Source of the DNA: a virus
Strand: one strand, 5' to 3'
Virus record (IMG/VR): IMGVR_UViG_3300020193_001983
Coordinates: 1-46,906 of that record
DNA length: 46,906 nt
The notes below the pieces were generated by a model. It saw only the letters and a list, made by a program, of their open reading frames with translations, ran no database searches and was not told the DNA's origin. A program made the translations under genes and the position numbers. Positions 1-46,906 of this stretch are shown piece after piece; position 1 is the stretch's first letter; each line of letters opens with the position of its first letter.

Positions 1-97
1 TGTTGTGCTGTTAATGGAAGGGCCGCAACTATTAATGTTGATATAATTAAAAGTGTTTTTTTCATTATAGATTCTCTGATTACATTAATTATATCAA

Positions 98-146
98 ATA
101 AAAAAACCATATCAATAGGAATTTTTAATTTTCCTATTAATATGGT
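98..146 (-). terminator. Intrinsic terminator
   Basis: On the minus strand a near-perfect hairpin (arms ACCATAT/ATATGGT and AATAGGAA/TTCCTATT, about 106-146) is followed by a run of seven or more U. It lies about 30 bases after the stop codon of the 134-aa gene and would end the leftward transcript that includes the peptidase genes. Confidence 0.75.
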
Positions 147-177
147 CAGCTAAATGGATATTAGCCTAAGGTTGAGT

Positions 178-582
178 TTACTTTTTAATCATATTCATAA
201 TCCATTGAGAAATAAGAGCAACCAATTGTGGCCCAAATTTCTCAACAAGAATTGGCAGATATTTCTCAAGAATAAGTGGCAGGTAATTATTGATTAAAGC
301 GTCAATAAATGAAGAGTCCATACCACGGAAGGTTTGTTCTGGTACGCCAGCTACTGCCATCATCTTCTTCTGGTTAAGCCAATCGACCAAAAGCTGAAGC
401 AAGAATGGACCAAACTTATCTACCATTTCAGTAATAAATTGTATTGTAATTCCATGACGTGCAGCTTCAATTAAAAGGGCAAGCACATCAGACCCCCATT
501 TTTCTAATACGTCTGCAATCCAATTGGTGTCAAAGCCGAATTCAGCAGCCGAAGCTTTCATTGTTTCAATATCGTTAGCCAT
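178..582 (-). CDS. Hypothetical protein with amphipathic helix repeats
   Basis: A 134-residue protein of no family I recognise. It is rich in hydrophobic residues but has no signal peptide and no clear long transmembrane span. Three segments look like degenerate copies of one amphipathic unit: VLEKWGSDVLALLIEA (near residue 25), MVDKFGPFLLQLLVDWL (near 53) and ILVEKFGPQLVALISQWI (near 110), all with K-(W/F)-G in the same place. Such repeats suit helix bundling or membrane-surface binding; this is inference. The start is supported by a GGGGGA Shine-Dalgarno stretch just upstream. It is the last gene before a strong leftward terminator. Confidence 0.75.
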   Translation of the reverse strand: MANDIETMKASAAEFGFDTNWIADVLEKWGSDVLALLIEAARHGITIQFITEMVDKFGPFLLQLLVDWLNQKKMMAVAGVPEQTFRGMDSSFIDALINNYLPLILEKYLPILVEKFGPQLVALISQWIMNMIKK

Positions 583-611
583 AAATCCCCCTTTGTTTTT
601 ATTTAAACTTA

Positions 612-1442
612 TTAAGCCACTTTTGCTACAGGAACATCATCTTCAGATGTTTTATCTAATGGATCGTCAATTAATGTTTGAATAGCAAAAGCATCAGGAC
701 GCATAAATTGAAAATGCCCTTTATGAATATAACAATACCCCTTCATGCCAAAGCGAATTGACCAACTATTCAAAATCTTAATTAACCACCCATATTTTTG
801 TGATTTCTTAAGCCCCACGCCTAAAATGGCATGACCACCCCCTCCTCTGTTTGGCAATGGGGCTACACCATCACTGTCAAGTTGTGGGAAATTAGACCCT
901 ACTAAAATTCCCAATGGACAAACAAAACCTAACGAGATGGCGGAACAAATTTCCTCAAAAGTAGCACAACGAAATGCCTTTTCTAATCTAAATCTCTTGG
1001 CATTTTCGAAAGCTTGTGGAGGAAATTGATTTTGATACATTAAACCAGCAGGTAAGAATTCTTTGGGGCAAGCGCCAGAAGCCATTAATTCGCTTAATGT
1101 TTGTGAAATCATAGCCCCAGCATCTTTTCCACCATTAATTAATCCATATGTAAAAAATGGATTAAATTCAGTAAGTGGTTTGCCTGTTTTAAGAGTACAA
1201 ACATGCATTCCGCCATTTGAAGCAAAAGCAGTACAAGCGCTGGTAGCTTTTTGATCTAATACAGGCGGATTTAACCAACTCATATCTATTTCTTGCCATT
1301 CTGCTGCTGCTAATCCCATTTGATCCCCGAACATAGGGAAACCAAATAGAGATTCATCACTAGATGGAATACAACCTAATACTCTGTATTCGCCGTCAAA
1401 TTTTATAGCTGGCAGATTACTTATAGATAATTTTCCTATCAT
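612..1442 (-). CDS. Papain-like (C1) cysteine peptidase
   Basis: A 276-residue protein with the papain-family catalytic set in the right order and spacing: Q64 and C70 in LDQKATSACTAFAS, H204 in GGGGHAILGVG and N225 in ILNSWS. This predicts a cysteine endopeptidase. There is no signal peptide and no obvious long inhibitory propeptide; the about 55 residues before the catalytic Gln are short for a classical proregion. Its start codon overlaps the stop codon of the upstream secreted-protein gene (ATGA), so the two are translationally coupled. In a phage a C1 peptidase could process virion proteins or attack host surface proteins; the target is not shown by the sequence. Assignment to the family is secure, role is not. 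Confidence 0.85.
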   Translation of the reverse strand: MIGKLSISNLPAIKFDGEYRVLGCIPSSDESLFGFPMFGDQMGLAAAEWQEIDMSWLNPPVLDQKATSACTAFASNGGMHVCTLKTGKPLTEFNPFFTYGLINGGKDAGAMISQTLSELMASGACPKEFLPAGLMYQNQFPPQAFENAKRFRLEKAFRCATFEEICSAISLGFVCPLGILVGSNFPQLDSDGVAPLPNRGGGGHAILGVGLKKSQKYGWLIKILNSWSIRFGMKGYCYIHKGHFQFMRPDAFAIQTLIDDPLDKTSEDDVPVAKVA

Positions 1443-2194
1443 TTCTTAGCTCCTCCGGTTGCTGCATTTATAATAGCAATAGCTTCTGTATCAGTTCTTG
1501 GTGCAGTTTGAGCAGCTACTATGGTTCCGTCATTTCTTTGGATAACCATAATTGCGTTTCCACCAATGCGTTGCACTACACCTTGTAAATTCTTTTGTTG
1601 GACAATTGGAGATTTCATATCATATAATCTAAAAAAGTTGCCTTTAGATGTAATAGCTTTCCTTAAGTTCTCTGAATTAAGTAAAGTTGCAAGTTCTGGA
1701 GTTGTATTATTCATATCTACTAAAAAAGTAATATGATAGGTGCCAGTTGGTTGAGGATTTGGTGTAGGAGTTGGTGTAGGAGTTGGGGTTGGGTTGGGTG
1801 TTGGATTATTGCCTTGGCTAATGTTTATATTAGTCATGGCAAAATCTGTTAATTTTCCATCAACAACACCAACTGCAAATACTGTAACTAAGTCTGTGTT
1901 ATTAGGTATTGAAACAATTAAAGAGTTGCTTTGTGGGACTACGAAATATTTAACTTTTGCATTTGAAATTACAAGCCATTTGACTTCGCCTTTGCATTTA
2001 GCTTGAATATTTACAAATCCTTCATCGCTGTTAACGGTTTGATCATCTGGAAGTTCTAATCCAGCAACTTTATTTCCTTTAGCTTTAACTACTTCTGCTT
2101 CTTTGGTTTCTTGTTTCTCGACAGTTGGTTGCTGTGAAATAGCCAAACCTGCTAATGCGAATACCATTAAAAGGGAAAATATTACTTTTTTCAT
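1439..2194 (-). CDS. Secreted protein with Pro-Thr linker
   Basis: A 251-residue protein with a classical signal peptide: MKK, a hydrophobic core VIFSLLMVFALAGLA and a small-residue region before SQQ (cleavage near residue 20). A first domain of about 105 residues is followed by a (PT)n linker near residues 130-150 and a C-terminal domain of about 100 residues. The linker indicates two independently folded extracytoplasmic domains. No enzymatic motif was recognised. It is coupled to the papain-like peptidase by a start-stop overlap, so it may be that enzyme's partner, anchor or substrate (inference). An exported two-domain protein is unusual among phage genes and may act at the host envelope. 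Confidence 0.75.
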   Translation of the reverse strand: MKKVIFSLLMVFALAGLAISQQPTVEKQETKEAEVVKAKGNKVAGLELPDDQTVNSDEGFVNIQAKCKGEVKWLVISNAKVKYFVVPQSNSLIVSIPNNTDLVTVFAVGVVDGKLTDFAMTNINISQGNNPTPNPTPTPTPTPTPNPQPTGTYHITFLVDMNNTTPELATLLNSENLRKAITSKGNFFRLYDMKSPIVQQKNLQGVVQRIGGNAIMVIQRNDGTIVAAQTAPRTDTEAIAIINAATGGAKK

Positions 2195-2266
2195 GTTAAA
2201 CTCCTAAATTTGCAAATTAAATAAGTATGCATTTTTATTTTTTAAAAAAATTTCTAAATAAATATA

Positions 2267-2428
2267 ATGGAATTTTTACTTGGCTTGCTTATAGGATTTA
2301 TTTTAGGGGTATTTTTCATTCTTTGCTTTACTGATATATTAGCTAACAAAGTGGCCAGAAAAATAGTTCGTGTCGATGATGAAGATGAAGGCGATTGGCT
2401 TACTGATCCCGATTTCTGGAAAAAATGA
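2267..2428 (+). CDS. Small membrane protein (53 aa)
   Basis: Starts MEFLLGLLIGFILGVFF. A single N-terminal transmembrane helix (about residues 3-24) with GxxxG-type spacing is followed by a charged tail with an acidic patch (VDDEDEGDW) and the end DPDFWKK. No family recognised. A CTAAATA box lies directly upstream of the ATG, and the gene is followed at once by a sigma70-type promoter for the next gene. Likely an inner-membrane protein with its tail in the cytoplasm, judging from the basic residues after the helix. Confidence 0.6.
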   Translation: MEFLLGLLIGFILGVFFILCFTDILANKVARKIVRVDDEDEGDWLTDPDFWKK

Positions 2429-2429
2429 A

Positions 2430-2458
2430 TTGACAAGTTAATTTGGTTTCAGTAAAGT
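2430..2458 (+). promoter_or_regulatory. Sigma70-type promoter, apparently leaderless
   Basis: TTGACA (2430-2435), a 17-base spacer and TAAAGT (2453-2458). The ATG of the next gene is at 2466, seven bases after the -10 box, so the transcript would begin at or next to the start codon. No Shine-Dalgarno sequence is present, which agrees with a leaderless mRNA. Confidence 0.6.
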
Positions 2459-2465
2459 GCTTTTT

Positions 2466-2726
2466 ATGAACAATTTATATATAAGGGCAAAACTTGCTGA
2501 GTTGGGAGTGGAAAAGACACCTGATGAAGCTCAAGAAATAACAAATCTATTTGAAAAAATAATTGATGATTTAACATTCAAGAAATTCAATTTGTATAGA
2601 AATATTACGCCGGAAAGATTGATTTCTTTGGCAAAAAGAAATAAAATGAGTGTGACTGAAACCAGAGATGCGATTGAAATATTGGTGACTTTAGGAAATA
2701 AAAAATTTAGCAATGGGGACATTTAA
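2466..2726 (+). CDS. Hypothetical protein (86 aa)
   Basis: A small, charged, probably all-helical protein beginning MNNLYIRAKLAELG; no family recognised. A GTG nine bases upstream (2457) is also in frame, but it lies inside the -10 box of the promoter, so the ATG at 2466 is preferred. The stop codon overlaps the ATG of the next tiny gene (TAATG), suggesting translational coupling. The segment ITPERLISLAKRNKMSVTE looks like a helix-turn-helix-like pair of helices, but this is weak. Confidence 0.65.
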   Translation: MNNLYIRAKLAELGVEKTPDEAQEITNLFEKIIDDLTFKKFNLYRNITPERLISLAKRNKMSVTETRDAIEILVTLGNKKFSNGDI

Positions 2727-2812
2727 TGGACCCAGAAGCTGTGGTTATTGCCATTTATTCATTTTTTAGCGGAATTATTGTTGGTGCTTTCCTGATGTGG
2801 ATTTCGAGATAA
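2726..2812 (+). CDS. Very small membrane peptide (28 aa)
   Basis: Begins MDPEAVVIAIYSFFSG and consists almost entirely of one hydrophobic helix ending in SR. The ATG overlaps the stop of the upstream gene (TAATG). The topology (acidic N-terminus, basic C-terminus) suggests N-out/C-in. It resembles the tiny single-span proteins of phage early regions; function unknown. Being so short, it could be a chance reading frame, but the coupling and amino-acid pattern favour a real gene. Confidence 0.45.
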   Translation: MDPEAVVIAIYSFFSGIIVGAFLMWISR

Positions 2813-3279
2813 TTTCGGACGAATCTAATTTTGTTACGTTACAAGAAGTTATGAACAAATTACATCAAATGGTTGTGAGCATCTTAGGGCAAAGAGCAAT
2901 AGATCATGCCCAAAAACGAGAGGCAATTGTAAATTCGGAAAAGAATTCAGCCCCTAGACCTGGCTTTATGTATTTTTCGTCTTCTTTTAAATATGTTGGC
3001 AAGTTAATTCTCAAAAAAGAAAAAAGTAATTTTTTTGTAGTGCCTGTTTGGGATCGACCCGCCATTGAATATCAGTACCCAAAAATCTACAAAAGAGATT
3101 TCGCACTTTTGTTTCCTTTTAAATTAATAGGGTGGGGAGAGCCAATTATAAATTTAAATCAAGGAAAATGGTTGGACGAAGAGAAGGTAAAAGCATGGAA
3201 GTTAGTAGAGATATTAGATAATTGGAAACTTAAAGCAATTCTTAAAAAAATTGATTTAGTTTGCGGAGTTTACAATTAA
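2797..3279 (+). CDS. Hypothetical protein (about 142-160 aa)
   Basis: No family recognised. The longest frame starts with GTG at 2797, overlapping the preceding tiny gene by 16 bases; an ATG at 2851 (MNKLHQMVVSILGQ) is an alternative that removes the overlap with a loss of 18 residues. The protein has a beta-rich middle (GKLILKKEKSNFFVVPVW) and is basic and aromatic. It follows two small genes in the same direction and probably belongs to the same early transcript. Confidence 0.6.
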   Translation: MDFEIISDESNFVTLQEVMNKLHQMVVSILGQRAIDHAQKREAIVNSEKNSAPRPGFMYFSSSFKYVGKLILKKEKSNFFVVPVWDRPAIEYQYPKIYKRDFALLFPFKLIGWGEPIINLNQGKWLDEEKVKAWKLVEILDNWKLKAILKKIDLVCGVYN

Positions 3280-3290
3280 CAAGATAGAAA

Positions 3291-3318
3291 TTGATTTTTA
3301 TAAATTTTAGGGTAAAAT
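3291..3318 (+). promoter_or_regulatory. Possible sigma70-type promoter
   Basis: TTGATT (3291-3296), a 16-base spacer and TAAAAT (3313-3318). Transcription would begin near 3325, leaving a leader of about 38 bases that contains an AAAGGAG ribosome binding site before the ATG at 3363. Confidence 0.4.
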
Positions 3319-3362
3319 GAATTTATCATAAAGTGCCGTTTTATTCTTAAAGGAGTAGAAGG

Positions 3363-3581
3363 ATGCACATTAAACAAGCTAAAATAGCCAAAGATAAACT
3401 AATTAAATCAATGAATAATGATGAATTTAAAGATTGCCATCCTTTCAGCGCCTCAATAGTATTTCATGAAAAAAAATTAGCATTACAACTTATTTTGGGC
3501 AAACCTGGCAAAAATAGAATTTGGCTAAATGAATATGAAGGTTTTCCTTTATTGGTCAAAGTAAAGGAATGCTCATATTAG
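3363..3581 (+). CDS. Hypothetical protein (72 aa)
   Basis: A small protein starting MHIKQAKIAKDK, with a strong Shine-Dalgarno (AAAGGAG) upstream. No family recognised. It has a helical basic N-terminus and a beta-rich C-terminal half with GKPGKNRIWL; the GKPGKN string also occurs in the 153-aa protein at 40437, but the surrounding sequence differs. Its last 26 bases overlap the end of the convergent glycosyltransferase gene. Confidence 0.65.
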   Translation: MHIKQAKIAKDKLIKSMNNDEFKDCHPFSASIVFHEKKLALQLILGKPGKNRIWLNEYEGFPLLVKVKECSY

Positions 3582-4239
3582 CTGCCATTCTTATTTTTTG
3601 AGCATCAGCATTAGAACAAACGCTAGGTTCAGATGGACCATTTAAATGTTGCATATGATGTCTAGAATCATCCATTATTCTTAAATGCCTTAACTCTATA
3701 GGTATTTTTTTTATTCTTCCAGCTTTTTCGTACACTTCGCAAATATATCTGTCTGCGCCCCAAGCTGGAAAATAAGGGGGCATTGTCCAACCTAATTTTC
3801 TAGCTCCTTTTTTACCTATAATTGGAAATTCGCAATAGCTCTTTTGCCTGCATCTGTCCCTCGGCGAATGCGGCATTGTTCTCATATTGTCGATAGTAAA
3901 TCCCAATCCTATTCCGTGAAATGATTTTAGTTCTTCGCTTGCTATTGTATCCCAATTGTGCGTTAATATGTGGCTGTCATCGTTACAAATAAACAACCAT
4001 TCTCCTTTTGCTTGTTGTGTAGCAAAATTATAATATTCAGACATTTTATTAAATCTTTTACTAATTAAAAGACGATGCCAAGAATAAGAAGGAATTTCTG
4101 AATAAATTGCATCTTCATCCATAATAGATAGAACTTCAATTGAATCAAGGTCATAGGTGCGTGTAGCAAAATGTTGGATAAAAGTCTGGAAAATAGCAGG
4201 ACGAAAACGGGTAGGACAGATTATACTAAATTTAATCAT
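3556..4239 (-). CDS. GT-A-type glycosyltransferase
   Basis: A 227-residue protein with a GT2-like start (MIKFSIICPTRFRP, a nucleotide-binding beta strand and loop) and an acidic metal-binding motif CNDDSH (D87, D88) in the place of the DxD motif. It is clearly related to the protein encoded at 10972-11697: both have CNDD, a K/RKGA segment and (I/M)PPxF(A/P)AW(G/S)AD. It probably transfers a sugar made by the neighbouring nucleotide-sugar genes. It lies eight bases after the stop of the epimerase gene, in the same operon. Acceptor and donor cannot be read from the sequence. Confidence 0.75.
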   Translation of the reverse strand: MIKFSIICPTRFRPAIFQTFIQHFATRTYDLDSIEVLSIMDEDAIYSEIPSYSWHRLLISKRFNKMSEYYNFATQQAKGEWLFICNDDSHILTHNWDTIASEELKSFHGIGLGFTIDNMRTMPHSPRDRCRQKSYCEFPIIGKKGARKLGWTMPPYFPAWGADRYICEVYEKAGRIKKIPIELRHLRIMDDSRHHMQHLNGPSEPSVCSNADAQKIRMAANMSIPLL

Positions 4240-4247
4240 AATAATTA

Positions 4248-5173
4248 CTAATAGTTTGCATACTTCGGTTCATCAATCATATCAACTAATTTTTTGAGTT
4301 CATTGATTCCATATTCAATATCATATAAACATATAAATCCTGTTTTGTAAAATTTTTCACTGCTTATACGATAATCTCTTTTGTCCTCATCTTTAGTATA
4401 TTCTGCTTTAATTATTTCTAAAGGTATAATTGATTTAATTTTTTCTACTAAATCCAGCTTTGAACAATTAAGAAAATCATTTCCAACATTGAATACTTCA
4501 TCGATTGTTTTATTTGAATCTATCACATGAACAAATGCTCTACAAATATCTTGTATGTGTATATAATTTCTAATAGCATGACTTTCATACAATACAATTA
4601 CTTTTTCTTTTATTGCCTTTAAAACAAGATTATTAATTAGCAAATCAAACCGTGGCCTTTTTGAAATACCAAAAACAGTTGCAAGTCTCAGAATAGTGTA
4701 ATTTTCAGATTGTTTAATTTCTTCTTCTGCTTCACACTTTGTTTTACCGTATATGGAGATAGGCAACAAAACAGATTCTTCTGTTATAATTTCTTTATTG
4801 TCTGTAATGCCATATCCACTATTCGTATTTGGATATAATATTCTTTGATGTTTTGATCTTATATCGTTTATAAATTTTACGTGTCTATAATTTATAAGAT
4901 AGCTATCTGTTGGATTACATTTACATAGATTAGCCCCAACTAATGCTGCAAGTGGTATTATAATATCATATTTTGGAACTAATTGTTTTAATAGCTCATC
5001 ATCTCTAACATCTCCCTTAATAAATGTGAATTTTGAATTTGATATATAAGAAACAAGACTGATTCTTTCATACAATAAATTATCAATAACCGTAACTTCA
5101 TGATCTTGCAATAAATGTGCAATTAATTCTGAACCGATATATCCAGCTTTCCTCCAGTCACTAAAATATTCAT
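4248..5173 (-). CDS. NAD-dependent sugar epimerase/dehydratase, frame broken
   Basis: An extended short-chain dehydrogenase/reductase. The open frame alone (from a TTG at 5111) lacks its first strand, but upstream DNA encodes the missing Rossmann start: ATG at 5173 gives MNILVTGG, then AGYIGSELIAHLL continues in another frame. The break is at about 5146-5152, where one base is missing (or two extra) in a GGAGGAAAG run. A good Shine-Dalgarno (AAAGGAG) precedes the 5173 ATG, which supports it as the true start. The catalytic Y-x3-K is present (SIYGKTKCEAEE), with a preceding NTNSGYG. It likely remodels a nucleotide-sugar for the cassette. Either a mutation, a sequencing error or, less likely, a programmed shift explains the break. 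Confidence 0.75.
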
Positions 5174-5195
5174 ATAAACCTTACTCCTTTACATA

Positions 5196-6329
5196 ATGAA
5201 AAAAGCGTGGGGGTATTGGAACTCCGAAAATAATATAGTATCAGAACTTAAAAAAATAACAAAAAATTTAGGGCATTTCCCTACCTGCACTGAATTACCA
5301 GGAGGATTATGGGGTGCGATAAAAAAAACCAAAAAATCAATTTTTTATTATGGAAAGTTATTGGGATGGGAAAATAAGACTAAACCAAAAAAATATTGGC
5401 AGTTCTGGGAAAATATAAGCTATGAAATTAAAAAATTAATAGTATTAAATAATGGAGTTTTCCCAAAACTAACACAAATAGAAGAACATCTAGGTTCAGG
5501 TGGAAAATTAGCTGTTCGTAGAAATGGGGGCATTCGTAATGTAGCAGAAAAAATGGGATATAATTATATACCAACAGGAAACTGTATAAAGGTATCAGAC
5601 GGCCATGTAGTTTTAAGTTATAATGAATTGATCGTGGATGAATTTTTATATTCTAGGGATATATCGCATGAAGTAAATGGGTACATACACAAAGGATTAC
5701 CATATCGTTTTGATTTTAAAATAAATGATTTTTACATTGAATTGTGGGGGTACGAAAAAAACAGAAAAACCCCTCGATGTGATAAGTATAACAAACGTCG
5801 CCAAAAAAAAGAAAAACTATATAAAGAATTAGATTTAAAATTAATTAACATAGAAAGTGGCGTTTTTAAAAAGCCAATTAATTCAATCATAGCTTGTCTC
5901 ACCAAGATGTGCGAAACTATGAATTTAAATACCAAAGAAATAAGACCAATTAATTTAACTAATTATATAGCCAATTCTAAATATTGGACATACGATAAAA
6001 TTTTATATAATCTAAGAAATTTTATCACAAGTTTAGGAAGATTCCCAAAACAAAAAGATTTTATAGAAAATAAACTAGGTGGTTTAATAGATGCGATAAG
6101 TCGAAATGGCGGATTAATATATTTTGCCAATATTTTAGGATATAATTTCAGATATAAAATAAAATGGGACATTAATAAAATAACAACTAAATTAAAAGAT
6201 ATTATAAATAAATTAGGGTATTTTCCTAAATTCAAAGAATTAGCAAATATGGGAGAAAGCAGATTATATCAAGCAATGAATAAATACGGAACAAAAGAAT
6301 ATTTTAAGCAAGTTGCAATGTCTAATTAA
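5196..6329 (+). CDS. Homing endonuclease, PD-(D/E)XK with LGxFP repeats
   Basis: A 377-residue protein with a nuclease core between DNA-binding repeats. Four repeats of about 45 residues share the core LGxFPx...L...GG-LxxAIxxxGGxxxxAxxLGY: residues about 16-58, 76-124, 268-318 and 328-375. Between them, residues 140-225 form a PD-(D/E)XK-like centre with E144, D173 (YRFDF), E182 in IELWG and downstream lysines in a helix (KYNKRRQKKEKLYKEL). This layout fits a site-specific mobile endonuclease. It sits between the divergent epimerase gene and the sugar reductase gene and has no role in sugar synthesis. It begins 22 bases from the epimerase start. Family assignment is by motif reading only. Confidence 0.65.
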   Translation: MKKAWGYWNSENNIVSELKKITKNLGHFPTCTELPGGLWGAIKKTKKSIFYYGKLLGWENKTKPKKYWQFWENISYEIKKLIVLNNGVFPKLTQIEEHLGSGGKLAVRRNGGIRNVAEKMGYNYIPTGNCIKVSDGHVVLSYNELIVDEFLYSRDISHEVNGYIHKGLPYRFDFKINDFYIELWGYEKNRKTPRCDKYNKRRQKKEKLYKELDLKLINIESGVFKKPINSIIACLTKMCETMNLNTKEIRPINLTNYIANSKYWTYDKILYNLRNFITSLGRFPKQKDFIENKLGGLIDAISRNGGLIYFANILGYNFRYKIKWDINKITTKLKDIINKLGYFPKFKELANMGESRLYQAMNKYGTKEYFKQVAMSN

Positions 6330-6358
6330 AACCTACAAAATGATAAATACACCTGTAT

Positions 6359-7258
6359 ATGCAAACTACTAAAGTCTTAATTTTTGGCAAAGGATTATTA
6401 GCTACTGCGATTCTTAAACTAAATGATTATTTTTTTGCTGATCTAGACCTCACGTATGCCAGTAATACAAATGATTTCATAAAAAAACTTTCTCCAGACA
6501 TAATTATAAATTGTGCGGCTTTAGTAGGTGGCGTTAAGTTAAACTCAGAAAATCAAGAAGAAATGTTTTATGTTAACAATGTCATTAGTTCAAATGTCAT
6601 TCACGCTGCTGTAAAAAATAACATTAAAAAAATAATTGCTTTTGGGTCCACTTGTTCTTTCGATGAATCTTTGGAAGAATTAAATGAAAACAATATTCAA
6701 TTTGGATTACCTTATTTTAAAAACTATGGCTATGGTTATGCCAAAAGAATGACAGAAATTCATTTAAAGACAGCTAAAGAACAATATGGGCTAAAATACA
6801 ATTACTACATTCCCTGCACTCTTTACGGCCCTAATGATAACTTCAACTTGGATAGATGTCATGTAATTCCAGCATTAATTCATAAGTGCTTTTTAGCCAA
6901 AAAAGAAGATAAACCGTTAATAGTTTTTGGAGATAAAAATGTAAAAAGAGAAGTTATGTTCTCTGAGGATTTCGCTCAAATTATAACAAATACTATAAAT
7001 GAAGATTTAGAAGCTGTAATGGTTTCTGTAGGTCAAGAAGTTTCTGTAGAAGAATTAGTTTTTTTAATAACTGATAATTTTAAGTTTACAGGGAAAATTA
7101 TTTGGGAATCCAGTATCCTGCCAGGTCAATTAAAAAGACCTGTTGCAAATGTAAATAAAATAAAACCTTATATTAATTTTAAAATAACTAAATTAGAAGA
7201 AGGAATTAAAAAAACAATTAATTGGTTCGAAAATAACTACCCTGGTATAAGAAAATGA
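6359..7258 (+). CDS. GDP-fucose synthase-like NAD(P)-dependent epimerase/reductase
   Basis: A 299-residue extended SDR protein. The N-terminal Rossmann motif is GKGLLATAIL (residues 10-19); S97-T98 and Y125-x3-K129 (YGYAKR) form the catalytic set. The stretch YYIPCTLYGPNDNF followed by HVIPALIHK is typical of the GDP-4-keto-6-deoxymannose epimerase-reductases (fcl/WcaG). It should reduce, with or without epimerising, a 4-keto-6-deoxy nucleotide sugar. The exact substrate may differ because the neighbouring enzymes point to an unusual sugar. A GATAAATA box lies 10 bases before the start. The stop overlaps the ATG of the E1 alpha gene, so the products are made together. Confidence 0.8.
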   Translation: MQTTKVLIFGKGLLATAILKLNDYFFADLDLTYASNTNDFIKKLSPDIIINCAALVGGVKLNSENQEEMFYVNNVISSNVIHAAVKNNIKKIIAFGSTCSFDESLEELNENNIQFGLPYFKNYGYGYAKRMTEIHLKTAKEQYGLKYNYYIPCTLYGPNDNFNLDRCHVIPALIHKCFLAKKEDKPLIVFGDKNVKREVMFSEDFAQIITNTINEDLEAVMVSVGQEVSVEELVFLITDNFKFTGKIIWESSILPGQLKRPVANVNKIKPYINFKITKLEEGIKKTINWFENNYPGIRK

Positions 7259-7821
7259 TAAAAGAAGACCTTGTAGCTTTTGAAGAAGATATAAAAGGAT
7301 TAATAAAATATCCAATTCATTTAAGAGGAGGATGTGAGGATCATTTAATAGAAATATTTAAGAACATTAAAGAAGAAGATTATGTTTTAAGTACATGGGC
7401 ATCTCATTTACACGCTCTTTTAAAAGGAATTCCTGCCGACAAAGTAAAACAAAGAATATTAGATGGTTTAAGTATATCATTATGTTTTCCTGAACACAGA
7501 TTTTTTGCTAGTGGTATAGTTGGCAATTTAATAGGAGTTGCTGTAGGGATTGCTCAGTCCAGTAAACAACGTGTTTTTGTGTTTTTAGGTGATATGGCAA
7601 TTATGTCTGGAATAGCACACGAAGCTATGAAATACAGTAAAAATTTTGATTTGCCTATTTATTGGATTTGTGAGGATAATGGGGTTAGTGTTTTAACTGA
7701 TACTAAAAAAACTTGGGGGTGTGAAAAACTTCAGTTAGATTGGGATCATCCTAAGTTAATTTATTATAATTACATCAATAAATATCCTCACAGTGGAACA
7801 GGAGCTAAAGTTGCTTTCTAA
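7255..7821 (+). CDS. ThDP-dependent E1 alpha-type subunit, short form
   Basis: A 188-residue version of the alpha subunit of 2-oxoacid dehydrogenase/acetoin dehydrogenase E1 (usual length 320-360). It keeps the thiamine diphosphate motif G112-D113 ... D141-N142 (GDMA to EDNG) and the preceding SGIVGNLIGVAVGIA strand. The C-terminal part is missing. No E2 or E3 gene lies nearby, so the pair with the next gene probably does not feed a lipoyl arm; in sugar clusters such ThDP enzymes can transfer a two-carbon unit to a keto sugar. It overlaps both neighbours (ATGA with the reductase; 29 bases with the beta subunit). Confidence 0.75.
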   Translation: MIKEDLVAFEEDIKGLIKYPIHLRGGCEDHLIEIFKNIKEEDYVLSTWASHLHALLKGIPADKVKQRILDGLSISLCFPEHRFFASGIVGNLIGVAVGIAQSSKQRVFVFLGDMAIMSGIAHEAMKYSKNFDLPIYWICEDNGVSVLTDTKKTWGCEKLQLDWDHPKLIYYNYINKYPHSGTGAKVAF

Positions 7822-8341
7822 TTACTTCGATGAATTGTGTAAATCTATGGAATGGCTTGCAGATAAAAACACTCATTTCATAGGCCAGGGGGTGAAAGAT
7901 GGAGGCACATTTATGTCTTCAACTTTCAAGAACATTTCAGAAGAAAAAAAAGTTGAGTTTCCAGTTGCTGAACAATTTCAATTTGGAATCTCTATTGGAT
8001 GGGCTATTGCCGGACATATGTGCGTTTCGGTATTTCCAAGACACAATTTTTTATTACTTGCAATGTCTGAAATGGTAAATTTATTAGATAATTTTCCAGA
8101 ACTTACAAAAAGCGATTATATGCCCAAATTAATTATAAGAACTGCGGTGGGTACAACAAAACCAATATATCCAGGAGTTCAACATGCAGGAAACTTTACA
8201 GAAGCATTCAAAAAATTACTTAAAAATATAAAAATTGTGGAATTAACGGCAGCGGATCAAATATTTCCAGCTTATCAGGATGCTTATGAAAGAAATGGGA
8301 CCACTTTAATTACTGAATTTGGGGATTTATATTATGCATAA
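7793..8341 (+). CDS. ThDP-dependent E1 beta-type (transketolase Pyr) subunit
   Basis: A 182-residue counterpart of the E1 beta subunit. The pyrimidine-binding domain is visible as VEFPVAEQFQFGISIGWAIAG, where the Glu is the likely ThDP-activating residue, and SVFPRHNFLLLAM follows. The C-terminal transketolase domain of normal E1 beta is absent, so both subunits are minimal. The start is uncertain: a GTG at 7793, or a TTG at 7811 that is seven bases after a GGAG motif and is perhaps better. It must act with the alpha subunit to form the active site at their interface. Confidence 0.7.
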   Translation: MEQELKLLSNYFDELCKSMEWLADKNTHFIGQGVKDGGTFMSSTFKNISEEKKVEFPVAEQFQFGISIGWAIAGHMCVSVFPRHNFLLLAMSEMVNLLDNFPELTKSDYMPKLIIRTAVGTTKPIYPGVQHAGNFTEAFKKLLKNIKIVELTAADQIFPAYQDAYERNGTTLITEFGDLYYA

Positions 8342-9455
8342 AATTGAATTTGGAGAATTTAGAGCTAATGAATTATGCAAAAAAGAAGTAATGGATTGCC
8401 TGGAGAAAAATTGGGTATCGATAGGGAATAAAACAAAAGAATTTGAAGAAAAATTTGCAAAACTTTTTAATTACAAATACTGTTCGGCAGTTAATTCAGG
8501 AACAAGCGCTGGAATTGCGGCTTGCATCTCGCTTTATGATATTAAAAATGCCAAAATGCATGATGAAGTCATTTGCCCGGCTTTATCTTTCATAGCCACA
8601 GCAAATGCAATTAGAGCAGCTTCTTTGACGCCTAAATTTGTTGATGTTGGTTACGATATGAATATCAACACTGATTTGATTGAAGAAGCCATTACAGAAA
8701 AAACAAGAGCTATCAAAGCAGTAAGTTTAATAGGTAAACCTCCTAAAATGGATAAAATTGCAGAAATAGCCAAAAAATATAATTTAGCGGTAATAATTGA
8801 TAATTGCGAAGGTACTGGCAACAAATATAAAGGAAGACATTGTTTAGAATATTCTGACATTGAAACTTCATCTCATTACGTCGGGCATCTTTTAGTAGGT
8901 GCTGAAGGTGGAACTTGTTTAACGAATTGTGAAGAGATAGATAGCTTAATCAAATCCATAAGATCACATGGCAGAAGAAGTGGACTTTATTTTGATCATC
9001 CTCGTTATGGGCTAAATCTTAAACAATCTGATATTCATTCCGCATTACTTTTAGGTACAGTTGATAAATTTTGGGATATTTTCAACAAACGCAAAAAGAA
9101 CTATTATTTTATAAGAAAAGCATTAGTTGACTTTGAAGATATTGCCTGGTTTACTGAAGAAGATGAAGGAGATACAAATTGCCCGCATGGATTTAGTATA
9201 ACTTTAAAACCTAAATATAAAGATAAACTTGGGGACTTAAAAACTCATTTGTATGAAAGTTCAATTCACTGGAAAAGAAATTTTGGCAGTATCCCTGATC
9301 ATGGCACTTTTGGCTATATTAATGAAAAAGAAAAGTATCCAGTAGCCACTTATATTGGTGATTATGGCATTCATGTTGGTTGTCACTATTATTTGTCAGA
9401 TGATGATTTAATTTATTTGACAGATTCTATTAAGAAATTTTTCGAGAGGTTATAA
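8334..9455 (+). CDS. DegT/StrS-fold PLP enzyme with His for Lys (3-dehydratase type)
   Basis: A 373-residue sugar aminotransferase-fold protein. It shows NSGTSAG (PLP phosphate), CPALSFIATANAI, IIDNCEGTGNKYKG and AEGGTCLTN. At the position where aminotransferases have the PLP-binding lysine, four residues before AEGG, this protein has H185 (SSHYVGHLLVGAEGG). His at this site is known in ColD (GDP-4-keto-6-deoxymannose 3-dehydratase) and in the CDP-4-keto-6-deoxyglucose 3-dehydrase E1, which remove the C3 hydroxyl instead of transaminating. The DNCE motif also resembles E1. Iron-sulfur cysteines of E1 could not be matched with confidence. ATG at 8334 overlaps the previous stop; a TTG 15 bases upstream is less likely. 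Confidence 0.8.
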   Translation: MHKIEFGEFRANELCKKEVMDCLEKNWVSIGNKTKEFEEKFAKLFNYKYCSAVNSGTSAGIAACISLYDIKNAKMHDEVICPALSFIATANAIRAASLTPKFVDVGYDMNINTDLIEEAITEKTRAIKAVSLIGKPPKMDKIAEIAKKYNLAVIIDNCEGTGNKYKGRHCLEYSDIETSSHYVGHLLVGAEGGTCLTNCEEIDSLIKSIRSHGRRSGLYFDHPRYGLNLKQSDIHSALLLGTVDKFWDIFNKRKKNYYFIRKALVDFEDIAWFTEEDEGDTNCPHGFSITLKPKYKDKLGDLKTHLYESSIHWKRNFGSIPDHGTFGYINEKEKYPVATYIGDYGIHVGCHYYLSDDDLIYLTDSIKKFFERL

Positions 9456-10975
9456 TGCAATTAGACATCTTATTTATTCATTCAAATGCTTCGGAAGAAA
9501 TATATCAAGGTCTTAGCAAAGAACATTCTGGAATTGAAACACCAATTTGGGCAGGCATGCTAGCTCAGCATTGTCGCATGAAAGGCTATGGAGTGCAAAT
9601 TCTCGATTGTGAAGCAGAAAGATTAAACTATAAAGAAGCTACTAACTTGATTGTAGAAGCTAATCCAAGAATTGCTTGTTTTGTGGTTTATGGGCAGCAA
9701 CCTTCGGCGTCAAGTCAAAATATGAAAGGTGCAATTGCACTAGCCCAAGAACTTAAAAAAATTAGCCATATAAAAATACTATTTGTTGGCGGTCATGTTT
9801 CTGCATTACCATATGAAGTTTTACAAGAAGATTGTGTTGACTTGATATGCCAAAATGAAGGAATCAAAACGATAAGTAATTTGTTAATGTGTGATAACTT
9901 TAATGACACTTCTTTGCTGGAAAAAATAAAAGGACTAGGATTTAAATATAATGATGGCAAAACAACATATCATTTAAACCAAATTGATCCAATAATTCCA
10001 CAAGACAAATTGCAAGAAGAACTACCAGGCATAGCATGGGACTTATTACCTTCTCCAACAAAATACCGCACAGCAGGATGGCATTCTTGGCCTAATAATT
10101 CTATAAAAAGTCCTTTTGCATCGATTTATACTAGTCTTGGCTGTCCATTTAAATGCTTATTTTGCATGATAAACATAATTAATCGTGAAGATAATAGCCC
10201 TGACGCTACAAGCAATAAAAGCGCCAATTTCCGATATTGGGAACCAGAGTTTACAATTAATAAATTAGATAAACTTGCAAATATGGGTATCAGGAACCTT
10301 AAAATTGCTGATGAAATGTTTATTCTTAGGGAACAACATTTTATGAAGTTGTGTGAATTAATCAGTGAAAGAAAATACAATTTTAACATATGGTGTTATG
10401 GAAGAGTCGATTGCACTAAGCTAAAATATCTAGAAGCATTAAAGAAAGCTGGAGTTAACTGGATTGCTCTTGGAATTGAAAGTCCTAATCAAACAGTAAG
10501 AAAAGATGTAATTAAAGGCGGTTATAAAGAAGTTAAAATAAAGGACGTTGTAAATGAAATTCGAAATGCAGGTATAAATGTTTGTGCAAATTATATTTTT
10601 GGCTTGCCAGAAGATAATTTGCAAACTATGCAAGAAACACTAGATTTTGCAATGGATTTAAATACAGAAAATGCTAATTTTTATGCCACACAAGCTTACC
10701 CTGGAAGTCCTTTGTACTATCAAGCTAAAACAAATGGATGGAAGTTACCAGATAAATATGAAGGATATAGCCAACATTCTTATTGGACGCAGAATCTCCC
10801 AAGCAAGTATCTATCAGCCGCAGAGATATTAAAGTTTAGGGATCAAGCTTGGATTAAATATTTCACCAATATAACTTATCTAAATATGTTAGAAAAAAAA
10901 TTTGGTATCGCAGCAAGAAATGATGTGGAAAATTCTACAAAAATAAATCTTAAAAGAAAAATATTAAACGATTAA
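9455..10975 (+). CDS. B12-binding-type radical SAM protein
   Basis: A 506-residue protein. The N-terminal 150 residues look like a cobalamin-binding-type Rossmann domain (ILFIHS..., ILFVGGHVSALPYEVL), followed by the radical SAM core with C230-x3-C234-x2-C237 (CPFKCLFC) for the [4Fe-4S] cluster. Later strands include IKDVVNEIRNAGINVCANYIFGLPED. Members of this group perform methyl transfers, cyclisations or other radical steps, often on lipids and secondary metabolites. Its overlap with the DegT-type gene (TAATG-like junction at 9455) places it in the sugar operon, so it may methylate or rearrange that sugar (inference). Whether B12 is truly bound is not visible: the classic DxHxxG motif was not found. 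Confidence 0.8.
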   Translation: MQLDILFIHSNASEEIYQGLSKEHSGIETPIWAGMLAQHCRMKGYGVQILDCEAERLNYKEATNLIVEANPRIACFVVYGQQPSASSQNMKGAIALAQELKKISHIKILFVGGHVSALPYEVLQEDCVDLICQNEGIKTISNLLMCDNFNDTSLLEKIKGLGFKYNDGKTTYHLNQIDPIIPQDKLQEELPGIAWDLLPSPTKYRTAGWHSWPNNSIKSPFASIYTSLGCPFKCLFCMINIINREDNSPDATSNKSANFRYWEPEFTINKLDKLANMGIRNLKIADEMFILREQHFMKLCELISERKYNFNIWCYGRVDCTKLKYLEALKKAGVNWIALGIESPNQTVRKDVIKGGYKEVKIKDVVNEIRNAGINVCANYIFGLPEDNLQTMQETLDFAMDLNTENANFYATQAYPGSPLYYQAKTNGWKLPDKYEGYSQHSYWTQNLPSKYLSAAEILKFRDQAWIKYFTNITYLNMLEKKFGIAARNDVENSTKINLKRKILND

Positions 10976-11697
10976 AGAAAGGATATTTCTTGAAATGAAT
11001 CAGATTTCCTAATTTCCTTGTTTAGCAATTCAGTATAATGTTGAATATTTATAGTTGGATAATTGCTAATAGCAGCTACATATAAATTTATTTTATCTTT
11101 TTTTCTCAATCCGCTATGATAAGAAACATGCTGAATCATTATTTCAGACAAATCACACACTCGATCTATCGCACTATAAATTTTAAATAATTCTATATCT
11201 GCTGACCATGCTGCAAATTGTGGAGGTATTGCGAATCCTAATGCATCTGCCCCTTTTCTAGATATTAAAGGAAAACAACTGTAATTTAGCCCACCTGCTC
11301 TTATTAATAAAGTATCACTTATAAATCCATAAACTATACCATCTGGTTTATCTGAAAGATACTTTTCTAATTTTTCAAAAGCAATTTGGTCCCATTTTGG
11401 GGTTTTAAATAAAGTGTCATCATTACATATGATAGAATACTTTCCTGTAGCAAAGTGTACATGAAGCCAATTTAAGTAATCCCTATTTAACATAGTCGTT
11501 CTAGGTCTACTATAAATTCTAACGAATGAATACTCCTTAATTTTTTCTTTAAAATTTTGGGATACAACATCATCATCATCGATTGCTACTAATAGCTCAA
11601 CATTATTTAGATCGTCAGTAGTCTCTTGCACACTTTTAATTAAATTGTACAATAATTCTGTTCTTTCTCTACTTGCCAATACAATTGAGAAATTCAT
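10972..11697 (-). CDS. GT-A-type glycosyltransferase (paralogue)
   Basis: A 241-residue protein starting MNFSIVLASRERTELL, with the metal-binding CNDDT motif (D93, D94) and a shared C-terminal half with the transferase at 3556-4239 (FPLISRKGADALGF, then IPPQFAAWSAD). It is convergent with the radical SAM gene, and their stop codons overlap by a few bases. As a second member of the same family in one cassette it probably adds a later sugar or acts on another acceptor. About 180 bases of apparently decayed sequence follow upstream of its start. Confidence 0.75.
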   Translation of the reverse strand: MNFSIVLASRERTELLYNLIKSVQETTDDLNNVELLVAIDDDDVVSQNFKEKIKEYSFVRIYSRPRTTMLNRDYLNWLHVHFATGKYSIICNDDTLFKTPKWDQIAFEKLEKYLSDKPDGIVYGFISDTLLIRAGGLNYSCFPLISRKGADALGFAIPPQFAAWSADIELFKIYSAIDRVCDLSEIMIQHVSYHSGLRKKDKINLYVAAISNYPTINIQHYTELLNKEIRKSDSFQEISFL

Positions 11698-11875
11698 TTA
11701 CATATATATTCAATATGAATATCGTTATTTTAACCGAAAAATGGTGATTTAAATGAAAATTTAGGAGACACAAGTTCTCACGCTAATATAATCGGATCAG
11801 TTAATTATTCTCAATTAGCAAGTCCTTTTTCTTTTTGATGTTTCAATAACCAATCTATTTGTTTCTCTCTAATTC

Positions 11876-12307
11876 TTGGAAAATATAGATGTATCTAAAA
11901 TAAGCAAATACGGTCTAAGCAAATACATCGCAGAATGCATAGTAAAAAACAGGTGTAAAAATTGGAACATCCTAAGGTTAAATGGCCCCATAGGTCCAAG
12001 AATGAAAAAAGGACCAATTTTTGATATATTAAATAACAAAAAACTATGGGTATCTGGTGAAAGTAAGATGCAATTTATACATGCAAAATTTATAATGAAA
12101 TTTATAAATTTACTTATAGAAAAAGATATTAAGAATGAAATTTTTAATATAACTGGTTTTCCCCATGTAAAATTAATTGATTTATTCCCAAATATAGCTT
12201 ACCCTCAATTGCCTGTGGTAAATCAAAATATTTCTGTAAAAAAAGCTAATTTAATTATGCAAATGCCATCTTCAGAGGAATCTATAAAGGAAATTTTATG
12301 CAATTAA
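11876..12307 (+). pseudogene. Sugar epimerase remnant (C-terminal half)
   Basis: This open frame starts at a TTG with no ribosome binding site and encodes only the second half of an SDR sugar epimerase: Y-x3-K is present in KYGLSKYIAECIV, followed by NILRLNGPIGPR and a FNITGFPHVKLIDLF segment. The NAD-binding N-terminal half is missing. The 178 bases upstream (11698-11875) contain short broken frames (MNIVILTEKW then a stop) and no gene, which suggests a deletion. It is most likely the leftover of a third epimerase gene of the cassette. Confidence 0.65.
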
Positions 12308-12393
12308 ATTTAGGATGTGGAACCAAAAAATGCCGCTGTTGGATGTGTTCCTACATAACCACTCCTAGGAACAGCAAAAACCCATTGGTCTAG
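12298..12393 (+). pseudogene. Truncated SAM-dependent methyltransferase start
   Basis: An ATG overlapping the end of the epimerase remnant begins MQLNLGCGTKK, which is the typical first strand and glycine loop of small class I methyltransferases from glycan clusters. After 31 codons the frame stops and nothing downstream to 12447 continues the fold. It is probably the stump of a deleted methyltransferase gene. The region 12394-12447 holds no feature I can see. Confidence 0.5.
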
Positions 12394-12447
12394 GATAACA
12401 TAATTTTATCCGCTTCTTTATAGATATGATCATAAAAAGTATTCATA

Positions 12448-12846
12448 TTACCAGCTAATATCCCAACCTTTAAAATCTTCAGCAAGACAATCAATTTTGT
12501 AATCTTTTCGGCCACCAACAATTTCTTGAATTTTGTTCTTTGCTGTACATCTAAGCCCATTTAAACCATGACTTAATTCTAAATTATTACCATCCTTAAT
12601 GCCCTTCCTGTAATTTGCTTCATTATACCAAATATGGGAATTCATTTGAGCAACAACTATTATAGCTCTTATTGTATTAGCATCTAACATAACATTACTC
12701 TCATCAATTATTTGTTGTATATCATGCAATACATCCTGAATTTCTTGAGCATACTGCTGTTTATGTTCTGGTATTTTACATTCTTTAAGTTGAATAATAC
12801 TAAGTCTATCTATCAGTTCAGACAAGGTAGGCAAATATTTCCTCAT
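12448..12846 (-). CDS. Conserved hypothetical protein of glycan clusters
   Basis: A 132-residue helical protein starting MRKYLPTLSELIDRLSIIQLKE. The pattern LIDRLSIxQLKE with a later N-x2-(I/L)W-x2-E-x3-R (NSHIWYNEANYRK) recalls the DUF4254-type helical proteins that accompany glycosyltransferases, but this assignment is tentative. Its start overlaps the stop of the GT9-like gene (ATGA), so the two are coupled and probably work together. No catalytic residues can be pointed out. Confidence 0.6.
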   Translation of the reverse strand: MRKYLPTLSELIDRLSIIQLKECKIPEHKQQYAQEIQDVLHDIQQIIDESNVMLDANTIRAIIVVAQMNSHIWYNEANYRKGIKDGNNLELSHGLNGLRCTAKNKIQEIVGGRKDYKIDCLAEDFKGWDISW

Positions 12847-13754
12847 TTTAATCCTTTTAAGAATGTCTCTAAATTCTCAAGCTCAGCTGCAAAATTGCCA
12901 TCTCCATCTTGGTAATTAATCCAAGTTCCCTGTTTTTTCATTTCTGCAAATATATTCTCTTCACCGCCATCTTCGCCTTCATATAAACATCTCTGCCAAG
13001 CAGGTGCTACCAAAAACACAGGAACATTAAATTTTGTAGCCAAAGAACAGTAACATGATATTGTTCCAATCATAGCCCTAGCATGAGAAACAACATCACA
13101 ATGCAATCTTACTGAATATTTATCCAGCAAATTATAAACATTTAACCTATCATATGAAAAAACTTCCTGTATTTCCTTATAATGTCCAACCTCATGTCTT
13201 TTTGAATTTCCTCCTAATAAAACCACGTTAAAACCAGCATCAACAATTAAATCAACTAGTCTATAAAAACCATCATATCCAATCTTGTCAAACCATCTAC
13301 GTTCATCATCTCCAGCAAATAAGTGCAATCCTACATACGGTTGTGAAATTTCTACCAATTTCTCTTCAGGAGATAAGAAAAATTGCATTCTCTTTTGCTC
13401 TAAAGTAGCTTTTAATTCAGGTAATTCATTCAAATAAGGCAATCCTAAAGATCGTCTTTCTAAAAAACTTTCACTATATTCAGTCCAACTATAGTTAGAA
13501 ATTTCATCAAAATAAGGATTGTACTTAAACAATTCATGAGTATGATTGCAAGTTGTACAAATAACGGCACGAACTTTAACAAAAGGATATTTTTCTTTCA
13601 AAGAAATTACATAAGGACATTCATTTTGCCAAGTGTATTTTAACCAATTACAAGCAGTTCTAGAAAGAGGTTTAGAAAAAGGAGCAGAATAACAAATAGA
13701 TATGTCGCCTAACCCGGCTCTAAATGCAATATTGATTTTTTCAGGAATAATCAT
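12843..13754 (-). CDS. GT9-like glycosyltransferase (heptosyltransferase family)
   Basis: A 303-residue GT-B-type protein. The N-terminus has FRAGLGDISIC, matching the GxGD loop of ADP-heptose:LPS heptosyltransferases (GT9). The C-terminal domain has YVGLHLFAGDDERRWF (acceptor/donor loop), NVVLLGGNSKRHE and ARAMIGTISCYCSLATKFNVPVFLVAP, which is the usual GT9 donor-site segment. It should transfer a sugar from a nucleotide donor. It is part of a leftward operon with the zincin-like gene, the leader-bearing 202-aa gene and the DUF4254-like gene. Confidence 0.75.
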   Translation of the reverse strand: MIIPEKINIAFRAGLGDISICYSAPFSKPLSRTACNWLKYTWQNECPYVISLKEKYPFVKVRAVICTTCNHTHELFKYNPYFDEISNYSWTEYSESFLERRSLGLPYLNELPELKATLEQKRMQFFLSPEEKLVEISQPYVGLHLFAGDDERRWFDKIGYDGFYRLVDLIVDAGFNVVLLGGNSKRHEVGHYKEIQEVFSYDRLNVYNLLDKYSVRLHCDVVSHARAMIGTISCYCSLATKFNVPVFLVAPAWQRCLYEGEDGGEENIFAEMKKQGTWINYQDGDGNFAAELENLETFLKGLK

Positions 13755-13755
13755 T

Positions 13756-14364
13756 TTACACTAAACCAAATAATTTCTTAGCTGCTGCTTCTATTTCTTG
13801 TGGATTTGGATTTACTGAAATTGACTGCCCATTAAAGCGATTACGAACAAAAATATACCTCTTATCCTTACTAGGTGTTATTGATAAAGAACCATTTTTA
13901 ATTCCCAATTTATTTTCTAATGTGCTAACGCTAAATGTATTTTGTCCCTGTAATTGTTGAACCTTTTGCATTACTGATGTCCACATAGCTCCGTTTTGAT
14001 TAAAACCTTGTAAAACGATTTCAGGTTTTTCACCATTTATAATTCTTTGAGCATATTCGGTTATTTTACGACCCTTCATATCATGAAAAGCACCAGTCAT
14101 GCCTTGAAATGCTGCATTTATATCTGCTGCTGTTTGGTTCTCCATGGGAATATCTCCAGCGGCTTTCAGTGCATCCATACCAACATTCCCCAATCCTTTT
14201 CCAACAGGTTCATTACGATTTTTCCATACAGAGCCTGCTACTTTAAAAGGAAGCTGTAAGGCTTGTTTGCCTGCATTTAATACCCCGCCCGCAGCACCAA
14301 TATATTGTTTACCTATGAAATCTTGCAGACCTTCTTCTTGCAGCCATTCGTTAAATGTCTTCAT
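13756..14364 (-). CDS. Putative internal head protein with capsid-targeting-like leader
   Basis: A 202-residue protein starting MKTFNEWLQEEGLQDF. A longer frame exists upstream but runs through the neighbouring gene, and the ATG at 14364 matches the leader found in other genes here. The leader resembles the T4 internal-protein targeting sequence (MKTYQEFIAEA), including Glu residues where the T4 prohead protease could cut. The rest has a glycine/alanine-rich part (YIGAAGGVLNAGKQAL) and a C-terminal half with ISVNPNPQEIEAAAKKL. No enzyme domain recognised. Start overlaps the end of the zincin-like gene by 14 bases. Confidence 0.65.
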   Translation of the reverse strand: MKTFNEWLQEEGLQDFIGKQYIGAAGGVLNAGKQALQLPFKVAGSVWKNRNEPVGKGLGNVGMDALKAAGDIPMENQTAADINAAFQGMTGAFHDMKGRKITEYAQRIINGEKPEIVLQGFNQNGAMWTSVMQKVQQLQGQNTFSVSTLENKLGIKNGSLSITPSKDKRYIFVRNRFNGQSISVNPNPQEIEAAAKKLFGLV

Positions 14365-14635
14365 GTTTATAAGCCTCTTTCTCAAAACTAATATTTCTAT
14401 AAGCTTCATCAAAATTCCAGTATTTAATGAAGTTTCGCATAAATTCGCAGATGTACTGTATATAGAATCTTGTGTTGCCAATATTATTTCTTTGGGCTAT
14501 ATGAATTTCTTCGTGTTTTATAGTTTCTGGATCAACTTCGTTTTTAGGGTATTTAAAGTAAGTATTCCAGGGTAGAGAGATAGCGTCAAAATTTTTAAGA
14601 ATTGGCAATTTGAATATCCAATGATTAAACTTCAT
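14351..14635 (-). CDS. Small zincin-like protein (HExxH)
   Basis: A 94-residue protein with the zinc-peptidase signature HEEIH in TIKHEEIHIAQ and a later conserved Glu in NISFEKEAY. This combination is familiar from a group of small bacterial HExxH proteins annotated only as hypothetical. Zinc binding by the two His and the distal Glu is likely; peptidase activity is not proven at this size. It is the first gene after a sigma70-type promoter on the minus strand. Confidence 0.65.
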   Translation of the reverse strand: MKFNHWIFKLPILKNFDAISLPWNTYFKYPKNEVDPETIKHEEIHIAQRNNIGNTRFYIQYICEFMRNFIKYWNFDEAYRNISFEKEAYKHEDI

Positions 14636-14671
14636 AATGGTATGTAGTTTTAAATAAAAATATTATATTTG

Positions 14672-14692
14672 AATACTATATAAAATAGTATT
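14672..14692. repeat. Short inverted repeat before the HNH gene
   Basis: Arms AATACTAT and ATAGTATT (8 bp, loop ATAAA) sit six bases before the ATG of the HNH gene and overlap the leftward promoter. It could be a repressor site or an RNA hairpin limiting translation of the endonuclease. Confidence 0.4.
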
Positions 14693-14704
14693 TGGATATG
14701 TCAA
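14677..14704 (-). promoter_or_regulatory. Sigma70-type promoter (leftward)
   Basis: On the minus strand TTGACA (14704-14699), a 16-base spacer and TATATA (14682-14677). It would drive the zincin-like gene starting at 14635 and the following operon, with a leader of about 35 bases. The -35 box is the complement of the HNH gene's first codons (ATGTCAA). Confidence 0.5.
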
Positions 14705-15477
14705 TACAATCAAGAACAAAAGAAGAAATATATAGGTATTTCCAAGATTGTGGTTGCACTCTCTTAGAAGACTATAGAACTGCTACGTATAAAATGAAAT
14801 ATATCTGCAAATGTGGTAGAGAATCTAAAATTAGTTGGAATAAATTTTTAGGTGGGAGGCGATGTGGATTTTGTGATCCTACCGGCAGAAAAAAGAAATA
14901 TTCTTTAGAAGAAGTTAAAGTCTTTTTTAGTGAAAGAGGATGCGTTTTATTGGCTGAGTCTTATGACAATAACAGATCGCCTCTTTTGTATAGATGTGTC
15001 TGCAACAATGTAGCTAAAATCTGTTTAACTGCTTTTCTGTACCAAAATCAGTTATGTATGAAATGTGGAGCTAAAGCTAGAACAGGTAAAAATAATCATA
15101 TGTGGATGGAAGACAGAGAAAAGCTTAAACTAAATTATAACTTTAGACAGAGATGCCGTCGTATCTTACAAAGAACTTTAAAAATAACTAATCAAAAAAA
15201 ATATGCTACTACCAATAAATCATTAGGCTACAGTAGCAAACAATTAATGGAACATATAACTTCTTTTGCTAATTGGGGATTAATTAGTCAGGATGTATGG
15301 CACATAGATCATATATTTCCAATAAAGGCTTTTTGTGATTTTGGCATTAAAGACATAAAAATCATTAATTGTCTTGATAATTTAAGGCCTATTTCTAAAA
15401 AAGAAAACCAACTTAAAAATGATACATATAATAAAGAGGAATTCAAAAATTGGTTAGCAAAAAAAATAGTTTTATGA
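14698..15477 (+). CDS. HNH homing endonuclease
   Basis: A 259-residue protein (ATG at 14698; a TTG two codons earlier is possible). The N-terminal half has two repeats of a Cys-containing unit, each with F-x4-GC-x-LL-x-(E/D)-x-Y and a following CxCG or CxC pair, suggesting zinc-bound DNA-reading modules. The C-terminal HNH nuclease has WHIDHIFP (H202, D204, H205), INCLDNLRP and an N in KKENQLKND. It lacks any role for its neighbours and is probably mobile. The stop overlaps the next ATG (ATGA), so the insertion has captured the following gene's translation start. Confidence 0.85.
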   Translation: MSIQSRTKEEIYRYFQDCGCTLLEDYRTATYKMKYICKCGRESKISWNKFLGGRRCGFCDPTGRKKKYSLEEVKVFFSERGCVLLAESYDNNRSPLLYRCVCNNVAKICLTAFLYQNQLCMKCGAKARTGKNNHMWMEDREKLKLNYNFRQRCRRILQRTLKITNQKKYATTNKSLGYSSKQLMEHITSFANWGLISQDVWHIDHIFPIKAFCDFGIKDIKIINCLDNLRPISKKENQLKNDTYNKEEFKNWLAKKIVL

Positions 15478-15983
15478 GTTTTAGATCATTTCTTGAGAAT
15501 GAAGAAATAGGCGAATGGCTTTTTTTCATTAATTTTAAACCAACAATTTGTGAAACCGCAGATAGCACTAGATATAGTATTGAAGTTAATTATAGAACTA
15601 CGCAAGATGAAATTTTATCAGCAGGAGCGAAAATAATACTTGGCTATGTTTCTGCTGGCATTAAGCAATATGACTTTCATGTTAAGCATGTTTATGCTGA
15701 AAAACCTATTAGAATATTGATTTCTAGCCGCAATTGGGATGATGGAGAATGGACTGTGCTTGTCTCTTGGAATGACAAAGAAAAATGTTTTGTTGCGTCA
15801 AAAGGTTTCTACAATAAAGATAGGCGAACTGTTTCCATACAGAGTAGTGAGAAATGTAGTGGAGAGAATGCCGCTGAGATTACAAAACAGGTTTATAATA
15901 TGATGTATGATTTGAAGGGTAAACCTGACAGACACATGGAGAAATTAAAACCTGTAAAATTAAAGCCGGGGCCTAAAAGTTGA
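15475..15983 (+). CDS. Hypothetical protein with capsid-targeting-like leader
   Basis: A 169-residue protein whose start is set by the leader MSFRSFLENEEIGEW at 15475; a longer frame from 15450 reads through the HNH gene. The leader matches those of other putative internal head proteins in this window. The mature part is a beta-rich domain (FFINFKPTICETADSTRYSI, IRILISSRNWDDGEWTVL) followed by a basic, proline-rich tail (KLKPVKLKPGPKS). No family recognised. The ATG overlaps the HNH stop codon. Confidence 0.6.
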
Positions 15984-16010
15984 TATTATTCAGCAAATGG
16001 GTTGGCTTTG

Positions 16011-16217
16011 CTAAAGGTTATCAAAGCGGCAAGGAAAATTGGTAAAAATAGATTTAAGCACAGGCAATCCTTCCTTAGACATACTACCGCTTAACTTGGA
16101 AGCTTCCTCAAATGTATCATGACAAAAATCACAACCACCACCATTGCAACTAGTGTTTTTACATCTTTCGCACACTATGCAAGCACAATTACATGTCTCA
16201 CACCAATACCAATCCAT
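16011..16217 (-). CDS. Small cysteine-rich zinc-binding protein
   Basis: A 68-residue protein with ten Cys, most in pairs (WCETCNCACIVCERC, then CNGGGCDFCHDTF), which can hold two zinc ions. It follows the AlkB-like gene by nine bases on the same strand. No defined family; possibly a nucleic-acid or protein-binding knuckle. Confidence 0.6.
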   Translation of the reverse strand: MDWYWCETCNCACIVCERCKNTSCNGGGCDFCHDTFEEASKLSGSMSKEGLPVLKSIFTNFPCRFDNL

Positions 16218-16226
16218 TTAATTCTC

Positions 16227-16738
16227 CTAGTCAGCACATCTAAAAACAATAGAATATCGTAAATCTATTGCTGGTTCTGTTGAATGTTCCCAGCTATCTC
16301 TAATTTCTCCACTAATTTGCATTAAACTTTTAGCTGGCAATGGCACTGTATAATTTAACTTTTCTTTTCTTTTAGAGAAAATCATTTTTGTTTCACTTAA
16401 AAGACTTAAAACTGTAATTATTTGACCGCTTTCTTTGCTATCAATATGTGCTGATATTTTTTGCCCTTCAAAATATTCATTTATAGTTACAGAAGCAGGT
16501 CTGGTTTTAACTAAGTTTTTTTCAACCAATCTATCTAAAATGAAATTAAAATACTCAGGAATAATAGAAGACACCATATTGCTTTTATAAGGCAAATCCG
16601 AACCATACCTCATTATATTATTTCTGTTTTTAGTTTTTTTATAGTCCCAGACTTTATATTTTTCATTAATTCTTGTTCTTCTTCAACAGTAATAAAGTCA
16701 AAAACAATAGAAAATCCTAAACTTTCAATATTTTCCAA
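16227..16738 (-). CDS. AlkB-like 2OG-Fe(II) dioxygenase, frame broken
   Basis: The uninterrupted C-terminal frame (from ATG 16613) has the full active-site set of AlkB: H56 and D58 (SAHIDSK), H110 (SWEHSTEP) for iron, and R119-x5-R125 (RYSIVFR) for 2-oxoglutarate. Upstream DNA encodes the expected N-terminus in another frame: a TTG at 16738 after AGGAG starts LENIESLGFSIVFDFITVEEEQE, and the frame then shifts to INEKYKVWDYKKTK leading into MRYGSDLPYK. One base seems lost near 16666-16675. The product would be about 170 residues and would repair alkylated nucleic acid, perhaps phage DNA. It is downstream of the tube paralogue gene. Confidence 0.75.
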
Positions 16739-16747
16739 TAAAAACTC

Positions 16748-17719
16748 CTAAGAACATTGAGCAGGCAATGAACACACAGGCAATATGTCTGAAGGCACAT
16801 ATGGCGCACAACACAATCCAATTTCAGGTGGAAGCGGTAAAATTTCACATTCAAGAATTTCTCCGTTACAAATACACCGTAAAATAACTGGTTCACCTAC
16901 AGCACTAGCCGTCAATGGCAAACTTATATTAATATATATCTCTTCGACTAAATCAGGATACCTTTCAACTAGACGATCATCAGATGATATACATATAACT
17001 TGATCACTATCAGTTCGAGACGTTGCACTCAATTCAATAAGACCACTATATTGTGGATTTGCGAAAACAATATTCGCACTAATTACAACTGTGTCTCCTA
17101 CATATAAAGGACAATGATCAGTAGCAATTGATATAAAATTACCAAAATCATCAACAAAAGCATCTTGACAAACTCCACAATCATCATTATCACATAGGTT
17201 TGAATTAATTGATGCTGCATTATATGTCACAGTCATTTTTATCATACATGCATCAGGCTGCGACATATCAAGTTCGCCAAAATCTACACTGGAAGGCCAC
17301 GCATCCCATAAAACACAAGTTTCAACAACATTACCACACCCATCTAACATCTCTAATATAATTCTGCCAAATGCACTCTGACAAGGTGGCACATTCACAC
17401 TAAAAGGGTCTTTTGTTCTCATATAAATTTGAATCCATCTATATAATGAATTCAAGTCTAAACCAACTACATCATAAAAACTAAATTCTATAGGCTCATA
17501 AGTAACTTCTTGTGCAGGTATTTTATATTTTTGACCATTATAATGAACATCTACTTCATCTATATTTATTTTTGGGCGACTACCACTAAATACATTTGAA
17601 GCCCAAAAATATTCAGTATTCGAACCACATGTGAAACTTAAACTAAATCTCCATCTAAATTTTCGCTTGAAAATTATATTTGGCCCACCAAGCGGTCCTA
17701 ATCCCATATTACTAGACAT
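16748..17719 (-). CDS. Tail tube-like protein with C-terminal extra domain
   Basis: A 323-residue protein whose first 175 residues are related to the tube protein at 31966: GLGPLGG-NIIFKRKFRW matches GLGPIGNSDNIFKRKFRW, and YDVVGLDLNSLYRWI, DGCGNVVETCVLWDAWPSSVDFGELDMSQ have close counterparts. The remaining 140 residues are not in the other copies: a beta-rich domain with CPLYVGDTVVISANIVF and IYINISLPLTASAVGEPV, like an immunoglobulin-type fold. It may be a decorated tube protein or the T4 gp54-like tube initiator; the sequence does not decide. Start has an AAAGG Shine-Dalgarno. Confidence 0.7.
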   Translation of the reverse strand: MSSNMGLGPLGGPNIIFKRKFRWRFSLSFTCGSNTEYFWASNVFSGSRPKINIDEVDVHYNGQKYKIPAQEVTYEPIEFSFYDVVGLDLNSLYRWIQIYMRTKDPFSVNVPPCQSAFGRIILEMLDGCGNVVETCVLWDAWPSSVDFGELDMSQPDACMIKMTVTYNAASINSNLCDNDDCGVCQDAFVDDFGNFISIATDHCPLYVGDTVVISANIVFANPQYSGLIELSATSRTDSDQVICISSDDRLVERYPDLVEEIYINISLPLTASAVGEPVILRCICNGEILECEILPLPPEIGLCCAPYVPSDILPVCSLPAQCS

Positions 17720-17764
17720 AATTACCTTTAATTGATTTAATTAATATGTTGACTAAAATATATA

Positions 17765-18494
17765 TTAGTCATTATCTTTATTTAACAACTCCTCAACCAA
17801 TTTAGGCATCTGTTCTCCTGCTTTACCTGCAAATTTAGTAAAACTATGCAATCGTAAAGGAGGCTCTGGATCAACCCAATATTTCTTTTCAGTATCCTTA
17901 AATTCAAATATCAAACCAGCTGCCGGATAAACCTGGGCACTCGTTCCAACCCCTATAAATATATCAGCTTCTCTCTTTAACTGTTCCAAATATTTATCTT
18001 GTAAATCTACTGCCTCACCAAACCAAACAACATCTGGCCTTAAATGTCCACCACACAAAGGACAAAAATCATTTATCGTGGCAGGTTTATTATGAACAAT
18101 CTTATAGTTACAACTAAATTTATCGTTTTTAGCTATAGAACTATGCCACTCACACTTCCTAAAACTCAAGCTTCCATGCAGATGCCACACATTCATACAC
18201 CCAGCCCTTTCCAACAAATCATCTACATTTTGAGTTATATTGATTACATTATACTTTTCTTGTAACTTAGCTATAGCCTTATGTGCCGCATTAGGTTCTG
18301 CTGCCTGCACATTGTTCCATCTATCTGCATAAAATTGTAACATCACTTCTTTGTTCCATTTCCAAGCATTATGGTCCGCAACTTCCTCCACCTTATAATT
18401 ATGCCACAAACCATCAGTAGAATCACTAAAAGTTGGAATCCCGCTCTCTTTAGATAACCCAGCACCAGATAAGACAACTACTGTTTTTTTTCAT
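17765..18494 (-). CDS. Sirtuin (NAD-dependent deacylase), frame broken at start
   Basis: A Sir2-family protein of about 240 residues. The open frame shows ITQNVDDLLERAG, the catalytic His in HLHGS (H78 of the open frame), four zinc Cys (86, 100, 116, 119), RPDVVWFGE and GVGTSAQVYPAAG. The NAD-binding start is upstream in another frame: SGAGLSKESGIPTFSD. An ATG at 18494 precedes a run of eight A; with seven A the frame would be continuous (MKKTVVVLSGAG). So there is one extra base, by error, mutation or transcriptional slippage. It removes acyl groups from lysines, consuming NAD and releasing nicotinamide. Confidence 0.8.
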
Positions 18495-18514
18495 ATGCTC
18501 TACTATAGTAAAGA

Positions 18515-19207
18515 ATGGAATATATCGACAAAGGAAATGGGAACCCGGTTGTATTATTTAGCGGAACACCTTCAGGATCAGATCACATTTTACTCTTTGA
18601 AGGTCTTCTAGACAAGTTCAGAATTATTAGCCCTTCTAGACCTGGATATCTAGGAACTCCCCTCAATGGTCCAAGCAGCATCACAGATCAAGCTTGGATG
18701 TTTTTCGATCTTCTAAATAAGCTAAACATCAACAAAACATCATTATTAGCTCATTCAGGTGGTGGACCATATGCCTTAGAATTTGTCAAACTATTTCCAG
18801 AAAAAGTAGACAAACTAATTCTTTGCTCTGCGTTAGTTAAGCCTGATAAAATTGGTTTGCTTTCTAGAATATTTTGGCAAAATTGGATTCTAAGATTAGG
18901 CGGATTCTTTGCCCCACAATATAAAGCTTATCTCCAATTACTCATGCCAAAAAGAAAACGCATAGATGGCTTTAACAATGATGCATATAATTTCAAAAAT
19001 ATGCCAGTCTTTAATTTTAGCTCCATCAATTGCCCAACTCTAATACTTCATGACCTAAATGACAGCTTTGTTAAGTTTGAACAAGCACAACTAGCCAATC
19101 ACATTCCAAAATCTATTCTAATGACATTTTCTGGGAACCATTTCTTAACAATTGGCCCAGATAAAGATGAAGTTTATGAGGCAATGGAAGGGTTTTTGGA
19201 GAAGTGA
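18515..19207 (+). CDS. Alpha/beta hydrolase
   Basis: A 230-residue alpha/beta-hydrolase-fold enzyme. The nucleophile elbow is AHSGGG (S81), with D183 (HDLNDSF) and H209 (GNHF) completing the triad; FSGTPSGSDH provides the oxyanion-hole loop. Related proteins are esterases or other hydrolases, and the substrate is not predictable. It is divergent from the sirtuin gene with only 20 bases between their starts, which include the palindrome ACTATAGT. A strong promoter and a small RNA candidate follow it. Confidence 0.8.
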   Translation: MEYIDKGNGNPVVLFSGTPSGSDHILLFEGLLDKFRIISPSRPGYLGTPLNGPSSITDQAWMFFDLLNKLNINKTSLLAHSGGGPYALEFVKLFPEKVDKLILCSALVKPDKIGLLSRIFWQNWILRLGGFFAPQYKAYLQLLMPKRKRIDGFNNDAYNFKNMPVFNFSSINCPTLILHDLNDSFVKFEQAQLANHIPKSILMTFSGNHFLTIGPDKDEVYEAMEGFLEK

Positions 19208-19209
19208 GC

Positions 19210-19238
19210 TTGACAAAAGAAATAAGTTTTGAAATAAT
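19210..19238 (+). promoter_or_regulatory. Sigma70-type promoter of an intergenic RNA
   Basis: TTGACA (19210-19215), 17 bases, then AATAAT (19233-19238). No reading frame follows before the terminator at 19299-19332, so it would make a short non-coding transcript. Confidence 0.5.
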
Positions 19239-19244
19239 ACTTTT

Positions 19245-19332
19245 GCCTAACCTGACCTATTAGGGTGTGGTGTGGTAGGGTATAATAGGCTGTTGTTGAA
19301 GAGGAATGGGGCAACTCATTCCTCTTTTATTT
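19245..19332 (+). ncRNA. Candidate small RNA with G-rich hairpin loop
   Basis: The segment between a TTGACA-type promoter and an intrinsic terminator is about 88 bases long and has no open frame. Inside, arms CCTATTA (19255-19261) and TAATAGG close a loop containing the G tracts GGG, GG, GG and GGG within GGGTGTGGTGTGGTAGGG. Such a run is striking in AT-rich DNA and could form a two-layer G-quadruplex or be a protein or anti-sense site. The 3' end overlaps the end of the convergent Hef-like gene, so it could also act on that mRNA. Prediction rests on promoter, terminator and structure only. Confidence 0.45.
19299..19332 (+). terminator. Intrinsic terminator
   Basis: Arms AAGAGGAATG and CATTCCTCTT (10 bp, 8-base loop) followed by TTATTTT in the + direction. 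It ends the candidate small RNA or the hydrolase transcript, and overlaps the stop codon of the convergent Hef-like gene. Confidence 0.65.
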
Positions 19333-20980
19333 TGTATATCCACGTTTTCTTGCCACAATCCCAAATGCGGCTAAAACCTCTTGCATTAGCCCATTGCACT
19401 TCTGTTAATTCTGGAGGGCAATTGGTTTTCTTCTTTTGTTGAGATTGTTTACTATATCTTAATTTAGGTTTCTTTGTAGACACATAAGAATAATCTGCTT
19501 TTTCTTCTATTAGTAGCTCAAATCCTAGTTTTTTATATACATTACCTTGACTCCATCTATTATCACTCCAAGTTCTAATCTCTTCTTTATTATTATTATT
19601 AGCCCATTCTTTACAACGTTCAAACAACCTTGCCGCCCCTCCAACCACATTTATTCCTGATTTCACGCAAAATCTGTCTAAGGTTATTATGTCTAGGTAT
19701 CCTCTATGATGTCTTCCTAATGACATGGCAGCAACAATTTCTTTTTTATACTCCAAAACAAAAAACACGGACCCTAAGTTATTACCATATTGAATATGAT
19801 TTTGATTACAAAATTCATTAAATATTTTTCTGTTTACTTGTTGAACTTTGCATTTTCTAGCATATATTGTTTCTGTGTTTTTGTTTAAAACAGATTGCAA
19901 AAATCCTTTGACTTGTTTATTTCTAAATTTCCATTCATCTTCAAATATAGTAATTAATCTAATGCCTTTCTCTAAACATTTAATATATTTATCGTAATGA
20001 TATTTTACATCTCTAGGTTGAGGAGAATCTTCATTGTGCCAAAAAAGCCCACAATACTCTATTGCTACGTTTATTTTTGGATCATATAAATCAATTTCTT
20101 TTCCTTCCAACAACAAATAATCATTTTCAAAAGAAAAGCCCATAGAATTCAACCAATCTTTCAATTCTTTTTCTGCTTTTCCATATTTTTGATTTTTTGT
20201 TAAACATAATGGATTAGGAACGCCTAACCTTTCCATACAAACATTTCTATAATTCAATTTTGATTCATCTGTTTGAGAATAATAATCCTTGTCATACCTG
20301 GATTTCATTGTCTCTTTTGCCTTGGCTCTGTTTTCTGGCAATTGTGATTCATGCAAAACGCCTTTTTCGTCAAGACATTTTTTTGTCCTGTTAGTCCAAT
20401 ATTCTTCGGTTTGAGTATAATTTCTTTTCCCAAATGTGCTTTCACAAGTATCTTCCCTTTTTTTCAAACTAACAGGATTTAACATCGGATGATCAAATCC
20501 AGAAGCCTCTTGATATCCATTTTTTTGCATTTCTTTAAAATCAGGATGTTGAGAAATATTTTTTACTCCCCACACTTTTTCGCAACTTTCTTGTTGTATA
20601 GTTCTTACTTCAGAAGACTGCATAGGATGGTCTACTCCCCAATTCTTACGAGAAGTTTTTTTTCTTTTTTCTTTATTATTTTTTGTTTGAGAATAATATT
20701 CCACTCCGTTTTCTTTTAAACATTTCTCCTTCATATCATCTTTAAACTTATTTGTTTTAAATATGTTTGTTTCGCCATGAAGAAGCAACGACACTTCTTC
20801 TTTTTTCTTTAGTTTACATTCTTTAGCTCCACAACTATCTTTTTGAATATGCTTATTGCATTTTTCTCTACTATGCTTTTGCCTTTGAAATTCCGCTCCA
20901 CAATAATCACATTTAAACCAAACAATATCAACAAACCTAACTTTTTTGTAAGATTTGTCTAACTTTTCTTCAATAATCAT
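19316..20980 (-). CDS. Hef-like homing endonuclease
   Basis: A 554-residue protein of the kind found as freestanding homing endonucleases in T4-like phages. Order: Cys pairs near residues 24-55 (zinc); residues about 65-260 with repeated units of about 27 residues of the form K-x-x-(W/Y/F)G-V-x-(H/Y)-x-x-Q; a Vsr-like PD-(D/E)XK domain at 265-365 (E270, IDLYD D297, IEYCGLFWH E308/H315, TIFEDEW); then a C-terminal domain with SLGRHHRGYLDIITLDRFC, VVGGAARLF and WSQGNVYKKLGFELL, resembling a GNAT fold. It cuts a specific DNA site and promotes its own spread. It has its own promoter. Confidence 0.8.
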   Translation of the reverse strand: MIIEEKLDKSYKKVRFVDIVWFKCDYCGAEFQRQKHSREKCNKHIQKDSCGAKECKLKKKEEVSLLLHGETNIFKTNKFKDDMKEKCLKENGVEYYSQTKNNKEKRKKTSRKNWGVDHPMQSSEVRTIQQESCEKVWGVKNISQHPDFKEMQKNGYQEASGFDHPMLNPVSLKKREDTCESTFGKRNYTQTEEYWTNRTKKCLDEKGVLHESQLPENRAKAKETMKSRYDKDYYSQTDESKLNYRNVCMERLGVPNPLCLTKNQKYGKAEKELKDWLNSMGFSFENDYLLLEGKEIDLYDPKINVAIEYCGLFWHNEDSPQPRDVKYHYDKYIKCLEKGIRLITIFEDEWKFRNKQVKGFLQSVLNKNTETIYARKCKVQQVNRKIFNEFCNQNHIQYGNNLGSVFFVLEYKKEIVAAMSLGRHHRGYLDIITLDRFCVKSGINVVGGAARLFERCKEWANNNNKEEIRTWSDNRWSQGNVYKKLGFELLIEEKADYSYVSTKKPKLRYSKQSQQKKKTNCPPELTEVQWANARGFSRIWDCGKKTWIYKIKEE

Positions 20981-20988
20981 AACTTATT

Positions 20989-21017
20989 ATTGTAATGCAA
21001 AAAACATATGTTGTCAA
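20989..21017 (-). promoter_or_regulatory. Sigma70-type promoter of the Hef-like gene, leaderless
   Basis: On the minus strand TTGACA (21017-21012), 17 bases and TACAAT (20994-20989); the ATG follows after eight bases. Near-consensus promoter with no room for a ribosome binding site. Its -35 box overlaps the stop codon of the neck gene. Confidence 0.65.
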
Positions 21018-21895
21018 TCGAGAGAAATGTAAGGCAAATCCCCCCAGCGATTAATTAATCTTTCTTCCCAATCCTTTTTGTCTTGCATTCCTTCTTGGAG
21101 TAAATTTTCTCCATCTAATTGAATGCCGCCTTGAGGTCCAGGCAGTTGCTTATATTTACTTCGTATTCTACCTAACATAATTTTAGCGAAAGCCAAAGCG
21201 CCTTCTTGCATCGCAGAACTTACTTGTTTAAAGTCAGGCTTCTTCTGTAAATAATTTACTATTACAGGCCAGCAACGGCATGGAATCGGGTATAATTTAA
21301 TATTGCAATAGCCATCAACCCATTCCCAGCCGCCAATTTGTGAACTTAATCTATTATACATTTGGTCGTATTGCTTGTACAAAACCCATTCGCCCATTCT
21401 ACCATAAATAGGTTGGTTTGGATCAAGTAAACCTCCTTGCATAGAAGCATAACTTCCACCCGGATAATAATATTCTATAGGTAACGCCCCGCCTAAATCA
21501 TTAGCATTAAAGCTTAGACTCGGTTGTTTCTTATAAAAGACATTTCTAATAAATCCTACATCAGCTGGCATTGTGTAGACGCTTTTTCCGGCTGTTGTAT
21601 TAAAAACATAATAGGTAAAATATTCTCTAGGTGCCCATTCTTCGAAGACTTGGAGAGCTAGATCGACAGCACCATCTAAGTTTTGGTTATCTAGCTCAAT
21701 TTTGACTACTGGCGCACCTAACATAAGGAGAACATAGTCTTTTATTTGTTCTCGTACCTTTTCACGGTATTTTCTTGCCCCTATCTTGCCACAACCTACT
21801 GGATCGGTGAGGCTTAGGCAATCTCCATTTGAACAGCCAGTGGAACTTCTTGGCAAGTCAATAAAGATGTTATTGTTGTCGCAATTTGTTGACAT
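21014..21895 (-). CDS. Neck protein (T4 gp13-like)
   Basis: A 293-residue protein with the features of T4-type head-completion/neck proteins: an N-terminal tail, then REQIKDYVLLMLGAPVVKIEL, LDGAVDLALQVFEEWAPRE, and VYTMPADVGFIRNVFY. In T4, gp13 and gp14 close the filled head and bind the tail. A gp14-like gene lies 6 kb away at 27790. The start is next to a divergent late promoter serving the 985-aa gene. Identification is by sequence pattern, so gp13 is likely but not certain. Confidence 0.65.
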   Translation of the reverse strand: MSTNCDNNNIFIDLPRSSTGCSNGDCLSLTDPVGCGKIGARKYREKVREQIKDYVLLMLGAPVVKIELDNQNLDGAVDLALQVFEEWAPREYFTYYVFNTTAGKSVYTMPADVGFIRNVFYKKQPSLSFNANDLGGALPIEYYYPGGSYASMQGGLLDPNQPIYGRMGEWVLYKQYDQMYNRLSSQIGGWEWVDGYCNIKLYPIPCRCWPVIVNYLQKKPDFKQVSSAMQEGALAFAKIMLGRIRSKYKQLPGPQGGIQLDGENLLQEGMQDKKDWEERLINRWGDLPYISLD

Positions 21896-21903
21896 TATAA
21901 ATA
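21896..21903 (+). promoter_or_regulatory. T4-type late promoter box
   Basis: An exact TATAAATA, the T4 late promoter element recognised by gp55. It lies 22 bases before the ATG of the 985-aa gene, with an AGGA ribosome binding site between. A gp55-like sigma factor is encoded at 33680-34219. Confidence 0.6.
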
Positions 21904-21925
21904 TATATGTTTAGGAAAATTCAAA

Positions 21926-24883
21926 ATGCGTACAAAATCTTTTTCTGATTATATCTCAAAAGAATGGGATGTTTGGAGATTTACAAAGCTGCAAGAGGCT
22001 AGAGAAAAGCTTACAGAGAACAAAGAAGGTTCTCCAATGGCTTATGCTGGCAATCAATCTAAAGCTCCTTTGCTTTGGACTGAGGATGATATGAAGTTTT
22101 TGTCACAATTTCCAGTGTCTTTGTGGTCCCAAGCTTTACAATGGAGATATAATGAAGGTTTAATTCAAGTATCAAAACTTAGAGAAGAAGACCCTAATGG
22201 AAAAAAAGGTAGTTATGATTCTATCCCTGATGAAATTCCAGAAATTACTTTAAGAGGAATGGGCGGCAAGAAATATAAATTCTACAATGTTTATACTGGT
22301 TTTAAACAGTTAATGCAGATGTTAGAAAAGCCTATAAAATATAGAAAAAGTCATAACCCAATGGGATATTACAAGGACAATCCAGAAGGTCCAGGTATTG
22401 AAGACATAGACCCATTCGAAACTAATCCAGAAAGTGAGAAGCATAGAAGCAAATATTCTGGAGGTTTACACGATTACGATCTTTCTCATCCAATAGAAGT
22501 TTCAGATGAGTATATTGATTCTATTCCTGATGAAGATATTGTAGTTCCAAAAGGGAAAGAAAGGACTCCGCAAAATATAGAAAAAGCAAGAGACAAGATG
22601 AAAAAAGATAGGTATAATTCTTTCCAAGGGATGGCAGTCTTAAGGCCAGTTGTTGCTTCAAAACTACTTGCCAATTGGTTAAAAGCACAAGGTTTAGGAT
22701 TATTAGGGGAAGTTCCTAATCAAGTAAAAGACCCTATAACTGGTCAAACTGTAGCAACAAAGCAAGTAAATCCAGATGCTGTTGATAAAAGATTGAAACT
22801 AAGAGTGGGAGAGGACGACAATAAAAGCTTTAATCACGGCCCTTCAGCAATTGGTGGTAAGCGTGTACCCATTAATCTTCCTGCTTTTGAAAGAAAAATA
22901 AATTATGTCGAGGTTTCAAAAGATGGCAAGGAAAAGCAGGTTACAAAAAATGTACTAATGCCATATTTGAAGCCAGGCGTAATATTGCCGAGAATTTTTG
23001 ATTTATCATTAGATCAAAAATATATTCTAGCAACAAGAAACAAGGAATTCGTTGACAATTATGAAAAACTTTGTCCCCAGCTTGGGCCATTAACTCCTGG
23101 AAATTGGAGTCATATATATCAAACTTGTACAGCAGCAAAAAGGGCGGCTCAGGTCAATGAGTTATCTAAATTGCTAACAAATTATGATATTCTAACTCCC
23201 GAACAGGTTGATCATTTAAAGAAAAATCAAAGAGACTTATATCATGTGGCTTCTTCTGAATTTGCTGGTTCTAAAGACCCTTGGAGCAAAGCAGGTGGAT
23301 TTTATCCTATTGGCTGGTCAACGAATAAAGGAAAAAGAAAGATTGTTCCTGCCGATATGGAACAAGATCAATTAAGAACAGCAATCGATAAGCACTGGCA
23401 AGAATTATTTGATTTGTCTTTTAAACAAATCGGTTATTTTATAAGTTGGGCTAGAAAAAGCAATGAATTACCAAAGGCTGTAGTAGACATGTTGGAAAGA
23501 ATTCATCCTGATTTGGCTAATGTTGCAGCAGCTTTACTTGGTTTAAATTTAAATCATCCACGTTTAGGTGTTTATGACCCTGAATCGGGTTTAACCAATG
23601 TAAAGGGTGAAGACTCTGATTTGAAACAAGACAGAGCTAATTATGTGATGAATTTAACAAGGGATTTATCGCAAGCAGCTTTTGGTGATTTGCCGGGACG
23701 TAGACAAAGAGAAAAAGGTGGTGCCAAAACAGTAAGTGCGAGTTCAGGAGACGCAGAAAAAGGTAGTCTGTCTGATATTATCTCTACTGATGCTGGTATT
23801 TCTGGTAATTCTGGTTGGGATACTCGTAGAACATGGCTTAATCCAAAGACTGAACCTATTATTGATCCTTCTGGAAACGTTACTTATCAACCTACCAGAA
23901 TGATTTGGAATGTTCCACAAATTAACCACAAAATTGACGCATACTTCAAAACAAAGAGAAATTTGATTGCGTCACGATTAGGTGATGATTTTGCTCAAAT
24001 GGTTGATAATACAAGAGATAAGCTAAAGACTGAAGTTGCTGCAATGAATGAATTAATGAGCAAAGCAACAAAAGAGCTTGAATCACAAGGTTTTAGTGGA
24101 GAGAAACTTGAAGACAAAGCAAGAGAAATGGCCATGTCACAATTGTCAGATAAATTAAAGGAACTAAGACCTGACCTTTACAGCAAATCTTCTTCCTCTG
24201 AAATGGAAGACATTGCACGAAAGTTTAAAGACTTCAATAAATCTAATTTTAGTGCAGAAGTAAAGGGCAAAGAAGATGAAGTAATGATGAGCTTCTTTGA
24301 TTCTTTATTGAATGGCGAATCTGTGCCTATGCCTTATTATGACGAAAATACGGGTGAATTTAGCAAAACAGAGCAAGCATTTTCATTAGATCAGTTAATG
24401 AAGAGTGGTGTGAACAGTGCCAAGTCAGTATTGCAGTTCATATTTAAACTTTGGAGCGAAGAAGGTGCAGAAGAATATGCTGTACCTATGACAATGGCTG
24501 TTAGCAAGAAAATGGGACAGAATATATCTGAAAATGATGCGATACAGCAAGTTGTAACAGCTTCGCAACAGATGGAAAGGCCGATTAAGCCTAATCAAAA
24601 ACCTACCCAAACTGCTGCCGCTCCTCAACCAACTGCACAACCAATGAAACAAGCTGCAAGTGATATTAGCAGTGTTGTACAAGATTTGCCAAATAACTAT
24701 ATGAAAATTTGGAATATGAAGGATAAGTTCGCTGACCCAATGGCAAAACAACTGTTGCAGGTCTATTTTGACAAGTTGATTAAGCAAATACAGGGTATGG
24801 CGGCTCAACAGCAAGAAATACCAGATAACTTATTAGCTGCACTTAAGGTAGTTGGACAAGTGTTGAAAGGAAAACCTATATGA
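21926..24883 (+). CDS. Large putative internal head protein (985 aa)
   Basis: The longest gene here. It begins MRTKSFSDYISKEWDVW, resembling the capsid-targeting leader of other proteins in the window. No enzyme motif or family was recognised. The protein is hydrophilic, with a Lys/Glu-rich coiled-coil-prone part at about residues 680-790 and a Gln/Pro/Ala linker near 890-915 (KPNQKPTQTAAAPQPTAQ) before a short helical C-terminal domain. It has a late promoter box, so it is made with virion proteins. A protein of this size with such a leader could be a packaged, injected effector or a core protein; both are inference. A large intact frame with regular codon use makes the gene itself certain. 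Confidence 0.8.
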   Translation: MRTKSFSDYISKEWDVWRFTKLQEAREKLTENKEGSPMAYAGNQSKAPLLWTEDDMKFLSQFPVSLWSQALQWRYNEGLIQVSKLREEDPNGKKGSYDSIPDEIPEITLRGMGGKKYKFYNVYTGFKQLMQMLEKPIKYRKSHNPMGYYKDNPEGPGIEDIDPFETNPESEKHRSKYSGGLHDYDLSHPIEVSDEYIDSIPDEDIVVPKGKERTPQNIEKARDKMKKDRYNSFQGMAVLRPVVASKLLANWLKAQGLGLLGEVPNQVKDPITGQTVATKQVNPDAVDKRLKLRVGEDDNKSFNHGPSAIGGKRVPINLPAFERKINYVEVSKDGKEKQVTKNVLMPYLKPGVILPRIFDLSLDQKYILATRNKEFVDNYEKLCPQLGPLTPGNWSHIYQTCTAAKRAAQVNELSKLLTNYDILTPEQVDHLKKNQRDLYHVASSEFAGSKDPWSKAGGFYPIGWSTNKGKRKIVPADMEQDQLRTAIDKHWQELFDLSFKQIGYFISWARKSNELPKAVVDMLERIHPDLANVAAALLGLNLNHPRLGVYDPESGLTNVKGEDSDLKQDRANYVMNLTRDLSQAAFGDLPGRRQREKGGAKTVSASSGDAEKGSLSDIISTDAGISGNSGWDTRRTWLNPKTEPIIDPSGNVTYQPTRMIWNVPQINHKIDAYFKTKRNLIASRLGDDFAQMVDNTRDKLKTEVAAMNELMSKATKELESQGFSGEKLEDKAREMAMSQLSDKLKELRPDLYSKSSSSEMEDIARKFKDFNKSNFSAEVKGKEDEVMMSFFDSLLNGESVPMPYYDENTGEFSKTEQAFSLDQLMKSGVNSAKSVLQFIFKLWSEEGAEEYAVPMTMAVSKKMGQNISENDAIQQVVTASQQMERPIKPNQKPTQTAAAPQPTAQPMKQAASDISSVVQDLPNNYMKIWNMKDKFADPMAKQLLQVYFDKLIKQIQGMAAQQQEIPDNLLAALKVVGQVLKGKPI

Positions 24884-25035
24884 TGACATTTAAAGAATGG
24901 GTAGAAAAAAAATTAAAAGAAATGGCTGGAACTGGCGCTATAGTAAGTAGTTGCAAAGGTGATAAAGATTTTCAAGTTTTTGGAGCGTGCAGTGATATTA
25001 AAAAAAATCAAAAAAATAAAATGGGCAAAAAGTGA
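24883..25035 (+). CDS. Small protein with capsid-targeting-like leader (50 aa)
   Basis: Starts MTFKEWVEKKLKEMAG (a second ATG one codon upstream overlaps the stop of the 985-aa gene). The leader-like N-terminus makes up a third of the protein; the rest is GTGAIVSSCKGDKDFQVFGA and a basic tail ending in GKK. The LAGLIDADG frame starts inside it, so the endonuclease has inserted against or over its 3' end. Either the protein is complete at 50 residues, or the original C-terminus was lost. Confidence 0.55.
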   Translation: MTFKEWVEKKLKEMAGTGAIVSSCKGDKDFQVFGACSDIKKNQKNKMGKK

Positions 25036-25870
25036 AGATAAAATACTTAAAAATAATTTTGGCAAAATGTCTCGCAAAGAAATAATAAAAAAATTGCCTA
25101 ATAGAACTGTTTGCGCAATATCTTATCGAGCTAAAGTTATTGGATGTGAAAAATATTCCCATGAAAAAAGAGGATTTTTAACAAGAGGCAAAAATAGGAA
25201 ATATAATATAGATTTTAATTTTTTCGAAAAAATTAACGAAATAAATTCATATTGGGCAGGTTTCATTGCTGCTGATGGTTGTATTAAAACTAAAAGAAGA
25301 GAAATTGTAATAGGAATAAGTGAAAAAGACAAAAAACATTTAGAATTATTTTCTATTTATTTAAAATACAACGGTTCATTGATTAAAGTGCCTAAAAAAA
25401 AATCAAAAGCAATCAACGGAAAGCCTATAAATTCTGGACCATCTGTGAGAATGGAATTGTATGGGGTCGAACGTCTTATAAATGGACTGAAAAAAAATTT
25501 CAACATAGAAGATAGAAAATCCTTAATTCTAAAACCTCCTGTAAATTTAAAAATTAAATATGCTTTGTGTTATATAGCTGGGTATCTTGATGGAGATGGG
25601 CATATCCATAAATATAAAAACAAAAATAACAAATATAGCGTTGGATTCATAGGAACTTTTGAAGTATTAAATTGGATAAAATCAACACTCGATATAATTG
25701 CACCTAATGAAGAAGGACAACACAAAGGTAAAGAGGCTAAAGTATTTACAAAAGGCAAGTATCCCAGATATCTTATAGGAGGCAAAAGAGTTTTCAAATT
25801 GGCAAGAAAAATAAACAAGCTAAAATTACCATTATTAAAAAGAAAATGGGGGAAAATATTAACATCTTAG
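24959..25870 (+). CDS. LAGLIDADG homing endonuclease
   Basis: A 303-residue protein with two LAGLIDADG helices: YWAGFIAADG (residues 98-107) and IAGYLDGDG (206-214), each with its catalytic acidic residue. An N-terminal Myb/SANT-like helical domain (about 20-62, IKWAKSEDKIL ... ISYRAKVIG) may help recognise DNA. The first possible start is GTG 24959; GTG 24992 is also possible. It overlaps the 50-aa gene upstream and the 93-aa gene downstream, so it is wedged between structural genes. The intron boundaries of a group I intron were not recognised, so it is called freestanding. Confidence 0.85.
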   Translation: MIKIFKFLERAVILKKIKKIKWAKSEDKILKNNFGKMSRKEIIKKLPNRTVCAISYRAKVIGCEKYSHEKRGFLTRGKNRKYNIDFNFFEKINEINSYWAGFIAADGCIKTKRREIVIGISEKDKKHLELFSIYLKYNGSLIKVPKKKSKAINGKPINSGPSVRMELYGVERLINGLKKNFNIEDRKSLILKPPVNLKIKYALCYIAGYLDGDGHIHKYKNKNNKYSVGFIGTFEVLNWIKSTLDIIAPNEEGQHKGKEAKVFTKGKYPRYLIGGKRVFKLARKINKLKLPLLKRKWGKILTS

Positions 25871-26127
25871 ATTATGTACAAAAGGGAGTTGCCCTTAAGA
25901 AATTTGCATATCAGTTACTTGAACAAAAGTATGGTACGCATCAAGAATTACTTGACAGAGTTAGTCATTATTTAGTTACAGACAAGGATGTAGAAGGTTT
26001 TACTAAATTACTAGCTGATGCATATGAAGTTGGTTATATGAAAGCTGTGAATGACTATCAGGATCAATTAGCCAAGTTAAATATTAAAGTGAAAATTAAT
26101 CAGAAAAATCTGGGTGGTAATCAGTAA
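25846..26127 (+). CDS. Hypothetical helical protein (93 aa)
   Basis: Starts at an ATG inside the last codons of the LAGLIDADG gene (MGENINILDYVQKGVALKK). No family recognised; it is predicted helical with a central LLADAYEVGYMKAVNDYQDQ. Because the only start lies within the endonuclease, the original N-terminus was probably replaced when the endonuclease arrived. Confidence 0.6.
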   Translation: MGENINILDYVQKGVALKKFAYQLLEQKYGTHQELLDRVSHYLVTDKDVEGFTKLLADAYEVGYMKAVNDYQDQLAKLNIKVKINQKNLGGNQ

Positions 26128-26623
26128 TTGTAGCATAGACAAGATAACCATTATTTTCCGGTTTGGTTTCTTGTACTCTCCACCATTGCGTTTCTTGATT
26201 TCTTGGATAAATTATTGATCCTTCTGATACTGCTTTTGTATTACACCATAAAATTATATAAACTTCCTTTGTTTCCCGTATAACACCTGGAAACTTAAAT
26301 TTTTTGCCATATCTAATTTTTTTGTGCATATCTTGTGTAAGTCCATCTTTATATTCCTTGAAACTAGCAGGAAGACACCATATTTCTGTAGAATTTGGTA
26401 TAAATTGTGTTTTTGTTACCACTTCTACTATTTCTTCTTTTATTTCTTTAGGTTCTTCCTTTCGTATCGGACTGATTGGTTTTGGCCTAATTTTAGGGTC
26501 TTTTTCAAATATGAGATTGCCTACCTTGTTATGTAAAATAAATTTACCCCAAAAAGTTTGCTCTGACATTAATGGATTTGGCCCAGATAATTTAAAATCT
26601 GTACCGTCTTTATTCTTTAGCAT
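26096..26623 (-). CDS. Hypothetical phage protein (175 aa)
   Basis: The likely start is MLKNKDGTDFKLSGPNP at 26623; the longer frame would read into the HNH gene. A Pro/Lys/Glu-rich linker (RPKPISPIRKEEPKEIKEE) separates a short N-terminal part from a C-terminal domain with WCLPASFKEY and QWWRVQETKPENNGYLVYAT. It was probably once paired with the gp14-like gene; both products have a DGT near the N-terminus. No family recognised; probably structural given the context. Confidence 0.6.
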   Translation of the reverse strand: MLKNKDGTDFKLSGPNPLMSEQTFWGKFILHNKVGNLIFEKDPKIRPKPISPIRKEEPKEIKEEIVEVVTKTQFIPNSTEIWCLPASFKEYKDGLTQDMHKKIRYGKKFKFPGVIRETKEVYIILWCNTKAVSEGSIIYPRNQETQWWRVQETKPENNGYLVYATITDYHPDFSD

Positions 26624-27759
26624 GATTTTATTAACTCCATGCAATTTTTAGAAGGCTTGTTATTCTGAGATACGCTGTCGCAAATTTCTATAAATTTATC
26701 ATGTGATAGAAAGTTTTTCATTATATTAATATCTTTGTGTACCCATTGGACATTTCCTTTTATGTATCCTTTATTTGAATCGATTCGATCTAAACTAGCA
26801 GTATGATTTTTGCTATATCCTTTGGAAGTGAACAACAAAGGAATTCCAGTATAATTACATCTATTTTGTTGAGAAAGCAATAATTCATATGCATATTTAA
26901 TGTTAATGTTGAATTTAATATTTTTTCTATTAAGTCTTTCAGGCTGACCTTTACTTGAATTATTTTTAATTCTATTCCAAAATGAAATAGATATATTTCC
27001 TTGTCTCTCAAATAATGGCAAATTTTTATTATAATTTGAAACTAAAAAACACAAATCAATAAAATATTGTTCATCAAATGTAAACTTACATCTATTTACA
27101 AATTTGTGTATCCATTGAATATTACCTTCGATATAGTCTTTAGAAGAATCTATCCTGTCTAAACTTGCGGTAATTTCTTTATAGTCAGGCCAATTTTTAT
27201 CTATAACTAAGTCCCAATTTGTTAAAGTACATTTTGCATTTTGAGATTCATATAATTCATAAGCATATTGCATAGAAATATTGAATTTAATATTTCTATT
27301 TTTTGCATTATGTTTAATTGCATTCCATAAACTTCCACTTAATTTACCAATACCTTTCCAAGCTCCATTATACTTACCTTGGCAATAATATTTGCATCCT
27401 TTATGATGAATTCTATTTTTTAGTATTAATTTTGCTGAGACTTCTCCCACCCATCCACATTTACAGCTTGCTTTAATTCTCCATTTATTTTCTTTTCTTG
27501 AAATGTCGTAATAAGGCTCAGATTCTACTGTAAGAAACCCAAAAATATCTCCTTTTAATAATTTGGGTTTTTTGCGTCTACAAACTATACATTTTTGTAT
27601 GCCTCTCATTATATTGCTTAAGTCCAAGACGCCAATGGTTCTACATTTACATTCACAAACAACATACCACTTGCCTTTAAGTTCAAATTCACAACCTAAT
27701 ATTTTAAATCCATTCGAATAATCTCCTGGTTTTGTATATTTAAATCTAGTTTTTATCAT
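26617..27759 (-). CDS. Homing endonuclease with two HNH domains
   Basis: Starts MIKTRFKYTKPGDY at 27759 (a TTG 18 bases upstream lies next to the promoter). The N-terminal 150 residues have Cys-pair modules (CECKCRTIG, CIVCRRKKP, CKCGWVGEV). Two HNH modules follow, each with TASLDRIDS-x-K-x-Y-x-x-GN-x-QW(I/V)HK: first near residues 205-235, second near 325-350. Each also starts with an (I/F)KFNI-x-(M/I)-x-YAYEL segment, so the whole module is duplicated. Tandem HNH domains in one chain may allow double-strand cleavage without dimerisation. The gene sits between structural genes and has its own sigma70-type promoter. Confidence 0.8.
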   Translation of the reverse strand: MIKTRFKYTKPGDYSNGFKILGCEFELKGKWYVVCECKCRTIGVLDLSNIMRGIQKCIVCRRKKPKLLKGDIFGFLTVESEPYYDISRKENKWRIKASCKCGWVGEVSAKLILKNRIHHKGCKYYCQGKYNGAWKGIGKLSGSLWNAIKHNAKNRNIKFNISMQYAYELYESQNAKCTLTNWDLVIDKNWPDYKEITASLDRIDSSKDYIEGNIQWIHKFVNRCKFTFDEQYFIDLCFLVSNYNKNLPLFERQGNISISFWNRIKNNSSKGQPERLNRKNIKFNINIKYAYELLLSQQNRCNYTGIPLLFTSKGYSKNHTASLDRIDSNKGYIKGNVQWVHKDINIMKNFLSHDKFIEICDSVSQNNKPSKNCMELIKSC

Positions 27760-27767
27760 ATTGTTGC

Positions 27768-27796
27768 AATATAACAAATAAATACAAATATGTCAA
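27768..27796 (-). promoter_or_regulatory. Sigma70-type promoter of the double-HNH gene, leaderless
   Basis: On the minus strand TTGACA (27796-27791), 17 bases and TATATT (27773-27768), then eight bases to the ATG at 27759. The -35 box is the complement of ATGTCAA, the start of the divergent gp14-like gene. Confidence 0.65.
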
Positions 27797-28353
27797 TAAA
27801 AAACTGTGATGGAACAATGTATAAAGTTAACGGTTCAATGACTTCTTTTGATCCTTTTTCACAAGAGCAAGAACTTTTTAACCAATGGGATGCAGAAATA
27901 ATACAATTCGGAGGATCGCCTATATTTTATTATGAATTGCTAATTCAACGTAATACAATTGACCCGTTATTAAGGGAAGATAGGGGCAAGATATATTCAA
28001 TCGATCCAGTATGTCTTTATACAATTTACGATCCAGTTCCGTCTCAAAATTATATGAATATGTATGGCATGGATAGCCCTGACGATATTAAATTTGAACT
28101 TAATTATAGACAAGTGCTTAAGAAATTGGGGCATCCTCCAAAAATTGGTTCAAGATTGTTTACTCCTCATAAAAGAGAAAATTGGGAAATTATTCAAAGA
28201 TCATTAGGCGATTTTAAGTTTTGGAATGAAGGTTTGACATTAATTCTTATTTGTCAGAGATTTCAGGAAAGCACAACATCTAATGATGGCAATGCTACAC
28301 AATCTGTGCCTAAATATACAATTAATGGAAGTGAATTATTTACTCCTCCTTAG
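27790..28353 (+). CDS. Neck protein (T4 gp14-like)
   Basis: A 187-residue protein with the layout of T4 gp14: an N-terminal tyrosine-rich strand (SPIFYYELLIQRNTIDPLLR), LREDRGKIYSIDPVCLYT, a DDIKFELNYRQV strand and then KIGSRLFTPHKRENWEIIQ, which parallels the PREGDLIYFP...FEI segment of gp14. gp14 joins the head to the tail. It overlaps the convergent 257-aa gene by 18 bases. The ATG is embedded in the -35 box of the opposite HNH promoter. Confidence 0.6.
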   Translation: MSIKNCDGTMYKVNGSMTSFDPFSQEQELFNQWDAEIIQFGGSPIFYYELLIQRNTIDPLLREDRGKIYSIDPVCLYTIYDPVPSQNYMNMYGMDSPDDIKFELNYRQVLKKLGHPPKIGSRLFTPHKRENWEIIQRSLGDFKFWNEGLTLILICQRFQESTTSNDGNATQSVPKYTINGSELFTPP

Positions 28354-29109
28354 GAAGATAGTCTTTTTTTTCTTAAGATGTTTATCTAGTTCTTTTTTGT
28401 TGGAAACACGACTTAGAACTTTATATTTGTCATCAAACATATTGCCTTTATGATCTTTCCAGGATTTTTCAGCAAATTTGCCTATATTTGCTTCTAATTC
28501 GCTTCTTTCTTTTGCTTCCTGTTCTGTCATTTCTTTGATTTTATATTCAATTTTTTTGGGCACTATAAGAATTTGTGCATAAGGATTGTTTTTCTTAAAT
28601 ATATGGGTTTGTCCAGGAGCAGGTATTTTAAACACTATAAAAAATATTTTGGGCCACCATTCAGTTTGCAAATGTCCTGGAACAACACACGGCACTGACC
28701 ATGTTTGATCTGTAAAATAGCTTGGATGTGGTTCTAATCTTAAAACATATCCAGGTGGGACTTTTATATCTAAACATGAAGTAAAGCCATAAAAGCCAGG
28801 TGCAAAATTATCAAAAGGAGGCCATGCGTGACTTCCTGGCCTTTCTTTTTCCCAATCACCTTGCACTTTGGCCAATCCATTTTCATTAATTATGTGACAT
28901 TCTGTATCAAAAGGATATAAAAGTTCAAGTGCATATGTAGCACCATCTACGAAAGGAGGGCAATACCAAGGTTGAGGTTTATCGCCATCTTTATGTTCAT
29001 TATCTTCACCTGCCCAACCTGGAATCTTTAATTTAATAGGTTGTGGTGGTAAATACTTATACCAACCTCTATAAGTAATTTCAATTTCCACATTAATATA
29101 ATAGTACAA
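28336..29109 (-). CDS. Conserved hypothetical protein (DUF6065-like?)
   Basis: A 257-residue protein with a Trp/Pro-rich, beta-type core: WYCPPFVDGATYALELLYPFDTEC, DIKVPPGYVLRLEP and VPGHLQTEWWPKIFFIVFKIP. This order recalls the DUF6065 family, where the function is unknown. The C-terminal 60 residues are charged and helical. It lies between two neck/tail genes on the opposite strand. Confidence 0.55.
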   Translation of the reverse strand: MYYYINVEIEITYRGWYKYLPPQPIKLKIPGWAGEDNEHKDGDKPQPWYCPPFVDGATYALELLYPFDTECHIINENGLAKVQGDWEKERPGSHAWPPFDNFAPGFYGFTSCLDIKVPPGYVLRLEPHPSYFTDQTWSVPCVVPGHLQTEWWPKIFFIVFKIPAPGQTHIFKKNNPYAQILIVPKKIEYKIKEMTEQEAKERSELEANIGKFAEKSWKDHKGNMFDDKYKVLSRVSNKKELDKHLKKKKTIFLRRSK

Positions 29110-29120
29110 AGGAAAACCTT

Positions 29121-30044
29121 ATGACCAATATGAAAGATGTAAACAATGAAAAGTCATTGAACGACTGCATTGCTCCCATACAAACTAATTCTGACAATAT
29201 TGATCCAGTTCCACAACGTTGTGCTGATGATTGTTGGCCTAATCAAAAGAGAGTGGCAGAAACACCGGAGCAGGCATGGGAAGCACAACCTAGTTTAAAT
29301 AAACTTGGGATAGGGCAACAGGGCAATTGTGACCCTTTCATGACTGGTCAATCAATAAATGATTTAGATACACCTAGCAGGGAAATGCTTTATCGTACTT
29401 CTAACGCTTTGAGGGGTGCTGACGAAGCCATATGGGATTTGTTTAGAAATATTTATGTTAAAGACGAAAATGGCAAAGCCCATTTAGTACCTATTTTGCA
29501 TGCATCTCAAGAACGTGCTGTAGAGGCTATATTGCAGGATAACGTTAGGAAGGACGATTCTTTGGTGGTTGACAGAATTAGACTTCCTATTATGGCATTT
29601 TGGGCTAATGGTTATGCACCTGCAAGGGAAAGGTTCATGTATCAGTGGGCTTATAGTACAGACCCAGGTATTGGTTTTACTATAAGAGAGAAGTTTGAGG
29701 AAGATACGGTATTTGGGGCTACAGTTGGTGTGCCAATAGACATAAATTATACTTTATATGTTTGGACTAAGTATATCTATGATGCCCAACAGATTCTAGA
29801 AGCTGTGCGATTAAAATTTTCACCAGTTGCATACCTAAGAATAAGGGGGGTTTGGTGGGAGGTAATAGTTACTTTGGATAGCATAGGCAACAATATCGAT
29901 GTTGAGCCTGGTAATGAAAAGCCAAGAGTAATTAAATATGAATTCAAAATGACAGCGCAGTCTTACATTCCTCAACCATTGTTAAGAGTTAAAGGTAGAG
30001 CAGCGTTGCCAGATTGCGAAGCGTCTCCTTGCCCAGAAGTTTAA
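29121..30044 (+). CDS. Tail completion/sheath stabiliser (T4 gp15-like)
   Basis: A 307-residue protein. After a variable N-terminal 100 residues it matches the T4 gp15 pattern: VPILHASQERAVEAILQD, RKDDSLVVDRIRLPIMAF, GVPIDINYTLYVWTKY, AYLRIRGVWWEVIVTLDSI and MTAQSYIPQPLLRVKG. gp15 caps the tail and holds the sheath before head joining. AAAGGA precedes the start. The stop overlaps the start of the sheath gene (TAATG), so the two are coupled. Confidence 0.7.
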   Translation: MTNMKDVNNEKSLNDCIAPIQTNSDNIDPVPQRCADDCWPNQKRVAETPEQAWEAQPSLNKLGIGQQGNCDPFMTGQSINDLDTPSREMLYRTSNALRGADEAIWDLFRNIYVKDENGKAHLVPILHASQERAVEAILQDNVRKDDSLVVDRIRLPIMAFWANGYAPARERFMYQWAYSTDPGIGFTIREKFEEDTVFGATVGVPIDINYTLYVWTKYIYDAQQILEAVRLKFSPVAYLRIRGVWWEVIVTLDSIGNNIDVEPGNEKPRVIKYEFKMTAQSYIPQPLLRVKGRAALPDCEASPCPEV

Positions 30045-31951
30045 TGAAAAATTCAATTAATACTAATAATGTTCTTTTAATTGGTTTTGCTGAAAAGGGA
30101 CCGATTGAGACACCTATTTTGATTAAAGATTTAGATCAACTTAAATCAACTTTGGGTTTTCCTCATTCAGACTCTTATTTGTTTTATACAGCTGAGCAAT
30201 TATTGTCTTCAGAAGAGAATATTTATATTTATAGGGTTAATACTAAGGAAGAAACAGCTAATATTCCTGTTCCTGGCATGGATAATATAATAAAGATTCA
30301 TTCTAAAGTCCGTGGCCCTTATATTTTTAATACAAATCAATTTTTTAAATGGAAATTAAATGGTGTTCTTGCTAATAAACCTTTGGTTGTTTTGATGACA
30401 GATAAGGATGGTATTAGTGCAAAACAATTAGCAGATGAGTTAAATGATCAATTAACGAGAAGGGACGGAATTGAATTTTATGTTCACGATGATGATTTTA
30501 TAGCTGTAAGGACTACAAACCCATTAAAAAACGAATTGGAATTAGTTTCTATTCAAAATTCCATGTGTGGGCCTTGGGGGTCGATTGGTTTTGGCTATGA
30601 AATGAAGCCAGCTATTAAAGTAAGTTCAAAAGATTATGTTTCTTTTAGTAATTGTGAGCATTTGTTCTTGCAAATCATAGTAAGTGGAAGTGGCTATGAA
30701 AATATAGATGGTAAAATACAAATAGTAAATTTAGATGAACTAGACAGAAGAAAAAATAGTGTAAACGACATAATTGATTATATTAACAAAGTAGAGATTC
30801 CTTCTTTGCCAGGAGGATGGACGGCTTTTAATTCAGAAGGAAAATTGGGATTTAAAACAACTTTTGCTGGAAAAGATGCATCTATACGCATTAGACCTAC
30901 AAAGCTATCTACAGTTCTTGGTTTCGACACCATAGAAGCTACAGGAAATAGCCCTAAAAATGATGCAATATTTTTGGGGTCCAAAAATTCAAGTGATGAG
31001 TCTTTTTTAGTTTATGCAGACAGTGCTGGAGAAGATGGAAATTCTACAAGAATAACAATAGTTAATGATGAAAACACTTTTAACATAAGTGTTTATAACA
31101 AAGGATTGCTGGTTGAATCTTGGGGGCAATTAAGCAAGAATCCAAATGATAGATTTTACGTTGAATCTTTTATAAATTCATTTTCTAATTGGATAAGAAT
31201 TAAAGATAACGCTAAAAACAATACTTCACCCAAGAGTGGAACTTATAAGTTAATTTCCAATAAAAACATAAATTCTTTAGACAAGTCTTCAAAGAATGAT
31301 ATTTTGCTTAAAAGCATAAAGAATATCTTTGAAAAAGAGAAGATATCATTTGATATCATTTGTGTTCCAGGGTTCTTTTCCCACGAAGTTGCTGAATGCT
31401 TAATTGCAGAATGTGAAAAGAGGCAAGATTGTTTGGCTATTATTGATACTGAGTTAGGATCAGAATTAGATTGCAATTTGAGTTCTAGCAATTATGGAGC
31501 GGTGTTTGGTCCTTGGGTAAAGGCGACTGATATTTATAACAAAACTAATATTTGGTTGCCGCCATCAGGAGTAGTGATATCGAACATATTAAGTTCTTTG
31601 CCATACAAGTTAATCCCTGGTATTCTTGATGTTTTCTCAGAAGAAACTTTTAGCTCTAATGTTAATCAGATTATTTTTTCCAAAAATAGCAGAAGCTTCA
31701 TGTTAAGAACTCAAAATGTTCTATCAGGCATCAGAATAAATGAAATAAAAAAATTAATAAATTTGAAAAAGCAATTGAATTTAGCTTTAAATAATGAAGA
31801 AATTAGCAAAAAATTATCCGAAGTTTACGGATATATATTGAAACAGTTGGATATTCGAGTTGAATGGATTAAATTAGAAATAGGTAAAAATTCAGCTAGT
31901 TTAATTTTTAAATGGATGGGAAGAGAATTTAGGTTAAATTTTAATATATAA
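30044..31951 (+). CDS. Tail sheath protein (T4 gp18-like)
   Basis: A 635-residue protein, close to the 659 residues of T4 gp18. The N-terminus NNVLLIGFAEKGPIETPILIKDLDQLKSTLGFP is the conserved sheath opening (here quoted in parts: LIGFAEKGP and LKSTLGFP), followed by LLSSEENIYIYRVN. The C-terminal domain has FDIICVPGFFSHEVAECLI, ATDIYNKTNIWLPPSGVV and the final WMGREFRLNFNI. ATG at 30044 overlaps the gp15-like stop; an upstream frame start at 30014 is inside that gene. The sheath contracts to drive the tube into the cell. Confidence 0.85.
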   Translation: MKNSINTNNVLLIGFAEKGPIETPILIKDLDQLKSTLGFPHSDSYLFYTAEQLLSSEENIYIYRVNTKEETANIPVPGMDNIIKIHSKVRGPYIFNTNQFFKWKLNGVLANKPLVVLMTDKDGISAKQLADELNDQLTRRDGIEFYVHDDDFIAVRTTNPLKNELELVSIQNSMCGPWGSIGFGYEMKPAIKVSSKDYVSFSNCEHLFLQIIVSGSGYENIDGKIQIVNLDELDRRKNSVNDIIDYINKVEIPSLPGGWTAFNSEGKLGFKTTFAGKDASIRIRPTKLSTVLGFDTIEATGNSPKNDAIFLGSKNSSDESFLVYADSAGEDGNSTRITIVNDENTFNISVYNKGLLVESWGQLSKNPNDRFYVESFINSFSNWIRIKDNAKNNTSPKSGTYKLISNKNINSLDKSSKNDILLKSIKNIFEKEKISFDIICVPGFFSHEVAECLIAECEKRQDCLAIIDTELGSELDCNLSSSNYGAVFGPWVKATDIYNKTNIWLPPSGVVISNILSSLPYKLIPGILDVFSEETFSSNVNQIIFSKNSRSFMLRTQNVLSGIRINEIKKLINLKKQLNLALNNEEISKKLSEVYGYILKQLDIRVEWIKLEIGKNSASLIFKWMGREFRLNFNI

Positions 31952-31965
31952 AAGAAAGGAAACAT

Positions 31966-32670
31966 ATGGAAATAAATTTTGACGATGCTCCTGGTATTCT
32001 CCAAAACTCTCCACAACCAATGGGTCTTGGCCCTATAGGAAACAGCGACAATATATTTAAGAGAAAATTTCGTTGGACAATGGAAATTGGGTATTGCATT
32101 AAAGATATCGTGGTTGCCGGAGTCGTAGTGGACAAGGCACCATTGTATAGTATTCCAAAAACATTCGTTAAAGTTGGCGCTCGTCCACAGATAGATTTTG
32201 ATGAAACCCAAATTGATTTCTTAAATGGTCGTATGTGGCTTCCAGGCAAGGGTGTTTTCCAAACAATGGCAGTTACTTACTATGATGTAACTACTGCTTC
32301 CTTAGCCAACAACTTATTTGGATGGATTGCATCTGTTTATAATATTTATGATCCATGTTATTTGCAAATGGGATCAAGAGTTGGCGATTACCAAGGCGTT
32401 GCGAAGCTTTATTTATATGATGGTTGCGGTAATGCACTTGAGGGCTGGATGTTGCAGAACGTTTGGCCACAATCAGTTAATTTTGGCGATTTAGACATGG
32501 GTTCTGATGAAGTTTGCACAGTAGAATTAACTTTGAGATACACTAACGTTCAATATTGCTCTTTCTGCCCGAATTCTACACCAAACTTCTGTGAATGCAC
32601 TGGTTGCCCATCTCCGTTGCCATCTAATTACGAACCTTGCACTGTCGATATTGTTGGGGATTGCACATAA
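31966..32670 (+). CDS. Tail tube protein (T4 gp19-like)
   Basis: A 234-residue protein directly after the sheath gene, the normal place of the tube gene. It has FKRKFRWTMEIGY, VTYYDVTTASLANNLFGWIASVYN and DGCGNALEGWMLQNVWPQSVNFGD, shared with the proteins at 16748 and 32739. T4 gp19 has 163 residues; this one is longer with a Cys-rich C-terminal tail (CSFCPNSTPNFCECTGC). AAAGGA lies before the start. It is the likely major tube subunit because of its position and the terminator after it. Confidence 0.8.
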   Translation: MEINFDDAPGILQNSPQPMGLGPIGNSDNIFKRKFRWTMEIGYCIKDIVVAGVVVDKAPLYSIPKTFVKVGARPQIDFDETQIDFLNGRMWLPGKGVFQTMAVTYYDVTTASLANNLFGWIASVYNIYDPCYLQMGSRVGDYQGVAKLYLYDGCGNALEGWMLQNVWPQSVNFGDLDMGSDEVCTVELTLRYTNVQYCSFCPNSTPNFCECTGCPSPLPSNYEPCTVDIVGDCT

Positions 32671-32693
32671 TTATTTTACCAAAATTTACTATG

Positions 32694-32730
32694 AGAAGAG
32701 GCATAGCTACTATGTCTCTTCTTTTTTTTT
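32694..32730 (+). terminator. Intrinsic terminator after the sheath-tube genes
   Basis: A 13-bp stem (AGAAGAG-G-CATAG / CTATG-T-CTCTTCT with a G-T pair, loop CTA) is followed by nine T. Strong terminator placed right after the main tube gene; the next gene starts at 32739. Confidence 0.85.
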
Positions 32731-32738
32731 GGAGTTAT

Positions 32739-33431
32739 ATGGAAAAGATGAATTTTTTTGCTCATCCTGAGTGGAGTAGTGATGGAGTTGATTTAAATAA
32801 TCGAATTTGTATTAAGCAAAAGAATAGATGGAAATTTATAATTCCGTGTATTTCAGCAAATGGTGTTTCTTCATTACCTCCTGCAAAAGTAAGCAGACCG
32901 ACATTATCATTTAAAGAAATAACTGCTGAACATTTAAATGAAACTATTTATTTCCCTTCCAAGCCTGATTTTAAGCCAATTTCTTTAACATTGTATGATA
33001 TTAGAAAGCCAACAGAAAATCCTGTGTTTAGTTGGATAAAAAGAGTTTATAATCCGGCTGAATGTGCTTATTGGCGTCCTCCTTTGGGTGGTGGAACAGT
33101 AACCCCAGATTTGCCAAGTTTGAAATGCGCACAAGCATTTTTAGTTTATTTTGATGGATGCGGCAATATAATCGACAGATGGGTATTTGAACACATTTGG
33201 CCACAACAGGCAGAATTTGCAGAGGGAGACATGTCAGATTCTAATATTGTTTATTGTGATGTTACATTGAGGTTCGATAGAGCATATATTTGTCTTAACG
33301 AAACATCTTTGCCTGATTTTGGGACACTACCATCTAATTTAAATTGTTCCGTGACATCTGGGTTTGCGATGGCAGATTATTCACCTGTGCCCGAACCAGA
33401 ATTTATAACTATTAGAAATTTTCAAAATTGA
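32739..33431 (+). CDS. Tail tube-like protein (third paralogue)
   Basis: A 230-residue paralogue of the tube proteins: KNRWKFIIPCISA, PISLTLYDIRKPTENPVFSW, YFDGCGNIIDRWVFEHIWPQ and EFAEGDMSD match the same positions. The ATG at 32739 follows GGAG by four bases; a longer frame would run through the terminator hairpin. Its divergence from the main tube protein suggests a different place, such as the tube end or baseplate junction (as T4 gp54 or gp48), but this is inference. Confidence 0.7.
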   Translation: MEKMNFFAHPEWSSDGVDLNNRICIKQKNRWKFIIPCISANGVSSLPPAKVSRPTLSFKEITAEHLNETIYFPSKPDFKPISLTLYDIRKPTENPVFSWIKRVYNPAECAYWRPPLGGGTVTPDLPSLKCAQAFLVYFDGCGNIIDRWVFEHIWPQQAEFAEGDMSDSNIVYCDVTLRFDRAYICLNETSLPDFGTLPSNLNCSVTSGFAMADYSPVPEPEFITIRNFQN

Positions 33432-33455
33432 GGTATTTAGTTACTATTATACTAT

Positions 33456-33683
33456 ATGGGAAAAAGTCTAATTGAAGTGTTAGAGCAGCAAGAACTTATA
33501 CAAAAATTGATAGACAATGGTTATGGGGAGTTAGTAGATGCTTTATTAAGTCATGAAGGCAGCACATTTACAAAGGGTGAAAGATTAAATAAAAGTGGCA
33601 CTTGTAGAGTTTTAGGTTGGAAAACCAAGAAACTAGAGGATACATTGGCTGCTTGTCGTAAAGTCTTAGAAAATGATTTTTAA
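33456..33683 (+). CDS. Hypothetical protein (75 aa)
   Basis: Starts MGKSLIEVLEQQELIQ. No family recognised, but it looks like a folded helical domain with KSGTCRVLGWKTKKLEDTLAACR at the end, resembling a helix-turn-helix-like unit. It is convergent with the gp55-like gene, overlapping its stop codon. Confidence 0.65.
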   Translation: MGKSLIEVLEQQELIQKLIDNGYGELVDALLSHEGSTFTKGERLNKSGTCRVLGWKTKKLEDTLAACRKVLENDF

Positions 33684-34219
33684 GTATTGAAACGGTCTTT
33701 ATTGTTAGAAATTTTAGATTTACCTTTGTTTTTGTGATTGACTAGTGCAGGTTCTTTAGCTTGTAAATGTACTCCAAACTTACGCTTAAATTCATTGTAA
33801 TTTTTAGCTCCTCTATATAACTGCCTGTAATGATTCAAAATACAGGTGGTCATGTAGTTGAATGCTTTTCCCTTTATTGGGTCGAAACGGTCTATTTTCT
33901 GCATGCAAATGATTACGAATTCCTGAATTGCTTCTTCTACTTCAACAAAGTTATATTTCCTATATCTGATGATGTTTTCTGCTAATTTGAAGAATGCATT
34001 AATTAATTGTCCTTCTATATCTTCGTAATGTATACATAATATTCTATATTCTTCATTTTTTACGCTAATTATTTCATCTCTTTCAGGTGTAGCGTTTCTT
34101 TTTTGGGCTAATAATAAATCCTCTAATATTAGTTCGTATTTTACTTTATCTTGCTTGGATTGCTTAAACTTAGCAATATTAGCTTCAAAGAGTTTATTGT
34201 CTAAATAATGTGCCTTCAC
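33680..34219 (-). CDS. Late sigma factor (T4 gp55-like)
   Basis: A 179-residue protein. It starts MKAHYLDNKLFEANIAKFK, like the YLDNKxFxxxL opening of T4 gp55. The sigma region 2-like core EAIQEFVIICMQKIDRFDPIKGKAFNYMTTCILNHYRQLYRG (given here as DRFDPIKGKAFNYMTT and ILNHYRQLYR) is well conserved. gp55 directs host RNA polymerase to TATAAATA late promoters, and such boxes lie before several genes in the window. No sigma region 4 is visible, as in T4, where gp33 and the sliding clamp supply upstream activation. Confidence 0.8.
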   Translation of the reverse strand: MKAHYLDNKLFEANIAKFKQSKQDKVKYELILEDLLLAQKRNATPERDEIISVKNEEYRILCIHYEDIEGQLINAFFKLAENIIRYRKYNFVEVEEAIQEFVIICMQKIDRFDPIKGKAFNYMTTCILNHYRQLYRGAKNYNEFKRKFGVHLQAKEPALVNHKNKGKSKISNNKDRFNT

Positions 34220-34234
34220 TTATTCCTTTATATT

Positions 34235-34411
34235 ATGAAAAACCTCTACGAAATATTAACTAATATAGTTATATGTCCAACAATCCCCAAAAATTACAGG
34301 GAATTAAAGGAATATTATTTAAATTATAAACTTACTAATGAATCTGAGGCTATAAGTCTTTTGGAGAAAAAGTATGGAATTAACAGTTCAGATTCTACAA
34401 AACCCGAATGA
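34235..34411 (+). CDS. Hypothetical protein (58 aa)
   Basis: Starts MKNLYEILTNIVICPT at 34235; the longer upstream frame overlaps the gp55-like start. No family recognised; helical, ending in KKYGINSSDSTKPE. The next gene begins within its 3' end. Confidence 0.55.
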   Translation: MKNLYEILTNIVICPTIPKNYRELKEYYLNYKLTNESEAISLLEKKYGINSSDSTKPE

Positions 34412-35204
34412 ATCTGTAGATGAAACTATGAAATCATTGGATGGATTGCCAGTTAGAGTCACAAAGTTTAATTATGGTTTAGATAGAAGCAAATTAATCA
34501 ATGATTCTGCTGCCAAGTCTAATACTGATTGGCAATTGTATCTGGATTCTTCGGAAGTTGTTGTATCTGGATTAGATAATTTACAGTTAGCAACCAGTCA
34601 TATTCAGCTATTGCAAGGTGAAATACTTACCAAACCCATTAGAATATGGAATAAAAATCAGCATAAATTCAAAAATCCAGTCTTCGAAACAATAGAAGGA
34701 GAGTCAGTTTTTTGTGATATGATTATTTACAAGAAGAAAAATGATGTCGAAACAGGTTTAGAAACTTGGAAAAAAACAAAAAACTTGTCTGTTGATTATT
34801 ATTATTATCAAGCTTTAACCAACTTAAAACACAAAAAAACAAAAGAATTTCTAAACTTAGCTGAATATTATCTTTTTAATTCAAAAGACATAATAAAGTC
34901 TACTATGTTGATATATTACATGGCTTTCATCAATCAAGACATTAACAATTTAATATTTTGTTTGTCTAATCACATATTGATGGCTGAGTTTTGGTGCCTT
35001 TTAGGAGATATTTCTTTCAAGAATAATCAGTTTATGAAAGCAATTGCCTTTTATCAGAATGCTATGATTTTAGGTGGAAGAAGACTAAAAGAGGATAAAT
35101 GGCCTATGCATATAACAAAATACAAGGAATATCCAGAAAAGATAATAAATGAAATAAAAGAAATTCAAAATAAATCTAGTTCATTTACAACCACAGTTAC
35201 TTGA
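34374..35204 (+). CDS. GT2-like glycosyltransferase with TPR-like C-terminus
   Basis: A 276-residue protein. The N-terminal 130 residues resemble the small WaaE-like GT2 group: VRVTKFNYGLDRSKLINDSAAKSNTDWQLYLDSSE, quoted here as FNYGLDRSKLIND and WQLYLDSSE, where DSSE replaces the DxDE metal motif. The C-terminal part is helical with tetratricopeptide-like packing (FWCLLGDISFKNNQFMKAIAF). Because the metal motif is changed it may be inactive or use a different chemistry. GGAG stands eight bases before the ATG. Confidence 0.65.
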   Translation: MELTVQILQNPNESVDETMKSLDGLPVRVTKFNYGLDRSKLINDSAAKSNTDWQLYLDSSEVVVSGLDNLQLATSHIQLLQGEILTKPIRIWNKNQHKFKNPVFETIEGESVFCDMIIYKKKNDVETGLETWKKTKNLSVDYYYYQALTNLKHKKTKEFLNLAEYYLFNSKDIIKSTMLIYYMAFINQDINNLIFCLSNHILMAEFWCLLGDISFKNNQFMKAIAFYQNAMILGGRRLKEDKWPMHITKYKEYPEKIINEIKEIQNKSSSFTTTVT

Positions 35205-35542
35205 TCTTCCCATCTGGTTATAGCAATTTGTTTACGACCATTCGGAAGTTCTTTCAATTTCTTTTCTAGATCATTTATATGACAACTGATTACAGACCAA
35301 TTATTTTCAGTTAATTTAGGGAATTCAAGGTCAGGATTAACGACATCACCCATTCCTGGAAAATGTTCTTTAAGCTGTCTTACACCATATTTCAATACAT
35401 CACGATAAAATGGGACATTACAAGGACAACCTGGATTTTGTTCGTATTTAATTATTCCTTCTTTTAGAATTTCTGGTAGACTTCTTCTAAATTCAGGATT
35501 TTGGAGGGCTTGTTTTACTTGTTGTATCGATATTTTTTGCAT
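35165..35542 (-). CDS. Hypothetical protein (125 aa)
   Basis: A soluble protein with an N-terminal helical part and CPCNVPFYRDVLKYGVRQLKEHFPG near residues 38-62, then a beta-type C-terminal part (KQIAITRWEDQVTVVVNELDLF). No family recognised. It overlaps the zinc-ribbon gene upstream by 50 bases, in a leftward run of four overlapping genes. Confidence 0.65.
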   Translation of the reverse strand: MQKISIQQVKQALQNPEFRRSLPEILKEGIIKYEQNPGCPCNVPFYRDVLKYGVRQLKEHFPGMGDVVNPDLEFPKLTENNWSVISCHINDLEKKLKELPNGRKQIAITRWEDQVTVVVNELDLF

Positions 35543-35759
35543 GTTTTTTAAATTTAATTAACCTACCACAATTAGGACACTTATATCTTTGTTGTTGTTC
35601 TATTGTCTTTCCAGGTTGTAATTTTCTATTTTCATCAAATTTAGGAGTAACTGTCATTACAGGTGCAGTTGGATGAACTATAAGGTCTTCAGCAACAGGC
35701 TTTTCTTCCCATCTACTGAAGTGACAAAACTGACAATATAATCTGTATGGTTTAATCAT
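35493..35759 (-). CDS. Small zinc-ribbon protein (88 aa)
   Basis: Two Cys pairs, YCQFCHF near residues 8-14 and KCPNCGR near residues 60-66, predict one zinc ribbon with a long loop between. C-terminal tail is basic. No function assigned. Start overlaps the end of the membrane protein gene. Confidence 0.65.
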   Translation of the reverse strand: MIKPYRLYCQFCHFSRWEEKPVAEDLIVHPTAPVMTVTPKFDENRKLQPGKTIEQQQRYKCPNCGRLIKFKKHAKNIDTTSKTSPPKS

Positions 35760-36066
35760 TTTTTGGTAAATTCACTAAAGTACCAGCCTCAAGATAGTTC
35801 ATAAATTGAGCCATTAAATTAGATAAAACACTTCCCAGACCAGCAGATAGCACTACGTATAATAAATTTTCATAATATAATAAACCTAATGCTAAGCCGA
35901 CCCAAGTTCCACAACATTGATAACATGTAACTATTTGATAAACTTTGCTTCTTAACCATCCTCCAGGCTTTCCCAACCAGTCTCTTAAAGGTGCAAAAAG
36001 TTTACTATCAACTACAATATGAGTAATGCCAATAACACCTAAAATAAAAAGTAAAAAATATTCCAT
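35752..36066 (-). CDS. DUF1360-like membrane protein
   Basis: A 104-residue protein with about three hydrophobic segments (FLLFILGVIGITHIVVD; TWVGLALGLLYYENLLYVVL; LSAGLGSVLSNLM) and the conserved VTCYQCCGTWVG near residues 46-57, typical of the DUF1360 family of small membrane proteins. Function unknown; it sits in the host inner membrane. Confidence 0.65.
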   Translation of the reverse strand: MEYFLLFILGVIGITHIVVDSKLFAPLRDWLGKPGGWLRSKVYQIVTCYQCCGTWVGLALGLLYYENLLYVVLSAGLGSVLSNLMAQFMNYLEAGTLVNLPKND

Positions 36067-36070
36067 AAAA

Positions 36071-36433
36071 TTATCTCCATGAGGTTAAATATAAATGATC
36101 TTTATTTCTACTTATTGTAAAGTTAGTAATATCATTTGATAATTTGCTTGCAATATCAGAATTCAAATTAAAAGTAACATGTTTAGTTATATTATAATCT
36201 ATTCTATCAATTATTATAGTGTCACCAAAGTATTCTTTTAATTTTTCTAGATGTTGTTCGTTTAATGCATTTATCAAATCGATAAGAGATTGAAGTCTCA
36301 TGGTTCTGAGGAATGAAACTCTTTGGCTTAAAAACCATTGGTCAAATATGTAAGAGAAGTCATTAAGCAAAAATCTAACTTCTTTATTGTTAAATATAAG
36401 TTCCTCAATATTTTTGAGATTTATTGTGAACAT
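36071..36433 (-). CDS. Hypothetical protein (120 aa)
   Basis: No family recognised. Mostly helical with a beta-type end (KHVTFNLNSDI, NFTISRNKDHLYLTSW). Its first 14 codons lie in one unit of a 67-bp tandem duplication, so a second copy of its start codon is found upstream, out of frame. First gene of a compact leftward run. Confidence 0.65.
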   Translation of the reverse strand: MFTINLKNIEELIFNNKEVRFLLNDFSYIFDQWFLSQRVSFLRTMRLQSLIDLINALNEQHLEKLKEYFGDTIIIDRIDYNITKHVTFNLNSDIASKLSNDITNFTISRNKDHLYLTSWR

Positions 36434-36525
36434 CTACTATATTAACCAAGTAATCGAAAAATATAAGTTCCTCAATATTTTTGAGATTTATTGTGAACAT
36501 CTACTATATTAACCAAGTAATCGAA
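36392..36525. repeat. 67-bp perfect tandem duplication
   Basis: Two identical 67-base units, 36392-36458 and 36459-36525. Each contains the first codons and upstream region of the 120-aa gene and the sequence before the gp26-like gene. Inside, CTCAA/TTGAG arms form a small hairpin. A recent duplication (or an assembly artefact) is likely because there is no divergence. Confidence 0.9.
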
Positions 36526-36539
36526 AGGAAAAATTAAAC

Positions 36540-37469
36540 ATGGCAGATGAAGTTTTTCGTCAAGTAAATCCAAGCGCACCTCAAATTACAGGAAGAATTC
36601 CGCCCAAATTCAAAGAAGTTTTAGCTAAGTCTAGAGGAGAAGGGTCGCAACAATCTACTCAACAACCACGAAGGGTTGGGAGTGAAAGTTTAGAAGAAAT
36701 AATAAGTGCTTTAAATAACAAAATTTATGATGAACTAGAGTTGCCGTCTAGAGGTTTTTTTTATAAGAATGGATTTGGGCCAGAAGATGGAATTTTGCAT
36801 ATGAGGGCAATGACAGGAGAAGAAGAACAAATTTTAACCACAGAAAGATTAGTTCGAAATGGCCAAGCTATCAATATGATCTTCGGCAGGTGTTTAAAAG
36901 AAAAACAATTCAAACCAGAAAATTTTTTGGTCATTGATAGAACCTATTTGCTAATTTGGCTACGTGGTATTTCATATGGTACAATGTATGAAGTTGAATT
37001 AAAATGTCCAAGCTGTGATAAGAAATTTCCTTTTGCTATTAATTTAGACAGTTTACTTGTAAGAAAGTGCCCTGATGATTTCAAACCACCATTAGAAGGC
37101 AAATTACCAGAAAGCGGCTTGCCTTTCTCATACAAATTGCCTAGTGGTGCTGATGAGGATTCTGTACAGGAGTTTAAGAAACAACATGAACAGAATTTCC
37201 AAGGAGGTTTAGATCAGACTTTATCATGGCGAACAGCTACTTTATTGAATAATATTGGCAAAGTCACTAGCAAAGAAGAGTTGCATGTATTGCTGAAGCA
37301 TTTGCCTATTGGAGATGTTAATTATTTGCGAAATTTGGTAAATGATCCACCATTCGGGGTAGATTCTAAGGTACAAATTACTTGCTCGGAATGTTTCCAC
37401 GATTTCGAGATAGATTTGCCTTATGAAATAAATTTTTTCTTCCCACGTCCCAAAAAGGAGCGTGCATAG
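36540..37469 (+). CDS. Baseplate hub protein (T4 gp26-like)
   Basis: A 309-residue protein of the T4 baseplate gp26 family. The core has ELPSRGFFYKNGFGP, then DGILHMRAMTGEEEQIL (the family's (R/K)xMTxxEE motif) and NFLVIDRTYLLIWLRGISYG. Two CxxC pairs (CPSCDKKF and CSECFHDF) form a zinc ribbon split by a variable region. The N-terminal 50 residues are low complexity. Followed by a small gene that may be its partner. Confidence 0.75.
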   Translation: MADEVFRQVNPSAPQITGRIPPKFKEVLAKSRGEGSQQSTQQPRRVGSESLEEIISALNNKIYDELELPSRGFFYKNGFGPEDGILHMRAMTGEEEQILTTERLVRNGQAINMIFGRCLKEKQFKPENFLVIDRTYLLIWLRGISYGTMYEVELKCPSCDKKFPFAINLDSLLVRKCPDDFKPPLEGKLPESGLPFSYKLPSGADEDSVQEFKKQHEQNFQGGLDQTLSWRTATLLNNIGKVTSKEELHVLLKHLPIGDVNYLRNLVNDPPFGVDSKVQITCSECFHDFEIDLPYEINFFFPRPKKERA

Positions 37470-37478
37470 CTTTTTGGG
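37449..37478 (+). promoter_or_regulatory. Hairpin covering a ribosome binding site
   Basis: Arms CCCAAAAA (37449-37456) and TTTTTGGG (37471-37478) overlap the end of the gp26-like gene and part of the GGGAG ribosome binding site of the next gene. Ribosomes finishing the first gene would open it, which suggests translational coupling. Confidence 0.4.
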
Positions 37479-37486
37479 AGAATATC

Positions 37487-37657
37487 ATGGAAGAACAATT
37501 CTTCTTTAAATATCATATGAAAATGTCCAGGGATGAATTTAGGACTTATCCAATTAATGAAAGAAGGTGGATGATCAAAAGATTCTTAAAACAAAAAGAA
37601 CAAGAAGAAAAAGCCTACGAAACAGCTAAGAAAAATGCCAAAAAAGGCAATAAATAA
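37487..37657 (+). CDS. Small charged protein downstream of gp26-like gene (56 aa)
   Basis: Starts MEEQFFFKYHMKMSRDEF; a basic helical protein ending in a Lys-rich tail (KKNAKKGNK). It sits where T4-like phages often have a small chaperone-type gene with gp26, but no homology is claimed. GGGAG precedes the start inside a hairpin. Confidence 0.6.
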   Translation: MEEQFFFKYHMKMSRDEFRTYPINERRWMIKRFLKQKEQEEKAYETAKKNAKKGNK

Positions 37658-37660
37658 CAT

Positions 37661-38404
37661 ATGGCAACAAAAACAAGAGGCCAAAATCCAGTTATAGGTG
37701 ATACAGTAACGCTGCAAATGTTTGTTTTTAATTCAAATAATTATGCAGAACTGGATTCAATTAACCAAATTCTAATTTATTGGTTAGACCCAAATGCACA
37801 AACAGAATTCAATCCAGATGGCAGAACGTTAATTGAAACTATACCTGGAAGCTCTGTCACCAATCCAGATACGGGAGAATATGAATTAGATTTATATTTA
37901 GACCCATTAGTTTATACTGAAACTGGCAGATATTTGGACGTTTGGGATGTTACATTTGAAAGCGGAGATGCATCCACCGAAATAGAACAATTATTTCAAA
38001 TTTATCCAGATTTATGGTATACAACACCAATCCCGGTAGTCTACGATTTTAATTTCTATTTCCAACCAAACAGAATAAGAAAAGGTAATAAAAAATACAT
38101 TGAAATTCAGATAATTCCAAATGTCCCAACTGCTACTGATTTAGCTACTTACTACGAAAATTTAGCCATCGCATCACAACTTTTAGTGACGATCAAAAAA
38201 AGATGTGGAGATTGTGTGCCATGTGAAGAGGATTTGAATATAATAGTAGATGCCGAGCCAACAACTTACAAAGAAAAGAACAGAGCTTTTTATTTTTTTG
38301 ACACAACTGATTATGACTGCGGGACTTACGACATTTACTTCGAATTGATCTTTGGTGAAAACACCTACGTATCTGATACCAACCAGATTCAGGTTTACGA
38401 TTGA
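37661..38404 (+). CDS. Putative structural protein, Ig-like beta domains
   Basis: A 247-residue acidic, beta-rich protein without a signal peptide. Two similar-sized halves can be seen: residues about 8-118 (GDTVTLQMFVFNSNN to LFQIYPDLW) and about 125-247 (YFQPNRIRKGNKKYIEIQII to VSDTNQIQVYD), each with the strand pattern of an immunoglobulin-like fold. A CGDCVPC cluster near residue 187 may bind metal. Placed after baseplate genes, so likely a virion decoration or baseplate component; no family match. Confidence 0.65.
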   Translation: MATKTRGQNPVIGDTVTLQMFVFNSNNYAELDSINQILIYWLDPNAQTEFNPDGRTLIETIPGSSVTNPDTGEYELDLYLDPLVYTETGRYLDVWDVTFESGDASTEIEQLFQIYPDLWYTTPIPVVYDFNFYFQPNRIRKGNKKYIEIQIIPNVPTATDLATYYENLAIASQLLVTIKKRCGDCVPCEEDLNIIVDAEPTTYKEKNRAFYFFDTTDYDCGTYDIYFELIFGENTYVSDTNQIQVYD

Positions 38405-38427
38405 AAATCAAAATTTTGAAATTTTCC

Positions 38428-38455
38428 TTTACAAAGCAAATTATCGCAATAGAAT
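38428..38455 (+). promoter_or_regulatory. Sigma70-type promoter
   Basis: TTTACA (38428-38433), a 16-base spacer and TAGAAT (38450-38455), placed about 40 bases before the ATG of the GC-rich gene, which also has a GAAGG ribosome binding site. Confidence 0.45.
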
Positions 38456-38496
38456 GTACTGTTGTCCGAAAGATTAACCCATTGAAGGTAAAAAAA

Positions 38497-39684
38497 ATGA
38501 GTAAGCGTTCTCGTCAACGTAAGCGGCGTCAGATGGAATCAGTTGTAAGGCGAGCCACTAATGCAGGGCTTTTAACTCCTAACACGCTGAGTGTAGCGGA
38601 AATTCTGGCAGAAAGGATGTCTGGCGGACATCTTCCCATCAAAGCTGCCTCTTTAGACACATCTAACCTTCGAGAAGTGAAGGAATGGCCTGCTAATTGG
38701 CCATTGTGCCCCAAAGCATTCAATCCAGAAGAATGGCGACGTTCTTTGGAAGCTATGGAACACTACTGTCTTGCTGCCACTGAACCTGGAAAAACCAAGC
38801 CTTGGTTCCAATATCCTAAATTCACGCATCAATATTCCGAGCTTGTCTTTGTGACACCGGAAATGGCCTTAGAACTTTTGGCTTATATGCCGGTTAACCG
38901 TACACTCAAGGAAAAGTGTGCCCAAGCATGTATGCGGGACATTCAGAATGAGCGTTGGATTCAAAGCCATGAATCGATTGCCATTAACACCCAAGGAAAT
39001 ATGCATGATGGTCAACATAGGGCTAAGGGTATTATTCTGGCTGGGCGTGGTTGGCCGATGTACATGACTTGGAATGTTCCGCCAGAAGCGCTTTACATTA
39101 CTGATTCTGGGGCACGGCGTAAGATTAATGAAAAGTTGGGTCTTCTCTATCCTGAAGAGAAGATTACCGCTAACAAGGCGGCTGTTTGCCGTGCCATGAT
39201 GTGGGGTTTGAACCGCAACACTCAGTATTCTGAATCTGAAATTGCTGAGTTCTTTTTGAAATACCATGACGTTATCAATTGGATATCAAGCCGATTGAAG
39301 AACATTCGTGCTGATATTCAGGCAGTGCTTGCCAAGGCGATTCTTTGGTGGGGGGAGGCTGTCGTAGCTCCTTTCGTTGACAGATTTTGCGCAGTACAAT
39401 TTACTGGAGAAGGCGACCCAGCCAAGGCTCTCTACCTATGGACTCAATCAGCCCGTAAGGAAGGAAAAAGAACCTACGCTAATCCATTAGTGTATTATAA
39501 GAAAACCCTTTCTGCTATTACGGCAGCAGCGGCTGGAAAAGAAGCTAAAAAGATTTACCAGAAACAGGGTGACATTTTTGAGTGGGAACAGGGATGGAAG
39601 GTTCCCGACTCTGCTCCATGTAGCGGTAATGTTTGGTTGCCCAAGGTTGAAGAAACTCCTGAAGCTGGCCAAACGGTTAGCTAA
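38497..39684 (+). CDS. ParB-like domain protein, GC-rich
   Basis: A 395-residue protein starting MSKRSRQRKRRQ, a strongly basic tail. The core near residues 155-200 has SIAINTQGNMHDGQHRAKGI and the downstream YITDSGARRKI, the pattern of ParB/Srx-like (DGQHR) proteins common in phages and plasmids. The C-terminal part ends with GEGDPAKALYLW and GDIFEWEQGW, which recur in the smaller gene at 39929. The base composition is plainly higher in G+C than its neighbours (31 of 60 bases in 39001-39060), which suggests recent transfer. An own promoter and ribosome binding site support this. Role uncertain: DNA binding, nuclease or ATP-hydrolysing modification. Confidence 0.65.
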   Translation: MSKRSRQRKRRQMESVVRRATNAGLLTPNTLSVAEILAERMSGGHLPIKAASLDTSNLREVKEWPANWPLCPKAFNPEEWRRSLEAMEHYCLAATEPGKTKPWFQYPKFTHQYSELVFVTPEMALELLAYMPVNRTLKEKCAQACMRDIQNERWIQSHESIAINTQGNMHDGQHRAKGIILAGRGWPMYMTWNVPPEALYITDSGARRKINEKLGLLYPEEKITANKAAVCRAMMWGLNRNTQYSESEIAEFFLKYHDVINWISSRLKNIRADIQAVLAKAILWWGEAVVAPFVDRFCAVQFTGEGDPAKALYLWTQSARKEGKRTYANPLVYYKKTLSAITAAAAGKEAKKIYQKQGDIFEWEQGWKVPDSAPCSGNVWLPKVEETPEAGQTVS

Positions 39685-39698
39685 ATTTTGGAGATATA

Positions 39699-39833
39699 AT
39701 GACAGGTCAAGAGATTTTGCAAAGATTTAAAAATAAGGAAATCTCTTTAGAAGAGGCTAGTGATTTAATCGAAAAGTTAAATCATGCTCGTAAATTTATA
39801 TACAATGAAATATCCTGTTACGTTACCTTATGA
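39699..39833 (+). CDS. Hypothetical small protein (44 aa)
   Basis: Starts MTGQEILQRFKNKEISLEEA after GGAG. A helical two-segment peptide ending in CYVTL. No family recognised. Coupled to the next gene, which begins within its end. Confidence 0.5.
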   Translation: MTGQEILQRFKNKEISLEEASDLIEKLNHARKFIYNEISCYVTL

Positions 39834-39963
39834 ATTATGGATGGAATTGTTGATGCCTGATAATTTAAACCGTTTAGTTCAATTTTTAGAAGAAAATAAA
39901 AACAATTTTTTCAAAAAGGATACAGAAGATGGCACGGCAAACAAGAATTCAAACAATTGTTAG
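39805..39963 (+). CDS. Hypothetical small protein (52 aa)
   Basis: Starts MKYPVTLPYELWMELLMPDN. No strong ribosome binding site; overlaps both neighbours. Helical with an Asn/Lys-rich end. Real coding is probable but not certain. Confidence 0.4.
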   Translation: MKYPVTLPYELWMELLMPDNLNRLVQFLEENKNNFFKKDTEDGTANKNSNNC

Positions 39964-40462
39964 CCAGTTGATGAATGGATGTGTTAAAAAGAAAACAAAA
40001 CCTACAGAACAAGAAATAAAAGATTTCGAAAACAATTATAGAAATGAAATAGCATGGCTTAGAAAAAATGATATGATTCATTATAGTGCTGGAGTTATAG
40101 GGGCTATTGGCAAAGCATATCTTTGGTACGGCAAAGAAAAAATAGAGTCTTTCTTGAACGCTCTTAAACATGGTGATTTTAGGGGTAAAGGTGATCCTGC
40201 ACATGTTTTGTTTATATGGTTAAGTAATAGACAAAGATATGATACTAAATCTGCCTATAGAATGACAGTAGCAGCTATTCGTGCTTATGTTGAAAATAAG
40301 ACTTTGGTAAGAAAGACTAGAGCAGGACAAACAATAACACCAAGTTTACGTCCAGCTAGAACTGACATTTTCGAATGGAATGCAGATTATACAGAAATGC
40401 ATCCAGAAAAGCCAAACCAATACATAAAGAGAAAATATGTCAGAAGTTTTCAAGTTTTGTAA
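39929..40462 (+). CDS. Paralogue of the C-terminal half of the ParB-like protein
   Basis: A 177-residue protein. GKGDPAHVLFIWLSNRQR and later RTDIFEWNADYTEM match GEGDPAKALYLWTQSARK and GDIFEWEQGWK of the 395-aa protein upstream. The DGQHR domain is absent. Its base composition is AT-rich like the rest of the phage, so it is the older, adapted copy. Basic N-terminus (MARQTRIQTIV). It may act as a partner or competitor of the larger protein. Confidence 0.65.
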   Translation: MARQTRIQTIVSQLMNGCVKKKTKPTEQEIKDFENNYRNEIAWLRKNDMIHYSAGVIGAIGKAYLWYGKEKIESFLNALKHGDFRGKGDPAHVLFIWLSNRQRYDTKSAYRMTVAAIRAYVENKTLVRKTRAGQTITPSLRPARTDIFEWNADYTEMHPEKPNQYIKRKYVRSFQVL

Positions 40463-40898
40463 AGGAGAATTATCGCTAGACGCATATAAATTAGACGTTA
40501 TCGAAATTTCTCTGAATATATCAAAAGGAAAACCTGGCAAAAATATAAAAAACAAATTGTTAAATGGTGAATATCAGGTATTAGGCCAATTAGACAACCT
40601 TTGCCAACCTAATAATTCTAAAATAAAAAAAGGCAGAATATGGAACTTGAAATTAATTCACGAAAATAAGTTCTCTATTTTGCCTATTTTGTTTATTGAA
40701 ATAACGGATATCAAAAACGAAAAACATCTTAGGAAATATACCTGGACCTTTTTAGCTGTAAACAAACCCCCCACAGACAATCTAGGACTATTACCTTTTG
40801 AGATTGGAGAAATATCACTAGAAGAACTAATTTTGGAACTTGGCGGAAGGTCATCCAGTAAAGTAATTTTTGATCAAGAAGGAGGATTCACACTATAA
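40437..40898 (+). CDS. Hypothetical protein (153 aa)
   Basis: Starts MSEVFKFCKGELSLDAY, overlapping the end of the previous gene by 26 bases. A beta-rich protein (ILPILFIEITDIKN, YTWTFLAVNK) with a C-terminal acidic segment. No family recognised. Last gene of a rightward run before a late promoter box. Confidence 0.65.
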   Translation: MSEVFKFCKGELSLDAYKLDVIEISLNISKGKPGKNIKNKLLNGEYQVLGQLDNLCQPNNSKIKKGRIWNLKLIHENKFSILPILFIEITDIKNEKHLRKYTWTFLAVNKPPTDNLGLLPFEIGEISLEELILELGGRSSSKVIFDQEGGFTL

Positions 40899-40901
40899 AT
40901 A
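40894..40901 (+). promoter_or_regulatory. T4-type late promoter box
   Basis: Exact TATAAATA just four bases before the ATG at 40906. If used as in T4, transcription would start within or after the start codon, so either spacing differs here or the box serves downstream genes. GGAGG is present upstream of the box. Confidence 0.45.
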
Positions 40902-40905
40902 AATA

Positions 40906-41199
40906 ATGGGATTTAAAGAATGGCTGAAGCAAGATGAGGCCAAAACATGGAGTAGCAAACTCAAAAAAGGGGCTTATTGGGCAGCGGATAAAGCACTTGC
41001 AGCAGCTTCGCCTTTATCCACATTAGCAGCGGCAGGAGCAGGAGGCTATCTAGGATATAATTATGGAAGCACTTTGGATTTTCTACCTAACAAATTAGCC
41101 GCAGCAGCAGTTAGCGCTCCCTTATTAGGGGGTCTGACACATTACAGTTTAAAAGATTTAAGGCATGCAATTCAACAAAAAATGGTTCATTTAAAATGA
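40906..41199 (+). CDS. Small protein with capsid-targeting-like leader and glycine zipper
   Basis: A 97-residue protein starting MGFKEWLKQDEAKTW, one of the leader-bearing set. The middle is Ala/Gly-rich and hydrophobic: AAGAGGYLGYNYGS (a glycine-zipper-like segment) and LAAAAVSAPLLGG, which could insert into membranes. If injected, it might form a membrane passage or help DNA entry (inference). The end overlaps the next ATG. Confidence 0.6.
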   Translation: MGFKEWLKQDEAKTWSSKLKKGAYWAADKALAAASPLSTLAAAGAGGYLGYNYGSTLDFLPNKLAAAAVSAPLLGGLTHYSLKDLRHAIQQKMVHLK

Positions 41200-41564
41200 A
41201 AATTCAAATCGCTATTGCCATCAATGGTCTTGGTGATTGGTGGGCGTGGGGAGCATCTGGGTATTCTAATTACGATATGATGAATGAAGTCTCCGGTCAG
41301 GTTATAGAACCATATACCATAGACTTTATACAAGCAGATGTAGATGTTCCAAATCCACGTAAATTTGATGGTTATGAAATCCAAAGAAAAAGAATAACAG
41401 AAGCTCTTTCCAAAGTAATTAAGAATGAAGCAATCGAAGACTGGTTAAATAAGGCCAATAATGCTTTCGAAGGCCGAACACCTATTGAATTAATTGAAAG
41501 TGGCGAGATTGACAGGCTATGGCGTATGATTTATTTTCTTGAATCAGGCGAACCTTCAAATTGA
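41196..41564 (+). CDS. Protein with MbcA/ParS/Xre-antitoxin-like C-terminal domain
   Basis: A 122-residue protein. The last 50 residues read AIEDWLNKANNAFEGRTPIELIESGEIDRL, which follows the DUF2384 (MbcA/ParS/Xre toxin-binding) pattern WL-x-x-x-N-x-(A)-(F/L)-x-G-x-TP-x-(E/D)-L. The N-terminal 65 residues (GLGDWWAWGASGYSNYD) are unlike the usual HTH. No RES-type toxin gene is near. It may be an orphan antitoxin that neutralises a host toxin during infection, or a virion protein. Convergent with the RuvC-like gene. Confidence 0.55.
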   Translation: MKIQIAIAINGLGDWWAWGASGYSNYDMMNEVSGQVIEPYTIDFIQADVDVPNPRKFDGYEIQRKRITEALSKVIKNEAIEDWLNKANNAFEGRTPIELIESGEIDRLWRMIYFLESGEPSN

Positions 41565-42010
41565 AGTCCATAAGCAGCTATACATAATGCATCAGCCATT
41601 CCATCGCTAGGAGTCCTGCATTTTTCTGGTATCAAATTCACTTCTGGGTATGTTTTTTGACAGAATTGAATAGCCGCTTCCTTATCCTTCTCGGTCCCTT
41701 CTAAAACTATCCCTTTCCATTTTTGGGGTATTACTTTCACATATTTTATCTTCAAAGCTGTCAAAACTCCTAGCAAGATACCATAACCCATTCCGAAATT
41801 AAACATAGAAGTAACACCTTGACCTGGCATAGCTCCTACTTGTTCAATATAAGCTTTCTTTATTTTAGATTCTTTTAGAAATTTGATAATAGAAAGAATG
41901 TCCAACTCTTTTTTGCCCTTTTTATTTATAAGAGTAGGCATTTTGATTACTTTAACTGCATCCGATATTATTGCTATACCGCCTTCTAACCCAGGATCAA
42001 TGCCTATCAT
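41531..42010 (-). CDS. RuvC-like Holliday junction resolvase
   Basis: A 159-residue RNase H-fold nuclease with RuvC acidic residues: D5 in MIGIDPGLEG, E56 in AYIEQVGAMPGQG and D136/D140 in PSDGMADALC. The QxxG and GxGVTSMFNFG parts are those of phage RuvC-like proteins. It would resolve branched replicating DNA before packaging, in place of T4 gp49. Encoded beside packaging genes. Confidence 0.85.
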   Translation of the reverse strand: MIGIDPGLEGGIAIISDAVKVIKMPTLINKKGKKELDILSIIKFLKESKIKKAYIEQVGAMPGQGVTSMFNFGMGYGILLGVLTALKIKYVKVIPQKWKGIVLEGTEKDKEAAIQFCQKTYPEVNLIPEKCRTPSDGMADALCIAAYGLQFEGSPDSRK

Positions 42011-42022
42011 ATACTAATTGAG

Positions 42023-42844
42023 TTACATGACAAACATTTTACCTTCTAATGAATCGAAATGGTTATCTAAGTAATACTCATACTTCCCAGCATAACCTTT
42101 TACAATTTCATCCCATTCAGTTAATTCTTCACCTTTAAGTTTTGTATATTTTCTATCATGTGCTGGATTTCCCCAAGCAAATCTTCTTCTTGTAATTAAG
42201 CTGGCCGGAATTGGGGCAAAGGTTATTTTTCCAGTTGTTATGTATTGAGCTACTAATTCATAAGCTAATTCATTAAAATTACGTAAGTTCTCTTTTCTAG
42301 CTGACCTCATTGTTCCTAAAGCTAAAGCTAAAGGCCGCAATTTTGTATTTCTTTCATAGATATCCGATCCTTTTTCGATACCATAAACTTGGTTTGCTAA
42401 GTCATAAAAATCTCTTGTTATTTCTTTAGCGAAATTGTCATTAAAAACATCAGTTCTTCTTATCGCATGTCCTAATCTATGAGCGATAATCCAGGCAGTC
42501 ATTGGCACTTTTTGATCACCAACATTATTAGTGAATATTATTGTTATAGCATCTGGTTTTGGTTCTATATCAACTTTAAGATTTTCTTTAACCCATTGAG
42601 GAGAAACTTCACCTACTTCCACATGTTTATAAGCATCTTTTGATTTTATAAAATACAAATCAAAAGTATTTTTGGAATTTGACCATAATTTATGTATTTT
42701 TTCTACACCAGCAGGATTATTTAATATGCCAACATCTTGCTTAGTGTAGCCATATTTACGTGGGTTAGCAGGATTCCAATCACCCTGCAAATCAAAAGTC
42801 CTGATTGGCATTTCATTCATGCCAATCCATTCTCTGAACGTCAT
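42023..42844 (-). CDS. Putative internal head protein, degenerate zincin motif
   Basis: A 273-residue protein starting MTFREWIGMNEMPIRTF, a capsid-targeting-like leader. A CATAAATA late-type box lies four bases upstream of the ATG. Residues around 120 read WIIAHRLGHAIRRT, which keeps the two His of a zincin HExxH helix but has Arg for the catalytic Glu; a later Glu (FNELAYELVA) could be the third ligand. So it may bind zinc without peptidase activity, or use another Glu. Packaging in the head is inferred from the leader. Confidence 0.6.
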   Translation of the reverse strand: MTFREWIGMNEMPIRTFDLQGDWNPANPRKYGYTKQDVGILNNPAGVEKIHKLWSNSKNTFDLYFIKSKDAYKHVEVGEVSPQWVKENLKVDIEPKPDAITIIFTNNVGDQKVPMTAWIIAHRLGHAIRRTDVFNDNFAKEITRDFYDLANQVYGIEKGSDIYERNTKLRPLALALGTMRSARKENLRNFNELAYELVAQYITTGKITFAPIPASLITRRRFAWGNPAHDRKYTKLKGEELTEWDEIVKGYAGKYEYYLDNHFDSLEGKMFVM

Positions 42845-42941
42845 ACCCTATTTATGCCCAAATTACTCATAATATTTATGTTGCTTAATGAATTATCATG
42901 AATAACCTAAACGATAAATTCACAGCATAGATAGATAGTAC

Positions 42942-43631
42942 ATGAAGACATTTACAGAATGGCTAAAACTACGTAAATATGGAGTTGATGCGGGAACATC
43001 GGACGCAATTGCCTTAGCTAAGAAATCACTTGGAATTTCCACTAACGAATGGTTTATTTTTGAAAATTACGACGCATCACACGCACTAATTGTGGTGGAT
43101 GTTCAAAATGATTTCGTGAATGGCTCTTTACCAGTCCCAGGGGCAAAAGAAATCATTCCGTATGTAAACAATTTAGCCAATAATATACGTAACAGCGGAG
43201 GAATTGTCGTATATACTGCGGACTTACATCCGGCCAATCACGTAAGTTTCAAAGGACAAGGGGGACAATGGCCTTCGCACTGTGTTGTAAACACTTTCGG
43301 CTCACAATTTGTTCCAGACCTTGAAGTAAATGGACCTATTTTCGACAAAGCAACAGAGCCAGATAAAGATTCTTACTCTGGTTTTGGTGGCAAACTAAGA
43401 TCACAAAAACCTACTACACTAGAAACCTACCTTAAAGAACACAATGTTACAAATGTCATTGTATGCGGGTTAGCATTAGATTATTGCGTACTAGCAACCG
43501 CAACTGACTCAAAAAAACATGGTTTTAACACCACTGTTTATTTGCCTGGTAGCCGAGCAGTAAACAATAAAGAAATTGAAACCTTAATTGCCAAGATAAA
43601 ACAACAAGGCATTAAAATTATTGCAACATAA
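42942..43631 (+). CDS. pncA: Nicotinamidase with capsid-targeting-like leader
   Basis: A 229-residue protein. Residues 47-229 form a complete isochorismatase-fold nicotinamidase: D53 (VVDVQNDF), K136 (FDKATEPDKDSYSGF), C182 (GLALDYCV); metal ligands D94, H96, H100 (TADLHPANH) and H113 (WPSHC). It converts nicotinamide to nicotinate. The first 46 residues are extra: MKTFTEWLKLRKYGV is nearly the T4 internal-protein leader, followed by a helical spacer. So the enzyme may be packed in the head and enter with the DNA. GATAAATT lies upstream. Together with the phage sirtuin it affects NAD turnover; it could also refill NAD lost to NAD-destroying defences. Confidence 0.85.
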   Translation: MKTFTEWLKLRKYGVDAGTSDAIALAKKSLGISTNEWFIFENYDASHALIVVDVQNDFVNGSLPVPGAKEIIPYVNNLANNIRNSGGIVVYTADLHPANHVSFKGQGGQWPSHCVVNTFGSQFVPDLEVNGPIFDKATEPDKDSYSGFGGKLRSQKPTTLETYLKEHNVTNVIVCGLALDYCVLATATDSKKHGFNTTVYLPGSRAVNNKEIETLIAKIKQQGIKIIAT

Positions 43632-43941
43632 ACTCGTGTGCGAATTGCTTGTTGAAGTGCTCTTTAACTTCTGTTGTTATAGATTTTGTGTATAAGTTCA
43701 AATCTACTGTTAGTGTCTTGCAATGTTTTTTAACCCACGGTGATAGAGCCGCATAGTATCCAGACACTTTTCCAAGGGCTATCCAGCGTTCCATATCCCT
43801 GCTACTCATCATAATCTGTTCTTCTTTGGGCGTACCTTCAAACCGGCCTTCTAGAAAGGCTTTAGTTGTTACCAACTCCTTAACTATGTCTGCAAAAGGA
43901 GTTATGTCTAAGCCAACTTCCTCCTTAGAGGAATACGTCAT
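43618..43941 (-). CDS. Hypothetical protein truncated by the TnpB element
   Basis: A 107-residue protein with ATG at 43941 (MTYSSKEEVGLDITPF). The longer frame starting at 44016 reads through antisense tnpB sequence and is not original. No family recognised; charged and helical with LVTTKAFLEGRF and LGKVSGYYAALSPWV. The transposon remnant begins within a few bases of the ATG, so the original upstream region or N-terminus is gone. It ends convergent with the nicotinamidase gene. Confidence 0.55.
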   Translation of the reverse strand: MTYSSKEEVGLDITPFADIVKELVTTKAFLEGRFEGTPKEEQIMMSSRDMERWIALGKVSGYYAALSPWVKKHCKTLTVDLNLYTKSITTEVKEHFNKQFAHEFMLQ

Positions 43942-44676
43942 GCAACTGTGAGCCTCAATCGTGCCGGTCAGTATTTTGTTGCTATTCTCGTTGAACGAGA
44001 AATTAAGCCACTCCACAAGGTTAAGAAGGAAGTTGGTATAGACCTTGGCATCTGTGCTTTAGCAACAACTTCTGCTGGCAAAGAGTATAAGAACATCCGT
44101 CCGTATCGTAGTTTGCAAAAAAGACTACGAGCATTAAACAAGAACCTGCATAGGAAGAAACTTGGTAGCAATAATCGTGAACGAGCCAGGAAGTTGCTTG
44201 CCAAGGTGCATATTAAGATTGCGAACATACGCAGCGACCATTTGCATAAAGTAAGTCGTCAGATAATTGACGAGAACCAAGTCATTTGTCTGGAGACGTT
44301 GAATGTAAGTGGCATGATGCGTAATCATTGTCTTGCTAAATCCATTGCCGATGTTAGTTTGTCTGAATTAGTCAGACAGATTGAGTATAAGGCGAATTGG
44401 TGTGGCAGGACGGTCATCAAAGTAGATAGATGGTTTCCATCCAGCAAGACTTGTTCAAAATGTGGTTTTGTCATGGACTCACTACCTCTTAAGATTAGAG
44501 AGTGGATTTGTCCGAAGTGCAAGGCAAAACATAACCGTGATAAGAACGCTGCTGTTAACATCCTTAACGAAGGAAAAAGAACCGTAGGAACTACGGAGTT
44601 AGCGTATGGACTCAATGTAAGACCTAAGAGCATTCAAGGGCGGTTGAGGATGAAGTACGAAGCCCCTACCCTTTAG
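43942..44676 (+). pseudogene. tnpB: Truncated TnpB (RNA-guided nuclease of IS605 type)
   Basis: The 242-residue frame covers only the RuvC and zinc parts of TnpB; about 130-150 N-terminal residues are missing. It starts in the strand ATVSLNRAGQYFVAILVE. The RuvC acidic residues are all present: D32 (VGIDLGI), E116 (ICLETLNV) and D198 (NRDKNAAVNIL). The zinc knuckle has C169, C172, C188, C191. Without the recognition lobe it cannot be a normal RNA-guided nuclease, but the catalytic set is intact. GC-rich codons suggest bacterial origin. Confidence 0.8.
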
Positions 44677-44692
44677 GGTAGGGGTAGTTCAC
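44663..44692 (+). repeat. Right-end hairpin of the IS605-type element
   Basis: Arms CCCCTACCC (44663-44671) and GGGTAGGGG (44676-44684) with loop TTTA, then TAGTTCAC. The stop codon of tnpB lies in the loop and stem. In active elements this part is the end cut by TnpA and the 3' portion of the guide RNA; whether an RNA is still made is unknown. Confidence 0.7.
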
Positions 44693-45734
44693 CAGCTTCT
44701 TTTTGAGTATTAAAAGCAATAGCATCTTTTTTATTCTCAACCCAATCATAGTAGAGTCTTTCATTAGGTTTGCCCATCCATCTAACAGAATCGCTACCTT
44801 CGGCTACAATATACCATTTCTTATCTTTAGCAGCCATGAATCCGTCATAATATCCACTATTGTAACGTTCTCCAAGTAAATCCAATTCCATTATCGATTT
44901 TCCTTCATCTTGATCTTCAACGCCTTGAGTATAACCAAGATGATAAATTTTCTTATAAATATTATCCTTTCTACCAGCATCGGGATCAGCTTCTTTCAAG
45001 TAAATGAACTCTTGTAATACTTCTTGCCTATAGCCTTCTTCTCCCATTATTTTCTTCATTTCTTTACACCATTCAAGAGTATGTTCTGGATGTTCTGTGT
45101 GATCTGATTTAAATATATAAAAATTATTCTTTTTGTCTAGAGCATTTGTATATGTTTTATAAAACCAATTATTGTCTCTATTTGTTGTTGAAAGGACTAT
45201 GCAATTACCACCACAACTTAAGACAGGAAACATACCTCTCCAATGACTTTCCATATCATTATAAAAAGCTGCTTCGTCAATGAATAAATGGTTTAATGCT
45301 TGACCACATGTTGCTTGAGGCGTATAAGAAAACAATTTACAACTAGTTTCTATAAATGTCTTTTGATGGTCATTATCTTTACTAAGTTTAGGTTTTATCC
45401 ATTCAGGCAATTGATTTATAGCAAAATTCACAATCTTCATTAAACTGCAAGCTTCCCTATCAGTTTTAGAAATCATTACACAACTTTTATCTAATCCAAA
45501 CATGCACTTCCAAAAGAGATAAAGAATTGTCGTTGTAGTAAAACCACCTTGTCTGAATTTAGTGCCTATTACAAACCTATTATTTTCATAACATTCTATA
45601 AGTCTTTCTTGAAATGGATATAATTTTAGAGGAATAATTCCATGCTTTGGATGTAGAATTTTGATGTAATTTTTAACGAAATAAGGGAAACTAAGTGCGC
45701 ACTTTCTCAGTTCTTCGATTTGATTTATATTCAT
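44673..45734 (-). CDS. Terminase large subunit ATPase, 3' end cut by TnpB element
   Basis: A 353-residue protein. The packaging ATPase is clear: a deviant Walker A with early Lys (K59-FRQGGFTTTT, residues 59-68), Walker B HLFIDEAAF with D153 and E154, and coupling motif STTNR (182-186), followed by NNWFYKTYTNA as in T4 gp17. After about residue 260 the expected RNase H-like nuclease domain is absent; instead GYTQGVEDQDEG and YYDGFMAAKDKKWYIV appear, an unfamiliar segment. The last residues ELPLP and the stop come from the inserted TnpB end. AAGGA precedes the start. T4 gp17 has 610 residues. Confidence 0.75.
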   Translation of the reverse strand: MNINQIEELRKCALSFPYFVKNYIKILHPKHGIIPLKLYPFQERLIECYENNRFVIGTKFRQGGFTTTTILYLFWKCMFGLDKSCVMISKTDREACSLMKIVNFAINQLPEWIKPKLSKDNDHQKTFIETSCKLFSYTPQATCGQALNHLFIDEAAFYNDMESHWRGMFPVLSCGGNCIVLSTTNRDNNWFYKTYTNALDKKNNFYIFKSDHTEHPEHTLEWCKEMKKIMGEEGYRQEVLQEFIYLKEADPDAGRKDNIYKKIYHLGYTQGVEDQDEGKSIMELDLLGERYNSGYYDGFMAAKDKKWYIVAEGSDSVRWMGKPNERLYYDWVENKKDAIAFNTQKEAGELPLP

Positions 45735-45800
45735 ATATGTCCTTTCTAGTTAAAGATATATAGCTAATAAAGAATAATACTAACAACAATAAATAAAGTT

Positions 45801-46427
45801 ATGAAGAGATTTTACGAATTTTACCATATAATCAAAGAAGCTAACGAATCACAAATTTGGGCTGTTGATTCATACGATTATGAAGGCAGGCATGTCACCG
45901 GAACAACTCTTTATCATGACAAAGGAGTTGCTGAGGCTCAAAAAAGTAATTGGACTAGAGTAAGACCAGTTAATGTAACGGGAAAATATCATCCTGGGCA
46001 ACCTGTTTGGAAAATAATGCAATATGGATATGGAGACATGTTTGACAGAGGTAACGCAAGTTATTTTGCCGACAGAGAAGAAGCAGCAAGAGTTGGTGGC
46101 AAATGGGAGCAACCGCAGGAAACAAAAGTATTTAATTCCGCTGAAGAAGCAAAAAAATTCCATGCAGGTGAAAATGAAAGATATAAAAACGATGAATTAA
46201 ATAGAGTAGCAAAGGAAAAATCAGAATATCCAAATATAGTTAAAAAAATATTAGCATCTTTTAAAGAAAAAGTGCAACAGGCTGAGCAAATCATGATTTC
46301 TTCAGATGGGACTACAAGCGAAGGTTATTCCGCTATTTGGAAGGCTTTAGATGAAGTTGAAAATAAAGCAAAAGGACTAAAAGAATGGTTGCGTAATGCC
46401 AGCTTCCATCATTTTAATCAACGCTAA
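45801..46427 (+). CDS. Hypothetical protein with capsid-targeting-like leader
   Basis: A 208-residue protein starting MKRFYEFYHIIKEANESQIW. An AATAAATA box stands directly upstream. The part after the leader is a beta-type domain (WAVDSYDYEGRHVTGT, VWKIMQYGYGDMFDRGNAS) followed by a long charged helical C-terminus (residues 120-200). No family recognised. Probably a head-associated protein by leader and promoter type. It is divergent from the terminase. Confidence 0.6.
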   Translation: MKRFYEFYHIIKEANESQIWAVDSYDYEGRHVTGTTLYHDKGVAEAQKSNWTRVRPVNVTGKYHPGQPVWKIMQYGYGDMFDRGNASYFADREEAARVGGKWEQPQETKVFNSAEEAKKFHAGENERYKNDELNRVAKEKSEYPNIVKKILASFKEKVQQAEQIMISSDGTTSEGYSAIWKALDEVENKAKGLKEWLRNASFHHFNQR

Positions 46428-46867
46428 CCATTTGGTGGTTGTTGAGGCATTTCAGGTGGCTGCTCTTGTCCTTGTGGCATTTGAGGCATCTTCTTTTCTT
46501 CAGCAGGTTCTTCCTTTTTCTTTCTGCCTAGGTTATTGACAGGAACACCTATTTTCTCTGATACACTTTCTAATTCATTTCTAACACTATTTAGAATTTC
46601 TCTTAAATCACCTTTTTCATCAATAGCTCGCATCAAAGCTACACCGCATTTCTGTAGCTTTTTAAGGTACTTGTATTCAGTCCTTGGCCAGCTATTATGT
46701 AAAACCTTACGTATTTCAATTACTATGGTTTCTACACTCTTAACAAGTTGACGTGTGCCTACTTGTTTCCCAGCTGCGATAAGTTCATGTACGGATGTAA
46801 GAATATCTCCTACTCTATGGCCTAAGTATTCTCTTGATTCTGTAATTAAATATTGCTTAAAATTCAT
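46424..46867 (-). CDS. Hypothetical protein with capsid-targeting-like leader
   Basis: A 147-residue protein starting MNFKQYLITESREYLG; LITES would fit a T4-type protease site region. The body is helical, basic and compact (LTSVHELIAAGKQV, YKYLKKLQKCGVALMRAI), and the C-terminal 35 residues are Pro/Gln/Glu-rich (MPQGQEQPPEMPQQPP). A CTAAATAA box lies just upstream. It overlaps the end of the previous convergent gene. Confidence 0.6.
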   Translation of the reverse strand: MNFKQYLITESREYLGHRVGDILTSVHELIAAGKQVGTRQLVKSVETIVIEIRKVLHNSWPRTEYKYLKKLQKCGVALMRAIDEKGDLREILNSVRNELESVSEKIGVPVNNLGRKKKEEPAEEKKMPQMPQGQEQPPEMPQQPPNG

Positions 46868-46906
46868 GTTATTATTTAGTGTTTTGTTGTTGGAAAGCTA
46901 TTGCAG

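Follow-up and report, generated by a model that had tools for sequence, protein, structure and literature searches.

Unrelated proteins in a lineage of large uncultivated T4-like phages share a putative capsid-targeting leader of the T4 internal-protein type

Why should nine genes in one stretch of viral DNA encode proteins that start in nearly the same way? The stretch analysed here (the window) is the whole 46,906 nucleotides of IMG/VR record IMGVR_UViG_3300020193_001983. A first-pass annotation had read the shared N-termini as a leader like that of the phage T4 internal proteins, carried by unrelated cargo that is packed into the head and injected with the DNA. All nine N-termini are indeed present in the sequence (Table 1), with some starts corrected. 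The gene placed at 15475 begins at 15474; the leader ATG of the 13756 product lies at 14364, within a longer TTG-started frame; and the ORF placed at 24883 begins at ATG 24880 or 24883 and encodes a protein of 51 aa, its frame running across the stop codon of the 985-aa gene. Genes were called with a longest-frame caller, not a trained one, and its 60-aa minimum left this 51-aa ORF out of the called genes.

Table 1. Window genes whose products carry, or were claimed to carry, the leader. Bits and p are from the held-out leader model.
Position	Strand	Product	N-terminus and motifs	Bits	p
13756..14364	-	leader protein, 202 aa	MKTFNEWLQEEGLQ; LQE site	16.1	5.1e-5
15474..15983	+	leader protein, 169 aa	MSFRSFLENEE	18.9	1.7e-5
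21926..24883	+	leader protein, 985 aa	MRTKSFSDYISKEW	10.0	5.6e-4
24880..25035	+	leader protein, 51 aa	MMTFKEWVEKKLKEMAG...GACSD	17.3	1.7e-5
40906..41199	+	leader protein, 97 aa, hydrophobic body	MGFKEWLKQDEA	19.0	1.7e-5
42023..42844	-	leader protein, 273 aa, contains AHRxGHA	MTFREWIGMNEM	18.6	1.7e-5
42942..43631	+	leader-bearing predicted nicotinamidase, 229 aa		13.7	1.2e-4
45801..46427	+	protein, 208 aa, leader-like	MKRFYEFYHIIKEA; IKE-A	1.7	0.019, not significant
46424..46867	-	leader protein, 147 aa	MNFKQYLITES	13.8	1.2e-4

The starts were scored with a position-specific leader model built from 111 training instances in nine relatives, with the window and its sibling contig held out, against a background of 59,081 interior windows. 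The model found eight of the nine claimed leaders (p 1.7e-5 to 5.6e-4). The exception was 45801, which is unproven as a leader protein; among the loci searched it has a homologue only in the sibling, and its PHROG match, to a family without known function, is weak (0.0016). The regular expression F.[EQSD][WFY][LIVM] matched the starts of 8 of the 63 called window genes, with no match in protein interiors among 10,254 residues. One of these matches, at 32712, was rejected as a false start in a tail-tube paralogue whose start is probably wrong, leaving seven window genes.

The leader is enriched across the lineage to which the window belongs. Ten related genomes or fragments gave 2-32 regex matches each vs 0.07-2.7 expected, these expectations being somewhat low because several ATGs were tried per gene; the weakest genome (G013) had 2 vs 0.11 expected (p 0.006), while the sibling alone reached a Poisson p of 3e-21. 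A residue-pair test with no preset motif, run on 3,471 N-termini of the ten related genomes, gave F-x-x-W (123 vs 15.2 expected) and F-x-x-[FWY] (303 vs 91.5 expected) as the most enriched N-terminal pairs. Neither pair was among the top twelve when four other T4-like phages (RaK2, immuto, T4 and Mel-JY01) were pooled. Might the likeness then be one of composition, with short, charged, aromatic phage N-termini picked for their similarity? Phage N-termini do have a composition of their own, and other T4-like phages show K-rich pairs instead. However, the regex enrichment, the pair test and the held-out model contradict this explanation, and the controls lie near expectation: RaK2, a jumbo phage of the T4-like type whose virion proteins are published, had no leader beyond chance (1 match seen, about 0.93-0.99 expected) and immuto had 0 matches vs 0.46 expected. 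We regard chance as scarcely credible.

The leader is concentrated in this lineage, where a large genome has some 10 to 50 genes with the tag. In a SWIM-finger family it is present in four lineage members and absent in the three outside homologues examined, of 21 other records. It may reach weakly beyond, judging from leader-model matches in XacN1 (4 vs 0.6 expected, a single terminal-repeat gene accounting for two) and Mel-JY01 (2 vs 0.24 expected). It is also modular. As claimed earlier, the protein bodies are unrelated by sequence comparison: with the leader stripped off, the 122 leader matches from the ten related genomes, sibling included, sort into 90 families (blastp E up to 1e-3). One leader match of at most 60 aa was left out of one count, with the same length filter on the control N-termini.

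A second element follows the aromatic residues. The motif [LIM]xE occurs at +6 to +11 in 35 of the 90 leader families, and is lacking there in the other 55, vs 309 of 3,253 other N-termini under the same length filter (p 3.2e-13). This element is specific for E, as replacing E with nine other residues left a weak excess for N only (p 0.009). Six of the nine window leaders carry the motif at these positions and three do not. The family of 46424 is widely conserved in the lineage, and its F3 and E10 are invariant in the 17 aligned of 37 matches.

These features resemble the T4 internal proteins. Targeting roles for T4 residues 4 and 7 and an L/I-X-E cleavage rule are described in PMC9026906; the lineage likewise has a short N-terminal leader, aromatics at the corresponding spacing of three and an enriched motif that fits the rule. 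The mature parts are mutually unrelated in both. The first-pass statement that T4 internal proteins start MKTYQEFIAEA holds for IPII and IPIII, whereas IPI begins MKTFKEFTSTTT. There are differences too: the first aromatic in the lineage is F and the second often W, the cleavage-type E lies mostly at +8 from the first aromatic, two residues beyond its place in IPII and IPIII (+6), and the tagged genes far outnumber T4's three named internal proteins and include recognisable enzymes. As a control, an [FY] version of the regex gave five matches in T4, IPII and IPIII among them, although two of the five lay outside, or opposite, annotated genes and IPI was missed. IPII and IPIII were absent from the top ten of the lineage model in T4. 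Its best T4 match was gp61.1, a hypothetical 54-aa protein of no known function that starts MKTFKEFIKED and that the record does not name as an internal protein.

Cleavage of this kind calls for a prohead protease, and the first-pass annotation had suggested looking for one like gp21 together with its cleavage consensus. Of 20 records, the sibling among them, 8 had an S77 protease above cut-off, as did LR756511; gp23 was found in 10 of the 20, in two of them partial. The relatives have the T4-type gene order gp20-gp21-gp22-gp23. The consensus is enriched. Neither the window nor the 85-kb sibling, both of them fragments without the head module, yielded a recognisable gp21 or gp23, so the protease is found in relatives only. 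Capsid proteins of six relatives show, by eye, a common L[MIF]NE where the propeptide should end. Next to the portal gene, and divergent from it, lies a gene with an F..[WFY] start in 6 of 7 relatives (3 of 7 by the strict regex).

The sequence evidence supports a T4-type capsid-targeting leader well: the aromatic spacing, the E-specific [LIM]xE, the invariant F3 and E10, the relatives' head module with S77, the leader gene beside the portal gene in most relatives and the absence of the leader from the three outside SWIM-finger homologues examined. We consider it probable that these proteins start with a capsid-targeting propeptide like that of the T4 internal proteins, one that has greatly expanded in this lineage of large uncultivated T4-like phages. 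By analogy with T4, the aromatics of F-x-[EQ]-[WFY] would hold the protein in the prohead core; the motif and the relatives' protease suggest that [LIM]-x-E would be cut by the S77 (gp21-type) enzyme during head maturation; and the freed cargo would remain in the head and exit with the DNA at infection. The tag itself is modular, occurring on many unrelated proteins. This part of the earlier interpretation stands on the sequence. Our literature search found no virion proteomics for the lineage, so packaging, and with it targeting, cleavage and ejection, are steps that we infer.

The leader could instead address its proteins to the tail or neck, a replication compartment or the membrane, its T4 likeness being convergence. 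The 985-aa gene adjoins a head-tail adaptor-like gene, and the evidence for the head is indirect. Against this, the E-specific motif fits a prohead protease substrate, and no leader is found on the window's sheath, tube and hub proteins, the false start at 32712 excepted. We judge such an address improbable.

What would a capsid-targeting leader carry? The enzyme proposed among the cargo would be 42942. The remaining tagged window proteins that were searched, a set without 24883, had no match in Pfam or PHROGs apart from the weak 45801 one, and Rfam gave no hit in the window at gathering threshold. The 42942 protein matches Isochorismatase (PF00857, 5.8e-29) and the nicotinamidase PDB 1ilw (5.5e-45, alignment from residue 47), its enzyme domain beginning at residue 46-48. 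In the alignment to 1ilw it retains the D, K and C of this isochorismatase fold as well as the metal-binding D, H and H. The 42942 product is a predicted nicotinamidase. The 15474 family has 15 matches among relatives' frames, other members starting MKSFKEWKLEES or similar, and the window protein is 67.9% identical to its LR756511 homologue over residues 1-156; the predicted family structure is of moderate quality (mean pLDDT 65), and Foldseek matched it to nothing in PDB or BFVD at E up to 0.001. A homologue of 42023 on another contig (L287; 39% identity) keeps the leader and [ML]xE-M, and adjoins a gene resembling, by eye, a portal with an intein; an AlphaFold model built with this single homologue was unusable (mean pLDDT 33). 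The 13756 protein is of unknown family, and the sole homologue found is that of the sibling. Some homologues of the 985-aa protein keep the aromatic-x-x-aromatic start.

A homing-endonuclease-like frame starts within the 3' end of the 24883 ORF. We also considered this ORF as the 5' exon of an intron-split gene with 25846 as its 3' exon. This was rejected: the ORF is a complete small gene, because it has a 59-aa homologue at the syntenic place (G007, 39580-39759) and 25846 is an independent gene in relatives, downstream of the 985-aa homologues.

In the relatives, recognisable candidate cargo includes Nudix, 2H-phosphoesterase, tRNA-nucleotidyltransferase-like and GNAT proteins. Most cargo families are unknown. 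Single Pfam scans were run for 30 of the 89 leader proteins in alignment A1 (two of 91 that cross a stretch boundary were left out, and LR756511 is not in it) and for 10 of the 33 LR756511 matches. The first-pass reading would suffer if the same start were common on cytoplasmic replication proteins; this was not clearly the case, with 7 vs about 3.9 expected among the 89 scanned. Expected-cytoplasmic, misread or doubtful matches were PrkA (2), a primase (1), HTH activators (2), an OGFr_N-domain protein (1) and a tail tube (1); two M14/aspartoacylase-like matches are likewise doubtful. Those judged false (32712, OGFr_N, both PrkA, primase and HTH activators) stay in all counts.

The tagged proteins could also be prohead-targeted yet mostly core or assembly proteins, comparable to T4 gp67 and gp68, and end up degraded or left in the empty head. 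Among the tagged families, those best conserved are small and lineage-wide, such as the 46424 family with its proline-rich tail, and a small leader-like gene adjoins the portal gene in most relatives. But many of the tagged proteins are unrelated to one another and patchy in distribution, and nicotinamidase, Nudix, 2H phosphoesterase, tRNA nucleotidyltransferase-like and GNAT proteins have no obvious head-building role; we find this outcome unlikely.

The capsid-targeting leader on such cargo suggests that tagged proteins, enzymes included, enter the host cell along with the DNA. Tentatively, and as one joint proposal, it may form a general protein-delivery system with tens of different proteins per virion, acting in the host ahead of all phage gene expression; its cargo may be an NAD-salvage enzyme plus a lineage-wide RNA-repair and counter-defence kit; and a new gene may turn into cargo by gaining about ten codons. 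Named kit members are tRNA nucleotidyltransferase-like proteins, 2H phosphoesterases, a HAD of RNA-repair type, Nudix, GNAT and a DUF3293/SAM-lyase-like protein. Phage P1 offers a parallel in DarA and Hdf, head-borne anti-restriction proteins, a likeness drawn from their description alone. T4 IPI-III counter type IV restriction enzymes (PMC12373910), and many cargo families here may similarly be early counter-defence proteins. If the proposal is true, a T4 curiosity, three injected internal proteins, becomes a readable code, by which candidate host-delivered proteins of a huge phage could be listed from sequence, and the leaders would form a naturally occurring collection of short tags with which enzymes could be loaded into phage heads.

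Giant phages such as SPN3US and phiKZ have N-terminal propeptides, cut by a prohead protease, on head proteins for which entry into the host is proposed (PMC5694885). Several of those propeptides exceed 100 residues and one has 20 (PMC5694885), whereas the lineage leader has about 10-20 and lacks the long propeptide (mostly >100 aa) typical of phiKZ/SPN3US; the phiKZ protease is MEROPS S80, that of the relatives S77.

Finally, a TATAAATA box (at most one mismatch, within 45 bp upstream) precedes 40 of 122 leader genes vs 281 of 3,349 others (p 1.1e-13). The box was rejected as proof of late expression, core structural genes being mostly without it: TAAATA precedes 19 of 131 of them (background 7.1%). 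In the window, the box lies 22 bp upstream of the ATG of the 985-aa gene and 4 bp upstream of that of 40906.

The genes of the window, an IMG/VR virus fragment of 46,906 bases, recur in nearly identical form in an 85,058-base sibling record, which carries three more leader genes beyond the window span. The T4-type baseplate hub protein served to find relatives, and of 168 loci the best 80 were retained. We analyzed nine records ranging from 76 to 533 kb (the sibling G001, G003-G007, G013, G014 and G017) together with the 595-kb genome of the metagenomic phage LR756511. For comparison we used T4, RaK2, Flavobacterium immuto, Microcystis Mel-JY01 and XacN1.

The leader is real as a sequence feature. 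When the strict regular expression F.[EQSD][WFY][LIVM] was applied to the first few residues of called genes, 8 of 63 window genes matched (one a tail-tube paralogue with a probable false start), and there were no matches in 10,254 interior residues. The sibling excess had a Poisson p of 3e-21. A looser form, F..[WFY][LIVM], was also used.

Leader matches at N-termini, observed/expected (last five rows, phages outside the lineage)
Genome	Strict	Looser
Sibling	11/0.07	14/0.5
G003	17/1.44	
G004	14/0.72	
G005	14/0.46	
G006	14/0.47	
G007	10/0.29	
G013	2/0.11	
G014	4/0.14	
G017	5/0.15	
LR756511	32/2.72	52/7.2
RaK2	1/0.99	3/3.3
immuto	0/0.46	3/1.4
T4	3/0.48	4/1.1
Mel-JY01	4/0.34	7/1.5
XacN1		7/3.5

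The motif was not imposed by hand, as it emerges from a test of all residue pairs (19 single residues and four residue classes, spacings 1-6). Among 3,471 N-termini from ten genomes, the top pair was F-x-x-W (123 vs 15.2 expected, z 27.7) and the second F-x-x-aromatic (303 vs 91.5). When 1,216 N-termini from four other T4-like phages were tested in this way, neither pair reached the top twelve. The first-pass annotation had proposed that nine window proteins share this N-terminus, and a leader model trained without the window and its sibling recovered eight of them, the protein at 45801 not reaching significance.

A second element follows the leader. After leader removal, 122 matches were grouped into 90 families, which, as far as sequence comparison shows, bears out the claim that the tagged proteins are otherwise unrelated. 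The motif [LIM]xE, at +6 to +11 from the first F and thus outside the positions fixed by the regular expression, was present in 35 of 90 family representatives and in 309 of 3,253 other N-termini (odds ratio 6.1, p 3.2e-13); with nine other residues substituted for E, only N gave a weak excess (p 0.009). Six of nine window leaders carry it in this interval, 21926 has it at +18, and 40906 and 42942 lack it within the first 24 residues. In the 46424 family, F3 and E10 are invariant across 17 aligned sequences (of 37 matches), 16 of which are 29-55% identical to the window protein. The T4 prohead protease gp21 cuts after L/I-X-E (PMC9026906). By eye, a conserved L[MIF]NE lies at the expected T4-like propeptide end in capsid proteins of six relatives, and LNES near the start in two of the three gp21 homologues shown.

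The leader is a module added onto proteins. Members of a SWIM zinc-finger family bear it in G003, G005, G017 and LR756511, and different N-termini are seen on the homologues from XacN1, Stenotrophomonas RAS14 and Vibrio Va2 (3 of 21 other records). As had been proposed, the tagged window proteins include an enzyme: the nicotinamidase domain of 42942 starts at residue 46-48. In alignments to three nicotinamidases of known structure (1ilw, 29iv, 3pl1), this point corresponds to chain residues 2-6, so the leader sits on an extra extension. In relatives, it likewise precedes Nudix (from residue 14), DUF3293 (21; SAM-lyase match just below the Pfam cut-off), GNAT (41) and 2H-phosphoesterase (54) domains; for both tRNA-nucleotidyltransferase-like proteins, the best-matching domain stretch begins only at residue 164. 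Enzymes of RNA-repair type with leader-like N-termini include 2H phosphoesterases, tRNA nucleotidyltransferase-like proteins and a HAD protein of Swiss Army Knife RNA-repair type.

We infer that the tagged proteins are packaged, cut and ejected. The gp21-like protease expected for this was found in relatives, although none is recognizable in the window or sibling. An S77 protease model scored above cut-off in 8 of 20 records, a set that includes the sibling, and in all six of LR756511, immuto, Mel-JY01, T4, XacN1 and KVP40; gp23 was present in 10 of 20 records, two partial. As the window and the 85-kb sibling, both fragments, lack recognizable head genes, the protease link runs through the relatives, where the order portal-gp21-gp22-gp23 is preserved. 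On the other side of the portal gene lies a divergent gene of 108-143 aa, which begins F..[WFY] in six of seven relatives (G003, G004, G006, G014, G017 and LR756511, not G013) and matches the strict expression in three of seven. A 42023 homologue with conserved leader adjoins a portal-like gene with an intein (by eye). One leader-bearing protein of relatives matches the portal-protein PHROG phrog_15528 (1.5e-10).

Seven of 89 matches scanned appear to be spurious or to fall on cytoplasmic proteins (PrkA 2, primase 1, HTH 2, OGFr_N 1, tail tube 1), vs a chance expectation of about 3.9 summed over nine genomes. A search for published proteomics of the lineage found none. Excerpts of the RaK2 report give 54 virion proteins (PMC3622015); since RaK2 lacks the leader, these neither support nor refute delivery in the lineage.

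The leader resembles that of T4 internal proteins. According to excerpts of PMC9026906, residues 4 and 7 of IPIII contribute most to its targeting, and residues 8 and 10 govern its processing. In T4, positions 4 and 7 are both aromatic and lie three apart, like F-x-x-aromatic. With an [FY] form of the expression, T4 gave 5 matches vs 1.08 expected (IPII, IPIII, hypothetical gp61.1 and two without an annotated counterpart), and IPI (MKTFKEFTSTTT) was missed. The lineage model ranked gp61.1 alone above threshold. This 54-aa protein, the best T4 match, begins MKTFKEFIKED and may be an unrecognized internal protein. The T4 system and its action against type IV restriction enzymes are already known, with at least ten such proteins in related T-even phages (excerpts of PMC12373910). 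Titles and abstract openings of the best-ranked open-licence literature report no expansion of tagged proteins in huge or jumbo phages. We take the tag expansion, longer spacing, enzyme cargo and lineage to be new, within a variant of the known T4 system.

Boxes before leader genes often lie 0-9 bp from the start codon across the lineage, which suggests very short untranslated mRNA leaders. The window terminase large subunit has only 353 aa and matches residues ~54-361 of relatives' 596-652 aa proteins; a tblastn search of the 85-kb sibling with six relatives as queries did not recover the C-terminal nuclease half. An insertion cut, a split gene and a second copy are candidate readings. The gene block at 3556-11697 in the window is probably for glycan synthesis.

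Coordinates of features in the window and related records
Record	Position	Feature
Window	3556-11697	sugar-nucleotide, transketolase-like, aminotransferase, radical-SAM-like block (by eye)
Window	21926, 40906, 42844, 45801, 46867	TATAAATA or TAAATA box upstream, close to start codon
Window	24959-25870	homing-endonuclease-like frame (by eye); starts inside 3' end of 51-aa leader gene, ends inside next gene
Window	43948-44676	TnpB-like gene (by eye), convergent, 4-base overlap with terminase 3' end
Window	44673-45734	terminase large subunit
Sibling G001	1950, 3433, 10216	leader genes
Sibling L001	4584-7223	ribonucleotide-reductase-like gene with intein-like insert (by eye)
Sibling L001	7232-8863	CTP-synthase-like gene (by eye), adjoins 46424 leader gene
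L287	27-2711	portal-like gene with intein-like insert (by eye)
LR756511	411779, 580680, 582920	leader-like N-termini, RNA-repair-type enzymes
G006	209277	same
G004	263100	same
T4 AF158101	18966-19130	gp61.1
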